DNA of 64,000 nt from Segatella copri (lineage in GTDB: Bacteria > Bacteroidota > Bacteroidia > Bacteroidales > Bacteroidaceae): assembly GCF_015074785.1 (NCBI RefSeq), contig NZ_CP042464.1:62001-126000 (forward strand), in the 5' to 3' direction. The notes under the pieces were generated by a model. The model was not told the DNA's origin. It did no database searches and saw only the letters and a program-made list of their open reading frames with translations. This document shows, in pieces, positions 1 through 64,000 of the stretch (positions are counted from its first letter, which is position 1; every line of letters starts with the position of its first letter). Made by a program: the position numbers and the translations under genes.

Positions 1-3000
1 ACCGCAATGCCAGTGGAATGCCGATTTCGAGCAGGTTGAAATATCGCATTGATGAAGGCGAATGGAAGGATGCCGAGGCGAATGCACCGGTTTCTATCAA
101 GGAATATGCTTCTTCCTCTGCCTCTTCTTCCCTCGTTTGGAAATCTGGCGTTCATCAGCTGGAGGCAATCTGCGGACAGGATACCCTGCAGCAGAAGTTC
201 ACGCTCTTCAGCATGAAGGATACCCATCCGGTGGAGCCAACTACCGAATGGTATTATCAGACGGCGAAGACTTTCCCTCGTGATGGCAAGCCGGTCTATA
301 TCCAGGTGGGCTCTTCGGAGAACGGAGCGCACATCGTATATTCCATCATCGCCGGCAACAAACTGCTGGAGAAAGGTGCCTGGGAGTTGGGCGACAGTAT
401 CGTGACTCTGCCTTTCACCTACAAGGAGGAATATGCGTCGGGCATCGTACTGAACTATAGTTTCGTGAAGCAAGGCAAGTGCTATACCCGAATGATGAGC
501 ATCGCCCGTCCTTTGCCTGAGAAGAAACTGAACATCGCCTGGAAGACCTTCCGCAACCGTCTGACCCCTGGACAGAAGGAGGAGTGGACGCTGAAGATTA
601 CCACCCCTGACGGCAAGCCAGCCAAGGCGCAGCTGATGAGCGTACTCTATGACAAGTCGCTCGACCAGATAGCCCCGCATTCCTGGAATCTCTCCCTGGG
701 CTTCTATCAGAGTTTGCCAAACTGCTACTGGAAGCACAACCTCACTTTCCGTTCATTTTGCTTGAATGGCGTTTATCCTACCAAGTATTATGACGAGAAG
801 CAACTGGATGTAGATAAGTTTGATGGCAAATTCTTTAGCTATTATGCTTATATGCAAGCGGTGGAACTGAGCAAGTTGGAACGTTCTTCTGGCGGAACCG
901 TTGAGTCTGTTCGTATACAGAAAGACGAGCTGGTTCAGGAAGAACCGAAAGTCATCAGGATTCGCGGCTCTAAAATGACCCGTGTCGGAGCGGCTGCTCC
1001 ATCTGCCAACAAGGTTTTTGATGTAGTAGAGGAGATGCCGCAGTTTGCCGGCGGTTCTGGCTCAGATGCAGGACAATTCCTCGACAAGGTGCAGGTGCGT
1101 GAGAATATGAACGAGACCGCCTTCTTCTATCCTGCCTTGGAGAGCGACAACAATGGCAACGTAGCCATCAGGTTTACCCTGCCGGAGAGCGTGACTACCT
1201 GGAAGTTCATGGGCTTGGCTCATGACAAGGAGATGAGAAACGGTTTGCTGGTGGATGAGGCTGTGGCTCAGAAGACCGTGATGGTGCAGCCTAACATGCC
1301 TCGCTTCCTGCGTGAGGGCGATAAGGCAACTATCGTGGTGAAACTCTTCAATACTTCTGACAAGAAGGTGAGCGGCAACACCCGTATGCAGATTCTCGAC
1401 CCGGAGACCAACAAGGTGGTTTGGCAGAAGACGCAGAACTACAGTATCGATGCCGAGGGCTCTGCTACCATCTCCTTTGATGTCCAGGGACTGAAAGAAG
1501 GTGTATATATTAATAAGGTGGTGGCTGCCGGTAATGGCTACAGCGATGGTGAACAGCACTATCTGCCGGTTTTGAGCAACCGTGAACTCGTGGTGAACAC
1601 CCTGCCTATCACCCTGCATCAGAAGGGTGAGCAGAACTTCGACCTGAGCAAACTCTTCCTGAACAAGGAGGGCAAGCAGGCGAAGGGCGCTGAAGAGGCA
1701 AAGGTAACCATCGAGTACACCAATAACCCAAGTTGGCTGATGGTGAAGGCGCTGCCTGCCATCAGCAATCCGGATGAGGAGAACGCCATCTCGCTGATGT
1801 CTGCCATCTATGCCAATACCATCACCACCCATATCCAGAAGACTCTCTCTTTGGATAATCATTCTCAGAAGAATCTCTCTCAGGAGAGCAACCGTCTGCA
1901 GAATCAGGTGGAGAAGCTGAAGAAGTTGCAGAACCCTAACGGTTCCTTCTCCTGGTGGAAGGGCATGAAGGGCAGCCGGTATATGACAACGTCGGTAGCC
2001 GAAATGATGGTTCGATTGAATGCCCTCGCTGGTGTGCAGAAATCAACCGCCCGGATGCTGACTTCCGCCATTGATTATCTCTCCTGGCAGACAGCTCGGG
2101 AAGTAAGAGAAATGAAGAAGCAGGAGGAGAAAAAGCAGAAGGTGAGTCCTAGCGAACAGGCGCTGCATTATCTCTACATCCTTTCGATGGATGGCAGAAA
2201 GATGAAGCAGAATCTGGAAGCAGATAAGGCTTATCTGCTGGAAAAGATGTCGAAGATAACGGGTGATTTCTCCATCTATGGCAAGGCGCGTGCTGCCGTG
2301 GTTCTCGCCAGAAACAGTCAGCAGAATGCTGCCTACCGCGAGAAGGCAGGCGAATATCTGCAGAGCGTGAACGAATATGCCGTTTATCGCGAGGAGATGG
2401 GCCGCTACTACGATACCCGCAAGGCACTCTACAGCTGGAGAAACTATAAGATTCCTACCCAGGTATCCGTGATAGAGGCGCTGCAGATGCTGAAGCCGAA
2501 CGACAAGCAGACCATTGAGGAACTGCAGCGCTGGCTCCTGATGTCGAAACGCACCCAGGTTTGGGATACGCCGGTGAACACCGTGGATGCTGTTTACGCC
2601 TTTATGAAGGGCAATGAGAGCAACTGGAGCAGGAGGGCTGAGAATGCCGTGCTGAAACTGGACGGAAAGCAGTTGCCGATGCCGCAGGATTCCACCACCT
2701 TGGGTTATGTGAAGACCGAAAAAACGGGCAAGGCATCTAAGCTGAGCATCGACAAAAAGAGCGATTATACCAGCTGGGGAGCCGTCTATGCAGAGTTTAA
2801 GCAGCCTGTCAGCGAAATCGGTTCCATGGAGTCGGGCATCAAGGTGCGCCGTGTCATCGTTCCAGCCGAATCTGAGGGTAAGGGCAAGGCGCAGGCGAAG
2901 GTAGGCGAGAAGGTGAAGGTAACGCTCATCATCACCGCCGACCGCGACTATGACTTTGTGCAGATTACGGATAAGCGTGCGGCATGTCTGGAACCGGTTA

Positions 3001-3227
3001 ACCAGAAGAGCGGTTATCAGTGGGGCATAGGCTGCTATGTTTCTCCAAGAGATCATGCAACAAATTTCTATTTCGATCGTTTATCTAAAGGTAAGCACAT
3101 CGTAGAAATGGAGTATTACGTGGATAGAAAGGGCGACTATCAGAGCGGAACTTGCACCGCTGAGTGTACCTACAGTCCGGAATTTGGTGGCCGCACAGAG
3201 GCTTATGAATTGAAAGTTAACAATTGA
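1..3227 (+). CDS. alpha-2-macroglobulin family protein, C-terminal part (5' end outside window)
   Basis: The frame is open from base 3 and runs off the left edge, so the N-terminal macroglobulin domains are missing; about 1,070 residues remain. Family role: large periplasmic or surface proteins thought to trap proteases. Visible parts are a bait-region-like segment, the A2M core (FYPALESDNNG, then ESVTTWKFMGLAHD, about nt 1120-1230), an alpha-helical TED-like region (NPSWLMVKALP, then NPNGSFSWWKG) and a C-terminal receptor-binding-like domain rich in aromatic residues. The usual thioester motif (CxEQ) expected after NPSWLMVKALP is absent; NPDEENAIS is found there. A short stretch before the A2M core (VFDVVEEMPQFAGG, nt 1015-1055) resembles the motif before TonB C-terminal domains of this phylum. 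The stop codon and last residues lie in a heptad repeat. Confidence 0.9.
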   Translation, partial: RNASGMPISSRLKYRIDEGEWKDAEANAPVSIKEYASSSASSSLVWKSGVHQLEAICGQDTLQQKFTLFSMKDTHPVEPTTEWYYQTAKTFPRDGKPVYIQVGSSENGAHIVYSIIAGNKLLEKGAWELGDSIVTLPFTYKEEYASGIVLNYSFVKQGKCYTRMMSIARPLPEKKLNIAWKTFRNRLTPGQKEEWTLKITTPDGKPAKAQLMSVLYDKSLDQIAPHSWNLSLGFYQSLPNCYWKHNLTFRSFCLNGVYPTKYYDEKQLDVDKFDGKFFSYYAYMQAVELSKLERSSGGTVESVRIQKDELVQEEPKVIRIRGSKMTRVGAAAPSANKVFDVVEEMPQFAGGSGSDAGQFLDKVQVRENMNETAFFYPALESDNNGNVAIRFTLPESVTTWKFMGLAHDKEMRNGLLVDEAVAQKTVMVQPNMPRFLREGDKATIVVKLFNTSDKKVSGNTRMQILDPETNKVVWQKTQNYSIDAEGSATISFDVQGLKEGVYINKVVAAGNGYSDGEQHYLPVLSNRELVVNTLPITLHQKGEQNFDLSKLFLNKEGKQAKGAEEAKVTIEYTNNPSWLMVKALPAISNPDEENAISLMSAIYANTITTHIQKTLSLDNHSQKNLSQESNRLQNQVEKLKKLQNPNGSFSWWKGMKGSRYMTTSVAEMMVRLNALAGVQKSTARMLTSAIDYLSWQTAREVREMKKQEEKKQKVSPSEQALHYLYILSMDGRKMKQNLEADKAYLLEKMSKITGDFSIYGKARAAVVLARNSQQNAAYREKAGEYLQSVNEYAVYREEMGRYYDTRKALYSWRNYKIPTQVSVIEALQMLKPNDKQTIEELQRWLLMSKRTQVWDTPVNTVDAVYAFMKGNESNWSRRAENAVLKLDGKQLPMPQDSTTLGYVKTEKTGKASKLSIDKKSDYTSWGAVYAEFKQPVSEIGSMESGIKVRRVIVPAESEGKGKAQAKVGEKVKVTLIITADRDYDFVQITDKRAACLEPVNQKSGYQWGIGCYVSPRDHATNFYFDRLSKGKHIVEMEYYVDRKGDYQSGTCTAECTYSPEFGGRTEAYELKVNN

Positions 3228-3245
3228 TAGTTAAAAGTTTATAGA
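3207..3245. repeat. heptad-period A/T-rich array at the macroglobulin stop codon
   Basis: Degenerate 7-bp period (AAGTTAA, CAATTGA, TAGTTAA, AAGTTTA) that encodes the last residues KVNN and the stop codon, then runs towards the next gene. Same skeleton as the other heptad arrays in the window. Confidence 0.5.
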
Positions 3246-3268
3246 TTGATAATTTAAAATAGAATAGT

Positions 3269-4333
3269 ATGAAACGGATGAATATATGGATGCTCTCAGC
3301 GCTGTTGGCGCTGCCTGCATCAGCACAGAAGATTACAACCCAGCACGAGGTGGTAGACTGCGGACAGGTGGTGTTCCGCAAGCCTGTAACTGCCGAATTC
3401 GTGCTGAAGAATGACGGGCACAAGCCTTTGGTTATCAACAATGTGTTGAAAAGCTGCGGCTGTACGGAGGTAGATTATCCGAAGACGGGCATAGCTGCCG
3501 GCGAAAGTTTCGTCATCAAGGCGGTATACGATGCCAAGCAGATGGGTACTTTCACCAAGCAGGTTTGCCTCTATACCAATGCGGATGAAGAGCCGTTCAT
3601 CCTCTCTATGAGGGGAAAGGTAGTGGGCAGCGTAGTAGATTTCGCTGGTTCTTACGATGAGATGCTGGGTGTCATCAAGAGTGATGCCCAGGAGGTGGAG
3701 TTTGATGACGTGAACCGTGGCGACCGTCCGGTTCAGCGCATCCATATCTTCAATCCTACCGACGAATTACTGGAGCCGGTAGTGATGCATCTGCCATCCT
3801 ATCTTCATGCTTTCGTATCGCCTTCCAAGGTAGCTCCGCGTCATTCTGCCGAAATCAGTTTCGTGCTGGATTCCAAGAAACTGCGCGACCTGGGCTTGAA
3901 CCAGACATCGGTTTATCTCGGTGAGCGTCCTGGCGATAAGATTGCGCCTGAGAAGGAAATCGTGGTTTCTGCAGTTCTTCTTCCTGGTTTCGAGAACATG
4001 ACTCCAGCCAGGAAGGCACTGGCTCCGAAGCTAGAGATGTCTGCCACCGATCTCAATCTGGGTAGTTTCAATGGAAAGAAGAAACTGAAGGGTGAGATTC
4101 TGATTACCAATAAGGGTAAGTCGGAACTGGATATCCGCAGCATGCAGATGTTTACGATGGGCTTGCAGGTGAACCTGAAGAAGAGTAAGATTCAGCCAGG
4201 AGAGACCGTTAAGATGAAGGTGACGGCTGTGGCTGCCGACTTGAAGAAATCGCGTGTCAGACACCCTCGTATCCTCATGATTACGAATGATCCTGACCAT
4301 GCTAAGGTGGTGGTGAAGATTAATGTACAATGA
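3269..4333 (+). CDS. DUF1573 domain protein, periplasmic Ig-like repeats
   Basis: A 354-residue protein with a signal peptide (MKRMNIWMLSALLALPASAQ, cleavage probably after ASA). The mature part looks like three Ig-like beta domains. The first is a classic DUF1573 domain, with VDCGQV near residue 30 and VLKSCGCTEVDYP near residue 65; two more diverged copies occupy about residues 130-240 and 250-354. DUF1573 proteins are common exported proteins of Bacteroidetes with no proven function. The CGC motif is typical of the family. The gene follows the macroglobulin by 41 bp and overlaps ispH by 11 bp, so the three may share a transcript. No anchor is visible, so it is probably periplasmic. Confidence 0.85.
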   Translation: MKRMNIWMLSALLALPASAQKITTQHEVVDCGQVVFRKPVTAEFVLKNDGHKPLVINNVLKSCGCTEVDYPKTGIAAGESFVIKAVYDAKQMGTFTKQVCLYTNADEEPFILSMRGKVVGSVVDFAGSYDEMLGVIKSDAQEVEFDDVNRGDRPVQRIHIFNPTDELLEPVVMHLPSYLHAFVSPSKVAPRHSAEISFVLDSKKLRDLGLNQTSVYLGERPGDKIAPEKEIVVSAVLLPGFENMTPARKALAPKLEMSATDLNLGSFNGKKKLKGEILITNKGKSELDIRSMQMFTMGLQVNLKKSKIQPGETVKMKVTAVAADLKKSRVRHPRILMITNDPDHAKVVVKINVQ

Positions 4334-5237
4334 ATTAAAAACGAATATCGTGCAGATAGAAATAGATAACGGCAGTGGGTTCTGCTTTGGCGTAACCACT
4401 GCCATCAAGAAAGCTGAAGAGGAGTTGGCTAAGGGCGGTAAACTTTACTGCCTGGGCGATATTGTGCATAACGGTATGGAGGTGGAGCGCCTGCATGAAG
4501 CGGGACTCATCACGATAGACCATGAGCAGATGGAGGAACTACAGGGCGTAAAGGTCTTGCTCCGTGCTCATGGTGAACCGCCTGAAACTTATGCCCTTGC
4601 CGAGCGAAACAACATCGAAATCATCGATGCTACCTGTCCTGTGGTGCTCCAGTTGCAGCGCCGCATCAAGAAGCAGTATGTCAACAATCCGGAGGCGCAG
4701 ATCGTGATTTTCGGCAAGAATGGGCATGCTGAGGTGCTCGGACTGGTGGGGCAGACGGAGAGTCATGCCATCGTGGTAGAGAAGTTTGAGGATGTGAAGC
4801 AGCTGAAGGAAAGCGGTCAGTTGGATTTCTCTAAAGATATCTATCTTTACTCCCAGACTACCAAGAGTCTCGATGAGTTCCACCGCATCATCGAATACTG
4901 CCAGGAGCATATTGTTGAGGGTGCTGTCTTCAAGAGTTTCGATACCATCTGCCGTCAGGTGGCTAACCGCATGCCTAACATCGCTGCCTTTGCCAGCAAG
5001 CATGATGTCATCCTCTTTGTGAGTGGCAGAAAGAGTTCGAACGGTAAGGTGCTTTTCAAGGAATGCAAGAGCGTGAATGCCAACAGCTACCAGATAGAAA
5101 GTGCCGACGAGATAGATATGAACTGGTTCAAGGATGTGGAAACGGTAGGTATCTGTGGCGCTACCAGTACGCCGAAGTGGCTGATGGAAGAGTGCAAGGA
5201 TAAGATTATCAAGGAAAGTTCGGCTCTCTTGTTGTAA
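4323..5237 (+). CDS. ispH: 4-hydroxy-3-methylbut-2-enyl diphosphate reductase
   Basis: IspH (LytB) performs the last step of the MEP isoprenoid pathway, reducing HMBPP to IPP and DMAPP with a [4Fe-4S] cluster. The three cluster cysteines are in GSGFCFGV (about residue 21), DATCPVV (about 105) and DTICRQV (about 210). Substrate-binding motifs LGDIVHNGMEV, LRAHGEP, NGHAEVLG and GATSTPKWLMEE are all present. The length, 304 residues, fits the stand-alone enzyme. The ATG at 4323 overlaps the preceding gene by 11 bp. A GTG at 4350 in the same frame (VQIEIDNGSGF) would give a leader length closer to other Bacteroidales IspH, so the start is uncertain. The order porQ-cmk-ispH is a known neighbourhood in Bacteroidales, here with ispH convergent to cmk. 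Confidence 0.95.
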   Translation: MYNELKTNIVQIEIDNGSGFCFGVTTAIKKAEEELAKGGKLYCLGDIVHNGMEVERLHEAGLITIDHEQMEELQGVKVLLRAHGEPPETYALAERNNIEIIDATCPVVLQLQRRIKKQYVNNPEAQIVIFGKNGHAEVLGLVGQTESHAIVVEKFEDVKQLKESGQLDFSKDIYLYSQTTKSLDEFHRIIEYCQEHIVEGAVFKSFDTICRQVANRMPNIAAFASKHDVILFVSGRKSSNGKVLFKECKSVNANSYQIESADEIDMNWFKDVETVGICGATSTPKWLMEECKDKIIKESSALLL

Positions 5238-5270
5238 GATTTAATGCGTTGATTGTTAGTTAGTTAACCA

Positions 5271-5299
5271 CCTTGCTACCGCGTTTTGCGGTAACAAGG
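5271..5299. terminator. hairpin with GTTTT loop downstream of ispH
   Basis: The arms CCTTGCTACCGC and GCGGTAACAAGG close on a GTTTT pentaloop with one internal C/A mismatch on the + strand. It starts 34 bp after the ispH stop. No strong T run follows, so termination is only plausible. Member of the GTTTY-loop hairpin family. Confidence 0.5.
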
Positions 5300-5356
5300 G
5301 TATAGGATAGTTTTATCGTTGGTAGAAAAACTTAATATGCTGGTTATTAATTAGTT

Positions 5357-5395
5357 AACCCATTTGACGCTGTGTTTTACAGCGTCAAGTGGGTT
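5357..5395. terminator. 17-bp hairpin with GTTTT loop
   Basis: The arms start AACCCATTTGACGCTGT and return as ACAGCGTCAAGTGGGTT (one T-G wobble), with loop GTTTT, followed by TATCTTTTATAA. The same palindrome core recurs inside the coding region near 59012-59045 with a compensated base pair. Confidence 0.55.
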
Positions 5396-5414
5396 TATCT
5401 TTTATAAACTGTCT

Positions 5415-5518
5415 GAAAATAAAACAGGTGATAAATCTTCTCCCGAAGACCTATCACCTTCAAAAAACAGTAATTAACTCAAAATTTATAATCTATATCA
5501 TTACTACCTTGTTAATAT
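5415..5518 (-). ncRNA. candidate small RNA with its own promoter and terminator
   Basis: A full consensus promoter on the minus strand (5524-5555) points into a region with no minus-strand gene. About 60 nt downstream the minus-strand RNA forms a 15-bp stem (5426-5440 with 5445-5459) capped by a GGGA tetraloop of GNRA type and followed by GTTTTATTTTC. Two of the pairs are G-U in minus-strand RNA; in plus-strand RNA they would be A-C mismatches, so the structure favours minus-strand transcription. The predicted RNA is about 100 nt and has no coding potential beyond a two-codon ATG frame. The hairpin could also serve as the cmk terminator, because cmk transcription runs towards it. Confidence 0.5.
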
Positions 5519-5523
5519 GATTG

Positions 5524-5555
5524 CAAAGATACTAAATTGAAGTTTTTTTTCCAAA
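5524..5555 (-). promoter_or_regulatory. orphan Bacteroidetes-type promoter
   Basis: On the minus strand TTTG (5552-5555) is separated by exactly 20 nt from TATCTTTG (5524-5531), a perfect match to the Bacteroidetes housekeeping consensus. No minus-strand gene starts downstream; the candidate small RNA begins about here. Confidence 0.6.
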
Positions 5556-5646
5556 TCTTTTTCATCGAATAAAATAAATTTATCGGTAAAAATAGTATAT
5601 TTAACGTATTTTTGCATAAATAACCCGGCAGTCTCTTTTCTGTAGC

Positions 5647-6339
5647 TTATTCTGCTATTGCCTTTTGATATTGTTCCATCAGCCATGCCTTCTGTTCAGG
5701 AATGGTCATGTTGCTGTTGTCGAGCGTAATGGCATCATCAGCCTTTCTGAGTGGGGAAGTCTCGCGGTGGGTATCGATATAGTCGCGCTCCTCTACATTC
5801 TTCAGAATCGCATCGAAGTCGGCTGGCATTCCTTTCTCCTTCAGTTCATCGAAACGGCGCTGTGCTCTCACCTGTGAGCTGGCTGTAACGAAAATCTTCA
5901 GTTCGGCATTAGGGAACACGGTGGTACCTATATCGCGACCATCCATCACGATGCCCTTGTCTTCGCCCATCTTCTGCTGCTGTTCTACCAGCGCCTCTCT
6001 GACGAAAGGAACGGCGGCAATCGGACTAACGTGGTTAGAAACCTCTAACGAACGGATTTCCTTTTCTACCAGTTCGCCGTTCAGATAGCAGTCTGGGCGA
6101 CCGGTTGTTGCATTAAACTTGAATGAGATGCTGATGTTCTTCATCTCCTTCTGCAGTTCTTCAGTCTTTACGGCTCCATCTGCTTCGAAGAGCTGATGAC
6201 GCAGCGCATAGAGGGTTACCGAGCGGTACATCGCGCCCGTATCTACATAAACATAACCTATTTCCTTGGCAAGATCCTTTGCCATCGTACTCTTACCGCA
6301 AGAAGAGTATCCGTCTATTGCTATTGTTATTTTCTTCAT
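5647..6339 (-). CDS. cmk: cytidylate kinase
   Basis: Phosphorylates CMP and dCMP with ATP in pyrimidine nucleotide metabolism (cytosol). The P-loop is [17 protein letters not shown] at residues 7-23, followed by [16 protein letters not shown]-binding insert has GRPDCYLNG and a LID region contains [24 protein letters not shown], then RRFDEL and [13 protein letters not shown], all as in the family. Length 230 residues is normal. It lies 27 bp after porQ in the same direction and is probably cotranscribed from the porQ promoter. The pairing of porQ and cmk is conserved in several Bacteroidales. Confidence 0.96.
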
Positions 6340-6366
6340 AATTTCGAACTAACTTTAATGTATAAT

Positions 6367-7314
6367 TTATAATCTGTAACTTACGTTCAGCATGAGACTG
6401 CTGCTACTGACGTGATATTTGCCGTAGGCAACGTTCAGATGGAAGCGCTCCAGGTTGATACCGCCACCCACAGAGAAACCGGCTCCATGACTGCTTCCTT
6501 CATCTTCTGAGGTGCTGATTTTCATCTCGTTGGCTCTCCTGAAGTTGTAGCCGGCACCTATCCACAGGCTTTCTGAAAGCAGTATGTCGGCACCTACTAC
6601 GGCATGATCACGAAGACCGCTGTCCCAATGGTTCAGGTTGACCAGTGTGGCTGATACCCTGAACGGTGCGTTGGCGAAGCGTTTCGTCACACCCAACTGC
6701 AGGTCGATCGGCATCTTCTCGTATTCATTATCGTAGGCTTTCAGCTGTCCACCCAGATTCTTTGCCGCACATGAAACCGACCATTCCGTTTCAGGGTCGT
6801 AATAGTTGATACCCAGATCTACTCCCACAGCGATAGAATTGTAATCGCCAATATACGAAGTGATGAATTTGGCGGCAATACCACCTGCAAACTTTTCACC
6901 GAGCATATAAGAGAAGTAACCCGCAACGGCAATATCCTTTGCCGAGAACTCACCCATCTGGATGTTGTTCTCATCCGTCTCTTTCATCTTGCCGTAGTCA
7001 ACAAGCTGAGCCGAAACAGCCCACGAAGCCTTGTCGTTGACAGTACGGTTGAAACTAGCCGAGGCAGTGTTCACCCCCGACATATAGTTCATATAATTGA
7101 GATTGACCGTCTTGTCGCTTACTGATGACAGGAGAGCCGGATTATGGAATATGAGTGCCTCATCATCTTCTATCAAGGTGATGTTGTCGCCACCCAGAGC
7201 AGCTGCGTGAGCACTCACCGGCAAGCGAAGGAAATTATACTCCGTTTGGCTCTCTTGAGCATCAATAATTGTCGCAAAAAGCGTCAATATAGCGGAAATT
7301 ACATATTTTTTCAT
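6367..7314 (-). CDS. porQ: type IX secretion system protein PorQ
   Basis: A 315-residue protein with a signal peptide (MKKYVISAILTLFATIIDAQ) and a PorV/PorQ-like outer-membrane beta-barrel sequence. Telling segments are the N-terminal YNFLRLPVSAHAAALGGDN, then FHNPALLS and LNYMNYMSG, and a C-terminal GAGYNFRRANEMKIS with regular beta strands ending in LMLNVSYRL. PorQ is an outer-membrane component of the type IX secretion system, which exports proteins with a C-terminal sorting domain. Its place directly upstream of cmk supports the assignment. A candidate -7 box (TATCTTTG on the minus strand, 7336-7343) lies 22 bp before the start. Confidence 0.85.
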   Translation of the reverse strand: MKKYVISAILTLFATIIDAQESQTEYNFLRLPVSAHAAALGGDNITLIEDDEALIFHNPALLSSVSDKTVNLNYMNYMSGVNTASASFNRTVNDKASWAVSAQLVDYGKMKETDENNIQMGEFSAKDIAVAGYFSYMLGEKFAGGIAAKFITSYIGDYNSIAVGVDLGINYYDPETEWSVSCAAKNLGGQLKAYDNEYEKMPIDLQLGVTKRFANAPFRVSATLVNLNHWDSGLRDHAVVGADILLSESLWIGAGYNFRRANEMKISTSEDEGSSHGAGFSVGGGINLERFHLNVAYGKYHVSSSSLMLNVSYRL

Positions 7315-7335
7315 TTAAATTTTCTAATTCTTTGG

Positions 7336-7374
7336 CAAAGATACTGCTTTTTTCAATAATAAGAAGTAATTTTG
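7336..7374. promoter_or_regulatory. divergent promoter region porQ / tonB
   Basis: A minus-strand TATCTTTG (7336-7343) and a plus-strand TAATTTTG (7367-7374) fit the -7 consensus for porQ and tonB. The -33 elements are weak in both directions. Confidence 0.4.
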
Positions 7375-7416
7375 CAATGTTTTCGTAGGAAATAACGATT
7401 TTAAACGGTTTTTATT

Positions 7417-8142
7417 GTGGAAATTAAGAAATCAAATAGCGCACAACTGGAAGATAAGCGGGTTACATTTTTCCTGCTGGGGTTGCTGCTGGCTTTTACT
7501 TTCATCTTCGTAGGGCTCCAATATCAGAGAGGTCCGCAGGGAGATGATGACTTGTCGGAATCGATGGAAGATCTTTCACAGGATCTGGAAATGTCGGCTC
7601 GTCCCGACCTGAAAGATATGGTGAGTGCAGAGGCTGTTTCGGCTCCTGCTTCTAAGTCAATTACTCAGGAAGTGAAGGCTGCCGAGCAACAGACTCAGAA
7701 GGCACCGCAGAAAATCAGTTCTACAACCAGCGAATTGGTTATCGGCGACGGCTCGGGTGTAGTGGATGGAGCAGAGGTGAAGGAAGCGGTTCCTGAAACT
7801 CCCATTGAAAATCCGGGAGCTGAGGCTCCTATCAAACTGACCGTCGTGCAGAAGATACCGCAGTTTCCTGGTGGCTGGTCTGCCTTCATGCAGTGGCTTA
7901 CCAAGAACCTGAAGTACCCTGTAGCTGCCCAGAAGAGTAGGATTCAGGGAACCGTAGTGGTATCCTTTATCGTAAACAAGGATGGAAGTGTTGCCAATAT
8001 CAAGGTAAGCACTTCGGTAGATCCATTGCTCGACAACGAGGCTTTGAGAGTGATGAAGATGATGCCGAAGTGGAAACCGGGCATCGATAAAGGCAAGGTC
8101 TGTCGCACGATGATTGCCATCCCGGTAGTGTTCCAGCTATAA
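7417..8142 (+). CDS. tonB: TonB-family energy transducer
   Basis: Inner-membrane protein that couples the proton-motive force of ExbB/ExbD to outer-membrane TonB-dependent transporters. The layout is a short cytoplasmic N-terminus (MEIKKSNSAQLEDKR), one membrane helix (about residues 17-36), a periplasmic linker rich in Ala, Glu and Pro (residues 40-140), and a TonB C-terminal domain starting at KIPQFPGGWSAFMQWLTKNL. That domain has YPVAAQKSRIQGTVVVSF and ends MPKWKPGIDKGKVCRTMIAIP. The start is a GTG at 7417, chosen because family members begin MEIKKS. It is not adjacent to the exb operon at 10.3 kb but is close enough to act with it. Confidence 0.92.
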   Translation: MEIKKSNSAQLEDKRVTFFLLGLLLAFTFIFVGLQYQRGPQGDDDLSESMEDLSQDLEMSARPDLKDMVSAEAVSAPASKSITQEVKAAEQQTQKAPQKISSTTSELVIGDGSGVVDGAEVKEAVPETPIENPGAEAPIKLTVVQKIPQFPGGWSAFMQWLTKNLKYPVAAQKSRIQGTVVVSFIVNKDGSVANIKVSTSVDPLLDNEALRVMKMMPKWKPGIDKGKVCRTMIAIPVVFQL

Positions 8143-8183
8143 ATTGTTCATTGTAAATTATACATTATAAATTATACATTATT

Positions 8184-9158
8184 ATGAAGACAGCAGATGA
8201 AATTTTAAGCATGGTAAATGAGTTTCTGGCTAATTTGCCTTACGAAAGAAAGCCAAAGTCTCTTTATGAGCCTATCAGATACGTACTTTCTATGGGTGGC
8301 AAGCGTATTCGTCCTACGCTCATGCTTCTGGGCTACAATCTTTTCAAGGACAAACCTGAGAAGATTCTGATGAATGCCGTTGCCCTGGAAACTTATCATA
8401 ACTATACTTTGCTGCATGATGACCTGATGGACAATGCTGATTTGCGTCGCGGTCATGAAACGGTTCATAAGAAATGGGATGCCAATACGGCAATCCTTTC
8501 GGGCGACAGCATGCTCGTTCTGGCTTATGAGCGTATGGCTCAATGTGATGAAAAGCATCTTGCCAAGGTGTTGAAACTCTTTACGACCACTGCCCTGGAA
8601 ATTGGTGAAGGTCAGCAGTTTGATATGGAGTTTGAAAACCGTAACGATGTGAAGGAGGAGGAATATATCGAGATGATCCGCCTCAAGACCAGCGTACTCC
8701 TGGCTTGTGCCCTGAAGATGGGTGCTATCCTTGCCGATGCTTCTGATGAGGATGCAGAGAACCTGTATAAGTTTGGCGAGCAGATAGGATTGGCGTTCCA
8801 GTTGCAGGATGATTACCTCGATGTTTACGGCGATACCAAGGTGTTCGGTAAGGAGATTGGTGGCGATATCACATCTAACAAGAAGACTTACATGCTCATC
8901 AATGCCTTCAACCATGCCAACGACGCTCAGCGTGCAGAACTGCAGAAGTGGGTTGATGCCGAGGAGTTCGACCGCAAGGAGAAGGTGGCTGCCGTTACCC
9001 GTCTTTACAACGAGATAGGTATCGACAAAATGGCGCAGGATAAGATTGCTTATTATTTCGAGCAGAGCAAGAAGTATCTGGATGCTGTGAATGTGCCTGC
9101 TGAGCGCAAGGAGGAATTGGCAAAGTATGCTCAGAAAATGATGAAGCGACAGTACTAA
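8184..9158 (+). CDS. polyprenyl diphosphate synthase (trans-isoprenyl synthase)
   Basis: Condenses IPP with allylic diphosphates to make longer isoprenoid chains. Both aspartate-rich motifs are present: FARM as LLHDDLMDNADLRRG (about residue 85) and SARM as LQDDYLDVYGD (about residue 215). The N-terminal GGKRIRPTL motif and the central IGEGQQFDMEF are typical. Whether the product is FPP, GGPP or a quinone side-chain precursor cannot be told from the sequence. It follows tonB by 41 bp in the same direction and would use the IPP made by IspH. Confidence 0.92.
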   Translation: MKTADEILSMVNEFLANLPYERKPKSLYEPIRYVLSMGGKRIRPTLMLLGYNLFKDKPEKILMNAVALETYHNYTLLHDDLMDNADLRRGHETVHKKWDANTAILSGDSMLVLAYERMAQCDEKHLAKVLKLFTTTALEIGEGQQFDMEFENRNDVKEEEYIEMIRLKTSVLLACALKMGAILADASDEDAENLYKFGEQIGLAFQLQDDYLDVYGDTKVFGKEIGGDITSNKKTYMLINAFNHANDAQRAELQKWVDAEEFDRKEKVAAVTRLYNEIGIDKMAQDKIAYYFEQSKKYLDAVNVPAERKEELAKYAQKMMKRQY

Positions 9159-9162
9159 TCAT

Positions 9163-9189
9163 AAAGTTCAAAGTTCAATGTTCAAAGTA
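9163..9189 (+). repeat. heptad array supplying the tatD start
   Basis: Units AAGTTCA, AAGTTCA, ATGTTCA, AAGT with a 7-bp period after an ATCATA leader. The third unit contains the ATG of the next gene, so its first residues (MFKV) come from the repeat. Confidence 0.7.
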
Positions 9190-10014
9190 ATAGATACACA
9201 TACGCATTTCGATGCGGAAGAGTTTGATGAGGATAGGGCGGAGGCTTTCGCCCGTGCCAAGGAAGCGGAGGTAGGCAAGGTGTTCTTGCCTGCCATCGAT
9301 GTGAAGACCACACACGCGGTCCTGGCATTGGCTAAGGAATATCCGGGCTATGCTTATCCGATGATTGGTCTGCATCCTGAAGAGGTGAAGGCTGACTGGA
9401 AGGAACAGCTGGCTGAACTCCGGAAGATACTGGAGGAGCATCGCATGACCGGTAATGCCAGTCAGGCGGATTCTCCTCAGTTTTCTGACTTGATCGCCAT
9501 CGGAGAGGTAGGACTTGATTATTACTGGAGCCGTGAGTTCGAAAACGAGCAGCTCGAGGCTTTCGAGGAACAGGTAAAATGGTCGGTAGAAACCCAGCTC
9601 CCGCTGATGATTCATTGCCGCAAGGCGCAGAACGAGATGGTACATCTGCTCAGAAAGTATGAGAAAGAACTGCCGGGTGGCGTCTTCCATTGCTTTACGG
9701 GCAATCAGAAGGAGGCAGAAGAACTCCTCTCGTTCGATAAGTTTGTATTGGGCGTCGGTGGCGTATCTACTTTCAAGAGCAGTCATCTGCGTGAAGACCT
9801 CCCTGCCGTAGTTCCTCTGGATCGCATCGTTCTGGAGACCGACAGTCCGTATATGGCGCCTGTTCCTTATCGCGGCAAGCGTAATGAGAGTGCTTTCGTG
9901 GTAGAAGTGATGAAGACGCTCGCCAAGGCTTATGGCATAAGCGAAGAGGAGTTTGCCCGACAGACCAACCTCAATGCAGAGCGGGTTTTTCCGCTATCCG
10001 TATCGCAAGTATAG
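9178..10014 (+). CDS. TatD family metal-dependent hydrolase (DNase)
   Basis: TIM-barrel metallohydrolase of the TatD family, with 3'-5' exonuclease or DNase activity in characterised members. Metal ligands are visible: DTHTHFD at residues 6-12, the glutamate in AIGEVGLDYYW, the histidine in LPLMIHCRKA, VFHCFTGN and the terminal aspartate in LETDSPYMAPVPYRGKRNES. The length of 278 residues is slightly above the usual 260 because of an insertion near residues 85-95 (EHRMTGNASQADSPQFSD). The start codon lies inside a heptad repeat. The gene sits 19 bp after the polyprenyl synthase. Confidence 0.92.
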   Translation: MFKVIDTHTHFDAEEFDEDRAEAFARAKEAEVGKVFLPAIDVKTTHAVLALAKEYPGYAYPMIGLHPEEVKADWKEQLAELRKILEEHRMTGNASQADSPQFSDLIAIGEVGLDYYWSREFENEQLEAFEEQVKWSVETQLPLMIHCRKAQNEMVHLLRKYEKELPGGVFHCFTGNQKEAEELLSFDKFVLGVGGVSTFKSSHLREDLPAVVPLDRIVLETDSPYMAPVPYRGKRNESAFVVEVMKTLAKAYGISEEEFARQTNLNAERVFPLSVSQV

Positions 10015-10088
10015 GACGCAAGCGTTCAAAACTCCTTAAATAAACATAAAAAAACAATGAAAGTTATGGTATTTCGGAGGAAAAGCAA

Positions 10089-10096
10089 TAATTTTG
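10089..10096 (+). promoter_or_regulatory. candidate -7 box upstream of tRNA-Ser
   Basis: TAATTTTG matches TAnnTTTG about 59 bp before the tRNA. No good -33 box is seen at 19-20 bp. It could drive tRNA-Ser and perhaps the exb operon. Confidence 0.35.
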
Positions 10097-10154
10097 CACT
10101 TCGAAATTGTTGCAGCAGCATGTTGCGGCGATTAAGAAGAGTTCTTCGGAATAT

Positions 10155-10242
10155 GGAAAGGTGCTCGAGTGGCTGAAGAGGCACGCCTGGAAAGCGTGTA
10201 ACCGGCAAAACCGGTTCGGGGGTTCGAATCCCCCTCTTTCCG
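10155..10242 (+). tRNA. tRNA-Ser (anticodon GGA)
   Basis: An 88-nt class II tRNA. The acceptor stem GGAAAGG pairs with TCTTTCC (last pair G-T), followed by discriminator G. The anticodon loop is CTGGAAA between CACGC and GCGTG, with GGA at 10189-10191. A long variable arm (CCGGCAAAACCGG) and a T arm GGGGG-TTCGAAT-CCCCC complete the fold. CCA is not encoded. It reads UCC and UCU serine codons and sits 23 bp before exbB. Confidence 0.97.
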
Positions 10243-10265
10243 CTTTTATATATATAATAAGGTAT

Positions 10266-10979
10266 ATGAAGAAAAATACAGCTATTGCACGTTTTGCAAT
10301 ATTGGTTTTCACATGGATGTGTTCTCTGCCTATGATGGCTCAAGAAGAGAACATGGGATTTCATCAAGCTCTTAAGACAAAGTTTATAGAGGGTAATGCG
10401 GGATTTATGTCTCTCGTTGCCATCGCCCTCATCGTGGGTATGGCTTTCTGTATCGAGCGCATCATCTATCTGAGTCTTTCTGAAATCAACGCCAAGAAGT
10501 TGATGCAGGATATCGACCAGAAGGTGTCGGCGGGAGATGTGGAAGGGGCTAAGACGCTCTGCCGGAATACCCGCGGACCGGTGGCTTCTATCTGCTACCA
10601 GGGTTTGATGCATATCAGCGAGAGTCTTGATGACATCGAACGCTCGGTAAGCGGATATGGTACCGTTCAGGCGGCTAATTTGGAGAAGGGATGCTCTTGG
10701 ATCAAACTCTTTATCGCTATGGCGCCATCGCTCGGATTCCTCGGAACCGTAATCGGTATGGTCATGTCGTTCGACCAGATTCAGCAGGCGGGCGATATCA
10801 GTCCTACTATCGTTGCTTCGGGTATGAAAGTGGCGCTCATCACTACTATCTTCGGTATCATCGTAGCCCTCATCCTTCAGGTTTTCTATAACTACATCCT
10901 TTCTAAGGTGGAGCACCTGACAAGCCAGATGGAGGAGTCGGCGGTTACTTTAATGGATATTATTGCCAAGAATAAATAA
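10266..10979 (+). CDS. exbB: MotA/TolQ/ExbB proton channel family protein
   Basis: Proton-channel subunit of the ExbB-ExbD-TonB motor in the inner membrane. The ATG at 10266 gives 237 residues with a signal-like first helix (MKKNTAIARFAILVFTWMC). An upstream in-frame ATG at 10107 would read through the tRNA gene and is rejected. Hydrophobic segments lie at about 45-65, 145-170 and 190-215. The conserved ExbB signature is seen in LFIAMAPSLGFLGTVIGMV and SPTIVASGMKVALITTIFG. It heads an operon of four genes ending at 12626. Confidence 0.92.
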   Translation: MKKNTAIARFAILVFTWMCSLPMMAQEENMGFHQALKTKFIEGNAGFMSLVAIALIVGMAFCIERIIYLSLSEINAKKLMQDIDQKVSAGDVEGAKTLCRNTRGPVASICYQGLMHISESLDDIERSVSGYGTVQAANLEKGCSWIKLFIAMAPSLGFLGTVIGMVMSFDQIQQAGDISPTIVASGMKVALITTIFGIIVALILQVFYNYILSKVEHLTSQMEESAVTLMDIIAKNK

Positions 10980-10991
10980 ACGAAGAGAGAA

Positions 10992-11504
10992 ATGGTTAAA
11001 TTTCAATTTTCAAAGCAGAAGACGAAGTCGGCCGAAAAGATATCGCAGCAGGTGTTCTATATCATGATAGGATTGGCGGTGCTGGTTTTCGGTCTGTTCT
11101 TTTTGGTAGGCTACGATTTGCCTTTCGAAGAGAACCCCGACTTTAATGCGCCTCTCTTTACCGATGTGCTCATCCTGCTGATGTGGCTCTTCCTGATAGG
11201 AGGTACAGGTCTGGCAGTCTTTTCGATGATCAGAGATTATTGCAGCAGCAAGTCGGAGGCTGTAGTGAATGGCATTCCCGTGCGCCGCATCTTCCGCATC
11301 ACATGGATCGGAACTTTGGCAGTTTTGCTGCTTACCTTCCTTTTGGGCGGTTCTGCTCCGATGCTCATCAATGGCGAGAATTATGCCGACTGGCTCTGGC
11401 TCAAGCTTTCAGATATGTTTGTCATCACATCGCTCCTGATGCTGGTGGCAGGAATCGGTGCCGTCTGTTTCGGTGCCACACGTTATATTCGGAAGAAAAA
11501 CTAA
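10992..11504 (+). CDS. four-helix membrane protein of the exb operon, unknown function
   Basis: A 170-residue protein that I do not recognise by name. It has four predicted membrane helices, at about residues 22-42, 57-79, 105-125 and 140-160, and a short basic C-terminus (RYIRKKN). Positive charges cluster at the N-terminus (MVKFQFSKQKTKSAEK) and in the second loop (SKSEAVVNGIPVRRIFR). It lies 12 bp after exbB and 43 bp before exbD, so it is almost surely cotranscribed and may be an accessory subunit of the motor. No catalytic motif is visible. Confidence 0.75.
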   Translation: MVKFQFSKQKTKSAEKISQQVFYIMIGLAVLVFGLFFLVGYDLPFEENPDFNAPLFTDVLILLMWLFLIGGTGLAVFSMIRDYCSSKSEAVVNGIPVRRIFRITWIGTLAVLLLTFLLGGSAPMLINGENYADWLWLKLSDMFVITSLLMLVAGIGAVCFGATRYIRKKN

Positions 11505-11525
11505 AGAGAGCTCTTTGGGCTCTCT
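11505..11525 (+). terminator. small hairpin inside the exb operon
   Basis: AGAGAGC and GCTCTCT enclose a 7-nt loop directly after the stop of the membrane protein gene. It may modulate the exbB:exbD ratio or protect an RNA end; there is no T run. Confidence 0.35.
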
Positions 11526-11547
11526 ATTCTATAAATAAGGATTAAAT

Positions 11548-12165
11548 ATGCTGATTAGAAGGAAGCAACACGAAACCCCGGGACTGAATACCACATCTAC
11601 AGCCGACATTTCGTTCATGCTGTTGATATTCTTCCTTGTCACCACATCGATGGATGTGGATAAGGGACTGTTGCGCCAACTCCCTTCACCTGAACCGCAG
11701 AAGAAGGAGCAGCAGCAGACGGCGGTAGACAAGGCTAACCTGATGGCGCTGCGCCTGACAGCTGGCGATACGCTTTTGGTTAATGACAAGCCGATGAAGG
11801 TGAGCCAGCTCAAGGAAGAAACCATCCGCTTTGTACACCGCCTGGGCAAGAAACATCTCATCTCTATCGAGAGTGACCGCGATGCCGACTATAATCTCTA
11901 TTTCCAGATGCAGAATCAGCTGATGGAAGCATATAGCCAGCTACGCAACGAAACAGCCCAGAAGAAATATCACAGGAATTATGCCCTCTTGAACAATGAC
12001 CAGAAAGAACAGGTGCGCAACATCTGTCCGCAGCGCATCACAGAGTCGTATGCCAACGCAATGACTCAAACCGACCAGCGTGTTGATGCCAATGCTGAAG
12101 AAAAGCAAGGGGAAGAAAAATCGGCAGAAACAGCTACAGAACAGCAGAAAGGAGGTAAACAATGA
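11548..12165 (+). CDS. exbD: ExbD/TolR family biopolymer transport protein
   Basis: Small inner-membrane partner of ExbB. The N-terminus MLIRRKQHETPGLNTTSTADISFMLLIFFLVTTS has the single membrane helix with the conserved aspartate (D25 in TADISFM) needed for proton use. A periplasmic domain follows, and then an unusually long hydrophilic tail (residues 120-205) rich in Gln, Glu and Lys, ending in EKSAETATEQQKGGKQ. A strong AGGAGG Shine-Dalgarno for the next gene is contained in its last codons, and the stop overlaps the next start (ATGA). Confidence 0.9.
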   Translation: MLIRRKQHETPGLNTTSTADISFMLLIFFLVTTSMDVDKGLLRQLPSPEPQKKEQQQTAVDKANLMALRLTAGDTLLVNDKPMKVSQLKEETIRFVHRLGKKHLISIESDRDADYNLYFQMQNQLMEAYSQLRNETAQKKYHRNYALLNNDQKEQVRNICPQRITESYANAMTQTDQRVDANAEEKQGEEKSAETATEQQKGGKQ

Positions 12166-12626
12166 TGAATTTTCATAAGAAATCGCATGAAGTGCCAGGG
12201 TTGAATACATCTTCTCTGCCAGACCTGATTTTCTCCGTACTGTTCTTCTTTATGATTGTTACCCACATGCGCCAGGTTACCTTGAAGGTAGACTGCCGTT
12301 TGCCACAAGGCAAGGAACTCACCCGCCTGACCAAGAAATCGGCTGTGAGCCATATCTATATAGGTAAACCAACCAAAGAGATGCAGGCTAAGTATGGTAC
12401 CGGTACCCAGATCCAGTTGAATGACAAGTTTGCTTCGGCTCCCGAAGTGATGGATTACATTTCGGCAGAAAAGAAGCGTATGTCACCGGAAGACCAGAAG
12501 CTGATGACCGTATCAATCAAAGCGGATCAGGAAACCAAGATGGGTGTGATAACCGATGTAAAGCAGGCTTTGCGCCAGGCAAAAGCATTAAAAATCAGTT
12601 ATTCTGCTACAGAAAAAGGAAAATAA
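12162..12626 (+). CDS. exbD: second ExbD/TolR family protein
   Basis: A second ExbD paralogue of 154 residues. The helix MMNFHKKSHEVPGLNTSSLP then DLIFSVLFFFMIVTHM again has the aspartate before the membrane helix (SLPDLIF). It overlaps the previous gene by 4 bp and is preceded by an AGGAGG ribosome-binding site, strong for this phylum, which suggests translational coupling. Two different ExbD proteins beside one ExbB are common in Bacteroidetes and could form a hetero-dimer in the motor. Confidence 0.9.
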   Translation: MMNFHKKSHEVPGLNTSSLPDLIFSVLFFFMIVTHMRQVTLKVDCRLPQGKELTRLTKKSAVSHIYIGKPTKEMQAKYGTGTQIQLNDKFASAPEVMDYISAEKKRMSPEDQKLMTVSIKADQETKMGVITDVKQALRQAKALKISYSATEKGK

Positions 12627-12657
12627 TATTAATTTATCATTTTTTTCTCTTAAAAAA

Positions 12658-12688
12658 TTGCTTTTATTAATTTTTTGTATTATCTTTG
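12658..12688 (+). promoter_or_regulatory. promoter of the Lrp/AsnC regulator
   Basis: TTG (12658-12660), 20 nt spacing, then TATCTTTG (12681-12688). It argues that translation starts at the ATG at 12708, not at an upstream in-frame TTG within the promoter. Confidence 0.65.
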
Positions 12689-12707
12689 CAAGCAAATTAT
12701 TAGTATT

Positions 12708-13226
12708 ATGTCAAAACAAATTTTAGATTCATTAGATAGGCAGATTCTGAAGCTGATTTCTCAGGATGCCCGTATTCCATTTTTGGAAGTGGCACGCGCT
12801 TGCAATGTGAGCGGTGCTGCCATTCATCAGCGTGTAGCTAAACTTACAAATCTTGGTATCATCAAGGGTTCACAATTCATCATTGACCCAGAAAAGATAG
12901 GTTACGAAACTTGTGCCTATATGGGACTCTATTTGAGGGAGCCTGAGAAGTTTGACCAGGTTGTAGAGGAGTTGAAGAAGATTCCTGAGGTTGTAGAGTG
13001 CCACTATACTACAGGCAGCTTTGATATGTTTATCAAGATTTACGCGCTGAACAACCACCATCTCCTGGAAATCATCCATGATAAGTTGCAGCCACTGGGA
13101 TTGTCTCGCAGCGAGACCATCATCTCTTTTAATGCATCTATCAACCGTCAGCTTTCTATGCAGGACCTCAAGAGCTTCAACGATGAAGAAGAGGAAACTG
13201 ATGAGGAGGCTGCAGCAGAGAAATAA
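12708..13226 (+). CDS. Lrp/AsnC family transcriptional regulator
   Basis: A 172-residue feast/famine regulator. The N-terminal winged helix-turn-helix covers about residues 5-60 (LDRQILKLISQDARIPFLEVA, then VSGAAIHQRVAKL). The C-terminal RAM ligand-binding domain has VVECHYTTGSFDMFIKIYA. An acidic tail ends the protein (NDEEEETDEEAAAEK). The effector is probably an amino acid, but which one cannot be told. It has its own promoter and a short 5' leader. It is monocistronic and ends in a shared terminator with folA. Confidence 0.92.
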   Translation: MSKQILDSLDRQILKLISQDARIPFLEVARACNVSGAAIHQRVAKLTNLGIIKGSQFIIDPEKIGYETCAYMGLYLREPEKFDQVVEELKKIPEVVECHYTTGSFDMFIKIYALNNHHLLEIIHDKLQPLGLSRSETIISFNASINRQLSMQDLKSFNDEEEETDEEAAAEK

Positions 13227-13242
13227 GATATAAAAAAGAAAA

Positions 13243-13274
13243 AAAGCAGTAGCTCCCTGCGGGATTACTGCTTT
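13243..13274. terminator. bidirectional terminator between the Lrp gene and folA
   Basis: AAAGCAGTA (13243-13251) pairs with TACTGCTTT (13266-13274) around an inner CCC/GGG stem. A run of A on one side and T on the other allow use from both strands. It overlaps the last codons of folA. Confidence 0.65.
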
Positions 13275-13804
13275 CTATAAAGGGTGAGGAATGTGAACGG
13301 TAAGCCGTTTTCATTCCTCATTTCTTTTTCTGTCACTTCCCATTCTGCCGGATTGATTTCCGGAAAGAAGGTATCGGCATGTTCAGGCTCCTTTTCTACG
13401 ATTGTGAGATAAAGCTTGTCTGCAAAAGGCAAAGCCTGTTCATATATGCTGGCTCCTCCGATGATGAAACATTCATCTGATGCTTCTTTGCTTCCAATCG
13501 CTTCTTTGCTTGCTGCCGCTTCTTTGCTTCCAACAGATTCTTTCCTTGCTGCCAGCGCTTCTTCCAGAGAGGTGTATACTTCGCACCCTGTTATCTGCTC
13601 TTTTGTCTTCGAGATAACAATATTGCGGCGGTTGGGCAAGGCTCCGTTCGGCAGCGACTCAAATGTCTTCCTGCCCATGATAATCGTATGTCCAGTTGTG
13701 AGCATACGAAATCGGGTCATGTCCGATGGGATGGCGTAGAGCAACCGGTTCTTGTACCCGATAGCTCTATGCACTTTTGATATACAGGCAATGATGCTGA
13801 ACAT
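13265..13804 (-). CDS. folA: dihydrofolate reductase with repeat insertion
   Basis: Reduces dihydrofolate to tetrahydrofolate with NADPH. Core motifs are AIGYKNRLLYAIPSDMTRFR (catalytic aspartate in PSDM), IIMGRKTFESLP, LPNRRNIVIS and CFIIGGASIYEQALP. The length is 179 residues against about 160 for the family. The extra part is a low-complexity insert of SKEA-type hexapeptides (KESVGSKEAAASKEAIGSKE) between the VYTSLEEAL helix and the IIGG motif, encoded by four 18-bp tandem units at 13482-13553. The insert lies in a surface loop region, so activity is probably kept. No thyA is adjacent. Confidence 0.93.
   Translation of the reverse strand: MFSIIACISKVHRAIGYKNRLLYAIPSDMTRFRMLTTGHTIIMGRKTFESLPNGALPNRRNIVISKTKEQITGCEVYTSLEEALAARKESVGSKEAAASKEAIGSKEASDECFIIGGASIYEQALPFADKLYLTIVEKEPEHADTFFPEINPAEWEVTEKEMRNENGLPFTFLTLYRKQ
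13482..13553 (-). repeat. four 18-bp tandem units inside folA
   Basis: On the plus strand the units begin GCTTCTTTGCTT (three times) and GATTCTTTCCTT, ending alternately CCAAyM or GCTGCC, so the true period may be 36 bp. They stay in frame and add about 24 residues to DHFR. Confidence 0.85.
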
Positions 13805-13814
13805 TTTTTATTTT

Positions 13815-13846
13815 AATGTTGAATGTTGAGTGTTGAATGTTGAATT
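13815..13846. repeat. TGTTGAA heptad array (32 bp), copy in intergenic DNA
   Basis: Period-7 units TGTTGAA/TGTTGAG. The whole 32-bp stretch is identical, same strand, to 57862-57893 inside a coding region. Confidence 0.85.
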
Positions 13847-13857
13847 ATTCATTCTTG

Positions 13858-13897
13858 CTGTAAACTGTTAACTATAAACTGTTAACTGTAAACTGTT
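13858..13897. repeat. CTGTTAA heptad array at the rsmF-like stop codon
   Basis: Units CTGTTAA, CTATAAA, CTGTTAA, CTGTAAA with a 7-bp period. It encodes the last residues (QFTVNSL) and the stop codon (13872-13874) of the methyltransferase. Confidence 0.75.
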
Positions 13898-15287
13898 CTT
13901 CCGGAACATGGCTACTCTTGATCTTCCACTCCTGCGGATAGAGGTTGTTGGCACGGTTGCCGATGTTCTTTTCCCAGCCTATCGGAACCTGTCTGTAGGT
14001 TACCAGAACATAACCCTTAGGCGTATCGGCAGGTAGATTCACAGCCTCCTTGCGAAGGTAGCGGATGGCATCTTCGTAGGATAACTCCACCTGTGGGAAG
14101 TGATTTTTGTTGAGCATCGTAGAGAGAGCGAGAGCCTGGTCGGGGATAAGTCCCTTTCCCTTGTCTGTTCCCAGTTTCACACCTGCATGCAGCACCTTCA
14201 GGTTCTTTTCAGCCTGGTCGTAGATGTCTTTCCATCTGCCCGGAATGGCGTAAACAGTCTCGTTGCTTTCTGCAGGCATCCATTCCGTATCAGTCTTCAG
14301 CCAGCCGTCCGGAATCTCCGGTCCCTTTCCTTTAGCCACCTTCTTGTCTTTCTTTTTCTTATCCTTTCTGTTCTCCTTGGCTTGTGAGCCGGCTTCCCAT
14401 TCGCCCTCTTTCTTCAGAATCGCCATAAACAGACCTTCGCCTCGCGAAACGCCAGGAATGAACCGGTAAACAGGGAAGTCGGTGCCCGTGAGGTTGCGGG
14501 TGATGTTCCATGTATCTTCTACACCCTCCAGTGCCATCACTTCAGCGCCAAGTTCTTCGCATATCCAGGCAACGTTCTCCTCATCTTCGTGCGCATTGAA
14601 GGTGCAGGTAGAGTAAATCAGGATACCGCCTGGCTTCAGACAGTTCCAGATATCCGATACGATTTCGCGCTGCAGCTGCCAGCAGTTGTTCACATTCTGG
14701 GTACTCCATTCGCCGATAGCCCCTTCATCTTTGCGGAACATTCCTTCGCCGGAGCAGGGAACATCGGTAAGGATCACATCAAACTGCAACTTCGATTTCT
14801 TGTAATCGCGGGGATAGTTGTTGGTTACAATCATATCCGGATGACCGAACTTCTGTACGTTCTCGGCAAGAATCTGCGAGCGGGTGCGCATCGGTTCGTT
14901 GCTGAAGAGCAGACTCCCTTCCGGCAAGGCAGCCCTTACGGCAGTCGACTTTCCGCCAGGGGCAGCACAGAGATCCAGCATCATCACCGGTTCTTTTACG
15001 TACTGTCGGATAGCCATATCAACAAACATAGATGAGGCTTCCTGTACATAATATAAGCCGGCATGCAGCAGCGGATCGAAGGTGAATCCGGGACGGGTAG
15101 AGAGATAACGTCCGGTTTCCGGACACCAGGGAACCGGTTTGCCATCAGCATCCTTGCATTTGAAAGGATTGATGCGGATGCTGGTTGGTACCTCCTCTTC
15201 AAGGATAGCATGCTCCAGACGCTGATACAGCTTTTCGCCCATCAGCGCCTGCGTATATGTTCTGAAATCTTCAGGTAATGTCTTCAT
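13872..15287 (-). CDS. RsmF-like 16S rRNA (cytosine-C5) methyltransferase
   Basis: A 471-residue SAM-dependent methyltransferase of the NOL1/NOP2/Sun family that modifies cytosine in rRNA. The SAM-binding motif is MLDLCAAPGGKSTAVRAALP. The two catalytic cysteine motifs are DVPCSGEGMFRKD and YSTCTFNAHEDE. A lysine-rich linker (ENRKDKKKKDKKVAKGKG) leads to a C-terminal PUA-like region with YLRKEAVNLPADTPKGYVLV, as in RsmF/YebU. The last residues and the stop codon are supplied by a heptad repeat, so the natural end may once have been different. A promoter lies at 15315-15345. Confidence 0.9.
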   Translation of the reverse strand: MKTLPEDFRTYTQALMGEKLYQRLEHAILEEEVPTSIRINPFKCKDADGKPVPWCPETGRYLSTRPGFTFDPLLHAGLYYVQEASSMFVDMAIRQYVKEPVMMLDLCAAPGGKSTAVRAALPEGSLLFSNEPMRTRSQILAENVQKFGHPDMIVTNNYPRDYKKSKLQFDVILTDVPCSGEGMFRKDEGAIGEWSTQNVNNCWQLQREIVSDIWNCLKPGGILIYSTCTFNAHEDEENVAWICEELGAEVMALEGVEDTWNITRNLTGTDFPVYRFIPGVSRGEGLFMAILKKEGEWEAGSQAKENRKDKKKKDKKVAKGKGPEIPDGWLKTDTEWMPAESNETVYAIPGRWKDIYDQAEKNLKVLHAGVKLGTDKGKGLIPDQALALSTMLNKNHFPQVELSYEDAIRYLRKEAVNLPADTPKGYVLVTYRQVPIGWEKNIGNRANNLYPQEWKIKSSHVPEEQFTVNSL

Positions 15288-15314
15288 TCTGTCTCTTTTT
15301 CTTTAATTTGTTTG

Positions 15315-15345
15315 CAAAAATAAGAAATTTTTCGTTTCTTTGCAA
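15315..15345 (-). promoter_or_regulatory. promoter of the rsmF-like gene
   Basis: On the minus strand TTG (15343-15345), 20 nt, then TATTTTTG (15315-15322), 28 bp before the start codon. Confidence 0.55.
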
Positions 15346-15421
15346 CTAAATCGCGAAGAGATGCGTCTAAGAAGCAGAAATTTTTCAAATAACAAGGTAA
15401 AAACAATAAAAAAATAATGAT

Positions 15422-16156
15422 ATGAAGAAAGCAATATTGGCATTAGCGCTCGTTATGAGCATCGGAGCCACCCAAGTGTCTTTGGCGTCTTCTGCTCCAA
15501 AACATCGTTATCATCCAACTACCCAACAGGTAGATTCAAAGGCTGCCCCTGCATCTGCCGCACAGCCATCTGCTTCGAAGGATAAAGACGACGAGGCATT
15601 GGAGGCTTATTCTGATACAACCAGTACAGATTCGGCTAACTATGATGATTATGATGAGAATGATAATAGGTCTGTTCATTCTAGATACAGTTTAGACAAC
15701 TATGATGATCCGTTCGATTTCATCGGTTCGGTATTTGGTGGCGGAGCGCTGGCTGTTATGATCATCTTCTGTATCATCTTCGGTCTGCTGTTTGTCTTTG
15801 CTCCGCTGATCATCGTATTTCTGGTTATCAGATATCTGATTCGCCGCCATAACGACCGGATGAAACTGGCGGAAATGGCGATGGAGAAGGGCATCAATGT
15901 TCCGGAAAGCGACCGGCCGATAGACAAGCAGAGCGATGAGTATCTGGTAAAGCGTGGATTGAGAAATGCCTTCCTGGGAGCCGGCTTGTGCGCCATGTTT
16001 GCCTGGTGGGATGCTGATTTCCTGGCTGGCATCGGAGCCCTGGTCTTCTTCTATGGCATCGGTCAGACCATTATCGGCTCGCTTCCTGCCATCAAGGACT
16101 GGTGGAAGAACCGTCATGGCGATCAGGGCACGGGATATAATGGAACTCCGGTCTAG
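15422..16156 (+). CDS. DUF6249-like exported/membrane protein
   Basis: A 244-residue protein with a signal peptide (MKKAILALALVMSIGATQVSLASS), a low-complexity acidic segment (residues 50-95, many Asp, Tyr and Ser), two close hydrophobic segments at about 105-140, a basic stretch (RYLIRRHNDRMKLAEMAMEKG) and two more hydrophobic segments at about 180-215. The C-terminal part (KRGLRNAFLGAGLCAMF) resembles the DUF6249 membrane domain found beside ECF sigma genes; that assignment is from memory of the family. It precedes the sigma factor gene by 86 bp in the same direction, so it may be part of the same regulatory module. Function unknown. Confidence 0.65.
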   Translation: MKKAILALALVMSIGATQVSLASSAPKHRYHPTTQQVDSKAAPASAAQPSASKDKDDEALEAYSDTTSTDSANYDDYDENDNRSVHSRYSLDNYDDPFDFIGSVFGGGALAVMIIFCIIFGLLFVFAPLIIVFLVIRYLIRRHNDRMKLAEMAMEKGINVPESDRPIDKQSDEYLVKRGLRNAFLGAGLCAMFAWWDADFLAGIGALVFFYGIGQTIIGSLPAIKDWWKNRHGDQGTGYNGTPV

Positions 16157-16242
16157 CAGCCGACATTCAATATATCATGGCTTCTCAATAGGAGGGGAAG
16201 TCACAAGGAAAAGAACAACAATTATTAGTTAATATATATAAG

Positions 16243-16782
16243 GTGGAAAAGTTATCCGATATCTCTCTCGTCACGAAGGTGGTGATGCTTCATGACCGCA
16301 AGTCGTTCGACCTGCTGGTCAGGAAGTATCAGTCACCCATTCGTGGGTTCTTCCTGCGGCAGACGCTGGGGGATGCGCAGCTGAGTGACGACTTGGCTCA
16401 GGATACCTTTGTCAAGGCATATACCCATCTGTCCGGTTTCAGGGGTACAGCCTCTTTCTCCACCTGGCTCTACCGCATCGCCTATAATGTATGGTATGAT
16501 TATACCCGCAGTCATAAGGAGACGCAGGACATCGATACGCCTGCCGTTTCCAGTAAGAATGCACAGGGTGCCCATGCCGGATTGAAGATGGATTTGCTCA
16601 AGGCATTACAGATATTGAGTGAAAATGAACGTACATGCATCACGCTGCAGCTGATGGATGGACTCTCTATAGATAAGATTGCAGAGGTGACGGGAATGGC
16701 GCAAGGCACCATTAAGTCGCATCTCTCTCGAGGAAAACAGAAACTTGCAAGTTACTTAAAACAGAATGGTTATGACCGATAA
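16243..16782 (+). CDS. ECF-type RNA polymerase sigma factor
   Basis: A 179-residue sigma-70 family factor with only regions 2 and 4. Region 2 covers about residues 20-95 (LVRKYQSPIRGFFLRQT, LAQDTFVKAYTHLSGFRGTA, FSTWLYRIAYNVWYDY). Region 4 covers about 120-175 (LQILSENERTCITLQLMDGL and then IAEVTGMAQGTIKSHLSRGK). The start is a GTG at 16243, since no better-placed ATG exists in frame. It overlaps the next gene by 17 bp, a typical arrangement of an ECF sigma with its cognate regulator. Confidence 0.92.
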   Translation: MEKLSDISLVTKVVMLHDRKSFDLLVRKYQSPIRGFFLRQTLGDAQLSDDLAQDTFVKAYTHLSGFRGTASFSTWLYRIAYNVWYDYTRSHKETQDIDTPAVSSKNAQGAHAGLKMDLLKALQILSENERTCITLQLMDGLSIDKIAEVTGMAQGTIKSHLSRGKQKLASYLKQNGYDR

Positions 16783-17224
16783 GATAAATGATAAGGAGTT
16801 GGAGAGCATGAAAGGGGAACCGTTGAACCCTCAGGATGAAGAACTCTTGCAGATGTTCTTTTCCGATTGCCAGATGTCAGAGATTCCTGATGACGGATTC
16901 TCCGACAGGGTGATGCAGGCTTTGCCGGCTTTACCCGAAACTGATACTGCGATGTCGCTGGTTAAGCGCCAGCGTCTGGAACATTTATGGACTGCAGTCT
17001 GTGTGGCAGCAGGCATCATCATAGCAGTAGTCTGTCAGGGATGGGAGCAGATACAGGGGTGGCTTTTCTCTATGAAGATAGATTTCCTCCTCTCCGGCTC
17101 GCGTGCGCTTACGTATTTGGCAGATTCCATCGCCCACTCTCAGAATCTCCTGATGGTGCTGGCTGGCATCGTTGTCCTCATCATGGTTTGGGGATATAAT
17201 GAACTGGCTGATGCGCGTCAGTAG
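16766..17224 (+). CDS. DUF5056-like membrane protein, possible anti-sigma partner
   Basis: A 152-residue protein that overlaps the sigma gene by 17 bp (an ATG at 16772 would reduce this to 11 bp). The N-terminal cytoplasmic part has the pattern DEELLQMFFSDCQMSEIPDDGFSDRVMQALP, which matches the DUF5056 family found after sigma factors in Bacteroidales. Hydrophobic helices lie at about residues 72-90, 95-112 and 125-145. There is no zinc-binding anti-sigma HxxxCxxC motif. Coupling to the sigma gene suggests it restrains or senses for that sigma; this is inferred from position only. Confidence 0.7.
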   Translation: MVMTDKINDKELESMKGEPLNPQDEELLQMFFSDCQMSEIPDDGFSDRVMQALPALPETDTAMSLVKRQRLEHLWTAVCVAAGIIIAVVCQGWEQIQGWLFSMKIDFLLSGSRALTYLADSIAHSQNLLMVLAGIVVLIMVWGYNELADARQ

Positions 17225-17259
17225 GCTTCTTCCCTGATATCAATTGTATGAATGATCAA

Positions 17260-17311
17260 CTCTTTCTATTAGCAGAATAGTTTTTAGTGCTAATAGAAAG
17301 AGTTTTTTATT
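17260..17311 (+). terminator. strong terminator after the sigma operon
   Basis: The 15-bp perfect arms CTCTTTCTATTAGCA (17260-17274) and TGCTAATAGAAAGAG (17288-17302) are followed by TTTTTTATT. Confidence 0.85.
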
Positions 17312-17345
17312 ACTATAAATATCATCTTTATGCTCTTTAATTCTC

Positions 17346-17451
17346 CGTTCATCGACGCTGAACGGACATTCAACGTCGCTGAACGTACATTCAACGTCGC
17401 TGAACGGACATTCAGCGTCGATGAACGAAGATTTAATATTGCTGAATATAG
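17346..17451. repeat. 21-bp tandem array with inverted ends
   Basis: Four full units of 21 bp from 17356 (first unit CGCTGAACGGACATTCAACG plus T) and a partial fifth lie between convergent genes. The 17-bp arms CGTTCATCGACGCTGAA (17346-17362) and TTCAGCGTCGATGAACG (17411-17427) are perfect inverted repeats that enclose it. A 66-codon frame through it (17330-17530) encodes heptapeptides of the type AERTFNV, probably by chance of the period. Confidence 0.8.
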
Positions 17452-17510
17452 AAAAACAAATAGGTGCTGCTACTTTTTCAGTAGAGCACCTATGCTTATG
17501 ATATCGGTTT

Positions 17511-19493
17511 CTAAAACAATTTATAGGTAGTGCGTAGCACTTTGAACTCGGTTCGGCGGTTCAGCTGGTTGCAGATTTCCTGATGCTCCTTGCTCTGCTT
17601 CAGGATAAATTCTTCGCTGAGCACATCGCCTTCCTTGAGCCAAGGATACTTCTCGGTGAGTTTCTTGCGCACATTCTTCGGCTTCTCCTTGCCGTAGCCC
17701 ACAGGGGTGAGGCGCTCTTTCTCTATGCCGTGTTTTATCAGATAGTCTACTACCGATTGGGCGCGGCGCTGAGACAGATGCTTGTTATATTCGCTGTTTC
17801 CCTTGTAGTCGCAATGGGCGCTGAGTTCGATGGTAACGTGCGGGTTCTCTTTCAGCAGCGTTACCAGCTGGTCAAGGGCTGTTGTGCTGGCTTCGGTAAG
17901 GGTTGCCTTGTCGAAATCGTAGAAGATGTTGTCGATGAGTACAGGGGCTGTGATGGAAGCCAGCGGGAACTGGAGCACGTATTCCTTACTCTCTTTAGCC
18001 GAATCAACCCGAAGTTCTTCCTTGTGGTTGAGGTAGCCTTTGCAGGATGCCATCACCAGGTAGTCGACATGCGGATTGATAGGGAGGACAAACGAACCGT
18101 CGCCCTTGACGGATAGTTTCCTGTTCGTTCCGTCGTTGCCTACGATTCTCACCTCTGCGGCAGGCAGTTCATAACCGTCTTTCTCGTAAACCCATCCCTT
18201 CATTGTGGTAACAATCTCCGGATTCTCGAAGGAGTAGATATGATCGTAGCCTCTTCCGTCTTTTCTGTTAGAGCAGAAGAAGCCCTGGTTGTGGAGACCC
18301 TCGAAAGTCATTCCGAAGTCATCGGCTTCTGTATTCAGCGGATAGCCGGGGTGGGTGAGTTCATATTTCCGGGTGATGGAATTCACTTTGGCGATATAGA
18401 TGTCGAGTCCGCCCATTCCCACATGACCGTTGCTGCTGAAGTAAAAGTCGCCGTTAGGACGGAAGGTAGGGAACATCTCATCGCCTGGGGTGTTGATTGG
18501 TTCTCCCAGGTTCTCTACACCGCCCAGTCCGGCAGGAGTGATGCGCACTCGCCAGATGTCGAGACCGCCCTTTCCGCCCGGCATGTCTGATACGAAATAG
18601 AGCCATTCGCCATCAGGGGAGATGGCTGGATGGGCAAAACAACTGAGTGTATCTTTGCTGATTTCCAGATTTGTAGGCTTGCTCCAGGCTGCATCTGAGC
18701 GGTTGGAGGTTACTATCTGGGCTAAGCGGGGCGAAGTGGGATCGGTGGTACACTGGGTGAGGTACATCTGCTTGCCGTCTGGGGTAAAGCAGCATGCGCC
18801 CTCTTCGTAGTCGGTGTTGAGACCGGTTCCGATGGCTTCCGGCTTGCTCCATTTGCCTTTGTCGTTCTTTTCAGAGAAGAAGATGTCGGCAGATTTCGTT
18901 CCCGTCACTCCGTTCAGGTCGCTGCCCTGGGCTTCGTTACGGGTTGAGGTGAAATAGAGCTGACTGCAGTCATCGCTGAGGAACATCGGCGAATAGTCGT
19001 CTCTTCGGGAGTTGAAAACATCCATCCGCTTTACCTTGTACCGGCTTCCTTCCTTCTTCCAGACTGGGGCTTTTCGTGCCGATTCGAGTCCGTTCTTTAC
19101 CAGCACATTGTCGGGCATGGAATCGAGCAGGAATTCGAATTCCTTGGCTGCCTGTCTGTAACTTCCGTTCTTCAGGAGAAGCCGGGCGTAAGCCAGGCGG
19201 TCGTTGAGGTCTGCCTGCTTGTATCGGATGGCGTTGCTGTAGGCAGCCAGTGCCTTCGGCGTACTGTTGATTTTATCATAGCAGCGTGCCATCTTTAGAG
19301 CCACCTTGCCTCGGGCAGCCCGCTCTTTGGTAGGTGTCTTGGTGTACACCTTTTTATATTGGGTTGCCGCATCGAAGTATTCGCCTAAAGAAAGATGCTT
19401 GTCTGCTTTCTTCAGGTTCTGTTCAATGCCGCAACTTATCAGAAAGAGGCAGCTGATTGCTGTTATGATTTGATAAAGTCTTATTTGTTTCAT
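17511..19493 (-). CDS. porE: PorE-like type IX secretion outer-membrane lipoprotein (TPR / beta-propeller / CRD / OmpA)
   Basis: A 660-residue lipoprotein with signal and lipobox (LISC, Cys 21). Domains in order: TPR helices (about 30-130, with SLGEYFDAATQYKKVY), a PD40/WD40-like propeller (about 160-430, repeats such as PMFLSDDCSQLYFTSTRNE, ISPDGEWLYFVSD and FRPNGDFYFSSNG), a carboxypeptidase-regulatory domain (about 440-500) and a C-terminal OmpA peptidoglycan-binding domain (about 540-655, with SAHCDYKGNSEYNKHLSQRR). This exact order is that of PorE of the type IX secretion system, which anchors the machine to peptidoglycan. It lies 6 bp after topB, and the two are probably cotranscribed. 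Confidence 0.8.
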   Translation of the reverse strand: MKQIRLYQIITAISCLFLISCGIEQNLKKADKHLSLGEYFDAATQYKKVYTKTPTKERAARGKVALKMARCYDKINSTPKALAAYSNAIRYKQADLNDRLAYARLLLKNGSYRQAAKEFEFLLDSMPDNVLVKNGLESARKAPVWKKEGSRYKVKRMDVFNSRRDDYSPMFLSDDCSQLYFTSTRNEAQGSDLNGVTGTKSADIFFSEKNDKGKWSKPEAIGTGLNTDYEEGACCFTPDGKQMYLTQCTTDPTSPRLAQIVTSNRSDAAWSKPTNLEISKDTLSCFAHPAISPDGEWLYFVSDMPGGKGGLDIWRVRITPAGLGGVENLGEPINTPGDEMFPTFRPNGDFYFSSNGHVGMGGLDIYIAKVNSITRKYELTHPGYPLNTEADDFGMTFEGLHNQGFFCSNRKDGRGYDHIYSFENPEIVTTMKGWVYEKDGYELPAAEVRIVGNDGTNRKLSVKGDGSFVLPINPHVDYLVMASCKGYLNHKEELRVDSAKESKEYVLQFPLASITAPVLIDNIFYDFDKATLTEASTTALDQLVTLLKENPHVTIELSAHCDYKGNSEYNKHLSQRRAQSVVDYLIKHGIEKERLTPVGYGKEKPKNVRKKLTEKYPWLKEGDVLSEEFILKQSKEHQEICNQLNRRTEFKVLRTTYKLF

Positions 19494-19499
19494 ATTGAT

Positions 19500-21659
19500 T
19501 TACATCTGTGAGAATGGCTGGCGATATTGGCAGCCTGCCTTCCAGTTGCTGCAGCCATAGGCGGTCTTGCCCTTGATGATGACGCCCTTGCCGCAGAGCG
19601 GACATGGTTTGCCAACCATTGGGTCGGCAGCTGGAGCTGGCTGAGCAGGGGCATTCTGAGAATCTGTATTCTGTGCTGCAGCCTTATCGGCTTTCTTGGC
19701 TGGAGCTTTCTTGGCAGCTGGTTTCTTGGCAGCCGGTTTCTTCTTGAGGTCTTCCTCTGTCATGATGGTCACTCTCCGGTTGCTGTTGTCTGACAACACA
19801 TCGATGACTATCTTGTTGATCTGTTCTTTCAGTCCGTTGATGAAGTCGGCAGGATCGTAGGTCTTGTGCTCGATGTCGCGGAGTTTCTTCTCCCAGATAC
19901 CGGTCAGTTCGCAACTCTTCAGCAGTTCCTCATGGATGGTGTCAATGAGTTCGATGCCTGTCGGGGTTGCCATCAGATTCTTGCGTTGGCGACGGATGTA
20001 GTGGCGCTTGAAGAGGGTCTCGATGATGCCGGCACGGGAGGATGGTCGGCCGATTCCGTTCTCCTTGAGCGCCGCACGAAGTTCTTCGTCTTCTACGAAT
20101 TTACCGGCTGTCTCCATCGCACGCAGCAGGGTTGCCTCGGTATAATACTTAGGTGGCGTGGTCCACTTCTCCGTCAGGGTAGGCTGATGGTCTCCCGATT
20201 CGCCTTTTGTGAAGGATGGGAGGGTTCTTTCTTCTACCACTTCCTTCTTGGCACCGTTTCCGGAGTCTGCATTTCCGTTGGCGTTATCTGAAGCATCATC
20301 GTCATCTGCATTCTTTACATCCTTGGCATAGACTACTCGCCAGCCTGGTTCGAGAATCTCCTTACCGCTCACCTTGAACTCTATCTTTTCCGGTTTCGGT
20401 CCGTCTTCGTTGATTACCTCGCCCAAAACTGTGGTGGTGGAGAATTTACAATCCGGATAGAACACGCTGATGAAGCGCTTGGCGATGAGATCATACACGT
20501 TTGCCTCCATATCGGTGAGTCCGGTTGGCGGAACACCGGTTGGGATGATGGCGTGGTGGTCGGTTACCTTGCTATTATCGAAAACCTTCTTGCTCTTCGG
20601 CAATTTCTTGCTGATTGTTGCGAGCTGCTGGATGAGCGGGAGGTATTTCTGCTGACTCATGATCTTTGCCTGACTTACTCCGTTCAGAATCTGCGGACAT
20701 TTCGGATAGATATCGTCGGTCAGGAACTGGGTATCTACACGAGGATAAGTGGTGTACTTCTTCTCGTAGAGACTCTGGATGAGCTTCAGCGTAATATCGG
20801 CAGAGTAGGCAAACTTCTTGTTGCAATCCACCTGCAGCGAGGTGAGGTCGTAGAGATGAGGTGGCGCCTCGTTTCCCTTCTTCTTACTTACATCGGTAAC
20901 GGTGAAGGGTTTGCCGGCGATGGTGCTGAAAGCCTTCTCGCCTTCCTCCTTGCTGGTAAACTTGCCGCTGGTGGCGGTAAACTGGGTGTCGCGGTAGATG
21001 GTGGCGAGTACCCAGTAAGGTTCGGAAACGAAGTTGTCGATTTCCTTCTGGCGGTTTACGATGAGGGCAAGGGTAGGGGTCTGCACCCGGCCGATGCTGA
21101 GCACCTGTCGGTTCTGACCGTATTTCAATGTGTAAAGTCGGGTGGCGTTCATGCCGAGAATCCAGTCGCCGATGGCACGGGAAAGTCCGGCTAGATAGAG
21201 TGACTGATATTCCCCCTGGTCTTTCAGTTCCTGGAAGCCCTGCTTGATGGCTTCATCGGTCATGGACGAAATCCACAGTCTCTTGACGGGGCATTTTGCC
21301 TGTGCCTTCTGCATCACCCATCTCTGGATAAGCTCTCCTTCCTGTCCGGCGTCACCGCAGTTGATGATGCTGTCGGCAGCCTGCATCAGTTTCTCGATGG
21401 TAGCAAACTGCTTCTTGATGCCTTCATCGTTGATGAGCTTGATACCGAAACGCTGTGGAATCATCGGCAACGCCGAAAGGCTCCAATGCTTCCACATCGG
21501 AGTATAATCATCCGGTTCCTTCAGCTCACAAAGGTGGCCGAAGGTCCATGTTACTTGGTAACCATTACCTTCCATATAACCGTCGCGTGCCGTGGTAGCC
21601 CCGATGATTCGGGCGATATCCTTAGCCACACTCGGTTTCTCTGCTATACAAACTATCAT
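19500..21659 (-). CDS. topB: DNA topoisomerase III (type IA)
   Basis: Relaxes and decatenates DNA through a transient covalent tyrosine link. Toprim motifs are IAEKPSVAKDIARIIGA at the N-terminus and GDAGQEGELIQRW near residue 105. The active-site tyrosine is in KYTTYPRVDTQFLTDDIYP (about residue 310). Later motifs include DHHAIIPTG and IGRPSSRAGIIETLFKR. A lysine/alanine-rich stretch (KKPAAKKPAAKKAPAKK) leads to one C4 zinc ribbon (CPLCGKGV to CSNWKAGC). Length 719 residues. A -7 box (TACCTTTG on the minus strand, 21682-21689) lies just upstream. Confidence 0.93.
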   Translation of the reverse strand: MIVCIAEKPSVAKDIARIIGATTARDGYMEGNGYQVTWTFGHLCELKEPDDYTPMWKHWSLSALPMIPQRFGIKLINDEGIKKQFATIEKLMQAADSIINCGDAGQEGELIQRWVMQKAQAKCPVKRLWISSMTDEAIKQGFQELKDQGEYQSLYLAGLSRAIGDWILGMNATRLYTLKYGQNRQVLSIGRVQTPTLALIVNRQKEIDNFVSEPYWVLATIYRDTQFTATSGKFTSKEEGEKAFSTIAGKPFTVTDVSKKKGNEAPPHLYDLTSLQVDCNKKFAYSADITLKLIQSLYEKKYTTYPRVDTQFLTDDIYPKCPQILNGVSQAKIMSQQKYLPLIQQLATISKKLPKSKKVFDNSKVTDHHAIIPTGVPPTGLTDMEANVYDLIAKRFISVFYPDCKFSTTTVLGEVINEDGPKPEKIEFKVSGKEILEPGWRVVYAKDVKNADDDDASDNANGNADSGNGAKKEVVEERTLPSFTKGESGDHQPTLTEKWTTPPKYYTEATLLRAMETAGKFVEDEELRAALKENGIGRPSSRAGIIETLFKRHYIRRQRKNLMATPTGIELIDTIHEELLKSCELTGIWEKKLRDIEHKTYDPADFINGLKEQINKIVIDVLSDNSNRRVTIMTEEDLKKKPAAKKPAAKKAPAKKADKAAAQNTDSQNAPAQPAPAADPMVGKPCPLCGKGVIIKGKTAYGCSNWKAGCQYRQPFSQM

Positions 21660-21750
21660 GTTTTATTCTAATTTCTGTTTGCAAAGGTACAATAAAATAA
21701 TGAGATAGCCATCATTTCGCCTCCTTTTTCTCATGGCAGGGAATAAAAAA

Positions 21751-21778
21751 GCCCTGTAAGGCTTGGGCCTTACAGGGC
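21751..21778. terminator. terminator after carB
   Basis: GCCCTGTAAGG pairs with CCTTACAGGGC (11 bp) around a 6-nt loop, with A6 on one side and TATTTT on the other. It serves carB on the minus strand. Confidence 0.75.
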
Positions 21779-21803
21779 GTATTTTATATAAATCCGCGTG
21801 CGA

Positions 21804-24800
21804 TTACTCGTACTCCTGCCAGCTCTTAATCTGAAGCTGATCCTGGCTCAATGTGCAGAATGCCTCGATGAAGGCGGAAGCCAGACGGGCATTGGTGATC
21901 AGAGGAATGTTGTGGTCGATGGCGCCACGACGGATTCTGTAACCATTGGTCAACTCACGCTTGGTGTGATTCTTAGGGATGTTGACGATGAGGTCGAACT
22001 TGTGGTCGGCAATCATCTGCATCACGTTAGGAAGATCCTTGTGGTCCTCATCAGGCCATCCTACGGCTGTAGCCTTCACGTTGTTCTCGTTCAGGAACTT
22101 CGCTGTACCGGCTGTAGCGTAGATGGTGTAACCATTCTTTACCAGCGCCTGGGCTGCGTCGAGCAGAGAAGCCTTCTCCTTAGCACCACCGCTTGAAAGC
22201 ATGATGCCCTTGTCCTTTGAAGGAATCTTGTAGCCGGTGGCAATCAAAGAGTTGAGCAATGCCTCCTCGAAAGTATCACCCATACAGCCTACCTCACCGG
22301 TAGAACTCATATCCACACCCAAAACTGGGTCGGCGTTCTGCAAGCGGGCGAATGAGAACTGGGATGCCTTCACACCCATACGGTCGATATCGAAGGCAGA
22401 CTTGTCTGGCTTCTGATATGGAGCATCGAGCATGATGCGGGTAGCTGTCTCGATGAAGTTGCGCTTCAATACCTTGCTCACGAATGGGAATGAACGGGAT
22501 GCACGGAGGTTACACTCGATCACCTTCACATCGCGACCCTTAGCCAAGTACTGGATATTGAAAGGACCCGAGATGTTGAGCTCCTTGGCGATGGCACGTG
22601 AAATCTTCTTGATCTGACGGGCTGTAGCGAAGGAAATCTGCTGAGCTGGGAAGGTCATGGTGGCGTCACCTGAGTGAACACCTGCATACTCTACGTGCTC
22701 TGAAATACCATACTCTACAATCTCACCATTCTGGGCAACACCGTCGAACTCAATCTCGTTGGTCTCGGTCATGAACTGAGAGATAACCACTGGGTACTCC
22801 TTAGAAACCTCAGAAGCTGCCTCCAGGAAGCGACGCAACTCATCATCATTGTGGCAAACGTTCATGGCTGCACCAGAAAGAACGTAAGATGGACGAACGA
22901 GAACAGGATAGCCTACCTCGTCGATGAACTTCTGAACATCCTCCATTGATGTGAGGGCGCTCCACTTAGGCTGGTCGATACCGAGCTTATCGAGCATGGC
23001 AGAGAACTTACCGCGGTTCTCGGCACGGTCGATGTTGACAGGAGATGTACCCAGGATTGGCACAGACTGGCGATGGAGCTTCATAGCCAGGTTGTTTGGA
23101 ATCTGACCACCTACAGAAACAATCACACCACGTGGTGACTCCAGGTCGATGACATCGAGTACACGCTCGAATGAAAGCTCATCGAAGTAGAGACGGTCGC
23201 ACATATCGTAGTCGGTAGATACGGTCTCCGGGTTGTAGTTGATCATGATTGACTTGTAACCCAACTTGCGGGCTGTGTTGATGGCGTTTACTGAACACCA
23301 GTCGAACTCTACAGAAGAACCGATGCGGTAAGCACCAGAACCGAGAACGATGACAGACTTCTCGTTCTTGTAGTAGTTGATGTCGTAACCCTCTACAGCG
23401 TAAGTCATGTAGAGATAGTTGGTAAGGTCAGGATGCTCGCTAGCCACAGTAGGGATGCGCTTTACGGCAGGAAGAATGTTCAGCTTCTTGCGCTGGGCAC
23501 GAACTGCGAGCACCTCCTTCTCCATGTTTGTGTTCTGAGTCTTCAATACGAAGCGGCCAATCTGGAAGTCAGAGAAGCCCAATACCTTAGCCTCGCGCAA
23601 TACCTCGGCTGGAATCTCCTCCAGAGTATTATATTCAGAAAGCTTGTGCTTGTAATCTACGATATTCTTCATGCGCTCGATGAACCAAGGGTCAATCTTG
23701 GTCAACTCCTCGATGCGCTCGATGGTGTAGCCTTCCTCCAGAGCCTGGGCAATGGCGAAGATACGGAGGTCGGTAGGGTTAGAAAGTTCCTCATCCAGGT
23801 TTTCGAACTTGGTATGGTCGTTGCCTACGAAACCGTGCATTCCCTGACCAATCATACGGAGACCCTTCTGGAGCATCTCCTCGAATGAGCGGCCGATAGA
23901 CATGATTTCGCCTACAGACTTCATGGAAGAACCAATCTTGCGGCTTACACCGGCAAACTTGGTAAGGTCCCAACGAGGAATCTTGCAGATCATATAGTCG
24001 AGTGATGGAGCCACATAAGCTGAGTTAGGAGTACCCATCTCGCCAATCTGGTCGAGTGTATAACCGAGGGCAATCTTGGCAGCAACGAAGGCGAGCGGAT
24101 AACCGGTAGCCTTAGATGCGAGGGCTGAAGAACGGCTCAAGCGAGCGTTGATCTCGATGATACGGTAGTCGTTGGTCTCTGCATTGAAAGCATACTGGAT
24201 GTTGCACTCACCCACGATGTTGAGGTGACGGACGCACTTCACGGCGATGTCCTGCAACATCTTCACCTGCTCGTCGGTAAGAGAACAGGTAGGAGCCACC
24301 ACGATAGACTCACCCGTGTGGATACCCAGTGGGTCGAAGTTTTCCATAGAGGCAACGGTGAAGCAACGGTCGTTAGCATCACGGATGCACTCGAACTCAA
24401 TCTCCTTCCATCCCTTCAGGCTCTCCTCAACGAGTACCTGAGGTGCGAAAGTGAAGGCAGATTCAGCAATCTCCTTGAACTCCTCTTCGGTCTTGCAGAC
24501 ACCAGAACCGAGACCACCCAGCGCGTAGGCAGAACGGATCATGATAGGGTAGCCGATGTTGCGTGCCGCAGCCACAGCCTCCTCCATGTTCTCGCAAGCG
24601 TGGCTTACTGGAACCTTGAGGTCAACCTTGTTAAGCTCCTTTACGAAGAGGTCGCGGTCTTCTGTGTTCATGATTGCCTCTACCGAAGTACCCAACACAT
24701 CCACACCGTACTCCTTGAGCACACCGTTGAGGTAAAGTTCTGTACCAACGTTCAAACCCGTCTGTCCACCCCAAGCCAGCATGATGCCGTCTGGGCGCTC

Positions 24801-25037
24801 CTTCTTGATAATTTCAGTTACAAAAAAAGGTGTCACCGGCAAGAAATAAACCTTGTCAGCAATACCTTCACTTGTCTGAATTGTAGCAACGTTTGGATTA
24901 ATGAGGACGGAACTAATACCCTCCTCGCGCAAAGCCTTGAGAGCCTGCGAACCGGAATAGTCAAACTCACCTGCCTGGCCGATCTTCAAAGCACCGGAAC
25001 CCAGAACGAGGACTTTCTTAAGCTGTTTCTTCATCAT
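21804..25037 (-). CDS. carB: carbamoyl phosphate synthase large subunit
   Basis: Makes carbamoyl phosphate from ammonia, bicarbonate and two ATP for arginine and pyrimidine synthesis. The 1,077-residue protein has the two homologous ATP-grasp halves (VLVLGSGALKIGQAGEFDYS at the start and VIVLGSGAYRIGSSVEFDW near residue 565), and a C-terminal methylglyoxal-synthase-like allosteric domain (about 940-1070, with SLLDAAQALVKNGYTIYATAGT). The partner carA is not in the window. It is transcribed alone from a good promoter at 25145-25176, with a leader of about 100 nt. Confidence 0.97.
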   Translation of the reverse strand: MMKKQLKKVLVLGSGALKIGQAGEFDYSGSQALKALREEGISSVLINPNVATIQTSEGIADKVYFLPVTPFFVTEIIKKERPDGIMLAWGGQTGLNVGTELYLNGVLKEYGVDVLGTSVEAIMNTEDRDLFVKELNKVDLKVPVSHACENMEEAVAAARNIGYPIMIRSAYALGGLGSGVCKTEEEFKEIAESAFTFAPQVLVEESLKGWKEIEFECIRDANDRCFTVASMENFDPLGIHTGESIVVAPTCSLTDEQVKMLQDIAVKCVRHLNIVGECNIQYAFNAETNDYRIIEINARLSRSSALASKATGYPLAFVAAKIALGYTLDQIGEMGTPNSAYVAPSLDYMICKIPRWDLTKFAGVSRKIGSSMKSVGEIMSIGRSFEEMLQKGLRMIGQGMHGFVGNDHTKFENLDEELSNPTDLRIFAIAQALEEGYTIERIEELTKIDPWFIERMKNIVDYKHKLSEYNTLEEIPAEVLREAKVLGFSDFQIGRFVLKTQNTNMEKEVLAVRAQRKKLNILPAVKRIPTVASEHPDLTNYLYMTYAVEGYDINYYKNEKSVIVLGSGAYRIGSSVEFDWCSVNAINTARKLGYKSIMINYNPETVSTDYDMCDRLYFDELSFERVLDVIDLESPRGVIVSVGGQIPNNLAMKLHRQSVPILGTSPVNIDRAENRGKFSAMLDKLGIDQPKWSALTSMEDVQKFIDEVGYPVLVRPSYVLSGAAMNVCHNDDELRRFLEAASEVSKEYPVVISQFMTETNEIEFDGVAQNGEIVEYGISEHVEYAGVHSGDATMTFPAQQISFATARQIKKISRAIAKELNISGPFNIQYLAKGRDVKVIECNLRASRSFPFVSKVLKRNFIETATRIMLDAPYQKPDKSAFDIDRMGVKASQFSFARLQNADPVLGVDMSSTGEVGCMGDTFEEALLNSLIATGYKIPSKDKGIMLSSGGAKEKASLLDAAQALVKNGYTIYATAGTAKFLNENNVKATAVGWPDEDHKDLPNVMQMIADHKFDLIVNIPKNHTKRELTNGYRIRRGAIDHNIPLITNARLASAFIEAFCTLSQDQLQIKSWQEYE

Positions 25038-25144
25038 TATATATAACTATAAGTTTGTTCTTTATATGTCTTGTTATTTATGTTTTTAGCAACTAAACTG
25101 CATTTGGCTTAGTTCACAAATGGTAGACACACTATTTTGGGATG

Positions 25145-25176
25145 CAAAGTTACGCTATTTATTTGATTATTCCAAA
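25145..25176 (-). promoter_or_regulatory. promoter of carB
   Basis: On the minus strand TTTG (25173-25176), 20 nt, then TAACTTTG (25145-25152). It implies a 5' leader of roughly 100 nt before the carB ATG. Confidence 0.7.
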
Positions 25177-25238
25177 TTTTCTGCAAATCTTTACAGTTAA
25201 ATAACATCAATTATTATTATTTCTTCTCTAGAAAGTCG

Positions 25239-25266
25239 TATTTTTGCAATTATTTTGTTACTTTTG
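25239..25266 (+). promoter_or_regulatory. candidate promoter region of lutABC
   Basis: Two plus-strand -7 boxes, TATTTTTG (25239-25246) and TACTTTTG (25259-25266), precede lutA by 64-90 bp. The -33 boxes are weak. The remaining 290-bp carB-lutA gap is A/T-rich with no other feature seen. Confidence 0.45.
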
Positions 25267-25329
25267 CAGCGACTTTTAGTCATGTAGAAAAAGAATAAAC
25301 AAATAGCAAACAAGATAAATATAACAACA

Positions 25330-26067
25330 ATGAAAGTCGGATTATTCGTCCCTTGTTATGTGGATGCCCTTTACCCTGAAGCGGGTGTGGCTACATACAA
25401 GTTGCTTAAGCATTACGGACTAGACGTGGGTTATCCCGAAAAACAGACTTGCTGCGGCCAGCCAATGGCTAATGCCGGTTTTCAGGACAAGTCGGAGAAG
25501 GTCATAGAGACATTTGATGAGTTGTTCAAGGATTACGATTACATCGTAGCTCCTTCTGCCTCATGTGCCGCTTACGTAAAGGTGTATTATCCTAAAATCC
25601 TTGAGGGTAAGCACGAGTGTGTTTCCTCTAAGAAAATCATGGATGTTGTGGAGTTCCTTCACGATGTGCTGAAGGTGGATCATGTGCCGGGCAAATTCCC
25701 GCATGTGGTGAGTGTGCACAACAGTTGTCACGGTGTGCGCGAACTGGGCTTGTCGTCTCCATCCGAGCGACACATCAAGCCATTCAACAAGATTATCGAT
25801 CTATTGAATATGGTGGAAGGCATTACCATCCACGAACCGGAGCGCAAGGATGAGTGCTGCGGATTTGGCGGTATGTTCTCTATTGAGGAACCTGCCGTTT
25901 CTACCCGTATGGGCGAGGAGAAGATCAAGCGCCACATGGCTACAGGCGCTGAGTTTGTTACCGGACCGGATTCTTCCTGTCTGATGCACATGGCTGGAAT
26001 CGCCAAGAAAGAGAAGATGCCGATCAAGTTTATTCATGTTGTTCAAATATTAGCTGCAGGACTATGA
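25330..26067 (+). CDS. lutA: L-lactate oxidation complex, Fe-S subunit LutA
   Basis: First subunit of the LutABC complex, which oxidises L-lactate to pyruvate. The 245-residue protein has two CCG domains typical of heterodisulfide-reductase-like proteins: KQTCCGQPMANAGF (about residue 37) and DECCGFGGMFSIEEP (about residue 173), with further cysteines in SASCAAYV and VHNSCHGVRELG that complete the clusters. It overlaps lutB by 4 bp (ATGA) and is the first gene of a three-gene operon. Confidence 0.93.
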   Translation: MKVGLFVPCYVDALYPEAGVATYKLLKHYGLDVGYPEKQTCCGQPMANAGFQDKSEKVIETFDELFKDYDYIVAPSASCAAYVKVYYPKILEGKHECVSSKKIMDVVEFLHDVLKVDHVPGKFPHVVSVHNSCHGVRELGLSSPSERHIKPFNKIIDLLNMVEGITIHEPERKDECCGFGGMFSIEEPAVSTRMGEEKIKRHMATGAEFVTGPDSSCLMHMAGIAKKEKMPIKFIHVVQILAAGL

Positions 26068-27437
26068 GTACAGAACATTCCAAGAGAGCTGCGAAGTTTA
26101 CGCAGAACGTAGAGAAGACCACCTGGCACGACGCTACCTTCTGGTCTGTTCGTCAGAAAAGAGATAAGATGGCGCAGGAACTTCCTGAGTGGGAAGATCT
26201 CCGCGAGCATGCGTCTGAAATCAAGATGCACACGATTACTCATCTCGCCGATTATCTCGATATGTTTTCCAAGAATCTGGAGAGCCGTGGGGTGAAGGTT
26301 CACTGGGCAAAGGATGCACAGGAATTTAATGAGATTGTGCTCGGTATCCTGAAAGATCATAACGTGAAGAAGATGGTGAAGTCGAAGTCGATGCTCACCG
26401 AGGAGTGCGAGATGAATCCTTATCTGGAGCAGCACGGCATTGACGTGGTGGAGACCGACCTGGGTGAGCGCATCATCCAGCTTCTGGGTCAGAAGCCTAG
26501 CCATATCGTGATGCCTGCCATCCACCTGAAGCGTGAGGAGGTAGGTAAGATGTTCGAGGAGAAGGGAATCTCCAAGGAAATCGGCAACTATGATCCTACT
26601 TATCTGACCCGCTGTGCCCGTCATCATCTCCGCGACCAGTTTATGGAAGCTGGAGCTGGTATGACTGGCTGTAACTTCGGTGTGGCTGCTACCGGCGATT
26701 GCGTGGTCTGCACCAACGAGGGTAATGCGGATATGACCACTTCCATGCCTAAGCTCCATATCGTAGCGATGGGTATTGAGAAACTGGTTCCTGATTATAA
26801 GTCACTGGCTGTATTCCAGCGCCTGCTTTGCCGCTGCGGAACCGGTCAGCCTACCACTACCTTTACCTCTCATTTCCGCCAGGCTCGTCCGGGTGCCGAG
26901 ATGCATGTGGTATTGGTGGATAACGGCAGAAGCGACATTCTTGCTGATAAGGACCACTGGCAGACGTTGAAGTGTATGCGCTGCGGTGCCTGCATGAATA
27001 CCTGTCCGGTTTATCGTCGTTCGGGTGGTTACAGCTACACCTATTTTATTCCGGGTCCTATTGGCGTGAACCTGGGTATGCTGAAGAATCCTCAGAAGTA
27101 CAGCGACAATGTTTCGGCATGTACTTTGTGCTTGTCTTGCGATAATGTCTGTCCTTCCAAGGTAGGACCGGGTTCTCAGATTTATGTCTGGCGCCAGAGT
27201 CTGGAGAAGTTGGGTAAGGCTGATCCTGTCAAGAAGGCGATGTCGAATGGTATGAAGTATCTCTTCGACCGTCCTGCGCTCTACACCACTGCCCTGAAGT
27301 TTGCTCCGCTTGTCAATCTGGTTCCTGAATGCTGTACGCACTTCAGCAATTGGAATGCCTGGGGCATCGGTCACGCCATGCCTGAGTTTGCAAAGAAGAG
27401 TTTCCATCAGCTTTGGAAAGAAGGAAAGGTGAAGTAG
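26064..27437 (+). CDS. lutB: L-lactate oxidation complex, ferredoxin-like subunit LutB
   Basis: A 457-residue subunit with an N-terminal LUD domain (including GMTGCNFGVAATGDCVVCTN) and a bacterial ferredoxin region carrying two 4Fe-4S sites: CMRCGACMNTCPVYRR (about residue 305) and CTLCLSCDNVCPSKVG (about 355). A C-terminal helical domain (residues 390-457) ends in SFHQLWKEGKVK. Overlap with lutA and the gene order match the lut operon of Firmicutes and ykgEFG of E. coli. No lactate permease or LutR-type regulator is adjacent. Confidence 0.93.
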   Translation: MSTEHSKRAAKFTQNVEKTTWHDATFWSVRQKRDKMAQELPEWEDLREHASEIKMHTITHLADYLDMFSKNLESRGVKVHWAKDAQEFNEIVLGILKDHNVKKMVKSKSMLTEECEMNPYLEQHGIDVVETDLGERIIQLLGQKPSHIVMPAIHLKREEVGKMFEEKGISKEIGNYDPTYLTRCARHHLRDQFMEAGAGMTGCNFGVAATGDCVVCTNEGNADMTTSMPKLHIVAMGIEKLVPDYKSLAVFQRLLCRCGTGQPTTTFTSHFRQARPGAEMHVVLVDNGRSDILADKDHWQTLKCMRCGACMNTCPVYRRSGGYSYTYFIPGPIGVNLGMLKNPQKYSDNVSACTLCLSCDNVCPSKVGPGSQIYVWRQSLEKLGKADPVKKAMSNGMKYLFDRPALYTTALKFAPLVNLVPECCTHFSNWNAWGIGHAMPEFAKKSFHQLWKEGKVK

Positions 27438-27448
27438 TGGGTAATCAT

Positions 27449-27480
27449 AAAGTTCAAAGTTCAAATTTCAAAGTTCAATG
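27449..27480 (+). repeat. heptad array supplying the lutC start
   Basis: Units AAGTTCA, AAGTTCA, AATTTCA, AAGTTCA, ATG with a 7-bp period after an ATCATA leader. The lutC ATG (27478) is the last three bases of the array. Confidence 0.75.
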
Positions 27481-28056
27481 AAGAAAGAAGATTTCCTGAA
27501 CAAGTTGCGTAAGAATACGCACGTTCAATTCGATATGCCTGCCGTAGATGTGAAGGGTATCCAGTATGAGGATACGCTGAAACAGTTTATTGAGATGACG
27601 GAATCGGTAGGCGGTCATGTGATAGAGGCGAAGGAGGGTGAGAGTCTGGATGAGCTGGTGAAGAAGGCTTATCCGGAAGCCAAGGTCTTTGCTTCTCATC
27701 TGCCAGAAATCACGATTGCCCAGAAGAATCCTGATACCGTGGCTGAGGCTAACGACCTGAATGGTACTGATGTGGGTATTGTTCGTGGTGAAGTGGGTGT
27801 TGCCGAGAATGGCTGCATCTGGATTCCTCAGACCATGAAGGAGAAAGCGGTGCTCTTTATCTCGGAATACCTTGTAATATTCCTCGAAAAAGAGAAGATT
27901 GTGAACAATATGCATGAGGCTTATGCCCGTATTGAGATGGATCCGAAGTACAATTTCGGTATTTTCATCAGTGGTCCTTCCAAGACTGCCGATATTGAGC
28001 AGGCTCTGGTAATGGGTGCGCAGGCAGCCAGAGGCGTAACCGTAGTGCTTTTGTAA
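27478..28056 (+). CDS. lutC: L-lactate oxidation complex subunit LutC
   Basis: A 192-residue LUD-domain protein of the LutC/YkgG family, third subunit of the lactate-oxidising complex. Recognisable segments are the N-terminal MKKEDFLNKLRKNTHVQFD, the central VAEANDLNGTDVGIVRGEVG and GVAENGCIWIPQTMKEKA, and the conserved C-terminal GIFISGPSKTADIEQALVMGAQAARG. It lies 40 bp after lutB; that gap is filled by a heptad repeat whose last unit provides the start codon. Confidence 0.92.
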   Translation: MKKEDFLNKLRKNTHVQFDMPAVDVKGIQYEDTLKQFIEMTESVGGHVIEAKEGESLDELVKKAYPEAKVFASHLPEITIAQKNPDTVAEANDLNGTDVGIVRGEVGVAENGCIWIPQTMKEKAVLFISEYLVIFLEKEKIVNNMHEAYARIEMDPKYNFGIFISGPSKTADIEQALVMGAQAARGVTVVLL

Positions 28057-28086
28057 AAGAAGTATTGAATCTTAATCTATACGAAT

Positions 28087-28111
28087 AAAGCCCACCAAAT
28101 CGGTGGGCTTT
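28087..28111. terminator. bidirectional terminator lutC / glycan cassette
   Basis: AAAGCCCACC pairs with GGTGGGCTTT (10 bp) around a 5-nt loop, followed by ATTCTTAT. It lies between convergent genes. Confidence 0.75.
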
Positions 28112-28129
28112 ATTCTTATCTCTGCTCAG

Positions 28130-29089
28130 TTAGATTTCCCATTGGTATGTGTCGTAGATGACCCCTCTTCCTCCGAATCCTTCCTTTTGGTGGATGAGAT
28201 TCTTGTTGAGATACTTGCCCGCATCTTCTGTGGATTTGCCGAAGTCGAAGTATGGGACATTCCATGGGCATTTGTGGAGGATAAAGTCGAAGAGGGCATC
28301 CAAAGCTCCCAGTTCCTTGCCCAATTCGTTGGCAGCGATATACTGGGTATGAATTACTTGGGGGGTAGTATATACGATGCTTCCACCAATAATCGTTTCA
28401 TCTTTCTTTACCACAAAGCAGAGAATGTGGTCTGGAAAACGATGCATAAGTAATTGCAGTTCCTCTTTCGAGTGTACAGGATGAGTATTATGCCTCTGCC
28501 AAAGATTCTTGTCCAATAAATCCCAAAAGTCTGTGATGTCCTTTGGAAATTTTGTAAATCCAACACTTAGTCCATGGCTCACAGCTTTCTTGATGCCTCT
28601 TCTTCTCTGCTCGCTGAATCGTAAGGGGGCATTGAGAAAAATGGTAGTGGAAATCTCTCTAGCTATCAACTTTGCCTTCCCAATATAGGAGAGAGCATAG
28701 AGGTCCTCTTCCGAAGGGATGCTCTGGTATATCCATGGCATTGCCTTGTAGATACATAACTGGAAATCATTTTGCAGGAGATAGTCCTTGAGAGCCTGAA
28801 AGATGTCGATGCAAACTTCTGCTGTTACCTTGGAACAAGTCAGTAAGCCTCCATACGTCAGTCCTTGGTGAGAATAGAGAATCTTCTTGTCCTCATCCGC
28901 AGTTTCATTGGCAGGAAGAATGGCATACAAGCGTCCTTTATAATAGAACATCAAGGAATGGTCATGAAATCTGTCTTGATGATAGTCCATATAGTTTCTG
29001 TCGAAGAGGAAGGTGCCTTGTCTGGATTTCCAAACAAAGTTGTTCCATTCGGCAGCGTCTTTTGGGGTATATCTTTTGATTTCTATCAT
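28130..29089 (-). CDS. GNAT/FemAB-like acyltransferase
   Basis: A 319-residue protein of the GNAT/FemAB-like fold (MIEIKRYTPKDAAEWNNFVW, then TFLFDRNYMDYHQDRFHDHS). A typical acyl-CoA-binding core follows (CFVVKKDETIIGGSIVY and YIAANELGKELGALDALFDF). Such proteins beside sugar-nucleotide genes usually N- or O-acylate an amino-sugar precursor. It overlaps the FdtA-like gene by 4 bp (ATGA), so both probably act on the same sugar. Substrate unknown. Last gene of a four-gene minus-strand operon. Confidence 0.75.
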   Translation of the reverse strand: MIEIKRYTPKDAAEWNNFVWKSRQGTFLFDRNYMDYHQDRFHDHSLMFYYKGRLYAILPANETADEDKKILYSHQGLTYGGLLTCSKVTAEVCIDIFQALKDYLLQNDFQLCIYKAMPWIYQSIPSEEDLYALSYIGKAKLIAREISTTIFLNAPLRFSEQRRRGIKKAVSHGLSVGFTKFPKDITDFWDLLDKNLWQRHNTHPVHSKEELQLLMHRFPDHILCFVVKKDETIIGGSIVYTTPQVIHTQYIAANELGKELGALDALFDFILHKCPWNVPYFDFGKSTEDAGKYLNKNLIHQKEGFGGRGVIYDTYQWEI

Positions 29090-29514
29090 GGCTCTGATGT
29101 TGTGCTATGTGTGGTATGGATGTATTTCAGAAATTCATCGTATTCATACAGATAGTCTTCTGGCTCATAAAGTTCAGAGGCAAGCACCAGGCATACGGCT
29201 CCCTCGGAGAAATCATCCAGTGTGCGCCATATCTCTGTGCCGAGATAGAGCCCCATGCCAGGATTGCTGAGCTGGTATTTCTTGGTCTCCTTGCCGTTGT
29301 CTAGGGATACGGTAAATGATCCATGCACGGCGATGATGACTTGCTGGAGCTTTTTGTGGGCATGACCGCCTCGGTTGCCACCCTGTGGCACATTGTATAT
29401 CCAGTAGGCACGTTTCAAGTCGAAGGGAAGCTCGATGTTCTCCTCTGATACAGTCAGGTTGCCTCTAGGGTCGGATATGGTATGTAATTTGATGATTCTA
29501 CCTAATTCTTTCAT
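29086..29514 (-). CDS. FdtA/QdtA-like dTDP-keto-deoxyhexose isomerase (cupin)
   Basis: A 142-residue cupin of the FdtA/QdtA/WxcM-like family, which isomerises dTDP-4-keto-6-deoxyglucose to a 3-keto sugar on the way to 3-amino-3,6-dideoxyhexoses. The barrel is seen in DPRGNLTVSEEN, YWIYNVPQGGNRGGHAHKKLQQV (metal or proton-relay histidines in GGHAH) and the IWRTLDDFSEGAVCLVLAS strand. The partner aminotransferase (FdtB-like) is not in the window. Overlap with the acyltransferase suggests a coupled isomerase-acetylase pair, with the aminotransferase elsewhere or an alternative role in lipid or glycan decoration. Confidence 0.8.
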   Translation of the reverse strand: MKELGRIIKLHTISDPRGNLTVSEENIELPFDLKRAYWIYNVPQGGNRGGHAHKKLQQVIIAVHGSFTVSLDNGKETKKYQLSNPGMGLYLGTEIWRTLDDFSEGAVCLVLASELYEPEDYLYEYDEFLKYIHTTHSTTSEP

Positions 29515-29562
29515 AAAGTTGTATTCTTTTATTTGATAACGCTCTTTTTCTTTTTTTATTGC

Positions 29563-30468
29563 TTATTGCTTATCCTTCTTGGACAACTTGATGCTGGCAT
29601 TGAACTTACGATGGCTCATTTCCTTCTTAATTTCCTTGGAGTAGAGGCTTGCACCTTCACGGTTCAGATGGTTGGCATTGTGGAATAATGCCCTGTGATG
29701 GGTGTAGGCAGTGTCGCAATAATGGTTAAGGAATGGGATGCCTTCCTGTTGGCAGATAAGCTTGAACCTGCGAAATACTGAGTCGCTTTGGTAGGATAGC
29801 TGTGGCGATGCTGTGAATATGAGGCTGGTATGGCTCCTTTTGCATTCGGCTATCAACTTGTGCAGATATTCATATTTCTTTCTGTCGTGTTTGTTTTGGG
29901 GTAAGGTCTCCTTCTCGATGGCTTGGCATCCCTCGTAGGGAGAGTAACCCTTGGTATAGCTCATGGCTGGATGACGCCAGTCGGCAAGCAGCTTGAGTAA
30001 CCTCGAATTATACTGATAGAAAGGAAAGAGCATCTTGATGCGCTCGGTGGAGTCCACGTCCCAGAAAATCTCTCGTATGCCTGGTCGGTGGTAATAGGGG
30101 CGCAGGTTGGTGAGATAGGTACTGTTGTCATCTTGCAGCAGGTCATAGTCTGGTTCTACATCGTAGATGAGCATGTAGGGCATGCGTCTTTGCTTGAGTA
30201 GTTGCAGTCTGCCCATGCTGAAGATGATGCCCATGCGGTCTTCTCCCACATTATAATAGTTGCCCAAGATGTCTGGGTCGTAGTGATGCAAGGCTCTCGA
30301 CGACCCCATGATGATGGAGTCGGCTATCAGCTCATTGTGGATATAGCGCATCCTGCCGCTCTCGCCTTTTACCTGAAGGTCGAGATAACGAAAGGTTTGT
30401 GCCGTGATGATATATATGATGGTCAGCAAGATAAGAAAGACCATGATTTTACTTAAGAACTTTTTCAT
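29563..30468 (-). CDS. SGNH-hydrolase-like membrane-anchored protein, probable O-acyltransfer partner
   Basis: A 301-residue protein with an N-terminal membrane helix (about residues 7-25) and a periplasmic SGNH-like domain. The block I nucleophile motif appears as IIMGSSRALHHYDP (about residue 52). Block V is NANHLNREGASLYS (about residue 265), where the usual DxxH aspartate is asparagine. Proteins of this type paired with MBOAT genes (AlgJ/AlgX, PatB, DltD) receive acyl groups across the membrane and attach them to a glycan. It lies 48 bp after the MBOAT gene. Confidence 0.6.
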   Translation of the reverse strand: MKKFLSKIMVFLILLTIIYIITAQTFRYLDLQVKGESGRMRYIHNELIADSIIMGSSRALHHYDPDILGNYYNVGEDRMGIIFSMGRLQLLKQRRMPYMLIYDVEPDYDLLQDDNSTYLTNLRPYYHRPGIREIFWDVDSTERIKMLFPFYQYNSRLLKLLADWRHPAMSYTKGYSPYEGCQAIEKETLPQNKHDRKKYEYLHKLIAECKRSHTSLIFTASPQLSYQSDSVFRRFKLICQQEGIPFLNHYCDTAYTHHRALFHNANHLNREGASLYSKEIKKEMSHRKFNASIKLSKKDKQ

Positions 30469-30516
30469 ATTTCAGCTTACGATTTGTTTCAACTTACGTT
30501 TATTTTAGCTTACGAT

Positions 30517-31941
30517 TTAGAAACCTGCGTAGATGAATTGCCCCGAATCGAATACACCGAAGAGGAAGATGCTGGTAGTTACCACGACGTATGTACACCA
30601 TCTCACCCAGAGCTTCGGATGATGGAATGGATTTTGACTTGGGGTTACTTCAACGATGAGATCTTTGGCGAATACCATCAAGATGAATAAGAGGATGAAT
30701 TTTTCAAATACCCAGAAGTTCATGTCTTGCTCAGTGAATATCTTGCCGATTACATGGAAGGCATCGCCCACGCTTGGCATTCGGAAGAATATCCATAGGA
30801 AGTTGATGAGCAGGAAGTTGATGAGGATGCTTATTCCTCTCCTCATTCTCTGCCTAACTTTGTGCTCGGTATTTCTACTCTCTTTGGTGAAGCTTAGCAT
30901 CTTCTCCATCACTTGGAAGAATCCGTGAAGAACTCCCCAAAGTATGAAGGTCCAGTTAGCCCCATGCCAAATGCCACTGATGAGGAAGGTGATAATGATG
31001 TTGAGATAGGTTCTCCCCTTGCTGCATCTGTTTCCGCCTATGGGGATGTAGATGTAATCGCGCAGCCATTGGGAGAGACTGATGTGCCAACGATGCCAAA
31101 AGTCGGTGACGCTATGGGCAAAGTAGGGATTGTGGAAATTCTGTTGCAAGCGGATGCCGAGCATGGAAGCCGAACCGATGGCTATGAGAGAGTAGCCGGC
31201 AAAGTCGGTGTATAGTTGGATGGAATAGAGGACGGAGGCTGCCAGCAATTCTGATCCACTGTGCTGCATATAGCCATCCAGCACGGGATTCACGTAGAGC
31301 AAGAGACGGTCGGCAATAACCGTCTTCAAGAACATACCCCACACTATCATCTTGGCACCATTTGCCAACTGCTGATAGTTAGGACGCACCAGCTGGCTCA
31401 GTTGGCATCTCAGGGCATCGTATCGGTTGATAGGACCTGCCGTGATGGATGGGAAGAAGGATATATAGAGCATGTAGGTGGGCAGATGATGCTCTGCTTG
31501 ATACTTATCTCTGTAAACATCGAAGAGATAACTCAATGCCTGAAAGGTGAAGAAAGAGATACCCAGTGGTACTATGAGGGTATGGTGAGATGAGAGGCTA
31601 TCCATGTAGAGCACCTCTGTGAGGATAAAGTCTGTATATTTGTAGAAGAGCAGGGGGAGGGTGGTGAGAAGGGCTCCTAAATAAACAATGAGTTTGCTTC
31701 TGTTGTTTGAGGTGCTGTTTGTTCTCTCCTTTCCCTTATTTCTTTCTATCAATAGAGCGGAAGTATATGAGATGAGTGTTACCACCAAAAGTATAGCTGC
31801 CAATGACTGGTTGTAATAGTAGTATAGGGCATAGGAAATCGCCAACAAAAAATACTTTTTGATGGCTTCCTTCTTGATGGCATGGAGCAGCAAGAAGAGG
31901 AAGGGAAATAAGGTGATGTATAGAAATGAATTGTAAATCAT
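30517..31941 (-). CDS. MBOAT family membrane-bound O-acyltransferase
   Basis: A 474-residue multi-pass protein of the AlgI/DltB type. Family hallmarks are the N-terminal MIYNSFLYITLFPFLFLLLH, then LVPLGISFFTFQALSYLFD and SFFPSITAGPINRY, the loop WHISLSQWLRDYIYIPIGGN, and the catalytic histidine in GIWHGANWTFILWGVLHG (about residue 325). These enzymes move acyl groups across the inner membrane to decorate a cell-surface polymer. First gene of the four-gene cassette that also encodes an SGNH-like partner. Confidence 0.9.
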   Translation of the reverse strand: MIYNSFLYITLFPFLFLLLHAIKKEAIKKYFLLAISYALYYYYNQSLAAILLVVTLISYTSALLIERNKGKERTNSTSNNRSKLIVYLGALLTTLPLLFYKYTDFILTEVLYMDSLSSHHTLIVPLGISFFTFQALSYLFDVYRDKYQAEHHLPTYMLYISFFPSITAGPINRYDALRCQLSQLVRPNYQQLANGAKMIVWGMFLKTVIADRLLLYVNPVLDGYMQHSGSELLAASVLYSIQLYTDFAGYSLIAIGSASMLGIRLQQNFHNPYFAHSVTDFWHRWHISLSQWLRDYIYIPIGGNRCSKGRTYLNIIITFLISGIWHGANWTFILWGVLHGFFQVMEKMLSFTKESRNTEHKVRQRMRRGISILINFLLINFLWIFFRMPSVGDAFHVIGKIFTEQDMNFWVFEKFILLFILMVFAKDLIVEVTPSQNPFHHPKLWVRWCTYVVVTTSIFLFGVFDSGQFIYAGF

Positions 31942-31983
31942 TGGAATAGTGTGGGCGAGTTTTCAATAAAAGAAGTACAGAAA

Positions 31984-32011
31984 ACGAACTGTTAACTGTT
32001 AAACAGTTAAC
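31984..32011. repeat. ACTGTTA heptads forming a small hairpin
   Basis: Units ACTGTTA, ACTGTTA. GTTAACTGTT (31991-32000) and AACAGTTAAC (32002-32011) form a perfect 10-bp inverted repeat around one base. It lies between purT and the MBOAT gene. Confidence 0.6.
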
Positions 32012-32087
32012 TTCTCGCTTTCTGTATTCTTTGTTGCTGGGCAGGTAACAAATCTGCCCTCTCGGTATTTTTTAATGGGGGATGATG

Positions 32088-33269
32088 TTATTTCTTCATG
32101 TATGGGTCGGTTCCCAATACGGTTTTTGCCAGGCGCTTTGCCTTGTCGCGAAGCTGGTTGAGGTCATCGCCCTTTTCGCCGTAGCAGAGCACTACACCCA
32201 TTCTTCTGCCTACGTGAGCCTCTGGCTTGCCGAAGATACGGATGCGGGTATGGTCTTCCTTCAGCGCATCGAGCATATTGTAGTTTAATGGCTCGGTGCT
32301 TTCCTCTGGTGAGAGGATGACGGCAGAACAGCCGATGTGCTCCAGATGGATTCCGGCGATAGGCAAGCCCATCACGGCACGGAAATGGAGTTCAAACTCG
32401 CTCAGATTGGTGGTGTGACCGAGGGTTACCATACCTGTATCGTGTGGACGAGGACTCAACTCTGAGAAGATGACTTCGCCCTGCTTGCTCAGGAAGAACT
32501 CTACGCCCCAGAGACCGGCACCAGTCAATGCCTTGGTTACTTCACCGGCAATGTGCTCAGCCTTCTTCAAAGCCTCCTCTGGAATCTGGAATGGCTGCCA
32601 ACTCTCGCGGTAGTCGCCGCCCTTCTGTACGTGGCCGATAGGCGGACAGAAGAGGGTAGGACCGTCTTTCTGGGTGACGGTGAGCAGGGTGAACTCAGAA
32701 TCGAAGTCGATAAATTCCTCGATGATTACTTCCTTCACGTCGCCACGACCTTCTTCCATTGCTTCCTTGTAAGCCTCCTTCAGTTCATCATCGTTGTGAA
32801 CATAGCTCTGTCCATGACCGCTTGAACTCATCAGAGGTTTCACTACGCATGGGAAACCGATTTCATCGGCAGCGTTCTTAAACTCCTCGAAGGTCTTGGC
32901 ATAGAAGTACTTGGCGGTGCGCAGCCCCAGTTCCTTGGCGGCAAGGTCGCGGATGGCACGGCGGTTCATGGTGTAGTTCACGGCACGTGCAGAAGGCACA
33001 ACCTGGATGCCCTCCTTCTCGAAGTCGAAGAGTCGCTCGGTGCGGATAGCTTCAATCTCAGGCACGATGATGTCTGGGTGATGTTTCTCTACCACTGCGG
33101 TCAATGCGTCGCCATCGAGCATCGAGAACACTTCTCGCTCGTCGGCTACCTGCATGGCTGGTGCATTGTCATACTTGTCGCAAGCGATGACGTACTGTCC
33201 TGCTCGCTTTGCGGCGATGGTAAATTCTTTGCCCAGTTCGCCTGAGCCCAAAAGCATAATCTTCTTCAT
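32088..33269 (-). CDS. purT: formate-dependent phosphoribosylglycinamide formyltransferase
   Basis: ATP-grasp enzyme that makes formyl-GAR from GAR, formate and ATP in purine synthesis. The 393-residue protein starts [22 protein letters not shown], has the N-terminal [12 protein letters not shown] motif, the ATP-binding [16 protein letters not shown] (about residue 155) and [28 protein letters not shown], then the conserved [14 protein letters not shown]. It is an alternative to the folate-dependent PurN step. Another purine gene, purD, is at 50.2-51.5 kb but not linked. Confidence 0.95.
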
Positions 33270-33300
33270 TTATATGATGTTTAATGTTTTATGTCCCTAA

Positions 33301-33349
33301 AATTAATCACTAATAACAAATAATTAATCACTAATAATTAATCACTAAG
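33301..33349. repeat. AATCACTAATAATT repeats (heptad period) at a stop codon
   Basis: On the minus strand TTAGTGA and TTAATTA alternate with a 7-bp period. The first unit encodes the last residues (LSD) and stop of the cytidylate-kinase-like gene. Confidence 0.65.
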
Positions 33350-33961
33350 TCCGAACTTCTTTCTGATAAATTCTGCGATAAACTTCTCTGTTTCTTCGAT
33401 TCCCAGATGGCTGCTGTTGATGCAGAGGTCGTAGCTCTCGCTGTGTCCCCACTTCTTGCCTGTATAGTAATCGTAGTAAGAGGCGCGCTGCTCCTCATGG
33501 CTTTCGATGAACTTGCGAGCGGAGGCTCTGTCGATGTCCTTTCGCTTGCACACTGCCTTGATGCGGTCGTCGATATTGGCGGTGATGAAGATGTTGATCA
33601 CGTTCTTGTAATCACGCAGTACATAGTCGGCGGTTCTGCCCACAAACACGCAGTTGCCCTCATCGGCAGCCTTTCTGATGGCGTCGCTCTGGAACTTGTA
33701 CAGACCTTCCTGCGAGAAGTCGTTGTGATAGAAATTGTTATCGCTCAGGAAGGGCAGATGGGTATGGAAGAGAGACTTGAAGAATCCCTTCTGCTCATCG
33801 TTCTGCTCGAAGAATTTCTCAGAGAATCCACTCTCCTTGGCGGCAAGATTCAGCAGCTCACGGTCGTAACATTTGCAACCGAAATCCTCCGCCAGCTTCT
33901 CGGCGATGATATGGCCGCCGCTACCTATCTGGCGACCCACGTTTATGATAATCTTATTCAT
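33338..33961 (-). CDS. cytidylate kinase-like family protein
   Basis: A 207-residue P-loop kinase of the Cytidylate_kin2 type (PF13189-like), different from Cmk at 5.6 kb. The P-loop is IINVGRQIGSGGHIIAEKLA (residues 5-24); CYDRELLNLAAKESGFSEKF and CVFVGRTADYVLRDY follow, as in the family. Substrate unknown; members occur beside transporters or regulators. It lies 68 bp upstream of purT. The stop codon lies in a heptad repeat. Confidence 0.85.
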   Translation of the reverse strand: MNKIIINVGRQIGSGGHIIAEKLAEDFGCKCYDRELLNLAAKESGFSEKFFEQNDEQKGFFKSLFHTHLPFLSDNNFYHNDFSQEGLYKFQSDAIRKAADEGNCVFVGRTADYVLRDYKNVINIFITANIDDRIKAVCKRKDIDRASARKFIESHEEQRASYYDYYTGKKWGHSESYDLCINSSHLGIEETEKFIAEFIRKKFGLSD

Positions 33962-34112
33962 AATTTATAGTTTATAATTTATAGTTTACAGTTTATAGTT
34001 TACAGTTTATAGTTGAAAGTTTATAGGGCTTAGCAGTTAGCAAGATTGCTATAAACTATAAATTTCAAACTATTAACTGAATGAATGCCCTATTAACTAT
34101 AAACTTTTAACT
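33962..34112. repeat. long AGTTTAT heptad array
   Basis: About nine heptads at 33962-34026 (AGTTTAT, AATTTAT, AGTTTAC and variants), then reverse-oriented units at 34049-34078 and 34090-34112 (CTATAAA, CTATTAA). The array fills the gap between the MATE and kinase-like genes and could form an A/T-rich cruciform or hairpin. Confidence 0.75.
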
Positions 34113-35473
34113 TTTAGCTGTTCTTGGTGTTGTCTTTTCAACTTGTTCATGTACCATACCATGACGACTCCGGCGATGACTGCGGCTGAGAAGTCGGAGA
34201 TAGGCATACTGTACCATACTCCATCAATGTCCCAGATCATCGGCAGGAAAGCCAGGAGCGGCAGAAGGATGAGCAACTGTCTCGACAAGGAGAGGAAGAT
34301 ACTGATCTTCACCTTTCCGATGCACTGGAAGAAGTTCGTGATGACCATCTGGAACCCGATGACCGGGAAGCAGAACATCACTACTCTGATCGCCTTAATG
34401 CCCAGGTCTATCAGATGCTTATCGGTAGTAAACATTCTCGCGCAGTAGTAAGGCAGGAACATCGCTATCAGCCAGCCCGTTACCATGATGGCGGTGGCGG
34501 CAATGATGCTCAGATTCAGTACGCGCATCAGTCGGTCCAGTTTCTGTGCTCCATAGTTGTAGCCGGCTATAGGCTGCATTCCCTGGTTTACGCCTAATAC
34601 GAACATGATGAACACCATCGCAATACCATTGGCTATTCCGTAGGCTCCCACGGAGAGGTCGCCTCCGAACCGCACCAGCTGGTTGTTGATGAAGATGACG
34701 ATGATGCAGGCGCACACGTTCATCAGGAAAGGCGAAATGCCGATGGCGAGGATGTTATCTACGAGTTTCCTCTTCAGTTTGTAGATTCCTTTCTTGAAGT
34801 GGAGCAGTTCACTCTTGTTGCTGAAGAGCTTGATCTGCCACATCAGCGCCATCAGCTGCGAAAGGATGGTGGCGATGGCGGCACCCTGTATTCCCCATTT
34901 GAAGACGAGGATGAAGAGGGCATCGAGTATCACGTTCATCACCACCGTGAAGATGGTGGCGTACATCGCCTGCTTGGGCTTGCTCGCTGCTCGGAGCAGG
35001 GCGTTCATGCCGAAATACATGTGGCTCACCACATTGCCCAGCAGGATGATGACCATATACTCATGGGCATAGATGAGCGTCTGGTCGCTGGCTCCGAAGA
35101 ATCTCAGGATTGGGTCGAGGAAGAGCAGACAGATGATGCTCAGTCCGATACCGATGATGAGATTCAGTGAAATCGTGTTACCCAGAATGTTTTGCGCTGT
35201 GGCATAGTCTTTTTGTCCCAACTTCACGCTGATGGCAGTAGACGCTCCTACGCCCACACCGGCTCCGAAGGCAGCGGTGAGGTTCATGAAGGGGAAGGTG
35301 ATGGCGAGACCTGAGATGGCCATGGCTCCCACACCCTGACCGATGAATACTCGGTCTACGATGTTGTAGAGTGAGGCGGCGGTCATCGCAATCATAGCTG
35401 GCAAGGCATACTGAACGAGCAGCTTGCCCACCGGCTTCGTACCTAATTCTAATGTCGCTTGTTTATTTTCCAT
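34097..35473 (-). CDS. MATE family efflux transporter
   Basis: A 458-residue, 12-helix multidrug/toxin extrusion protein. The N-terminus ELGTKPVGKLLVQYALPAMI and IVDRVFIGQGVGAMAISGLA are typical of the family, as is the internal repeat beginning near residue 235 (ILAIGISPFLMNVCACIIV) with GVNQGMQPIAGYNYGAQ. Cation (Na+ or H+) antiport is expected. Substrate unknown. A TACTTTTG box on the minus strand (35546-35553) lies 73 bp before the start. It belongs to a different subgroup from the MATE gene at 61.1 kb. Confidence 0.92.
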   Translation of the reverse strand: MENKQATLELGTKPVGKLLVQYALPAMIAMTAASLYNIVDRVFIGQGVGAMAISGLAITFPFMNLTAAFGAGVGVGASTAISVKLGQKDYATAQNILGNTISLNLIIGIGLSIICLLFLDPILRFFGASDQTLIYAHEYMVIILLGNVVSHMYFGMNALLRAASKPKQAMYATIFTVVMNVILDALFILVFKWGIQGAAIATILSQLMALMWQIKLFSNKSELLHFKKGIYKLKRKLVDNILAIGISPFLMNVCACIIVIFINNQLVRFGGDLSVGAYGIANGIAMVFIMFVLGVNQGMQPIAGYNYGAQKLDRLMRVLNLSIIAATAIMVTGWLIAMFLPYYCARMFTTDKHLIDLGIKAIRVVMFCFPVIGFQMVITNFFQCIGKVKISIFLSLSRQLLILLPLLAFLPMIWDIDGVWYSMPISDFSAAVIAGVVMVWYMNKLKRQHQEQLKVKSL

Positions 35474-35624
35474 TTATATCTGTTTTTGCCTCATAGCCGC
35501 TTGCCCTGCTTCTTTCAGAATGCAATTGCAGCGGCTACTTGTCTGCAAAAGTACAAAAAATATCTGATACCTTATTATATATATGAGAAAAACTTGCATT
35601 TCATGATAAAAACTTCCCTTTTCC

Positions 35625-35656
35625 TTTGGTGTTTTCGTACAATTTCTGTACTTTTG
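35625..35656 (+). promoter_or_regulatory. promoter of the subtilase gene
   Basis: TTTG (35625-35628), exactly 20 nt, then TACTTTTG (35649-35656). Confidence 0.7.
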
Positions 35657-35743
35657 CACTTCAGAATAAACAATTCAACTGATTAATAAATGCAATACAG
35701 AAATATTGCAGCAACAACAATAACAAACCGGACTACCGATATA

Positions 35744-37198
35744 ATGATGAAAAAATTTTTGATGCTTTATGCATTTTTAATGACCACTCTTTCTTTGTTT
35801 GCTCGCGAAGACAGGGTTAGTAATTTTGAGCAACTGATGCGGTTGCCCCGCATCGCCGAAACCGATATGGTGTCGTATCCTGGAGGCAAGTGTATGATGT
35901 ATCGTCTTTATCTCAGAGACAAAGACCTCAGTCACACTCCCTTCTCGGTAAGTCGCCCGGCAGAATTCCTCTCTTCCCGTTCCATAGAGCGCAGAAAGAG
36001 GCAGAATCTGCCCATCGATGTTACCGATTTGCCTGTGGCTCCTGCTTATGAGCAGGCTGTAAGCGAGGCAGGCATCGAGATTGTGGGCAAGAGCAAGTGG
36101 AACAATACCCTGCTGGTCCGCATTCATAAGGAGAAGGAACTACGGAAACTGGATGAACTCGATTTCATCACACGGAAAATGAAGGTCTTCTCTGCTCCCG
36201 ATTCTGTCAGTCAGCGCGTCAGAAGTAGCGTTCGCAGGGGATTGAACGATTGGACTGGTGGAGTAGGCGAATATGGTGCTGCCGATGCGCAGATCCAGTC
36301 GCTCAACGGCAAGCGGCTGCATGAAACCGGACATTTGGGCAGAGGAATGATGATTGCTGTCTTCGACGGCGGATTCATGAATGTGGATAAGATTCCGGCG
36401 CTGCATAATATCAGATTGGCGGGCGTTAAGGACTTTGTGGTTCCTCAATCCAAGAATGTTTTCGCCGAGATGGAGCATGGAACGATGGTGCTTTCTACGA
36501 TGGCTGCCAACGAACCCGAAAGATTCGTGGGGGTGGCGCCTGAGGCTCAATATCTGCTGGTGCGCTGTGAAGATGAGCGCACAGAGAGTCTGGCAGAAGA
36601 GGATTACTGGGCTTTTGCGGCTGAATATGCTGACAGTTGCGGCGTGGATGTCATCAACTCTTCGTTAGGCTATCATGGCTTCGATGATGCGTCAACCAAC
36701 CATCATTATAATGAGCAGGATGGCAATTCTACCCTCATCTCCCGCACCGCTTCGATGTGTGCTGACAAGGGAATCATCTGTGTCAATTCTGCAGGAAACG
36801 ACGGAATGGGAAGCTGGAAGAAAATCAATTTCCCTGCTGATGCACGCAATATCCTTACCGTGGGCAGCGTAAACGAAATGGGCGAGAATGCGGCTTTCAG
36901 TGCCGTGGGACCTACTGCTGACGGCAGAATCAAACCTGACGTGATGGCTTACGGAAGTCCTACCTGTGTGATTACGGGCCGTGGAAATATCATCAATGAT
37001 AACGGAACGTCTTTCTCTTCTCCGCTCATCGCCGGAATGGTAGCGTGTCTCTGGCAGGCTTTGCCTCAGAAGACGGCTAAGCAGATTATGAAACTCGTGA
37101 GATTGGCTGGTAATAATCAGCATCATCCCGATAATGTATTCGGATATGGTGTGCCTGATTTCTGGAAGGCTTATCAGACGGGGAAAGCGATTAGGTAG
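35744..37198 (+). CDS. S8 family subtilisin-like serine peptidase
   Basis: Secreted or periplasmic protease of about 485 residues. The ATG at 35744 (or 35747) is preferred because it gives a clean signal peptide (KKFLMLYAFLMTTLSLFA); an earlier in-frame ATG at 35690 would add 18 polar residues. The catalytic triad is visible: Asp in MIAVFDGGFMN, His in EMEHGTMVLSTMAANE and Ser in NGTSFSSPLIAGMVACLWQ; the oxyanion asparagine is in ICVNSAGNDGMGSW. A long propeptide-like region precedes the Asp. No C-terminal type IX sorting domain is evident. It has its own promoter and is divergent from the MATE gene. Confidence 0.92.
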   Translation: MMKKFLMLYAFLMTTLSLFAREDRVSNFEQLMRLPRIAETDMVSYPGGKCMMYRLYLRDKDLSHTPFSVSRPAEFLSSRSIERRKRQNLPIDVTDLPVAPAYEQAVSEAGIEIVGKSKWNNTLLVRIHKEKELRKLDELDFITRKMKVFSAPDSVSQRVRSSVRRGLNDWTGGVGEYGAADAQIQSLNGKRLHETGHLGRGMMIAVFDGGFMNVDKIPALHNIRLAGVKDFVVPQSKNVFAEMEHGTMVLSTMAANEPERFVGVAPEAQYLLVRCEDERTESLAEEDYWAFAAEYADSCGVDVINSSLGYHGFDDASTNHHYNEQDGNSTLISRTASMCADKGIICVNSAGNDGMGSWKKINFPADARNILTVGSVNEMGENAAFSAVGPTADGRIKPDVMAYGSPTCVITGRGNIINDNGTSFSSPLIAGMVACLWQALPQKTAKQIMKLVRLAGNNQHHPDNVFGYGVPDFWKAYQTGKAIR

Positions 37199-37200
37199 AC

Positions 37201-37239
37201 TTGGAACTTTGAACTTGGAGCTTTGAACTTTATGATTAG
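37201..37239 (-). repeat. heptad array, reverse orientation, after the subtilase
   Basis: On the minus strand GCTAATCATA followed by AAGTTCA-type heptads. Same leader as the arrays before tatD, lutC and xseA. Confidence 0.65.
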
Positions 37240-37296
37240 CTTTGCTGCTATATGATAAGGGAAGTTCCAGGGGGCTAAGTACCAAGTAATAGTATT

Positions 37297-37340
37297 CATA
37301 AAGTTCAAAGTTCAAAGTTCAAAGCTCAATGTTCAAAGTA
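37297..37340 (+). repeat. heptad array supplying the xseA start
   Basis: TCATA leader and about five heptads AAGTTCA / AAGCTCA / ATGTTCA. The ATG of xseA (37329) is in the last full unit, so the protein begins MFKV. Confidence 0.8.
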
Positions 37341-38633
37341 AAAAGGTTATCTCTCTATGAATTGAACTCCATAGTCCGTGAGGTCATTTCGATGTCCTTG
37401 CCCGACAGCTATTGGGTGGAAGCGGAACTCTCCGAGGCTCGCGAGGGCTACGGCGGGCACTGCTATCTGGAACTCATCGAGAAGGATGAGCGCTCTAATA
37501 CGCCCATTGCCAAGGCGCATGCCTCCTGCTGGCGAAACCGATGGATGTTCATCAAACCGAATTTCGAGCGCATCACCGGACAGCGCATTCATGCCGGTAT
37601 GAAAGTGCTGCTCAAGGTGCACGCGCAGTTTCATGAGAACTATGGCTTTTCCTGGATAGTAGATGATATTGACCCTAACTATACGATGGGCGATATGGCG
37701 CGCAAGCGGTTGGAAATCATCAATACGCTGAAAGCAGAGGGCGTCTTTGAACTGCAGAAGGAGTTGGTGCTCCCGATGTTCTGCCAGCGCATCGCCGTCA
37801 TTTCCAGTGCTACGGCTGCTGGATATGGTGATTTCTGCAACCAGCTTGCCGATAACGATTATGGTCTGCAGTTTCAAACCCGCCTCTTTCCGGCTACGAT
37901 GCAGGGCGAGGGGGTAGAGCAGAGTGTGATAGCTGCCCTCGACAGTATCAATGCCGAATGGGAACAGTTTGACTGCGTAGTCATCATCCGAGGCGGTGGT
38001 GCTACGAGCGATCTCTCGGGTTTCGACACTCTGGCGCTTGCCGAGAATGTGGCAAACTTCCCGCTGCCTATCATCACGGGAATAGGACATGAAAGGGACG
38101 AGAGTGTGCTGGATATGATTTCTTTCCAACGTGTAAAGACACCGACAGCCGCTGCCGCCTTCCTCGTTAATCATCTTACTGAGGTTTATGCTCGTGTAAT
38201 GAATGCGCAAGAGGCTATCGTGCAGAATGTGAAGCACCGTCTGCAGGTGGAGAAGATGAGGCTAGACAGACTGAGCAACACGATTCCTGTCCAGTTTTCG
38301 CTGGTGAAGACGAAGCAGGGTGCCTATCTCGACCGCTTGATGAGTCGTTTAAGCACAAATGTCCAGTCGAAACTATCGGAAGCCCAGCGCCATTTCGAGA
38401 TTCTTTCTCAGAATGTTCAGCCGATATTGGAAAGGAAGATGCTCAACGAGAGTCATCGTCTGCAGCTTCTTTCCCAGCGCATCCAGGCACAAGACCCCGA
38501 ATTGTTGCTGAAACGTGGCTACAGCATTACGCTGAAAGATGGCAAAAGCATCCATTCTGCCTCGCAACTGAAGTCTGGCGACATCATTGAAACGAGGTTG
38601 GCCGAGGGCAGCGTGAAGGCAAAAGTTGAATAA
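37329..38633 (+). CDS. xseA: exodeoxyribonuclease VII large subunit
   Basis: Catalytic subunit of exonuclease VII, which digests single-stranded DNA from both ends. The N-terminal OB fold covers about residues 8-105 (LSLYELNSIVREVISMSLPD, WVEAELSEAREGYGGHCYLEL). The catalytic domain has IAVISSATAAGYGDFCNQL, VVIIRGGGATSDLSGFDTLA and IITGIGHERDESVLD. A long coiled coil (about 290-395) precedes the C-terminal LLKRGYSITLKDGK motif. The start codon and first four residues come from a heptad repeat. It forms an operon with xseB across a 203-bp gap containing a three-hairpin element. Confidence 0.95.
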   Translation: MFKVKRLSLYELNSIVREVISMSLPDSYWVEAELSEAREGYGGHCYLELIEKDERSNTPIAKAHASCWRNRWMFIKPNFERITGQRIHAGMKVLLKVHAQFHENYGFSWIVDDIDPNYTMGDMARKRLEIINTLKAEGVFELQKELVLPMFCQRIAVISSATAAGYGDFCNQLADNDYGLQFQTRLFPATMQGEGVEQSVIAALDSINAEWEQFDCVVIIRGGGATSDLSGFDTLALAENVANFPLPIITGIGHERDESVLDMISFQRVKTPTAAAAFLVNHLTEVYARVMNAQEAIVQNVKHRLQVEKMRLDRLSNTIPVQFSLVKTKQGAYLDRLMSRLSTNVQSKLSEAQRHFEILSQNVQPILERKMLNESHRLQLLSQRIQAQDPELLLKRGYSITLKDGKSIHSASQLKSGDIIETRLAEGSVKAKVE

Positions 38634-38673
38634 TAGTTTATAATTTATAGTTAATAGTTTATAGCAATCTGGC
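38633..38673. repeat. AGTTTAT heptads after xseA
   Basis: Units TAGTTTA, TAATTTA, TAGTTAA, TAGTTTA with a 7-bp period, starting at the xseA stop codon. Confidence 0.55.
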
Positions 38674-38698
38674 TCCAGACGCCCTGAACGTTGAACTT

Positions 38699-38791
38699 CA
38701 CACGCCCTGAAAGGGCAGAAGCTCCTAGCCCAGGGCATCGCCCTGGGTAATAAAGGACGCAATCTTGTCGCCCTGTAAGGGCAAAAGCTTT
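38699..38791 (+). repeat. three-hairpin REP-like element, copy A (xseA-xseB)
   Basis: A 51-nt conserved block holds hairpin 1 (GCCCTGAAAGGGC) and hairpin 2 (CCCAGGGCATCGCCCTGGG). A variable spacer of about 19 nt follows, then a 23-nt block with hairpin 3 (GCCCTGTAAGGGC) and AAAAGCTTT. Copy B, in reverse, is at 47822-47913; the two conserved blocks are identical between copies. Confidence 0.9.
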
Positions 38792-38836
38792 AAAATATCC
38801 ACTATTAACTCTGTTACCCCAAAACAAAATAAAAAT

Positions 38837-39031
38837 ATGGAAAAAGAAGAAATGAAATACGAACAAGCCGTAAGAGAGCTTGAAGAAATCGTAGAAAGAA
38901 TGGAGAATGATGAACTCGATATTGATCAGCTCTCCGAGCAGTTGAAACGTGCCAAAACCTTGGTGAAACTCTGTAAAGACAAACTCACCAAGACCGATGA
39001 GGAAATCAAGAAACTCCTCAGCGAGGATTGA
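38837..39031 (+). CDS. xseB: exodeoxyribonuclease VII small subunit
   Basis: A 64-residue protein (MEKEEMKYEQAVRELEEIVE, then NDELDIDQLSEQLKRAKTL and LCKDKLTKTDEEIKKLLSED) with the helical hairpin of XseB, which activates XseA. The ATG at 38837 is chosen: the open frame upstream runs into the three-hairpin element, and family members begin a few residues before KYEQAV. Second gene of the xseAB operon. Confidence 0.93.
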   Translation: MEKEEMKYEQAVRELEEIVERMENDELDIDQLSEQLKRAKTLVKLCKDKLTKTDEEIKKLLSED

Positions 39032-39082
39032 TTTACGATAAGCAGAAACTTGTTGGAAATTGTAGAAGAAAGTTGAATTTTC

Positions 39083-39202
39083 GCGCACGGATCTCACGGA
39101 TCTCACGGATTTTGGCTCCTTCGGAGTTTTGGCTGTGAGGCTTAGTGAGTACCGTTGCTTGCAACGAAGAAGATCCGTGAGATCTGTGAGATCCGTGTGC
39201 GA
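39083..39202. repeat. large hairpin of 9-bp repeats (GGATCTCAC)
   Basis: The left arm (39083-39113) has three GGATCTCAC-type units; the right arm (39171-39202) is its inverted copy (GATCCGTGAGATC pattern). The loop holds two minor hairpins (GCTCCTTCGGAG and GTTGCTTGCAAC). It lies 52 bp after xseB and may act as terminator or dispersed element. Confidence 0.75.
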
Positions 39203-39748
39203 CTTAAATACCATCCGTAAATATGATACTTAGGCATCGTAACTATCTTGTTTACGGCCGGGGGGTAACTAGGGTGAGTAGGAAATCGCTTTTTCTGGGA
39301 GTCTATATATATACTATATCTTTCCTATAGTAAACGAACCTTTACATAAGGAAACTCTTAGAAAGTACTCTCCCCTTACTTACCCTACCCACCCGTAGAA
39401 GGGCAGGTCGGGGGCGGTATCCTGCTGCGAATAGTCATCCTCTGCTCTTGGCGATGAAGTCGGTGAAGGGTGAACCTCGATGCCAACCTTTAGCGTTAAT
39501 AATGTGTTAAAAACACCCCATAACCCATTATAATAGAGATTCTTATATTTCTAGCATGCGCTGTATATACAAAGTTCTTTTTACTAGGGTTCACCCCAGA
39601 GCCGAAAAGGTGAATGCTTGGGGCAAGTGTTCACCCCGCTGTTCACCATTTGGTAACTATCGACAAAGATACGACAAAAGGCTTCCTGTTTTATTTCAAG
39701 CAATGTTCGTTCATTGGCATTGGGGTTGTTGCATTATCCACTTCCTGT
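39203..39748. other. 546 bp without a supportable gene
   Basis: No credible coding region. A minus-strand frame is open from 39550 to a stop at 39380 (57 codons, ending DLPFYGWVG) but has no start codon. Short GGTTCACCCC-like words recur around 39470-39650. It may be the debris of a mobile element; this is not proven. Confidence 0.4.
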
Positions 39749-39800
39749 AAGAGGGTGTGTCATAAGTCTGGATAATAGTTGGTGTATAACAGTTGACTAC

Positions 39801-39868
39801 CGCATGCACAACAGGTGTTGTGCATGCGCATATCAGCTGTTATGCAAGCGCACAACAGCTGTTGTGCG
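39801..39868. repeat. three successive palindromes
   Basis: CGCATGCACAACA and TGTTGTGCATGCG flank GG (39801-39828); an imperfect GCATATCAGCTGTTATGC follows; then a perfect CGCACAACAGCTGTTGTGCG (39849-39868). They share a GCACAACAG half-site theme. Confidence 0.75.
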
Positions 39869-39882
39869 ACCGAAGATACTGA

Positions 39883-39986
39883 CTGTCTCAACAACATATC
39901 CTATCTCTTCCAACAACTTATTCTGTCTCTTCCAACAACATATCCTATCTCTTCAAGCAACATATTCTATCTCTTTCAACAAATAG
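39883..39986. repeat. 22-bp tandem array (about 5 units)
   Basis: Units at 39901, 39923, 39945 and 39967 begin CTATCTCTTC or CTGTCTCTTC and contain CAACA; a shortened first unit starts at 39883. All within the MITE-like element. Confidence 0.8.
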
Positions 39987-40029
39987 AAGAGGGTGAATCA
40001 TAAACTTATGACACATCCTCTTTCAATTT

Positions 40030-40640
40030 GACTTGAATAGAACGCAAACCAGCGTTTTACATGGTAAAGGTCTTGAAAATCCCTCACTCTGAGGAATTTC
40101 CGAACGCATATCAAGGCTAAGCCTAACTACAACCTTTGCACCCCACTTGTATTGTTTCTGCTTCTCGCAAATGTCCTCGCCCAAACTCCAGTAGAATTTG
40201 AGCATTTCCGTATTCACTTTGACAGCAGCTTTAAGTTGTGCCATGCGGAAACGTTTCTTCAGGTCAGACAATCACTTCACATAGTTCTTGTCTGCCATGA
40301 AGGAGTCGCTATTCACGAACTGCGGTATATTATCTTTATTTTTCATATCATTACCTTTTTTGAAATCCTTAGTTTCCTTTATATCAGAAAGTGTTGCTTC
40401 AATGTCTTCTATTGTAGGCAACTGGCTCTGTATGTTTTCAGGCATGAGCTTAGACATCCTTCTTGTAATTGTGCAACAAGTTATTGCACATTTACTTCGT
40501 CTAATTTGGAAACAGCTTGTTGTCAAATTGTAAGTTGCTCATTATAAAACTGATACCATTGTCTGATATACTTCAAGTTTCTGTATGAAAGCCCTTTCAT
40601 ATCTGGGAACTCTGCCACAACTTGTGGAAAGTTTACTCTA
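40030..40640 (-). pseudogene. DUF1016 (YhcG-like) nuclease remnant, rearranged
   Basis: Two pieces of a DUF1016 protein, whose family has a PD-(D/E)XK nuclease domain. First along the minus strand (40640 to about 40480) is a middle part with EFPDMKGLSYRNLKYIRQWY, broken by stops after QLTI and VNVQ. Then, about 40500 to 40030, comes an N-terminal part starting near MPENIQSQLPTIEDIEATL, with a UGA stop in place of the expected tryptophan codon (NYVK-stop-LSDLKKRFRMAQ), then KAAVKVNTEMLKFYWSLGED and MRSEIPQSEGFS, where it is cut by the MITE-like element. The two pieces would join in the opposite order in an intact gene, so the locus has been rearranged. Confidence 0.75.
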
Positions 40641-40780
40641 ACAATCCCAACTCTTTCAGATAGCCCTCAATCTCCTTGTCAAGGTCAGCACGTTTGGCCT
40701 CCAGGTCCTTGATTGCCACGTAGTTTGTTTGCAACTTCTCAAAGTTTGTCAAGAAATTTCTGTTGTAATTCTTCGCTCAT
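40633..40780 (-). pseudogene. short remnant resembling the end of a type I methylase (HsdM-like)
   Basis: The minus-strand frame starts MSEELQQKFL, hits a frameshift near GACAAAC, and continues in another frame as TNFEKLQTNYVAIKDLEAKR, ADLDKEIEGYLKELGLLE, stop. The Lys/Glu-rich helix ending in EGYLKELG resembles C-termini of type I restriction methylase subunits; this is a recollection without a search. Its stop overlaps the DUF1016 remnant. Confidence 0.35.
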
Positions 40781-40784
40781 ATCG

Positions 40785-41432
40785 TTATTTCTTTTTTATA
40801 TTCAATGATTCACTGACATTGATATATTTTTCGTCTTTATCTGTTATATACTGATGGCTGTACTTTCCTTTTCCCTCATTTAGGATTATTACACCATTCC
40901 AAAAGGATGTCGGACTTATGGCATAGCTTGGGTCTAAACAGAATATTTTCTTGACACCGTCTTTTTGTTCTTCATACCCAATAGCAAGTACAGCATGAGC
41001 GCCACCTTTAAAAGACAGAGCGGTAATCAAAGGCGTGTCGCTATCTATTGCAGTCCTAAGTTCTTCTACAAAAGAAGTTTGGTCTGATAAAGATGCTGTA
41101 TATTGAAGAGGCGAAGATGTAACCTCTTTAGCAAAAGAATGGGATAGCTTTTCTTTTATTTCGGAAAAATAAAATCCATCACGGCACAGTCCTTCTGTCA
41201 CAAAGAACTCTTTGAAGAGTCTCCCTTTTGCGGTATTTCCCTTAAATGTTGTTTTCAAGTTGACAATTTGATTACGAGTAAGAACCTTTAGTATGAGCAG
41301 GTTCATCATCATGGAATATACGGCACAAGCCCCATCCATTTCTCCTTGTTGTAAATGGACAGGTTGCCACTTGCGGTTAAATACACTAACACCCGAAGCC
41401 GTTATATCTAAATCTTTAATAATCTTAATCAT
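40785..41432 (-). CDS. papain-like (C39-like) cysteine peptidase candidate
   Basis: A 215-residue protein with no name that I recognise. A papain/C39-like active site can be read: QQGEMDGACAVYSMMMNLL (Gln then catalytic Cys at about residue 37), GGAHAVLAIGYEE (His, about 147) and FCLDPSYA (Asp, about 165), in the right order and spacing. There is no signal peptide, no membrane helix and no attached transporter domain, so it is probably cytosolic. Visibly A/T-richer than the neighbours. Its first ten codons are duplicated just upstream (see the repeat at 41405-41488). It is the only intact gene of a decayed accessory island. Confidence 0.6.
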   Translation of the reverse strand: MIKIIKDLDITASGVSVFNRKWQPVHLQQGEMDGACAVYSMMMNLLILKVLTRNQIVNLKTTFKGNTAKGRLFKEFFVTEGLCRDGFYFSEIKEKLSHSFAKEVTSSPLQYTASLSDQTSFVEELRTAIDSDTPLITALSFKGGAHAVLAIGYEEQKDGVKKIFCLDPSYAISPTSFWNGVIILNEGKGKYSHQYITDKDEKYINVSESLNIKKK

Positions 41433-41488
41433 TGTCGCTTTGTTATATATCTAAATCTTTTGTAATCTTAATCATTGTCACTTTGTTA
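41405..41488 (-). repeat. 41-bp direct duplication of the peptidase start region
   Basis: 41405-41445 and 41448-41488 differ at only three positions. Each copy carries an ATG followed by codons for MIKI(I/T)KDLDI; the upstream copy ends in TAA at once, making a possible 10-residue leader peptide. Confidence 0.85.
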
Positions 41489-41745
41489 TTCCCAACTGAA
41501 TGTCCTTATTATAGAACGCAGTTTCTTTGCCTTTTCAAAACATTGTGTCCACAAAGACACAGCAAGTTATGTTTCGAGTTACTCGAAACCTTTTGGGTTA
41601 CTCCCAAAAGAACTTGCCTGTCGGTGATTTGTTCCTCCGTAGTCGGACAATTAAGATGGAAAGAACATATAAAAACAGCATAAAAAGTTTCTGATTTTTC
41701 TCATAGACAATTTAAATTTTATATTTTTGTGCAAAATTAGAAACA
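41489..41745. other. intergenic DNA of the decayed island, with three small hairpins
   Basis: No gene is supported here. TGTGTC/GACACA (41544-41561), GTTTCGAG-TTA-CTCGAAAC (41571-41589) and CTTTTGGG-TTA-CTCCCAAAAG (41590-41610) are adjacent hairpins; the last two share the loop. TATTTTTG (41722-41729) is a possible -7 box for the AbiEii remnant. Confidence 0.55.
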
Positions 41746-41950
41746 ATGACAGAACTATTTCCATGACAGTCCTTTGCTGTCTAAATCTCTTGTGCTGAAA
41801 GGTGGTATAGCCATCAATCTCACCGTTTTCCAACTGCCAAGACTCTCGGTAGATATAGACCTTGACTTTACTGTGGATTGCGACCGAGAATCCATGCTCT
41901 CCATTCGCCAAGAAGTGAATAACGAGATTCTACGCTATATGGAGTCGGAT
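41746..41950 (+). pseudogene. AbiEii/AbiGii-type nucleotidyltransferase toxin fragment
   Basis: An ATG at 41746 opens MTELFP and stops at once. In the next frame the text is HDSPLLSKSLVLKGGIAINL, then FQLPRLSVDIDLDFT and EVNNEILRYMESDG. LVLKGG and LSVDIDLD are the nucleotidyltransferase signature of AbiEii toxins. The similarity ends near 41950, so only about 65 of the usual 250-300 residues remain and no antitoxin is present. A non-functional relic. Confidence 0.75.
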
Positions 41951-41996
41951 GGTTCTCGAATCTGGTGCTGTGCTCGTCATCAATGATGCTTTTCTC

Positions 41997-42740
41997 TTAT
42001 TCTTCTGCCAGTTCTTTCATCGCATCGTTTAATGTGTTGAAAAGAACATTGATGTTTTCTTCTTCATTCTTGCATGCCTCCTTGAAGAGGGCAACAGGAT
42101 CTTCGGTGCTGCTCTTGAGCGGAGTCTCGTTGAGCAGGATGTTGACATTGTTCAGCAACATGCCGTGAAGGGTAGGCATGTGGAGCTGGTGCTGTTCGCC
42201 CTCCTTGCTGCCACACTTCAAGCCTGCGGCGTATGCCTTTACGATGATGCGGACCAGGAGATGGATGGCCATCGGCTCGTCAGCAAGACTGATGAGAATG
42301 CCGTGGGTATAATCGCGTACATGCTCTTCAAGAGTGGTAAACTTGCCTTGAAGAAGCCAGGTGAAGTTACGCTTGTATTCAGACTCCATCGCCTTGTAAA
42401 GCTGGTTCGATTTGCAGGCTATGCGCAAGTAGTCGAGCATGGTTGGCTCAAAGGTCGGGTCAGCCTGTTTCATGCTGTCGAAGTTCTTCTTCATGCGCTC
42501 GTTGGCTTCCTCGGCAGTCTTGTAGTTGAGGCGTACGAGGGTGGAGAACATGATGTCGAAGAAGTATTGGTTTACTTCGCCGTAGTGCTCCAGCATCATC
42601 TGCTTGATCTGTTTCGGGTCGTTCTTCTTGCTGAAGTCATTGCCTTCGATGGTAGCATCGATGATGCCACGTGCGTAAGCTTCAAAGAAACCTCTTACAA
42701 ATGCAGCTACTGCCTGATAACTGTTGATTCTTTTGCTCAT
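41997..42740 (-). CDS. conserved-looking protein of unknown function (247 aa)
   Basis: I do not recognise this protein. It is largely alpha-helical, without signal peptide or membrane segments, and starts MSKRINSYQAVAAFVRGFFE. The middle is rich in Lys, Glu and Met (EEANERMKKNFDSMKQADPT). There is a possible helical bundle with aromatic residues at 20, 55 and 125, and an acidic tail (ACKNEEENINVLFNTLNDAM then KELAEE). Codon use looks like the housekeeping neighbours. It follows the deacetylase by 48 bp in the same direction and may be cotranscribed with it. Function unknown. Confidence 0.7.
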   Translation of the reverse strand: MSKRINSYQAVAAFVRGFFEAYARGIIDATIEGNDFSKKNDPKQIKQMMLEHYGEVNQYFFDIMFSTLVRLNYKTAEEANERMKKNFDSMKQADPTFEPTMLDYLRIACKSNQLYKAMESEYKRNFTWLLQGKFTTLEEHVRDYTHGILISLADEPMAIHLLVRIIVKAYAAGLKCGSKEGEQHQLHMPTLHGMLLNNVNILLNETPLKSSTEDPVALFKEACKNEEENINVLFNTLNDAMKELAEE

Positions 42741-42788
42741 TTCTTGTCTGTGTTTATTGGGCTGTTCCTGTTTGGGAATAACAGCTTC

Positions 42789-43400
42789 TTATTCAAAAGT
42801 CTTAAATTCATACCCCTGTTCCATGAGCCATTCTATGGCCTGAGGGAGCGCTGTCTTCAGCTTTTCAATGCTCTTCAGCGAGTCGTGGAAGGTGATGATG
42901 CTGCCATTGCGGGCATATCGCTTCACATTGTTCACCACATCTTCTGCCGTCATCCATTTGGAATAGTCGCGCGTCACCACATCCCACATGATGACCTTGT
43001 AAGTGCGGTGCAGCCACCAATACTCACTTGGTCGCATCCAGCCGTGAGGTGGACGGAAGAGATGGGCATGGATGATATCGTTCGCCTTATTGGTGTTGAG
43101 CACGTAGGAGATGACACGGTGCTTGAAGGCACCGATATGATTGAATGTATGGTTGCCTACCTGATGACCCTCTGCCACAATCTGGTTGTAGAGGTCATGA
43201 TGGCGCAATACATTCTCGCCTACCATAAAGAAAGTAGCCTTGATATTGTACTTTCTCAGGGTCTCTAAGATGAATGGAGTTGACTCTGGAATCGGACCGT
43301 CATCAAATGTAAGATAGACAGAATGGTCTTTCTTGTCCATTCTCCAGATGGCCTTTGGATATAACCATCTGAGCCATTTGGCTGGTTGCTCTATGAACAT
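42789..43400 (-). CDS. polysaccharide deacetylase family protein (NodB domain)
   Basis: A 203-residue carbohydrate esterase family 4-like enzyme that removes N-acetyl groups from glycans. The five motifs are present: VYLTFDDGPIPESTPFIL (motif 1, Asp pair), GNHTFNHIGAF (motif 2, HxxxH metal ligands), FRPPHGWMRPSE (motif 3), the WDVVTRDYSKW region (motif 4) and IITFHDSLKS (motif 5). No clear signal peptide is seen, so its location is uncertain. Peptidoglycan or a cell-surface polymer is a likely substrate. Confidence 0.92.
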   Translation of the reverse strand: MFIEQPAKWLRWLYPKAIWRMDKKDHSVYLTFDDGPIPESTPFILETLRKYNIKATFFMVGENVLRHHDLYNQIVAEGHQVGNHTFNHIGAFKHRVISYVLNTNKANDIIHAHLFRPPHGWMRPSEYWWLHRTYKVIMWDVVTRDYSKWMTAEDVVNNVKRYARNGSIITFHDSLKSIEKLKTALPQAIEWLMEQGYEFKTFE

Positions 43401-43437
43401 GAATAAAACAGGTTTATATGAATAATGAAAAGTTTGG

Positions 43438-43466
43438 TGTCGTGTTTCGCGACACCAAACTTTTTT
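43438..43466. terminator. hairpin with GTTTC loop between DUF2723 and the deacetylase
   Basis: Arms GTTTGGTGTCG and CGACACCAAAC, T-G closing pair and loop GTTTC, followed on the plus strand by TTTTTTC. Likely terminator and a member of the GTTTY-loop family. Confidence 0.65.
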
Positions 43467-43473
43467 CTATTTT

Positions 43474-46400
43474 TTACTGGTTGCCTTCCGGCATTCTGCC
43501 ACCTCTGCCATGATAGAGACGGTAGAGGTTGTTGAGCTGTTTCTCATACTTCTGCTCCAACTGTGGACTCACCATTCCGGCAGCCTCGCAGATGCTCTGC
43601 ATGATCATGATCTGACGGATGCAGTCATGCTCTGCCTGGAGGAAACGGTCGTTTGGCAGCGAGAGATAGTAGTTGAGGTATTGTGAAGCATTCTTCCATA
43701 CCGCTTCTATATATTCCTTGCCCTTGGCTTTCTGACCGGTCATCAGCCAGCCGCGAGCCATATCCAAGCCACCGCTCATGTAGTCGAGCGTAACATTGTA
43801 GGCAGGAATCTCGGTATCAGCCTTCTTCAGAATGTTGATAGCCTTCTGCTTCTTGCCTTCGGCGATGAGCTGGAGGGCTGTCTGGGCGAGCAGGCGACGG
43901 TGGGTATAACACATACGCATGGTTGTCTCGTCGATGTAGAGTCCCTTCTGCTTCAGGTTGCCGAACTTGAATCGGGTCATGATGTTGTGATAAGCCTTCT
44001 CTGTATCGAAGTTCTTGGCACCTGGCTTGTTGGTGGTGAACGGAGTGATACGGTTCACAAGTCCCTCCTGTATGAAGTTGTCACCCAGGTTCATATAGTT
44101 CTCTTCGCCTACGGTGAGTGCTACGTAGAGCGGACGGGTCCAGTTACACTGTGCCAGCATTTCGAGCATCATGAGGTCGCCCTTGTAGAGTGCGCTCTTG
44201 CCGGCAAGCGAGATGACCATCTTGTCTGGAATAGAATCTGATGCCATCATCATGCCGCTCTTCTTTACAGCCTCCTTGTCGATGGTGACATAGAGGGTAT
44301 CTGTAGGGATGAAGTGCATGTCAGGGTTCTTGCTGCGTACCCAGTTCTTCAAGATGTTCTTGAGCTCGAACGGTTCGGCACCAAACTGCTTCTTGGCATT
44401 CTCAGGATCTTGCTTGTAGAAGTCGAGAATCTGCTTCTTTGCCTCAGGTTCAACAGATACATATTCGTTGGTACCTGAACAGAAGTCGAGACGTGGCCAG
44501 GTGATTGGCACGGATGGTGAGTTGTATGCAGGACGCATCATCTGGTCGATATACCAGTCGGTCTGCAGGTAGCTCAGGTTACATACGCGGGCATCTGTTC
44601 CTACGCCTTCTACCTCCTGGTTGTACCAGAGTGGGAAGGTATCGTTATCACCATTGGTAAAGATGATAGGGTTGCCCTTCTCCTGGAGTGACATCAGATA
44701 GTTCTGACCGAAGTCACGGCAGGTGTAACGGTTTGAGCGGTCGTGATCATCCCAGGTCTGTGATGCCATCTGGATAGGTACGAGAAGTGTGATGACTGCT
44801 ACGATGGCTGTTACGGCAGTACCGCTGAGCTTCATCTTGCGCTTCAGAATGTCGATGATGGCGAGTACGCCGAGACCGCACCAGATAGCGTATGCATAGA
44901 ATGAGCCGGCATAAGCATAGTCACGCTCACGTGGCTGCATAGGTGTCTGATTCAGGTAGATGACGATGGCAAGACCTGTCATGAAGAAAAGGAAGAATAC
45001 AATCCAGAACTGCTGGATACCGATAGGGAGGAGTACTTCCTCTTCCTTGCCGTTCTTCATTACCTTCTTCTTGCGGGTATACCAAGCCTGCCAGAAAAGT
45101 CCGATGAGACCGAGAATCAGTGGCATGCAGTAGAATACATTGTGGCCCTTGTTCTCCTTCAGGTCGTCTGGCAATTTGCTCTGGTCGCCATAGAGTGAAT
45201 CATCGATGAATGAGAAACCGGTAATCCAGTTTCCGTGCTCTGGCTCACCATTGCCCTGGATGTCGTTCTGACGGCCGGCAAAGTTCCACATGAAGTAGCG
45301 CCAGTACATGAAGTTGCACTGGTAAGAGAGGAAGAAGCGGATGTTGTCAAACTGTGACGGCATCTTCACCATCATACTCTCTCCGCAGCGGTCGTAAGGA
45401 ATCTCTGTGCCTTCTACACCGCCCATCCAGTCTTCGTAAGCCTGGGCATGAGCCGAACTGTACATACGAGGGAAGAGCATGTTCTGGGCATAGATATACT
45501 TATTCTTGTGACTTACTACGAAGTAAGAGTCCTTCTCATCAGCCGAAGCCTTCTCCTTGCGCTGGTAAACCGGTGCGCCTTCCTTCATGACAGGCTTGCA
45601 CATGTTGCCGTCTACTTCGAGGGCTACCTGTGATGTATAAGCCTGGCCATAGAACAGAGGGCGGTCGCCATACTGGTCGCGGCTCAGATAACTTCCCAGG
45701 GTAAAGATGTCCTCAGGAGAGTTCTGGTCCATAGGAGGGTTGGCAGAAGAACGGATCACGATGAGTGCGTAGCTGGAATAACCAATCATCAGCATCAGCA
45801 TGCAGAGCAAGGCTGTGTTCTTGACGCGTGCTGAGATGAGCGGCAGGAGCTGCATCTTCTTCTTGGCGATGCCAGTAGATTCGTCAACGCCTGTTACTAC
45901 CTCCTGCTTGCGCTTGTAGCCGAGTACAAACCAGAGGATAACCAGCACGATGATGCCGGTGATGGCAGCTGTCCAGCCATATCCGTAGAATGGGATGCCG
46001 AGCATGCCGAAACCGAGAACGAAGGCGATATTCTGCTTCTTCTCGTTCTTCTCTGATGCATTACAGGTCTCGTAGATGCCCCAGATGACAGAGGCTACAA
46101 GACAGATGATGTATACGATTTCACCGGTATTGAACGGACAGCCGAGGGTGTTGACAAAGAACAGCTCGAACCAGCCGCCTACGGTGATGATGCCTGGAAC
46201 CACACCATACAGTACGGCTACCACTACGAGGAATGAAAGGAACAGTGCCAGGAGCGAACCCTTGAGGTTGGCATGTGGCACCTTCTTGTAGTAATAAACC
46301 AATACGATGGCTGGGATACAGAGCAGGTTGAGCAGGTGGACACCGATACTCAAACCGGTCATATAGGCGATGAGCACAAGCCAACGGTCGCTATGAGGCT

Positions 46401-46908
46401 CGTCAGCATGGTCTTCCCACTTCAATATCAGCCAGAATACCACAGCGGTAAAGGCAGAAGAGAACGCATAAACCTCACCCTCGACAGCAGAGAACCAGAA
46501 GGTATCGCTGAAGGTGTAGATGAGTGCGCCCACCATACCGGATGCCTCGATGGCAATCAGCTTGCTGGTGGTCAGTTCTTTCCAGTCGCTGATAACGAGT
46601 CGGCGAGCCAGGTGGGTGATGGTCCAGAAGAGGAACATGATACAGACGGCGCTCAGCAGGGCGCTCATCGTATTTACCATCTTGGCTACCTGGGTAGTGT
46701 CGCTGGCGAAATGTGTGAAGAAATTGCCTAAAAGCATGAAGAATGGTGCCCCAGGTGGGTGACCGATCTCCTGCTTGTAAGCAGTCGTAATAAACTCAGG
46801 ACAGTCCCAGAAGCTGGCTGTCGGTTCAATTGTGGAACAATAAGTGAACGCCGCAATGATGAATGCGACCCATCCGAAGATATTGTCCACTAATCTGTAC
46901 TGTTTCAT
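43474..46908 (-). CDS. DUF2723 family multi-pass membrane protein, probable GT-C-type glycosyltransferase
   Basis: A 1,144-residue protein with about 12 or more membrane helices in the first 650 residues. Recognisable DUF2723 segments are PTASFWDCPEFITTAYKQEI, HPPGAPFFMLLGNFF, then FWFSAVEGEVYAFSSAFTAV and RERDYAYAGSFYAYAIW. The soluble C-terminal part (about 700-1144) has LGTDARVCNLSYLQTDWYID-like text and TPR-like helices (KQKAINILKKADTEIPAYN). The family is thought to be related to protein mannosyltransferases (GT-C fold) and to act in surface glycosylation in Bacteroidetes; the substrate here is unknown. It is preceded by a TATCTTTG -7 box (47006-47013). Confidence 0.85.
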   Translation of the reverse strand: MKQYRLVDNIFGWVAFIIAAFTYCSTIEPTASFWDCPEFITTAYKQEIGHPPGAPFFMLLGNFFTHFASDTTQVAKMVNTMSALLSAVCIMFLFWTITHLARRLVISDWKELTTSKLIAIEASGMVGALIYTFSDTFWFSAVEGEVYAFSSAFTAVVFWLILKWEDHADEPHSDRWLVLIAYMTGLSIGVHLLNLLCIPAIVLVYYYKKVPHANLKGSLLALFLSFLVVVAVLYGVVPGIITVGGWFELFFVNTLGCPFNTGEIVYIICLVASVIWGIYETCNASEKNEKKQNIAFVLGFGMLGIPFYGYGWTAAITGIIVLVILWFVLGYKRKQEVVTGVDESTGIAKKKMQLLPLISARVKNTALLCMLMLMIGYSSYALIVIRSSANPPMDQNSPEDIFTLGSYLSRDQYGDRPLFYGQAYTSQVALEVDGNMCKPVMKEGAPVYQRKEKASADEKDSYFVVSHKNKYIYAQNMLFPRMYSSAHAQAYEDWMGGVEGTEIPYDRCGESMMVKMPSQFDNIRFFLSYQCNFMYWRYFMWNFAGRQNDIQGNGEPEHGNWITGFSFIDDSLYGDQSKLPDDLKENKGHNVFYCMPLILGLIGLFWQAWYTRKKKVMKNGKEEEVLLPIGIQQFWIVFFLFFMTGLAIVIYLNQTPMQPRERDYAYAGSFYAYAIWCGLGVLAIIDILKRKMKLSGTAVTAIVAVITLLVPIQMASQTWDDHDRSNRYTCRDFGQNYLMSLQEKGNPIIFTNGDNDTFPLWYNQEVEGVGTDARVCNLSYLQTDWYIDQMMRPAYNSPSVPITWPRLDFCSGTNEYVSVEPEAKKQILDFYKQDPENAKKQFGAEPFELKNILKNWVRSKNPDMHFIPTDTLYVTIDKEAVKKSGMMMASDSIPDKMVISLAGKSALYKGDLMMLEMLAQCNWTRPLYVALTVGEENYMNLGDNFIQEGLVNRITPFTTNKPGAKNFDTEKAYHNIMTRFKFGNLKQKGLYIDETTMRMCYTHRRLLAQTALQLIAEGKKQKAINILKKADTEIPAYNVTLDYMSGGLDMARGWLMTGQKAKGKEYIEAVWKNASQYLNYYLSLPNDRFLQAEHDCIRQIMIMQSICEAAGMVSPQLEQKYEKQLNNLYRLYHGRGGRMPEGNQ

Positions 46909-47075
46909 TATTGTTTAAACTTTAATGTATTATATTTCTTTTTGAATGCTTTCTCTGTTTCTGAATGCTTTCTCCGCGCCTTTCAAGAAAGGCACATTCC
47001 AGTTGCAAAGATAATAAAAAGATGAGATAATATGGATTTTTGCACCTGTTTTTTAGGCATTATTATATAATAAGC

Positions 47076-47792
47076 CTATACATTTAAGAAATGCTCTTCC
47101 AGTTTTTCTCTCGGCATATCTGCCGTATCGTGGTAGTGGAGATGATGATTTACGCAGGCGATGTGCTTTACGTTATTAAGCACTTCGGCTACATCATGGT
47201 TTACGATGATAATGGCGCACTCCCGGTTGATCTGTTCCAGCATCTCGTACATCTGCTTCTGGAAACGGCGGTCGATGTAGGTGTTGGGCTCATCCAGTAT
47301 CACTACATCGGGTTTCGAAACAATGGCGCGGGCGAGGAGGACTCGCTGCAACTGTCCGCCGCTCAAGGCTGCGATATGGCGGTCTTTCAACTCTGTGAGC
47401 TGCATCTGTTCCAGACAGTCGAGTACCTGCTGGTGCTGTGCCTGGGTGTATCTCGAAAAGAGACTTTTGGTCTTGCTGAGTCCTGAGAGTACCACTTCAT
47501 AAACGGAGATAGGAAACTGTTTGTCGAGATGGTTGTATTGGGGCAGATATCCCATACTGATTTCCCTAACTTCCTCTCCGTCTTTATAAAAGCGGATGCT
47601 GCCGTCTGTGGGGTTCATCAGTCCCAGGATGAGGCGCATGAGAGTTGTCTTGCCACCACCGTTGGGACCGATGATGCCAAGATAATCGTCTTTGCAGACG
47701 GTGAGGTTGATATCGTGGAGCACCTCCTTGCCTTCATAGCCAGCAGAAAGATGCTCTATCTCTATTAACTTTGAACTTTGAACTTTGAACAT
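47076..47792 (-). CDS. znuC: zinc/manganese-type metal ABC transporter, ATP-binding protein
   Basis: A 238-residue ABC ATPase of the ZnuC/MntB-like group. Walker A is GIIGPNGGGKTTLMRLILG, the Q-loop is GYLPQYNHLD, the signature is ALSGGQLQRVLLARAIV and Walker B is DVVILDEPNTYID. HDVAEVLNNVKHIACVNHHL gives the switch histidine. It follows the substrate-binding protein gene across a three-hairpin repeat. The permease partner is not in the window. The start ATG (47790-47792) and the first residues (MFKVQSSK) come from a heptad repeat; LIEIEHLSAGYEGKEVL is where the real domain begins. Confidence 0.88.
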   Translation of the reverse strand: MFKVQSSKLIEIEHLSAGYEGKEVLHDINLTVCKDDYLGIIGPNGGGKTTLMRLILGLMNPTDGSIRFYKDGEEVREISMGYLPQYNHLDKQFPISVYEVVLSGLSKTKSLFSRYTQAQHQQVLDCLEQMQLTELKDRHIAALSGGQLQRVLLARAIVSKPDVVILDEPNTYIDRRFQKQMYEMLEQINRECAIIIVNHDVAEVLNNVKHIACVNHHLHYHDTADMPREKLEEHFLNV

Positions 47793-47808
47793 TGAACTTT
47801 ATGATTAG
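47764..47808 (-). repeat. heptad array supplying the znuC start
   Basis: On the minus strand an AATCATA leader and AAGTTCA, ATGTTCA, AAGTTCA, AAGTTCA, AAGTTAA units. The second heptad contains the znuC ATG, so N-terminal residues MFKVQSSKL are repeat-encoded. Confidence 0.8.
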
Positions 47809-47821
47809 TTGTTGTTTTAAC

Positions 47822-47913
47822 AAAGCTTTTGCCCTTACAGGGCGCCTTGTTAACTGCTATTATACCCAGGGCGATGCCCTGGGCTAGGAGCTTCTGCCCT
47901 TTCAGGGCGTGTG
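47822..47913 (-). repeat. three-hairpin REP-like element, copy B (znuA-znuC)
   Basis: Reverse orientation copy of 38699-38791: the 51-nt and 23-nt blocks are identical and the spacer differs. It begins 5 nt after the znuA stop. Relative to transcription it has the same orientation as copy A. Confidence 0.9.
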
Positions 47914-47917
47914 GAGC

Positions 47918-48796
47918 TTACTTCCCAACAACGATTTTCTTGCCTTGTACCGCTGCTGCCGCTTCCTGCATCGCCCAGTTCCAGTCTCCCTGCAATGGGT
48001 TGATATCCATTGGTTTGGTGTGGCTCTCCTTGATGAAGGTTGTGGTGTTGCGGTTGGCAAATTCTGCCTGTATCAGGCAGAACTTGATCTTTTCTTTTCT
48101 GGCTCTCTCTATGAGGCTCTTCAGCTGGGAGGCACTAGGCTCCCTGCCTTCTTCCTCTATGGCAAGCTGCTCCAGCTGGTAGTCACGGGCAAAGTAGGTG
48201 AGGATAGGGTGGTAGATCACAAACTTGCGTACCAGGTCTGGGTCCTTTTTGAAGCTCTCCTTGATGGTGCTGTCTCTCTTGTCAATGATGCTGAGCAGCG
48301 ACTGATAGTTCTTCTCGAAGAAAGCCTTGTTCTTCGGCTCCAGTTCGCAGAGCGCCTTGAGGATGTTGCTGGCTATGATGCGGGCGTTTTTGCAACTCAT
48401 CCATACGTGTGGGTCGATGTTGCCACCCGGAGTCTTGGCAGGCTTGATGCCCACGGAGGTATCTATCACCTTCATGTCAGGAGCGTTGTCCTGTAGCTTC
48501 TTCATCCAGGTCTGTTCGAAACCGATGCTTCCTACTTTCAGATAGAGAGCACTCCTGGAGAGTTCCATCATCTGCTGGGCATAAGGCTCGTAAGTTTCTG
48601 GATTGTTGCCGTTGGATACCATCACGTTGACATCCACCTTATCTCCGGCAATCTTATCAACGAAAAACTTGTAGGGAGGGATGGTAACGGTTACAGTAGG
48701 CTTGGCATTACTTTCAGCCATGCCAGCCTTTTGCTGGTTGCTTTTGCAGCCAACCATTAGGGCGCATATTATAATAAGGTATAAAAATCTCTTCAT
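47918..48796 (-). CDS. znuA: zinc ABC transporter substrate-binding lipoprotein
   Basis: A 292-residue metal-binding lipoprotein of the ZnuA/TroA cluster. It has a lipobox (ALMVGC, Cys 17) and TVTIPPYKFFVDKIAGDKVD. Metal ligands are probably the histidine in GNIDPHVWMSCKNARI, the one in FVIYHPILTYFARDY and an acidic residue near the C-terminus. A His-rich loop of true zinc binders is weak or missing, so manganese cannot be excluded. It overlaps none of its neighbours; the VTT gene lies 2 bp upstream and the REP element follows. Confidence 0.88.
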   Translation of the reverse strand: MKRFLYLIIICALMVGCKSNQQKAGMAESNAKPTVTVTIPPYKFFVDKIAGDKVDVNVMVSNGNNPETYEPYAQQMMELSRSALYLKVGSIGFEQTWMKKLQDNAPDMKVIDTSVGIKPAKTPGGNIDPHVWMSCKNARIIASNILKALCELEPKNKAFFEKNYQSLLSIIDKRDSTIKESFKKDPDLVRKFVIYHPILTYFARDYQLEQLAIEEEGREPSASQLKSLIERARKEKIKFCLIQAEFANRNTTTFIKESHTKPMDINPLQGDWNWAMQEAAAAVQGKKIVVGK

Positions 48797-48798
48797 AA

Positions 48799-49251
48799 TT
48801 AAACGATAAAACTCAGTCCATAGACCAATAAAACATATCTTAGTACTTTTCCGATGGTGATACTGAGTATCGAAATCGGAATATTGGCTCTTGTCAAGCC
48901 TAAAACGATGGTGATGGCACTTCCCAATAGTGGGAGAAAGGCGAAGAATCCCATCCAGGCGCCTCTGCCTGCCATGAAACGTTCAGCCTTATCCAGACTT
49001 TTTTTCTTCACATGCAGGTATTTCTCTATCCATTCCATCTTACCCATTCTGCCCACACCGTAGTTGAACATGGAACCAAGCACATTGCCGATGCTACCGT
49101 AGATAACGAGGGGGAGAGGCTCTAGTCCAGCTGCCTGCAAGCCTGCCATTACTGCCTCGCTGCTGAATGGGAAGAAAGAACCTGCCAGAAAAGCTGCAGC
49201 AAGCATGCCCCAATAGCCCCAGTCGATTAAGAAACTGATAATCCAACTCAT
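48799..49251 (-). CDS. YqaA/DedA-like VTT-domain membrane protein
   Basis: A 150-residue protein with four hydrophobic segments and the VTT (SNARE-associated) domain. GYWGMLAAAFLAGSFFPFSS (EAVMAGL follows), then the loop GSIGNVLGSMFNYGVGRMG and a C-terminal FLPLLGSAITIVLGLTRANI are typical. Members of this group are thought to be lipid scramblases or flippases. It starts 4 bp inside the end of the upstream membrane gene (ATG overlap) and sits 2 bp before znuA, so it is in the same transcription unit. Confidence 0.85.
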   Translation of the reverse strand: MSWIISFLIDWGYWGMLAAAFLAGSFFPFSSEAVMAGLQAAGLEPLPLVIYGSIGNVLGSMFNYGVGRMGKMEWIEKYLHVKKKSLDKAERFMAGRGAWMGFFAFLPLLGSAITIVLGLTRANIPISILSITIGKVLRYVLLVYGLSFIV

Positions 49252-50195
49252 AATAATATGCTCTCTGGTACGAGTATGTTGTAAGCCATGATAAGTACCA
49301 GCATGATGAGCAGCAGGATGAAGGAGATGTTGGTAAACTTACCTCTGGTGAATGTGATGAAATGGGCGATAAGCGGTGCTGTATTCACAATCAGGATGCC
49401 GCCCAGTTCCTGTATATGTCGAGGTTGGAGGACGATGAAGATGATGCAGGCAACCGATATCATGATAAACGTTTCGTAGATCATGCGGGTGCGTATCTTA
49501 TCGCCGTAGCTGGTGCGTATGAAGTGGATGGAACCGATGATGGTGAGCAGGATAACGAAACTCAGGTTCAGTACCTGATGGTCGGTAACCTGCGAATAAT
49601 CAAAGAGTTCGCTGTAGTTGATGAATTCGCAGAAGTGGTCAGCCAGACCCTGTATGTTGTCGGTATAGAAGAAATAACCGGCTGCAAACCAATAGGGCAC
49701 GATGAGACCAACCAGGGATGCAAAGAATGTCTTTACGCTAAACGAGAGGGTAAACACCATCATCATGATCCACAGTATAGGCATGAAATAGCCTATCTGC
49801 ACGAAAACCATCGATGCCAGACCGATGCAGGCAAAGGCGTAGAAAGTCCAGCCTGTAGAGCGTTTATCCTGATAGCAATTCCAGATAATGAGATAAAAGG
49901 CGATGAAACACATCGTCACAATACTGCTTTTTAAAGAGAGTTGGGGGAGTCCTGTCATCGTCATTAATGCCAGAAAACTGCAGGATACCATTCGGCTGTA
50001 GGTACGCATCAGGGCATTACGGTTGTTCAGTTCCACCATCAGCAGGGTAGACATGGCTGTGAAAGCAAATTCTACCCAGATATTGGATACCAATAAACCT
50101 ACTGCAACCCAAACCAGCGTGGCAAGGGTTGCAGTAATAGGTAAAGAGTAGCGGCTAGCCGCTACTTTATTTTGAAAAGTTTTCTTTCTTAACAT
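49248..50195 (-). CDS. multi-pass membrane protein of unknown function
   Basis: A 315-residue protein with about nine hydrophobic segments and little else. The N-terminus is polar and basic (MLRKKTFQNKVAASRYSLPI) and there is no signal peptide. Charged loops contain NNRNALMRTYSRM and DKIRTRMIYETF. No family signature is recognised with certainty; similar proteins occur in Bacteroidales before purD or metal transport genes. It overlaps the VTT gene by 4 bp and lies 20 bp after purD, so purD, this gene, the VTT gene and znuA form a close series. Confidence 0.7.
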   Translation of the reverse strand: MLRKKTFQNKVAASRYSLPITATLATLVWVAVGLLVSNIWVEFAFTAMSTLLMVELNNRNALMRTYSRMVSCSFLALMTMTGLPQLSLKSSIVTMCFIAFYLIIWNCYQDKRSTGWTFYAFACIGLASMVFVQIGYFMPILWIMMMVFTLSFSVKTFFASLVGLIVPYWFAAGYFFYTDNIQGLADHFCEFINYSELFDYSQVTDHQVLNLSFVILLTIIGSIHFIRTSYGDKIRTRMIYETFIMISVACIIFIVLQPRHIQELGGILIVNTAPLIAHFITFTRGKFTNISFILLLIMLVLIMAYNILVPESILL

Positions 50196-50214
50196 CTAAT
50201 TCAACATTAAAAAA

Positions 50215-51483
50215 CTAAAGGTCCTGTCCGATATCAGAACGGAAGTACTTGTCGGTGAACTGGATCTTCTGTGCCTCAGCAAAGCTCTTCTTCAAGGCTT
50301 CTTCCTTGTCCTTGCCGTAGCTGCTTACGCAGATGACACGACCACCGTTGGTTACTACCTGACCATCCTTCATAGCTGTACCGGAGTGGAATACTACCGA
50401 ACCTTCTACATCGTCGATGCCCTGGATAGGATAACCCTTCTTGTAAGCCTCTGGATAACCGCCGCTTACGAGCATTACGCAGACTGCTGCACGCTCGTCA
50501 AACTCGATGCTGCGCTTGTCCAAGTCGCCTGCTGCTACACCCTCGAAGAGATCCACGATGTCGCTCTTCAGACGGAGCATCACGCTCTCTGTCTCAGGAT
50601 CACCCATACGGCAGTTGTACTCGATGACCATAGGTTCGCCTTCAACGTTGATCAGACCGAAGAAGATGAATCCCTTATAGTCGATGTTCTCCTCAGCAAG
50701 TCCCTCTACTGTAGGACGGATGATGCGCTCTTCAACCTTCTGCATCCACTCCTTGGTAGCGAATGGTACAGGGGTAACGCTACCCATACCACCGGTATTC
50801 AGACCGGTATCGTGCTCGCCGATGCGCTTGTAATCCTTAGCCTCAGGCAGAATCTTGTAGTTCTTGCCGTCAGTCAATACGAATACAGAGCACTCAATGC
50901 CGCTGAGGAATTCCTCGATGACTACGCGTGCCGAAGCGTTGCCGAACATACCGCCGAGCATCTCCTTGAACTCCTTCTTAGCCTCTTCCAGGGTAGGGAG
51001 GATGAGAACGCCCTTACCGGCGCACAAACCGTCAGCCTTCAATACATAAGGAGCCTTCAGTGTCTCCAGGAATTTCAAGCCTTCCTCTACGTGCTCGCCG
51101 TCGAAAGTCTCATACTGGGCAGTAGGGATGTTGTGGCGCTTCATGAACTTCTTGGCGAAGTCCTTGCTGCCTTCCAATACGGCGCCAGCCTTTGATGGAC
51201 CGATGACAGGGATGTTCTGGGTGCGAGGATCGTTCTTGAAGTCATCGTAAACACCCTTTACCAATGGGTCTTCCGGACCAACTACCACCATATCAACGCC
51301 ATTTTCTACTGTGAAGTTCTTGAGCGCCTCAAAGTCGTCTGCCTTGATATCTACGTTCTCGCCGACATTCTGAGTACCGGCATTACCTGGAGCGATGAAG
51401 AGTTTCTCACACTTCTCGCTCTGAGCGATTTTCCATGCTAAGGCGTGCTCGCGGCCACCGCCTCCTAACAATAAAATTTTCAT
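50215..51483 (-). CDS. purD: phosphoribosylamine--glycine ligase
   Basis: ATP-grasp enzyme that joins glycine to phosphoribosylamine in purine synthesis. The 422-residue protein begins [20 protein letters not shown] (family start), then [32 protein letters not shown] and the ATP-binding [20 protein letters not shown]. Later motifs are [31 protein letters not shown] and [20 protein letters not shown]. It is the first gene of a series that continues into membrane and metal-transport genes. Confidence 0.96.
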
Positions 51484-51516
51484 TTGCTGTAAGTTATTGT
51501 TTGTTATTTGATGTAG

Positions 51517-51549
51517 AAGTAAACTCCCCTTTTCGGGGGGATGTTTACT
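51517..51549. terminator. hairpin between the S9 peptidase gene and purD
   Basis: The arms AGTAAAC and GTTTACT enclose a TCCCC/GGGGG inner stem with loop TTTTC. Located after the S9 peptidase gene; the following minus-strand bases are moderately T-rich. Confidence 0.6.
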
Positions 51550-51558
51550 CCTAGATAT

Positions 51559-53853
51559 TTACTTGAGATAATCGAAGAAATAATTGCTGATGCGCTCATG
51601 CAGATGAGTGCTCTGATGACCTCTCATGTTGTGAGGCTCGCCAGGATAGACGAAGAAGTCTGGCTGGGTGCCTGCTGCGATGCAAGCCTTGAGGAAGGTG
51701 AGGCAGTGCTGTGGCACTACGGTCACATCGTTCAAGCCCTGGATAATCTGCAGCTTGCCCTTCAGGTTCTTTGCCTGATAGAGCAGGGAGGTCTTCTTGT
51801 AACCCTCTGGGTTGGTCTGTGGGGTGTCCATATAGCGCTCGCCATACATCACCTCGTACCAGTGCCAGTCGATTACCGGACCGCCTGCTACGCCTACCTT
51901 GAACACATCAGGGTGGTTGGTCATCAGCGAGATGGTCATGAATCCGCCGAAGCTCCAGCCGTGAACGCCAATCTTGTCAGCATCTACGTAAGGAAGCGTC
52001 TTCAGATATTCCACGCCCTTCATCTGGTCTTGCATCTCAATCTGTCCGAGCTGACGGAAGGTAGCCTGCTCGAAAGCCTTGCCACGGTTCTCGCTTCCAC
52101 GGTTGTCGAGGATGAAGAGCAGATAGCCCTTTTCTGCCATGTAGGTTTCCCAACCACGGCTAGAGTAGTTCCAGCGGGCATCTACGTTGTGGGCATGAGG
52201 TCCACCATATACATATATAATGGTAGGATACTTCTTGTTTGGATCGAAGTTTACCGGCTTCACCATTCTCCAGTAGAGGTCTGTTTCGCCATCGGCAGCC
52301 TTGATGGTACCGCAGCTGTACTCAGGCACATTGTAGCCCTTCCAAGGGTTCTCGGCTGTGAAGTAAGCGGTGCGCTTGCCGTTCTCGGTATTCACGAGGG
52401 CAATCTTGCGAGGCACGGTAGGAGTAGAGTAGTTGTCGAAGACATACTGTCCGTTCTCGCTCAAAGTGGCGCTGTGCCATCCCTTGCCGCAATCATCTAC
52501 CAGCGTACGTTTGCCGGTTTTTGTATCTACGGCAAAGATGTTTCTCTGGATAGGCGATTTCTCGTTGGATGCGATGATGATACTCTTGCGCTTGCTGTTG
52601 AAACCGAGCACTTCCATCACTTCCCATTTGCCGGAAGTCAACTGCTTGATTTCGAGCGATTCCGTGTTGCTTGCCATGCGGCTTCCGTGCTTGCCCAGGG
52701 TGCAGAGATAGAGGTGGTTGTAGCCATCCTTGCGGCTCTGCATGATAAAGCTGTTGCTGTCCCAAGGCAGGAACTGGATAGGATGACATGGTTCTACATA
52801 TTTCTCATCGGTCTCGCGATAGAGTTCGCCTGTCTTCTCGCCGGTTTCTGCATTGTAGGCAGTCAGACGGCAGTCGTTCTGGTCGCGGTTCAGTTCGAAC
52901 ATATAGATGGTCTTGCTGTCCGGACTCCATGCGATGTTGGTGAAGTAGCGGTCGGTTGGATCGCCAGCTTTCAGATAGACGGTCTTGCCGGTCATGCAGT
53001 CGAACACGCCTACGGTTACCTTGTGTGATGTCTCGCCAGTCATCGGATACTTGTCTGGTGCAGGAGTAGCAATGCAACTCTGTGTTTCAGGATGGTTGAA
53101 ACCGATTTCCGGGATGTCGACCTGCGGATAGTCGGTTACCATACTCTGGTCCATGCGATAGAAGGCGAGCAGTTCGCCGTTCGGACTCCAGAAGGTTCCC
53201 TTGCTGATACCGAACTCATCGCGGTGAACACTCTGTCCATAAACAATTTCGCGGCTTCCGTCCTTTGAGAGCTGGAAATCGTGAGATTTCTTCTCTTTTG
53301 TCAGGGTGTTGCTGGTTACATCGAAGGTACGCACATAGAGGTTGCTGCCCTTCAGATAGGCGAAGGCGTTCTGCTGGGCGTTGGCCTCCAGGAGGTTCTC
53401 GCCGTCAGCAAAATCCATCTCGCTCAGCAGCTTATGCTTCTTGAAGTCTACGGTATAAGTCTTGCTGCCGTTGCTTACCATCACGATGTTCTTGCCTGCA
53501 AAAGGGAAGAGAGCATTGTAGAGGGCTCTTACCTTGATGTCTTTGGTAGGAGCAATCCACTGGTTGATGTCATTGATGCCGAAGAGTCTGGTCTCCTTGC
53601 CTGTCGTCTTGTTGACGAGATAGCAGGCATCCACATCCTGGCGAACGAGTTCATTGCCCCACCAGGTGCACCAGCGGTTCTTAGCTACCATGTTACGATA
53701 GTTGTTGCCGCCGAAGTTCAGGTCTTCCAATGTAAAGGTTTTCTCGCCTTTCTGAGCAGGAACCACGCCCTGAGCCTGTAAGTCGGTTGCATTCATAGCC
53801 ATCATGATCATAGCAGCAAAAGATAATTTATAAATTGAATTCTTCAGATTCAT
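51559..53853 (-). CDS. S9 family dipeptidyl peptidase (DPP-IV-like)
   Basis: Exported serine peptidase of about 764 residues. The start at 53853 gives a signal peptide (MNLKNSIYKLSFAAMIMMAM then NATDLQAQ); a longer frame to 53886 begins inside a hairpin and is rejected. The N-terminal beta-propeller (about 40-480) has WSPDSKTIYMFELNRDQND and GTFWSPNGELLAFYRMDQS. The C-terminal alpha/beta hydrolase has YPTIIYVYGGPHAH, GVHGWSFGGFMTISLM (Ser nucleophile), then QIIQGLNDVTV (Asp) and YPGEPHNMRG (His). DPP-IV enzymes of this group release Xaa-Pro dipeptides for peptide uptake. Confidence 0.93.
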   Translation of the reverse strand: MNLKNSIYKLSFAAMIMMAMNATDLQAQGVVPAQKGEKTFTLEDLNFGGNNYRNMVAKNRWCTWWGNELVRQDVDACYLVNKTTGKETRLFGINDINQWIAPTKDIKVRALYNALFPFAGKNIVMVSNGSKTYTVDFKKHKLLSEMDFADGENLLEANAQQNAFAYLKGSNLYVRTFDVTSNTLTKEKKSHDFQLSKDGSREIVYGQSVHRDEFGISKGTFWSPNGELLAFYRMDQSMVTDYPQVDIPEIGFNHPETQSCIATPAPDKYPMTGETSHKVTVGVFDCMTGKTVYLKAGDPTDRYFTNIAWSPDSKTIYMFELNRDQNDCRLTAYNAETGEKTGELYRETDEKYVEPCHPIQFLPWDSNSFIMQSRKDGYNHLYLCTLGKHGSRMASNTESLEIKQLTSGKWEVMEVLGFNSKRKSIIIASNEKSPIQRNIFAVDTKTGKRTLVDDCGKGWHSATLSENGQYVFDNYSTPTVPRKIALVNTENGKRTAYFTAENPWKGYNVPEYSCGTIKAADGETDLYWRMVKPVNFDPNKKYPTIIYVYGGPHAHNVDARWNYSSRGWETYMAEKGYLLFILDNRGSENRGKAFEQATFRQLGQIEMQDQMKGVEYLKTLPYVDADKIGVHGWSFGGFMTISLMTNHPDVFKVGVAGGPVIDWHWYEVMYGERYMDTPQTNPEGYKKTSLLYQAKNLKGKLQIIQGLNDVTVVPQHCLTFLKACIAAGTQPDFFVYPGEPHNMRGHQSTHLHERISNYFFDYLK

Positions 53854-53879
53854 TATATTCTTTACTTTATCGGGTTTAC

Positions 53880-53911
53880 CACCCATGCGTCGTGAAACAC
53901 GACGTATGGGT
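53880..53911 (-). terminator. hairpin with GTTTC loop between RlmL-like and S9 genes
   Basis: On the minus strand ACCCATACGTCGT and ACGACGCATGGGT (one mismatch) enclose GTTTC. It directly follows the RlmL-like gene and precedes the S9 start; the plus-strand loop is GAAAC. Confidence 0.55.
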
Positions 53912-53922
53912 AGTATGTCTTT

Positions 53923-55503
53923 TTAATCCTCGTCGTCGAAGTCAACGCTGAAGTTCTTCTTGCCTCCGCGCTTGCCTCCGAAATCACGGCTACCACGTTT
54001 GTCGCCTTTGAAGCCACCACGCTTGTCGCCTTTCTCGAAACGCTTTCCGTCGCGCTTGCCACCGAAGTCACGGCCACCCTTGCGGTCGCCCTTGAAGCTA
54101 CGGCTGCCACGCTTGTCATCGTCGTCATCATTGCGTCGACCGCCACCGATACGTGAACGGCCGCCCTTATGGAACTCAGCACGCTTCTTCTCGAAGTCTT
54201 CCAGACGGTGAGTATGGAACTTGAAAGAACGGATATCGTCCTCCTCGTTTTCTGTCTCCTCGCTTACACGCTTCTTGAATTCACGCTCCTTCTTGAAACG
54301 GTGCTTCTGAGCCATCTCGCTCTTCTCGCGCTCAGTCTTCACAATACCGCCTTCAGAACGGAAGTCCTTCATCTTGCCGTCGAACATCACATACTTGCGG
54401 AATTCGCACTCCAAGCTTCCGTTGAATACAGGAATCTTGATAGATGGTTTCAGACCAATCTGCTCGAAGCACTCCTCGCGGTAGCTCAATACCCAAGCCT
54501 CGTTGCCGGCAAAAGCCTTCTTGAAGCGCTCACCTATCATCTTGTAGGTGTTCAGAAGGTTAGGGGTAGAGATGCGCTCGCCGTATGGAGGGTTCATCAC
54601 GATGATGCTCTTCTCGGCAGGCTGGGTGAAGTCCTTGAAGTCCTGCTGGGCGATGGTGATATCCTTGCTCAGTCCGGCAGCACGCACGTTGAGGTTGGCT
54701 GTGTTCACCGCCTTCATATCTACATCATATCCGTAGATGTGGTGCTCGAACTCACGCTCTTGAGAGTCGTCGTTATAGATTATGTCGAAGAGATCCTGGT
54801 CGAAATCGTTCCATTTCTCGAAGGCAAACTCCTTGCGGAATACACCTGGAGAGATGTTGCGGGCGATGAGGGCAGCTTCGATGGCGATGGTACCTGAACC
54901 ACACATCGGGTCGATGAAATCGCATTCGCCCTTCCAGCCAGTCATCAGAATCATACCTGCAGCGAGAACCTCGTTCAGAGGAGCCTCTACCTGCTCCTGG
55001 CGGTAGCCACGGCGGTGCAGACTCTCACCACTCGAATCGAGACTCAAGGTGGCATTGTCTTCTGCAATGTGGATGTTGAGACGGATATCCGGGTTAGATA
55101 CGCTGATATTTGGACGTGTACCCTGCTTCTCGCGGAACCAGTCAACAATCGCATCCTTTACCTTGTAGGTTACGAAGCGTGAGTTGCGGAACTCCTCTGA
55201 GTAGACTACTGAGTCAACAGAGAAAGTCTTCTTCACGTCTAAGATGTCATCCCACTTGATCTTCTGGATCTGATCATATACCTCTTCAGCGCTTCTAGCC
55301 TTGAAGTGCTTGATAGGCTTTAAGATACGGATGGCTGTGTGCAACTGGAAGTTAGCACGATACATCATTTCCTTGTCGCCTGTGAAAGACACCATGCGGC
55401 GACCGATCTGTACATTATTGGCACCCAACTGGGTGAGCTCTTCAGCCAAGACAGGCTCGAGGCCCATGAAGGTCTTGGCAATGAGTTCAAATTCCTGTTC
55501 CAT
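53923..55503 (-). CDS. THUMP-domain class I methyltransferase (RlmL-like) with RGG-type tail
   Basis: A 526-residue RNA methyltransferase, probably for 23S rRNA guanine. The THUMP domain covers about residues 50-160. The Rossmann-like methyltransferase has DFIDPMCGSGTIAIEAALIA (SAM motif I), YGYDVDMKAVNTANLNVRAA and the catalytic IIVMNPPYGERIST (NPPY). The family usually ends near residue 390. Here about 130 extra residues follow: a charged linker (FKKEREFKKRVSEETENEED) and a Gly/Arg/Lys/Asp tail with repeated RGSRDFGGKR and RFEKGDKRGG, typical of RNA-binding RGG tails. It overlaps cysE by 17 bp. Confidence 0.88.
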   Translation of the reverse strand: MEQEFELIAKTFMGLEPVLAEELTQLGANNVQIGRRMVSFTGDKEMMYRANFQLHTAIRILKPIKHFKARSAEEVYDQIQKIKWDDILDVKKTFSVDSVVYSEEFRNSRFVTYKVKDAIVDWFREKQGTRPNISVSNPDIRLNIHIAEDNATLSLDSSGESLHRRGYRQEQVEAPLNEVLAAGMILMTGWKGECDFIDPMCGSGTIAIEAALIARNISPGVFRKEFAFEKWNDFDQDLFDIIYNDDSQEREFEHHIYGYDVDMKAVNTANLNVRAAGLSKDITIAQQDFKDFTQPAEKSIIVMNPPYGERISTPNLLNTYKMIGERFKKAFAGNEAWVLSYREECFEQIGLKPSIKIPVFNGSLECEFRKYVMFDGKMKDFRSEGGIVKTEREKSEMAQKHRFKKEREFKKRVSEETENEEDDIRSFKFHTHRLEDFEKKRAEFHKGGRSRIGGGRRNDDDDDKRGSRSFKGDRKGGRDFGGKRDGKRFEKGDKRGGFKGDKRGSRDFGGKRGGKKNFSVDFDDED

Positions 55504-56428
55504 TATTGAATTCTATATCTAATAAACTTTGTTTTTCTTTTTTATATTTCTTTGTTTTCGGTTTCATATCCTTGGTAACCCATACGTTGGCTCCCACTAC
55601 GCAGCCTTCTCCGATGGTGATGCGACCGAGGATGGTGGCATTGGCGTAGACGATGACATCATTTTCGAGGATAGGGTGGCGAGGGATTCCCTTGATAGGA
55701 TTGCCGTCCTTATCGAGAGGGAAACTCTTGGCTCCGAGGGTTACACCCTGGTAGAGTTTCACATTGTCGCCGATGATGCAGGTAGCTCCAATCACCACAC
55801 CCGTACCGTGGTCGATGGTGAAGTGCTTGCCGATGGTAGCCTCCGGGTTGATGTCAATACCGGTTTCCGAATGCGCCAGCTCAGTCATCATTCTCGGAAT
55901 GAGCGGCACTCCCAGTTCGTGCAGCACGTGAGCGATGCGGTAGTTGGTAATCGCCTTGATGACCGGGTAGCAGGAGATGATTTCTCCGTGGCTCATGGCA
56001 GCCGGGTCGCCCTCGTAGGCAGCCTCTACATCGGTAGCCAGAATCTTGCGAAGTCTCGGGAATTCCATGATTGCCTTGGCTGCAATCACGCCTGCCTTGG
56101 CACGCTGGTGCTGCAGTTCAGCCTGGGTTTCCGTTTCGCAGTCGTTGGCGAAGCAGAGACCGGCGAGAATCTGCTCTGACAGCATCTCATAGAGTTTCTC
56201 TACTCTTACTCCAATATGATATTTGATGGTTGAGATATTTACCGAAGAATTGCCGAAATATCCCGGAAAGAGGATAGAACGGGACAAACTGATGATTTCT
56301 TCGAGCGCCTTGCCCGAAGGAAGTGGATTCCCGTCTCGATGCTGATGGAAGAGACCCTTCAAAGATTCGGCGCTCGAAAGCTCCTCGATGGTCTCTGTCA
56401 GCTGATGAGTTAATGTATCTTTACTCAT
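55487..56428 (-). CDS. cysE: serine O-acetyltransferase
   Basis: Makes O-acetylserine for cysteine synthesis. The 313-residue protein has an N-terminal helical domain (about 1-150, LSSAESLKGLFHQHRDGNPL then SRSILFPGYFGN) and the left-handed beta helix of hexapeptide repeats (about 185-290: GIDINPEATIGKHFTIDHGT, GVVIGATCIIGDNVKLYQGV, HPILENDVIVYANATILGRI). Catalytic His and Asp are in ALSHSETGID-type text, here AHSETGIDINPEA, and in FTIDHGTGVV. The extended first domain fits the EpsC-like group. A promoter lies at 56458-56488. Confidence 0.93.
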   Translation of the reverse strand: MSKDTLTHQLTETIEELSSAESLKGLFHQHRDGNPLPSGKALEEIISLSRSILFPGYFGNSSVNISTIKYHIGVRVEKLYEMLSEQILAGLCFANDCETETQAELQHQRAKAGVIAAKAIMEFPRLRKILATDVEAAYEGDPAAMSHGEIISCYPVIKAITNYRIAHVLHELGVPLIPRMMTELAHSETGIDINPEATIGKHFTIDHGTGVVIGATCIIGDNVKLYQGVTLGAKSFPLDKDGNPIKGIPRHPILENDVIVYANATILGRITIGEGCVVGANVWVTKDMKPKTKKYKKEKQSLLDIEFNNGTGI

Positions 56429-56457
56429 TTTCTTAATGTCTCAATAAAATTTGAGTG

Positions 56458-56488
56458 CAAAGATACGATTATTTTCTTGAATGACAAA
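56458..56488 (-). promoter_or_regulatory. promoter of cysE
   Basis: On the minus strand TTTG (56485-56488), 19 nt, then TATCTTTG (56458-56465), 30 bp before the cysE start. Confidence 0.65.
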
Positions 56489-56550
56489 GAAATAGCTACG
56501 GTTTTTTGTATTTTTTAGAGTGATTTTTTGAGGGATGAAAGACGGAAAGA

Positions 56551-56579
56551 CCCATGTACGGTGTTTTACCGTACATGGG
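56551..56579. terminator. hairpin with GTTTT loop after the dehydratase-activase fusion
   Basis: The perfect 12-bp arms CCCATGTACGGT and ACCGTACATGGG enclose GTTTT. It lies 11 bp after the stop of the giant fusion gene and may terminate it on the minus strand. Confidence 0.65.
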
Positions 56580-56590
56580 CCTGGCTTGTC

Positions 56591-59500
56591 TTATTTTGCG
56601 ATGCTGTCCAGGAAGAGGAGCAGTCGGTTGGTGACGTTTACCTCTGAAACACCGGAATCGAAGTCGAGCGATACAAGGTTGAGCATTGGGAAACGGTCGT
56701 GGAGACGTTTCTCGATGCCCTTGGAAATCACGTGGTTAGCAATGCAGCCGAAAGGCTGGAGCGAGATGATGTTGTTCACGCCATCACGGATGTAACCTAC
56801 GATGTCGGCAGGCAGAAGCCAGCCTTCGCCAAACTGGGCTGCGAGCGAAACCAGTCCCTGTACGTCCTTCGCATCATCATAGATATTGGTGAACGGACGG
56901 AAGTAGCGGAACTTGCCGGCTGCCTTGTTTACCTGGCGCAATCTTCTGCCTATCAGCGCCTGATAAGCGCCCTTGATGATGAAATCGGGCACTTTGGTGC
57001 AACTCAGCCGCATGTGTTTCTGTATCTCCACATTCACAAATTCCTGCAGGAAGAAAGGGGCAAGCAGAGGCGGAACCACCTCTATGCCGCGCGAAATGAT
57101 GTTCTGCTCCAGGAACTGGTGGGCGAAAGGATTGAACTTCAGGAAGATTTCGCCTACGATTCCTACCTTCGGCAACGTTCTGTCGAGGGTCATCTGGTTG
57201 AATTCTTCGGCTGCCTGTTCCAGGAGTCGGATGAGTCCTTTGGCTGAATTCTGGGCGATAGGTCCGTCTATCAACTGCATGTATTTATCGCGCAACTCTC
57301 TGGCAATGCCCGGTTTACGCTCTCTTACGATGCAGGCGTTGTACATTTCGTTGATTGCATCGCCATAGAAAATGGCGGTAACGATAATCTGACTGTATTT
57401 CAGCCAAGGCACATTGAAGCCATCCTGCTCGTTGTAGTCTTGCTTGTCGTCTGTTGAGCCTGATGCTTCGCCTGTTGAGGCTGTTACGCCGAGTGTGAGC
57501 AGCGGAATGTCCTGGAATCCATTGGAAATCATCGCACGCTTGATGAGACCGGCGTAGTTGGTTGCGCGACACTGGCCGCCCGTCTGACTCATCACTACTG
57601 CCGTATTATTCAGGTCGTATCTGCCTGATTTCAAGGCTTTGATGATGTCGCCGACGATAAGGGTTGCCGGATAACAGACTTCGTTGTTGGCAAACTTCAA
57701 GCCGAGTTCGGCGCTCACCTCATCGCTCATCGGAAGTACCTCTACATCATAGCCTATCAGTTTCAGGATAGGCGGAATGATAGGGGTGAGGTATTCGGTC
57801 ATGAAAGGAGCGAGAATCTTGCGATGAATATCCTGCTTGGTGAATACCTTGGTCTGCTGTAAATGTTGAATGTTGAGTGTTGAATGTTGAATTTCTTCTG
57901 CTGTTGAATTTTTCACTCTTCGTTCTTCACTCTTCACTTCCTTTACTCCCTTCAGGCTTTCTATGAGCGAGCGGACACGGAGCTTCAGGGAGCCGATATT
58001 GCTCACATCATCTATCTTCAACAGCGTGAAAGGCTTGTTGTGGCGCTTCATGATGTCGCGAATCTCGTCCTGGATAAAACTGTCAGGACCGCAGCCGAAG
58101 CTGGTCATCTGGACGAAATGAACCTCATCGCCCTGTTCGGCTGCCCATTGTGCTGCCTTCAGAATGCGGTTCATATACGCCCATTGCTTCACGAGATAAG
58201 TCTCTGGCTGACAGTTGTATGCTTCGTTGTTGTCCTGGCTGGCTAATGCAGCCTCATTTCTTTCTGCCGCCAGGTTCTCCAGATTGAAGTCTTTGAAATC
58301 TGCAAAGAGATTACCCCGGGCGATGTCTTCGCTGATGACGTTGACTCCCAGATTGGCAATCATCTCGCTCAGCTTGTGCTGAATCAGCGGGTCGGTATGA
58401 TAAGGACGGCCAGCCAGCAGAATCGTAAGTCCCTTGTTCGGCTTCAGAATCTTGTCTTCGTTCGTTTTCTGAGCCTCTGTTTCTTCATTTTTCAGAATCT
58501 TCCAGCCCTGTTTCTTAATCTCAGCTGCATATACTGCCTGAGCATAGAGGGCTTCTCTCAGCGCTTTACGGGCAGTCTTCTTGCTTACACCCAGTTGCTT
58601 GAGATAATCGGTAATCTGTTTTTCCAGCGCCTTAGGCTGGGCAAAGTTGATGACGGGCGTATCGATTGGTTTCTTCAGATTGATGACCGACTTGATGACA
58701 TCGCTGTAGCCCGAAACGACCGGACAGTTGAAGCTGTTCAGCGTATTCTTCGGGTCGTCATTATGTTCATAAACCACGTATGGCATGAGGATGCGGTCAA
58801 CCTTCGGGTTCTCGTTGAGTTCCTTCAGATGACTGTGAGCCAGTTTAGCCGGGAAGCAGATATTGTCGCTCATCACCGTATTCAAGGCTCCTTCATACTG
58901 GCTGAAAGTGGAATCGGAAGAGAGAATCACGCCCAATCCTGCTGCCCGGAGCAGCGCATTCCAGAACGGATATTCCTCGTACATGTTGAGGATGCGAGGA
59001 ATGCCTACTTTGACGTTGTGTTTTACAACGTCAAGTGGGTTAACCGTCTCTCTGTCAAAGAGTAAACTATATTTGTATTCGTAAATATTTTTGCCTTTTC
59101 CTCCGTTTGCTCCCTTGTTGTTAAACACACGCTCGCACTTGTTTCCGGAGTAGAATCGGTTGCCGCCGGCAAAGGTGTAGCGGGAAACATAACAATGGTT
59201 TTCGCAGCCTTTGCATTGCAGTTGCTTGGTTTCATAATGAGCCAGATTCTGGAGATCATCGATGGATCTTGATGAGGCAGGGTGCTCGTCTTCTGCAGAT
59301 GTGCGATGCTTGTAATCTGCCGCCGCATGAAGGGCACAGCCGTAGGCGCCCATCAGTTCAGGCATGTTGCTTCGTGCCACTTCGGTATGGGTGAGTAACT
59401 CGAATGCTCTTACCACCGCATCGTTTCTCATCGTACCACCCTGCACAACGATTTTGCCTCCAAGGTTCTCATTACCATGGAGTTTCAATACCTTATAAAG

Positions 59501-61078
59501 ACAGTTCTTGATGACCGAATAAGAGATTCCGGCAGAAATATCAGCTACAGATGCGCCCTCTCTGAGCACCTGTTTCACCTTCGAGTTCATGAAGACGGTG
59601 CAGCGGGTTCCCAGGTCGCAGGGAGCCTTCGAGTGGCAGGCGAGTTGGGCAAAATCGCCTACAGAATAACCCATGTTGTTGGCAAAGGTCTGGATGAATG
59701 TTCCGCAGCCCGAACTGCAAGCCTCGTTGAGTTCCATGCGCACCACAGCCCCTTTCTCCACGAAGATAGCCTTCATGTCCTGTCCGCCGATGTCCAGGAT
59801 AAAACTCACGTCAGGCATGAGTGAGGCAGCTGCTCTTTCGTGCGCCATTGTTTCGATAATGCCGCTGTCGAGGCCGAAAGCCGCCTTGATAAGTTCTTCG
59901 CCGTAACCTGTAGAGCAGGAGCCTACGATTTCCAGTTCAGCCCCTCGCAATGCAGCTTCCTGCTTCAGGGCGTTCAGTCCATCCGCTACTGCCTTGATCG
60001 GATTTCCCAGGTTCAGGCGGTAATTGGTAAAGACAATATCTTGCGTAGGCGTCTCCGCATTCACCCTTACCGCAACAATCTTCGTCGTAGTAGAGCCCGA
60101 GTCAATACCAATCACAACCTGCTGTTTCCCTTTATTCAGCGGTTGGGTTTCGGTAGCGAATTTCGCCTTTGATTTGAGCCATTCCTGGTGCTCTTTCTCG
60201 TTCTTGAACAGAGGCAGCAGACTGCTGGTCCATTCCGTTTGTATTTCTTTTTTCATCCGACTTCTGAGTACCGAAACTGAGGCTGCAGAATCTGCCGATT
60301 TAGCCCGATAAGCACAGCCCAGAGCTGGAATGAGATTGCTGTTTCCGGATACGATGAAGTCGTTTGGAGAGAGATGGAGATAGTCGCAGAAAGCCTTGCG
60401 GAGAGCCGGAAGAAAGGTCAGTGGACCGCCGCAGAGCAGGATAGGAGCCTCGAAACTGATGCCGTGAGAAAGCGTTACCACCGTCTGTACGGCGATGGAA
60501 TGGAAGATGCTGGCTGCAATATCGGCTTCGGGCAGATTGCGCGCCATCAGGTTCTGGATGTCGGTCTTGGCGAATACGCCGCAGCGGGCAGCCATCGGAT
60601 AAACGTGCTCTGCCTTCATCGCCAACTCGCTCATCTTCTGGTTCTCTACGCCCATCAGCACACTCATCTGGTCGATGAAAGCGCCCGTTCCGCCGGCACA
60701 GTTGCCGTTCATGCGCAGTTCCATATTTCCGTTTTTCTTGAAGAAGATAACCTTCGCGTCTTCGCCACCAATATCGATGAGCGCTTTCGCCTCAGGATGG
60801 GCAGTACGGGCATAGACCGATGCAGCCACCACCTCCTGTACAAACTCCGCCTGGAGCTGTTCGGCAGTAGCCATTCCTACGCTTCCCGTTACGCAGATTC
60901 TTGCCTCTGCATCGCCCACCAGGGCTGAAATCTCATCGAAATATTGCGACACAAGTTCGTTGACACGAGCGTTGTGGCGTTCGTATTTTGAGTAAATTAC
61001 CCGGTTATCGCTGTCGATAACGGCTATTTTGGCTGTCGTAGAGCCAACGTCCAATCCTATGTAATAAGTTTTCTCCAT
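56591..61078 (-). CDS. giant 2-hydroxyacyl-CoA dehydratase activase / dehydratase-like fusion protein
   Basis: A 1,495-residue protein. Two BcrAD/BadFG-type ASKHA ATPase domains come first: residues 1-250 (YYIGLDVGSTTAKIAVIDSD, LIDIGGEDAKV, MNGNCAGGTGAFIDQM) and about 320-580 (VVIGIDSGSTTTKIVAVRV, FILDIGGQDMKAIFV, NEACSSGCGTFIQTF). A Cys cluster (CKGCENHCYVSRYTFAGGN) precedes a DUF2229 domain (KVGIPRILNMYEEYPFWNAL) and a C-terminal part with 2-hydroxyglutaryl-CoA dehydratase D-like text (ILLAGRPYHTDPLIQHKLSE, TSFGCGPDSFIQDEI, VVMSQTGGQCRATNYAG). Related proteins are widespread in anaerobes; ATP-driven electron transfer is inferred. Odd: a palindrome (about residues 678-690) and a 32-bp heptad repeat (about residues 1062-1073) lie inside the coding region in frame. 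Confidence 0.88.
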   Translation of the reverse strand: MEKTYYIGLDVGSTTAKIAVIDSDNRVIYSKYERHNARVNELVSQYFDEISALVGDAEARICVTGSVGMATAEQLQAEFVQEVVAASVYARTAHPEAKALIDIGGEDAKVIFFKKNGNMELRMNGNCAGGTGAFIDQMSVLMGVENQKMSELAMKAEHVYPMAARCGVFAKTDIQNLMARNLPEADIAASIFHSIAVQTVVTLSHGISFEAPILLCGGPLTFLPALRKAFCDYLHLSPNDFIVSGNSNLIPALGCAYRAKSADSAASVSVLRSRMKKEIQTEWTSSLLPLFKNEKEHQEWLKSKAKFATETQPLNKGKQQVVIGIDSGSTTTKIVAVRVNAETPTQDIVFTNYRLNLGNPIKAVADGLNALKQEAALRGAELEIVGSCSTGYGEELIKAAFGLDSGIIETMAHERAAASLMPDVSFILDIGGQDMKAIFVEKGAVVRMELNEACSSGCGTFIQTFANNMGYSVGDFAQLACHSKAPCDLGTRCTVFMNSKVKQVLREGASVADISAGISYSVIKNCLYKVLKLHGNENLGGKIVVQGGTMRNDAVVRAFELLTHTEVARSNMPELMGAYGCALHAAADYKHRTSAEDEHPASSRSIDDLQNLAHYETKQLQCKGCENHCYVSRYTFAGGNRFYSGNKCERVFNNKGANGGKGKNIYEYKYSLLFDRETVNPLDVVKHNVKVGIPRILNMYEEYPFWNALLRAAGLGVILSSDSTFSQYEGALNTVMSDNICFPAKLAHSHLKELNENPKVDRILMPYVVYEHNDDPKNTLNSFNCPVVSGYSDVIKSVINLKKPIDTPVINFAQPKALEKQITDYLKQLGVSKKTARKALREALYAQAVYAAEIKKQGWKILKNEETEAQKTNEDKILKPNKGLTILLAGRPYHTDPLIQHKLSEMIANLGVNVISEDIARGNLFADFKDFNLENLAAERNEAALASQDNNEAYNCQPETYLVKQWAYMNRILKAAQWAAEQGDEVHFVQMTSFGCGPDSFIQDEIRDIMKRHNKPFTLLKIDDVSNIGSLKLRVRSLIESLKGVKEVKSEERRVKNSTAEEIQHSTLNIQHLQQTKVFTKQDIHRKILAPFMTEYLTPIIPPILKLIGYDVEVLPMSDEVSAELGLKFANNEVCYPATLIVGDIIKALKSGRYDLNNTAVVMSQTGGQCRATNYAGLIKRAMISNGFQDIPLLTLGVTASTGEASGSTDDKQDYNEQDGFNVPWLKYSQIIVTAIFYGDAINEMYNACIVRERKPGIARELRDKYMQLIDGPIAQNSAKGLIRLLEQAAEEFNQMTLDRTLPKVGIVGEIFLKFNPFAHQFLEQNIISRGIEVVPPLLAPFFLQEFVNVEIQKHMRLSCTKVPDFIIKGAYQALIGRRLRQVNKAAGKFRYFRPFTNIYDDAKDVQGLVSLAAQFGEGWLLPADIVGYIRDGVNNIISLQPFGCIANHVISKGIEKRLHDRFPMLNLVSLDFDSGVSEVNVTNRLLLFLDSIAK
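57862..57893. repeat. TGTTGAA heptad array (32 bp), copy inside a CDS
   Basis: Identical over 32 bp to 13815-13846. Read on the minus strand it encodes IQHSTLNIQH in the fusion protein. It is followed on the plus strand by CACTCTTC-type repeats (57916-57938) that encode KSEERRVKNS. Confidence 0.85.
59012..59046. repeat. palindrome inside the fusion gene, GTTTT loop
   Basis: TTGACGTTGT and ACAACGTCAA flank GTTTT, followed by GTGGGTTAACC. The core and right flank match 5357-5395 with a compensated change of one stem pair (C-G there, T-A here). It encodes NPLDVVKHNVK. Confidence 0.8.
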
Positions 61079-61107
61079 TTCTCTTATCTCAAGTATTTTC
61101 TCTTATT

Positions 61108-62475
61108 CTAGTGTTTTTCCCCGAGTTCCATCTGCTCTCTTCTCATATCCCTGAAAGCGCTCCAGGCTATCGGAACCGCAACGGCAAATGAGCAGCAATC
61201 TGCCCACATCTGACACATCTCCACGCCCAGCAGTCCGAAGAAATAGGGGAGGATGAAGATGAGCGGAATGAAGAAAAGTCCGCTTCTTGCCGCCGCTACG
61301 ATGTTGGCTCTCACCGGTTTACGGATGGTCTGCATCAGCATGTTGGTGAGCACGATGCTGGCTACGAGCGGAAAACTGAGCACCTGCCATCGCAAAGCTG
61401 CCGAACCTACGGCTACAACCGCTGCATCATCGCGGAAGATGCTGATGATGGAAGTTGAGAAGATGAAGCCGAGAAGGGCACAGACGCTGAGGAAAACCGT
61501 GCCGCATCTGATGCAGAAAAAGTAGGCTTCCTTTACGCGGTCGTAGAGTTTGGCTCCGTAGCAGAATCCGCAGAGCGGCTGGAATCCCTGTCCCAGACCG
61601 ATGACCATCGCATAGGTGAAGAAGGAGATGCGGGTAACGATGCTCATGCCCGCAATGGCTGCATCGCCAAACGCACCTGCTGCCACATTGAGCATCAGCG
61701 TAGCGATACTTCCCAGTCCCTGTCTTGACAGCGAAGGGGTTCCGCCGAAGATAATCTCCTTGGCAAAGGCGCGGGTAGGGGTGAAATTGCTGAGACGGAT
61801 GCGGATGTTCTCGCCTTTATGCGTCATCCAGAACAGCATGGCGCAGCCGAAACACTGGCTGATGAGGGTGGCTACGGCGGCTCCGGTAATGCCCAGCTGG
61901 AAGTAGAGAATGAGCAGAGGAGCCAGAATCAGATTGAGCAGCACACCCGACATGATGCCTTTCATCGCATACATCGCATTGCCCTGGAAGCGCATCAGGT
62001 TATTCAGCGTAAGCGAGGTGGTCATAAAGGGAGCACCCAGCAGAATAATGCCCAGATAACGCTCTGTATAAGGAAGAATGGTGGGCGTAGAACCCATCAG
62101 AAGGCAGAGCGGAGTGAGGAACACATGACCCAGAATGGCGATGAGGAGACCGGTAAGAAAACTCAGCACAAAGCCCGTGGCTGCCATCTTCTGTGCCTGT
62201 TCCGTATGTTTGGCGCCCAACTGTCGCGAAACATAATTGCCTGCACCATGGCCAAACAAGAAACCAATCGCCTGGATAACAGCCATTGCTGCAAAGGAAA
62301 CGCCTACCGCTGCCACACTCTGCGTGTTGATGCTGCCCACGAAATAGGTGTCGGCGAGATTGTACAAACTCGTCGACAGCATACTGATAATCGTTGGTAT
62401 GGCCATCGTGAAAATCACATGATGCACAGGGGCATGTGTGAGGAACGTATAGTTGTCTCTTTTCTCTTTCTTCAT
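61108..62475 (-). CDS. MATE family efflux transporter (second)
   Basis: A 455-residue, 12-helix MATE protein. TFLTHAPVHHVIFTMAIPTI, STSLYNLADTYFVGSINTQS, then GFLFGHGAGNYVSRQLGAKH and GLGQGFQPLCGFCYGAKLY in the second half are family motifs. It resembles the DinF/NorM-like subgroup more than the gene at 34.1 kb. Substrate unknown. A TACCTTTG box on the minus strand (62510-62517) is 35 bp before the start. It lies 29 bp upstream of the fusion gene and may be cotranscribed. Confidence 0.92.
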   Translation of the reverse strand: MKKEKRDNYTFLTHAPVHHVIFTMAIPTIISMLSTSLYNLADTYFVGSINTQSVAAVGVSFAAMAVIQAIGFLFGHGAGNYVSRQLGAKHTEQAQKMAATGFVLSFLTGLLIAILGHVFLTPLCLLMGSTPTILPYTERYLGIILLGAPFMTTSLTLNNLMRFQGNAMYAMKGIMSGVLLNLILAPLLILYFQLGITGAAVATLISQCFGCAMLFWMTHKGENIRIRLSNFTPTRAFAKEIIFGGTPSLSRQGLGSIATLMLNVAAGAFGDAAIAGMSIVTRISFFTYAMVIGLGQGFQPLCGFCYGAKLYDRVKEAYFFCIRCGTVFLSVCALLGFIFSTSIISIFRDDAAVVAVGSAALRWQVLSFPLVASIVLTNMLMQTIRKPVRANIVAAARSGLFFIPLIFILPYFFGLLGVEMCQMWADCCSFAVAVPIAWSAFRDMRREQMELGEKH

Positions 62476-62578
62476 ATTTTATGATGCTCTTTTTGGGCAT
62501 TTCAACCTGCAAAGGTACATAAATATCCACAAAGTTGGACAATTATGAACCATCTTTTATAAATTTATAAGAAAAGAG

Positions 62579-62609
62579 TTGCATTATTCATAAAATTATC
62601 GTATTTTTG
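62579..62609 (+). promoter_or_regulatory. promoter of the GNAT-like gene
   Basis: TTG (62579-62581), 20 nt, then TATTTTTG (62602-62609), 36 bp before the start. Confidence 0.65.
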
Positions 62610-62645
62610 CACCGCAATTGAATATATATACAAAACAGATTACTA

Positions 62646-63797
62646 ATGAATGATGAGATAAGAATCATACCGGTAACAACAAAAAAGGGGTTGAAAACCT
62701 TTATTCAGTTTCATTATGATCTCTACAGAGACCATAAGTTTGCCATTCCTTTTTTGCGTTTCGACGAGATGAATACGCTGGACCCAAAGAAGAATCCTGC
62801 CTTCGAATTCTGCGAGGCTCAATACTTTCTGGCGGTTGACAGCGAGGCTCGTATCGTAGGTAGAATTGCTGCCATTATCAACCATCGTGCCAATGCACAG
62901 TGGAACAAAAAGCAGGTTCGCTTCGGCTGGTTCGATTTCGTGGATAATGTTGCGGTTTCCTGTGCCTTGTTGCGCGCGGTAGAAAACTGGGGCAAGAGCA
63001 GGGGAATGAACGAATGCGTAGGGCCGCTCGGATTTACGGATATGGACCGTGAAGGCTTGCTCATCGAGGGCTTCGACCGGAAGTCTACGATGTATATCAA
63101 TTACAATTATCCTTATTATAAGACGCATCTGGAGAGTTATCCGCTCTATGAGAAGGATAACGACTGGTTGGAGTACCGCATCAGAATTCCGGAAGTGACG
63201 CCGGCTAAGTTTGCCAAGACTGCCCAGATGATAGAGAGCCGATATAATCTGCATGTTCATAAGTTTACCCGCCGGGAACTGACCTCGGGAGGAATGGGCA
63301 GGAAGGTGTTCGAAATCGTGAACGAAACTTATAAGAATCTCTATGATTTCCAGCAGCTTACGGAGAAGCAGATAGATGAATATGTAAATACTTATATCAA
63401 GAAGGCTGACTTGAACCTGGTAACGGGTGTGGTGGATGGCAACGCTGGCAACAAGCTGGTAGCCTTTGGTGTTTCCTTCCCTTCGTTTACCGATGCGCTG
63501 CGCGAGATAGGCGATGGCAAGCTTTTCCCTACGGGTTGGCTGAAGGTGCTGAAGGTTCTGAAGTGGCACAAGACGGATACGGTGGATTTGCTCTTGATTG
63601 GTGTTCTTCCGGAATATCGCAAGAAGGGAGCCAATGCGCTTATTTTTGCCGATCTGATAGAGCAGTATCGCCGTTATGGTTTTAAATGGGCAGAGGCAAT
63701 GCCGCAGATGGAGACCAATACCGGTGTTCAGAGTCAGTGGCAGTATCTGGAGAGCGAACAGCATCGCCGTCATCGCTGCTATAAGAAGAAGATTTAA
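62646..63797 (+). CDS. GNAT-like N-acetyltransferase superfamily protein, unknown substrate
   Basis: A 383-residue cytosolic protein with two GNAT-like halves. The first (about 1-190) has IRIIPVTTKKGLKTFIQFHY and YFLAVDSEARIVGRIAAIIN, then GPLGFTDMDREGLLIEGFDR. The second (about 200-383) has VDLLLIGVLPEYRKKGANAL, the usual acyl-CoA-binding V-x-P-x-YR-x-x-GA motif, and ends LESEQHRRHRCYKKKI. Similar proteins occur singly in Bacteroidales without known role. It is divergent from the MATE gene and has its own promoter. Followed by a repeat region. Confidence 0.8.
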   Translation: MNDEIRIIPVTTKKGLKTFIQFHYDLYRDHKFAIPFLRFDEMNTLDPKKNPAFEFCEAQYFLAVDSEARIVGRIAAIINHRANAQWNKKQVRFGWFDFVDNVAVSCALLRAVENWGKSRGMNECVGPLGFTDMDREGLLIEGFDRKSTMYINYNYPYYKTHLESYPLYEKDNDWLEYRIRIPEVTPAKFAKTAQMIESRYNLHVHKFTRRELTSGGMGRKVFEIVNETYKNLYDFQQLTEKQIDEYVNTYIKKADLNLVTGVVDGNAGNKLVAFGVSFPSFTDALREIGDGKLFPTGWLKVLKVLKWHKTDTVDLLLIGVLPEYRKKGANALIFADLIEQYRRYGFKWAEAMPQMETNTGVQSQWQYLESEQHRRHRCYKKKI

Positions 63798-63862
63798 AAG
63801 CCCCTGTTTTGAGCCGTTTAGGCGTAAAAAAGATAGAAAATGGGCTAAAAAGTTAAAAAAAC

Positions 63863-63928
63863 TAACTCATAGTTTTGTGGTTCTCAACTCATAGCTTTCC
63901 GGTTCTCAACTCATAGCTTTCCGGTTGA
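63863..63928. repeat. 22-bp tandem array (3 units)
   Basis: Units at 63863, 63885 and 63907; the second and third differ only in their last two bases and contain AACTCATAGCTTTCCGGTT. Intergenic, 66 bp after the GNAT-like gene. Confidence 0.85.
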
Positions 63929-63938
63929 GATAATTAAG

Positions 63939-64000
63939 AATGCATCGCGATAGGATGAAAAATGGCTGTAAAATGGCTGTTTTTTCCATCGCGATGCATT
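63939..64000. repeat. 13-bp inverted repeat enclosing a direct repeat (cut by window edge)
   Basis: AATGCATCGCGAT (63939-63951) and ATCGCGATGCATT (63988-64000) are perfect inverted copies. The loop contains AAAATGGCTGT twice in direct orientation. The window ends at the right arm, so the element may be larger. Confidence 0.8.

Follow-up and report, generated by a model that had tools for sequence, protein, structure and literature searches.

Heptameric direct repeats with the unit TAACTGA have been reported from marine Beggiatoaceae, some Cyanobacteria and five Bacteroidetes (MacGregor, 2015; PMC4679880). According to that paper, in whose main text the word Prevotella does not occur, the repeats of the main genome are mostly forward and stand immediately before start codons that have no usual ribosome-binding site, in sets of two to six copies, and a translational role has been proposed for them. 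The same paper states that relatives with shorter intergenic regions lack the repeats, and it discusses 7-nt indels with their reading-frame consequences. Long simple sequence repeats with 5-11-nt units form another described class (Mrazek, 2007, as cited in PMC4679880). The dispersed elements RPE, RUP, ERIC and Correia, as summarised in PMC2229807, measure about 100-200 bp, form stable stem-loops and mostly possess terminal inverted repeats. Translation starts of Bacteroidetes are characterised, in the accounts of PMC6847099 and PMC3155529, as lacking Shine-Dalgarno sequences and having A-rich, low-GC and weakly folded upstream regions.

Here we analysed a window of 64,000 nucleotides (the whole stretch of DNA) from a gut bacterium of the Segatella (Prevotella) copri group, whose genus is Prevotella/Segatella going by its named relatives. 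A sequence-only reading had described a family of A/T-rich arrays with a 7-bp period in it. The period was confirmed: nine 7-bp-periodic runs score at least 13, against none at periods 4-6, 8 and 10-13 and two at period 9, and 20 Markov shuffles of the window gave no run scoring at least 13 at periods 6, 7, 8 or 14. The enrichment is also present outside the window. Over 448 kb, made up of the window and of stretches sampled from the nearest genome, G001, there are 35 period-7 arrays, and the counts for periods that are not multiples of 7 are all 14 or fewer; two masked stretches, which would read as runs at every period, were excluded from this and from the boundary-placement counts. Every AAGTTCA, TGTTGAA and AGTTTAT array of the earlier list is present (Table 1) and the CTGTTAA array at 13858 was detected by TRF. 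The array given at 31984 fell under both thresholds and the one at 33301 was detected by TRF alone; further arrays at 8143, 57862 and 57912 had not been listed. Rfam at gathering score matched a single tRNA (10155-10242) in the whole window and no known structured RNA in the arrays, and on this result we rejected a known structured RNA as their identity.

Table 1. Heptamer arrays, element copies and associated genes in the window.
Position	Strand	Feature	Remark
3208..3244	+	Weak AATTGATAGTTAAA (7/14-bp) array	Holds TGA stop of macroglobulin-family gene 18-3227
8143..8182	+	TATAAAT-type heptamer array	ATG of 8184-9158 one base further on
9156..9191	+	Element copy 1: leader TAATCAT + AAGTTCA array	tatD ATG at 9178 in AATGTTC unit
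9178..10014	+	tatD, MFKVIDTHTH	
13815..13845	+	AATGTTG array	Same 31 bp as 57862-57892
13858..13897	+	CTGTTAA/CTGTAAA array	Holds stop of RsmF-like gene 13872-15287(-)
27441..27478	+	Element copy 2: GTAATCAT + array	Between lutB-like stop (27435-27437) and lutC-like ATG (27478)
27478..28056	+	lutC-like (LUD domain) gene	Native start
33304..33348	+	TTAGTGA/TAATCAC array	Holds stop of cytidylate-kinase-like gene 33338-33961(-)
33956..34116	+	TAGTTTA array (33956-34021) + inverted TATAAACT-type arrays (from about 34050)	Hairpin fold
37199..37238	-	Element copy 3: array, then reverse-complement leader ATGATTA	Immediately past S8 peptidase stop
37293..37336	+	Element copy 4: variant leader TATTCAT + array	xseA ATG at 37329 in AATGTTC unit
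37329..38633	+	xseA, N-terminus MFKVKRLSLYEL	
38633..38664	+	AGTTTAT array	First base is last base of xseA stop codon
47076..47792	-	ABC ATPase, znuC-like	Under curated cut-off of NCBIfam families shown; over Pfam ABC_tran cut-off
47767..47807	-	Element copy 5	znuC-like ATG (47790-47792) in array
57862..57938	-	Two heptamer arrays, AATGTTG + TTCACTC	Within ORF 56591-61078(-), in-frame reading

The AAGTTCA arrays belong to a single dispersed family that is headed by a leader and follows an orientation rule, which the sequence-only reading had missed. It had noted a similar leader before the five arrays, and TAATCAT or TATTCAT indeed precedes all five. The element consensus is GTAATCAT(AAAGTTC)4-5AAAG, about 40 bp with a fixed 5' end. 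The same leader and array were found beside unrelated genes in 154 copies with at least three units (57 with four, 65 with five, up to nine), after 38 of 192 copies with fewer than three units were dropped; the leader served to collect these 154, some of them through a start-proximal query, and copies related to each other do not count as independent. The strict leader pattern occurs in 16 of 120 genomes of the genus (reversed-pattern control, 0), and the leader is visible in 15 of the 16 loci inspected; with leader-free sampling, 19 of 31 arrays have none. An order-wide search for the leader pattern in 119 genomes, which include just one from another genus of the same family and hardly cover sister genera, gave two matches, G001 and one leader string without an array. 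Occurrence across the order was rejected on this search, and among the genomes searched the element was found in one genus only. A second family (TAGTTTA + ATAGGGC) was found as an exact pattern in only two of the 120 genomes, G001 and G051.

Copies 3 and 4 of the window form a head-to-head pair, and there are 11 such pairs among the 154 copies, which fold as long hairpins. Together with the dispersal of the copies and their presence or absence at orthologous sites, these hairpins would suit a transposable element of the MITE or REP type whose arms are heptamer repeats and whose transposase acts in trans, a reading that we consider improbable. An inverted partner within 400 bp is lacking for most of the 154 copies, and the element consensus has neither terminal inverted repeats nor a palindromic unit. 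The loops of the pairs range from 40 to 368 bp and are mutually unlike by appearance, so that a common loop was rejected; no target-site duplication was seen by eye in three filled/empty pairs, whose flanks differ too. The element matched none of 72,556 plasmid records and only two of 50,697 phage records, both of these records being unannotated, and of the 16 viral contigs with the leader pattern two have the array and 14 lack it. We rejected plasmid or phage carriage on these counts. No transposase tied to the element was noticed in an unsystematic look.

The proposed enrichment of arrays at CDS boundaries exceeds the placement controls for all heptamer families in the window and the G001 sample, with genes called by a simple ORF rule favouring the first ATG. 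Noncoding arrays lie near gene starts in 21 of 32 cases, against a mean of 4.6 (maximum 11) for random noncoding placement and 9.1 (maximum 15) for AT-matched placement. For 87 of the 154 element copies a forward ORF begins at the array or close to it, in 70 protein families of which 57 are singletons, and 22 of these 87 starts fall within the array at 7-bp steps; a start lies within -35..+13 nt of 68/154 copies and of 52/755 random places. Between gene pairs in the same direction, 79 copies are forward and 23 reverse (102 copies; p = 2e-8, shared ancestry not corrected). Of 129 placed copies (19 inside ORFs and 6 at edges left out), 89 have their array side at -45..+20 nt from a gene start or stop and 44 their leader side, and the leader TAA is the exact upstream stop in 18/95.

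Arrays could also be transcription elements, that is, binding sites or upstream promoter sequences. TAnnTTTG, which we take to be the Bacteroidetes-type -7 box, occurs no more than 60 nt 3' of the array for 21 of 154 copies; four comparison windows gave 6, 8, 10 and 0. However, the start lies inside the array or at most 20 nt beyond it in 59 of 79 same-direction forward copies, which places the array probably within the transcript and makes this role very improbable. Ordinary slippage would have heptanucleotide simple-sequence repeats grow in place, with slippage favouring heptamers and gene ends drifting in neutrally. Consistent with this, the arrays at 3208, 8138, 13858 and 33304 differ in length by 7 or 14 bp between the window and G001, and several unit families and other unit lengths occupy similar places: 79 other tatD loci contain 75 heptamer arrays, of which 29 lie near stops as against 13 near starts, and arrays of 8 bp (35) and 22 bp (37) are also common there. 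In most of the genomes surveyed, heptamers are the most frequent class of long simple repeat (Mrazek, 2007, as told in PMC4679880), and compact junctions with little room would make arrays adjoin both genes. We nevertheless regard slippage as a rather unlikely account, since a fixed leader recurs at unrelated loci and the boundary controls are exceeded, and slippage alone predicts neither the 79:23 forward bias nor the same unit in distant species.

The sequence-only reading attributed the starts of tatD, xseA and znuC to array units and noted that lutC starts at an array end. All three of the former ORFs begin MFKV, with the ATG within a AATGTTCAAAG unit, and the lutC-like ATG starts on the final base of its array. 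The prenyl synthase gene 8184-9158 has the leader TAA of copy 1 as its stop codon, and the array units of copy 5 encode residues 2-8 (FKVQSSK) of the znuC-like protein. The xseA orthologue starts MKQRFSLYEL in G001 and MERLRLSLFEL in G051, where other heptamer arrays precede it, and the znuC-like orthologue starts MTPIIKIEHL in both; these orthologues, in which the AAGTTCA array is missing, thus have other starts, so that in the window it is the array that supplies the predicted xseA and znuC-like starts. Among the best 120 of 8000 XseA relatives, three start MFKV; of 80 TatD loci, 8 could not be read by the motif rule and were left out. An array-made start was not supported for tatD or lutC. 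In G001, tatD keeps MFKV beside a different heptamer array (TAGTTGA) with the AAGTTCA array absent, the case that the reading had itself named as contrary evidence, and the lutC-like start is native. Filled and empty orthologous junctions were found in three pairs, at lutBC, at the znuC-like gene and at what is presumably a purC-like gene; the empty znuC-like allele already contains AATCATAAA.

The stops assigned to arrays, those of the macroglobulin, RsmF-like (13872) and cytidylate-kinase-like (33338) genes, all lie within them. The macroglobulin gene has Pfam A2M and bMG10 domains, and its array is weak (TRF score 46-47) and outside the range 9163..47808 covered by the earlier reading. A fourth stop, unlisted there, is that of the MATE-family gene 34097-35473(-), located at 34097 inside the arrays of 33956..34116. 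Between the window and G001 the RsmF-like and MATE C-termini differ, the kinase-like C-terminus is identical, and the macroglobulin C-terminus is nearly identical, with a 7-bp difference that switches the stop codon used.

Among 27 in-array starts, 20 are followed by an in-frame ATG only after 15 or more codons, and 11 have no alternative start of any kind closer than that; repeated downstream residues were dropped before these and the start-context counts. In-array starts carry T at -3, not the favourable A, but A at -6 and -13, which fits the Bacteroidetes Kozak-like tendency. Kozak-like optimisation has mixed support and was not accepted. Predicted folding is -2.27 kcal/mol for element starts, -2.67 for GC-matched other starts and -3.50 for all other starts, a small predicted advantage, which was not accepted either.

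On balance we lean towards a dispersed short element at gene boundaries, one that recruits start and stop codons and is retained, in non-Shine-Dalgarno bacteria, as an A-rich start region. Against this reading stand the leaderless arrays (19 of 31), the T at -3, the small folding advantage, the tatD loci with arrays nearer stops, the MFKV start kept by tatD in G001, and the lack of a linked transposase or visible target-site duplication in what was looked at. The AAGTTCA arrays would be copies of a genus repeat of about 40 bp, probably added or removed at gene junctions since filled and empty orthologous sites occur, and either end could serve a gene at a boundary. Read forward, the leader offers TAA twice (TAATCATAA) and the array is open in all frames; one base change, AAAG to AATG, turns it into a start giving MFKV. 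Read backward, each unit offers TGA, so three units stop all frames, and the leader offers ATG (ATGATTA). The element's own codons could thus repair an insertion near a start or stop, and some gene ends are now made of array sequence. Since the hosts start translation without Shine-Dalgarno pairing, and low-GC, unstructured upstream regions are favoured in them, a forward copy may act as an acceptable or favourable start region that selection keeps. New copies may arise when the template is switched or when dispersed copies recombine, and slippage in 7-bp steps may then change the number of units. It is possible, and we propose it tentatively, that the element is a portable gene-boundary adaptor: self-dispersing, fitting either orientation, stopping the incoming gene and starting the outgoing one at each end, with a ready-made start region independent of Shine-Dalgarno, and repeatedly rewriting protein ends (MFKV...).

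Repeat DNA is usually regarded as filler or as an intragenic phase switch. In the present case a single short sequence adjoins dozens of unrelated genes at their ends. For two conserved genes that were compared, it contains the predicted start codon, and relatives start these genes at another place. If array starts are used, new translation starts and protein ends could arise by way of noncoding repeats. Alleles that naturally differ in having or lacking the element, in a background mostly 96-98% identical, offer a test of start regions in a phylum lacking Shine-Dalgarno sequences.

Like RPE, RUP, ERIC and Correia as summarised in PMC2229807, the element is dispersed and largely intergenic, some copies being fused in frame and some stopping all frames; unlike them, it is about 40 bp and paired only where two copies meet. 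With the long simple sequence repeats, as cited in PMC4679880, it shares the heptamer period and whole-unit copy-number change (window versus G001), whereas here a leader is shared across loci, one sequence stands at unrelated genes and there is an orientation rule. A-rich, low-GC, weakly folded upstream regions without Shine-Dalgarno sequences are common to it and to Bacteroidetes starts in general, but those are general tendencies and this is a repeated element, whose in-array starts lack A at -3. The closest known system is the TAACTGA repeats of Beggiatoaceae (PMC4679880). Both have 7-nt units, few per set (here mostly 4-5, up to 9), and are mostly intergenic, forward and near a start. The units here are AAAGTTC and others, TAACTGA being the unit of no listed array; there is a constant leader, occurrence in one genus among the genomes searched, and compatibility of both ends with gene ends, and array-made starts and stops are documented through orthologue comparison.

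The AAGTTCA arrays of the window are copies of a single dispersed element with the consensus GTAATCAT(AAAGTTC)4AAAG, in which the 5' end is fixed and the 3' end fades. A 451-bp query around the copy at lutC found matches in 168 of 398 genomes of the genus (in all counts, the genus of G001, the genome nearest to the window); some were lutBC homologues, and many of the matches listed span the leader and array alone. The opening (G)TAATCA(T/C) followed by an array was visible in 15 of the 16 leader-plus-array loci inspected. A strict leader pattern occurred in 16 of 120 genus genomes and its reversed control in none of the 120; across the order it was found in 2 of 119 genomes, one with the leader alone, and only 1 of the 119 represented a different genus within the family. 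A bare two-unit array was present in 19 of 60 genomes and its reversed control in 4 of 60, one of these four holding 23 occurrences. From all fetched DNA 192 copies were gathered, 154 of them with at least three units, mostly four or five. The leader was present at 12 of 31 arrays found without using it and is therefore the mark of one family, not of every array. The leader pattern also occurs in 16 viral contigs; eight of these (L290-L292, L295, L299, L300, L302, L304) have it in one common array-free context, probably conserved phage sequence with a chance match.

Features in the window (coordinates in nt; minus strand marked)
Feature	Position	Basis
Macroglobulin-family protein	18-3227	domain match
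Element copy, tatD	9156-9191	
Element copy, lutC-like	27441-27478	
Element copy	37199-37238 (-)	
Element copy, xseA	37293-37336	
Element copy, znuC-like	47767-47807 (-)	

Relative to the leader-to-array direction, the two flanking genes run ++ at 79 copies, -- at 23, -+ at 14 and +- at 13; 19 copies within an ORF and six at an edge fall outside these classes. A start lies inside the array or at most 20 nt past its end at 59 of the 79 ++ junctions, and a stop does so at 21 of the 23 -- junctions. Over 129 copies, a gene boundary within -45..+20 nt was found on the array side of 89 and on the leader side of 44. Inverted pairs within 400 bp were head-to-head in 11 of 11 cases, with eight more pairs in the same direction; divergent genes each with a forward copy would give the head-to-head arrangement, yet the genes on either side of the pair at 37199-37336 run the same way.

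The forward leader, TAATCATAA, carries two in-frame TAA codons. Of 95 copies preceded by a stop in their own direction, 18 have the leader's TAA as that very stop; the prenyl synthase gene upstream of tatD ends in this way. The forward array is stop-free in all frames, and a change of AAAG to AATG creates a start codon. Starts inside the array, at -34, -27, -20, -13 and -6, make up 22 of 87, and the MFKV N-terminus is carried by 10 of 87 predicted proteins at element starts, three of these being tatD orthologues. For 20 of 27 in-array starts the following in-frame ATG is 15 or more codons away (11 of 27 with GTG and TTG included). In the reverse direction every TTTGAAC unit contains TGA, and stops cluster in 7-bp steps. 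The reversed leader contains ATG. Of 37 gene starts on the leader side, nine fall in the range -45..+20 nt from the leader; under a looser rule, 14 starts lie just at the leader.

Most of the window aligns in synteny with G001, in blocks of 91-98% nucleotide identity (for the greater part 96-98%), and the top relative with a name is Segatella copri iA622 (TatD identity 88%); these matches place the window in the copri group. The sequence-only reading had tied the starts of znuC and xseA to arrays, and the orthologues agree. The znuC-like protein begins MFKVQSSKLIEIEHL in the window and MTPIIKIEHL in array-free G001 and G051, another genome compared. XseA begins MFKVKRLSLYEL in the window, MKQRFSLYEL in G001, where other repeats lie upstream, and MERLRLSLFEL in G051, where TAGTTTA arrays precede the gene. 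Among the best 120 of 8000 XseA relatives, three start with MFKV, and short segments like MQH or MVKH are commonest. TatD starts with MFKV in the window, G001, G051 and iA622; of 80 named tatD loci, 72 were readable and solely iA622 had it. At a gene which we take to be purC-like, the element is present in G001 and absent in G051 with an identical start; a further copy in this G001 stretch is shared by G051.

The lutBC junction holds the element in the window and G051 and is compact and overlapping in G001, G116, G174 and G003; G191 and G151 have apparent 8- and 9-bp repeats (by eye). At the lutB-lutC junctions of G012, G191 and G151 (stretches L229, L244 and L251), other short-unit tandem repeats fill the same site, also by eye, and from such junctions in other species intergenic spacers seem to be repeatedly built from tandem repeats. 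The local sequence of the G001 junction (L226) is nearer to the compact junction of G116 (L230) than to that of the window, suggesting that an allele may have been replaced by recombination within an otherwise closely related background.

The stops of the macroglobulin, RsmF-like and cytidylate-kinase-like genes had also been placed in arrays, and all three do fall there, the macroglobulin array (3208-3244) being weak. Between window and G001 the predicted C-terminus is EEQFTVNSL* vs GELFIVNSLQQE* in the RsmF-like protein and QLKVKSL* vs QLKVNS* in MATE. The macroglobulin ends YELKVNN* in the window and iA622; its end in G001 is YELRVNN*, and there a 7-bp difference puts TAA in place of TGA. 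Array length differs from G001 by 7 bp at 8138 and by 14 bp at both 13858 and 33304; the stretch 33956-34116 is more rearranged. Array gain or loss, substitution by a different array and whole-unit change are thus all seen among orthologues.

The 7-bp period itself is enriched, as had been proposed. Scanning the window for s[i]=s[i+p] runs scoring at least 13 gave nine at period 7, two at period 9 and none at periods 4-6, 8 and 10-13, and 20 shuffles gave none at periods 6, 7, 8 and 14. The window plus 20 G001 stretches (448,001 unmasked bases) held 35 period-7 arrays vs 4 of period 8 and 14 of period 9. The arrays originally listed were recovered, except that at 31984, which failed under both thresholds. 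With heptamer families pooled, 32 mostly noncoding arrays were scored: within -40..+15 nt, 21 had the start of a gene that reads away from them and 14 had a stop. In comparison, 300 random noncoding placements gave means of 4.6 (max 11) for starts and 4.7 (max 13) for stops, and 100 AT-matched trials a mean of 9.1 starts (max 15), so boundary enrichment holds for the pooled families. In 79 other tatD loci, the majority of which bear the label Prevotella or Prevotellaceae, the 75 heptamer arrays lay by stops more often (29) than by starts (13); the start preference is therefore not general in the wider group; 8- and 22-bp arrays were frequent as well. The remaining named genes of the window include a LUD-domain LutC-like protein, an ABC ATPase resembling ZnuC and an S8 peptidase before xseA (Pfam/NCBIfam, as for TatD, XseA, RsmF-like, MATE and cytidylate-kinase-like).

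Other repeats were met in passing. In ORF 56591-61078(-), whose protein has BcrAD_BadFG and DUF2229 domains, 57862-57938 is an in-frame coding stretch of two heptamer arrays, AATGTTG and TTCACTC; the 35 bp at 57905-57939 recur without change in an intergenic region upstream of iA622 tatD (L001:9920-9954). Identical 31-bp arrays, including a variant third unit, lie 44 kb apart at 13815-13845 and 57862-57892, one intergenic and one in the ORF, and their G001 orthologues are unlike the window's and unlike each other. In G001, inverted heptamer-array pairs at L127:612-782 and L127:3905-4050 fold into long stems; the counterpart of the latter in G051 is a short palindrome, perhaps a terminator. Another family, CCCTTACAGGGCG with GCCCTGGG/CCCAGGGC palindromes, lies at about 47818-47900 and in G001 opposite window 21765-21794, and its presence differs between the two.

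In-array ATGs would be used as starts, and selection may favor an unstructured A-rich start region. In Prevotella bryantii a Shine-Dalgarno sequence in an unstructured leader had no effect on expression, and Bacteroidetes upstream regions have low GC (PMC3155529); A at -3, -6, -12 and -13 is helpful in Flavobacterium (PMC6847099). Among in-array starts, A occupies -6 in 87% and -13 in 87%, but -3 is T in 96%. Of 43 starts just past the array, 72% show A at -6, vs 53% of 293 other starts. The starts just past the array show an uneven register to it (p = 0.002, uncorrected for ancestry), and predicted folding at element starts is slightly weaker; such support is no more than suggestive. Spread might occur by template switching between copies, a guess made because nine bases of the leader region, AATCATAAA, occur in the empty znuC-like allele. 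An unsystematic look showed neither a duplicated target nor a transposase linked to the element.

Direct observations are the dispersed sequence, its presence at some orthologous junctions and absence at others, length change by whole units and an orientation bias; the predicted proteins have array-derived N- and C-termini. We conclude that the dispersed boundary element is real and its anatomy well supported, its function being unproven. Among the open-literature titles and abstract openings listed on heptamer or intergenic repeats, Prevotella or Bacteroidetes, none further describes this element. The heptamer 'STRR' repeats of cyanobacteria are a further relative. The nearest precedent of the element is the TAACTGA repeats (PMC4679880), which are also mentioned in a Thiomargarita paper (PMC4853749).
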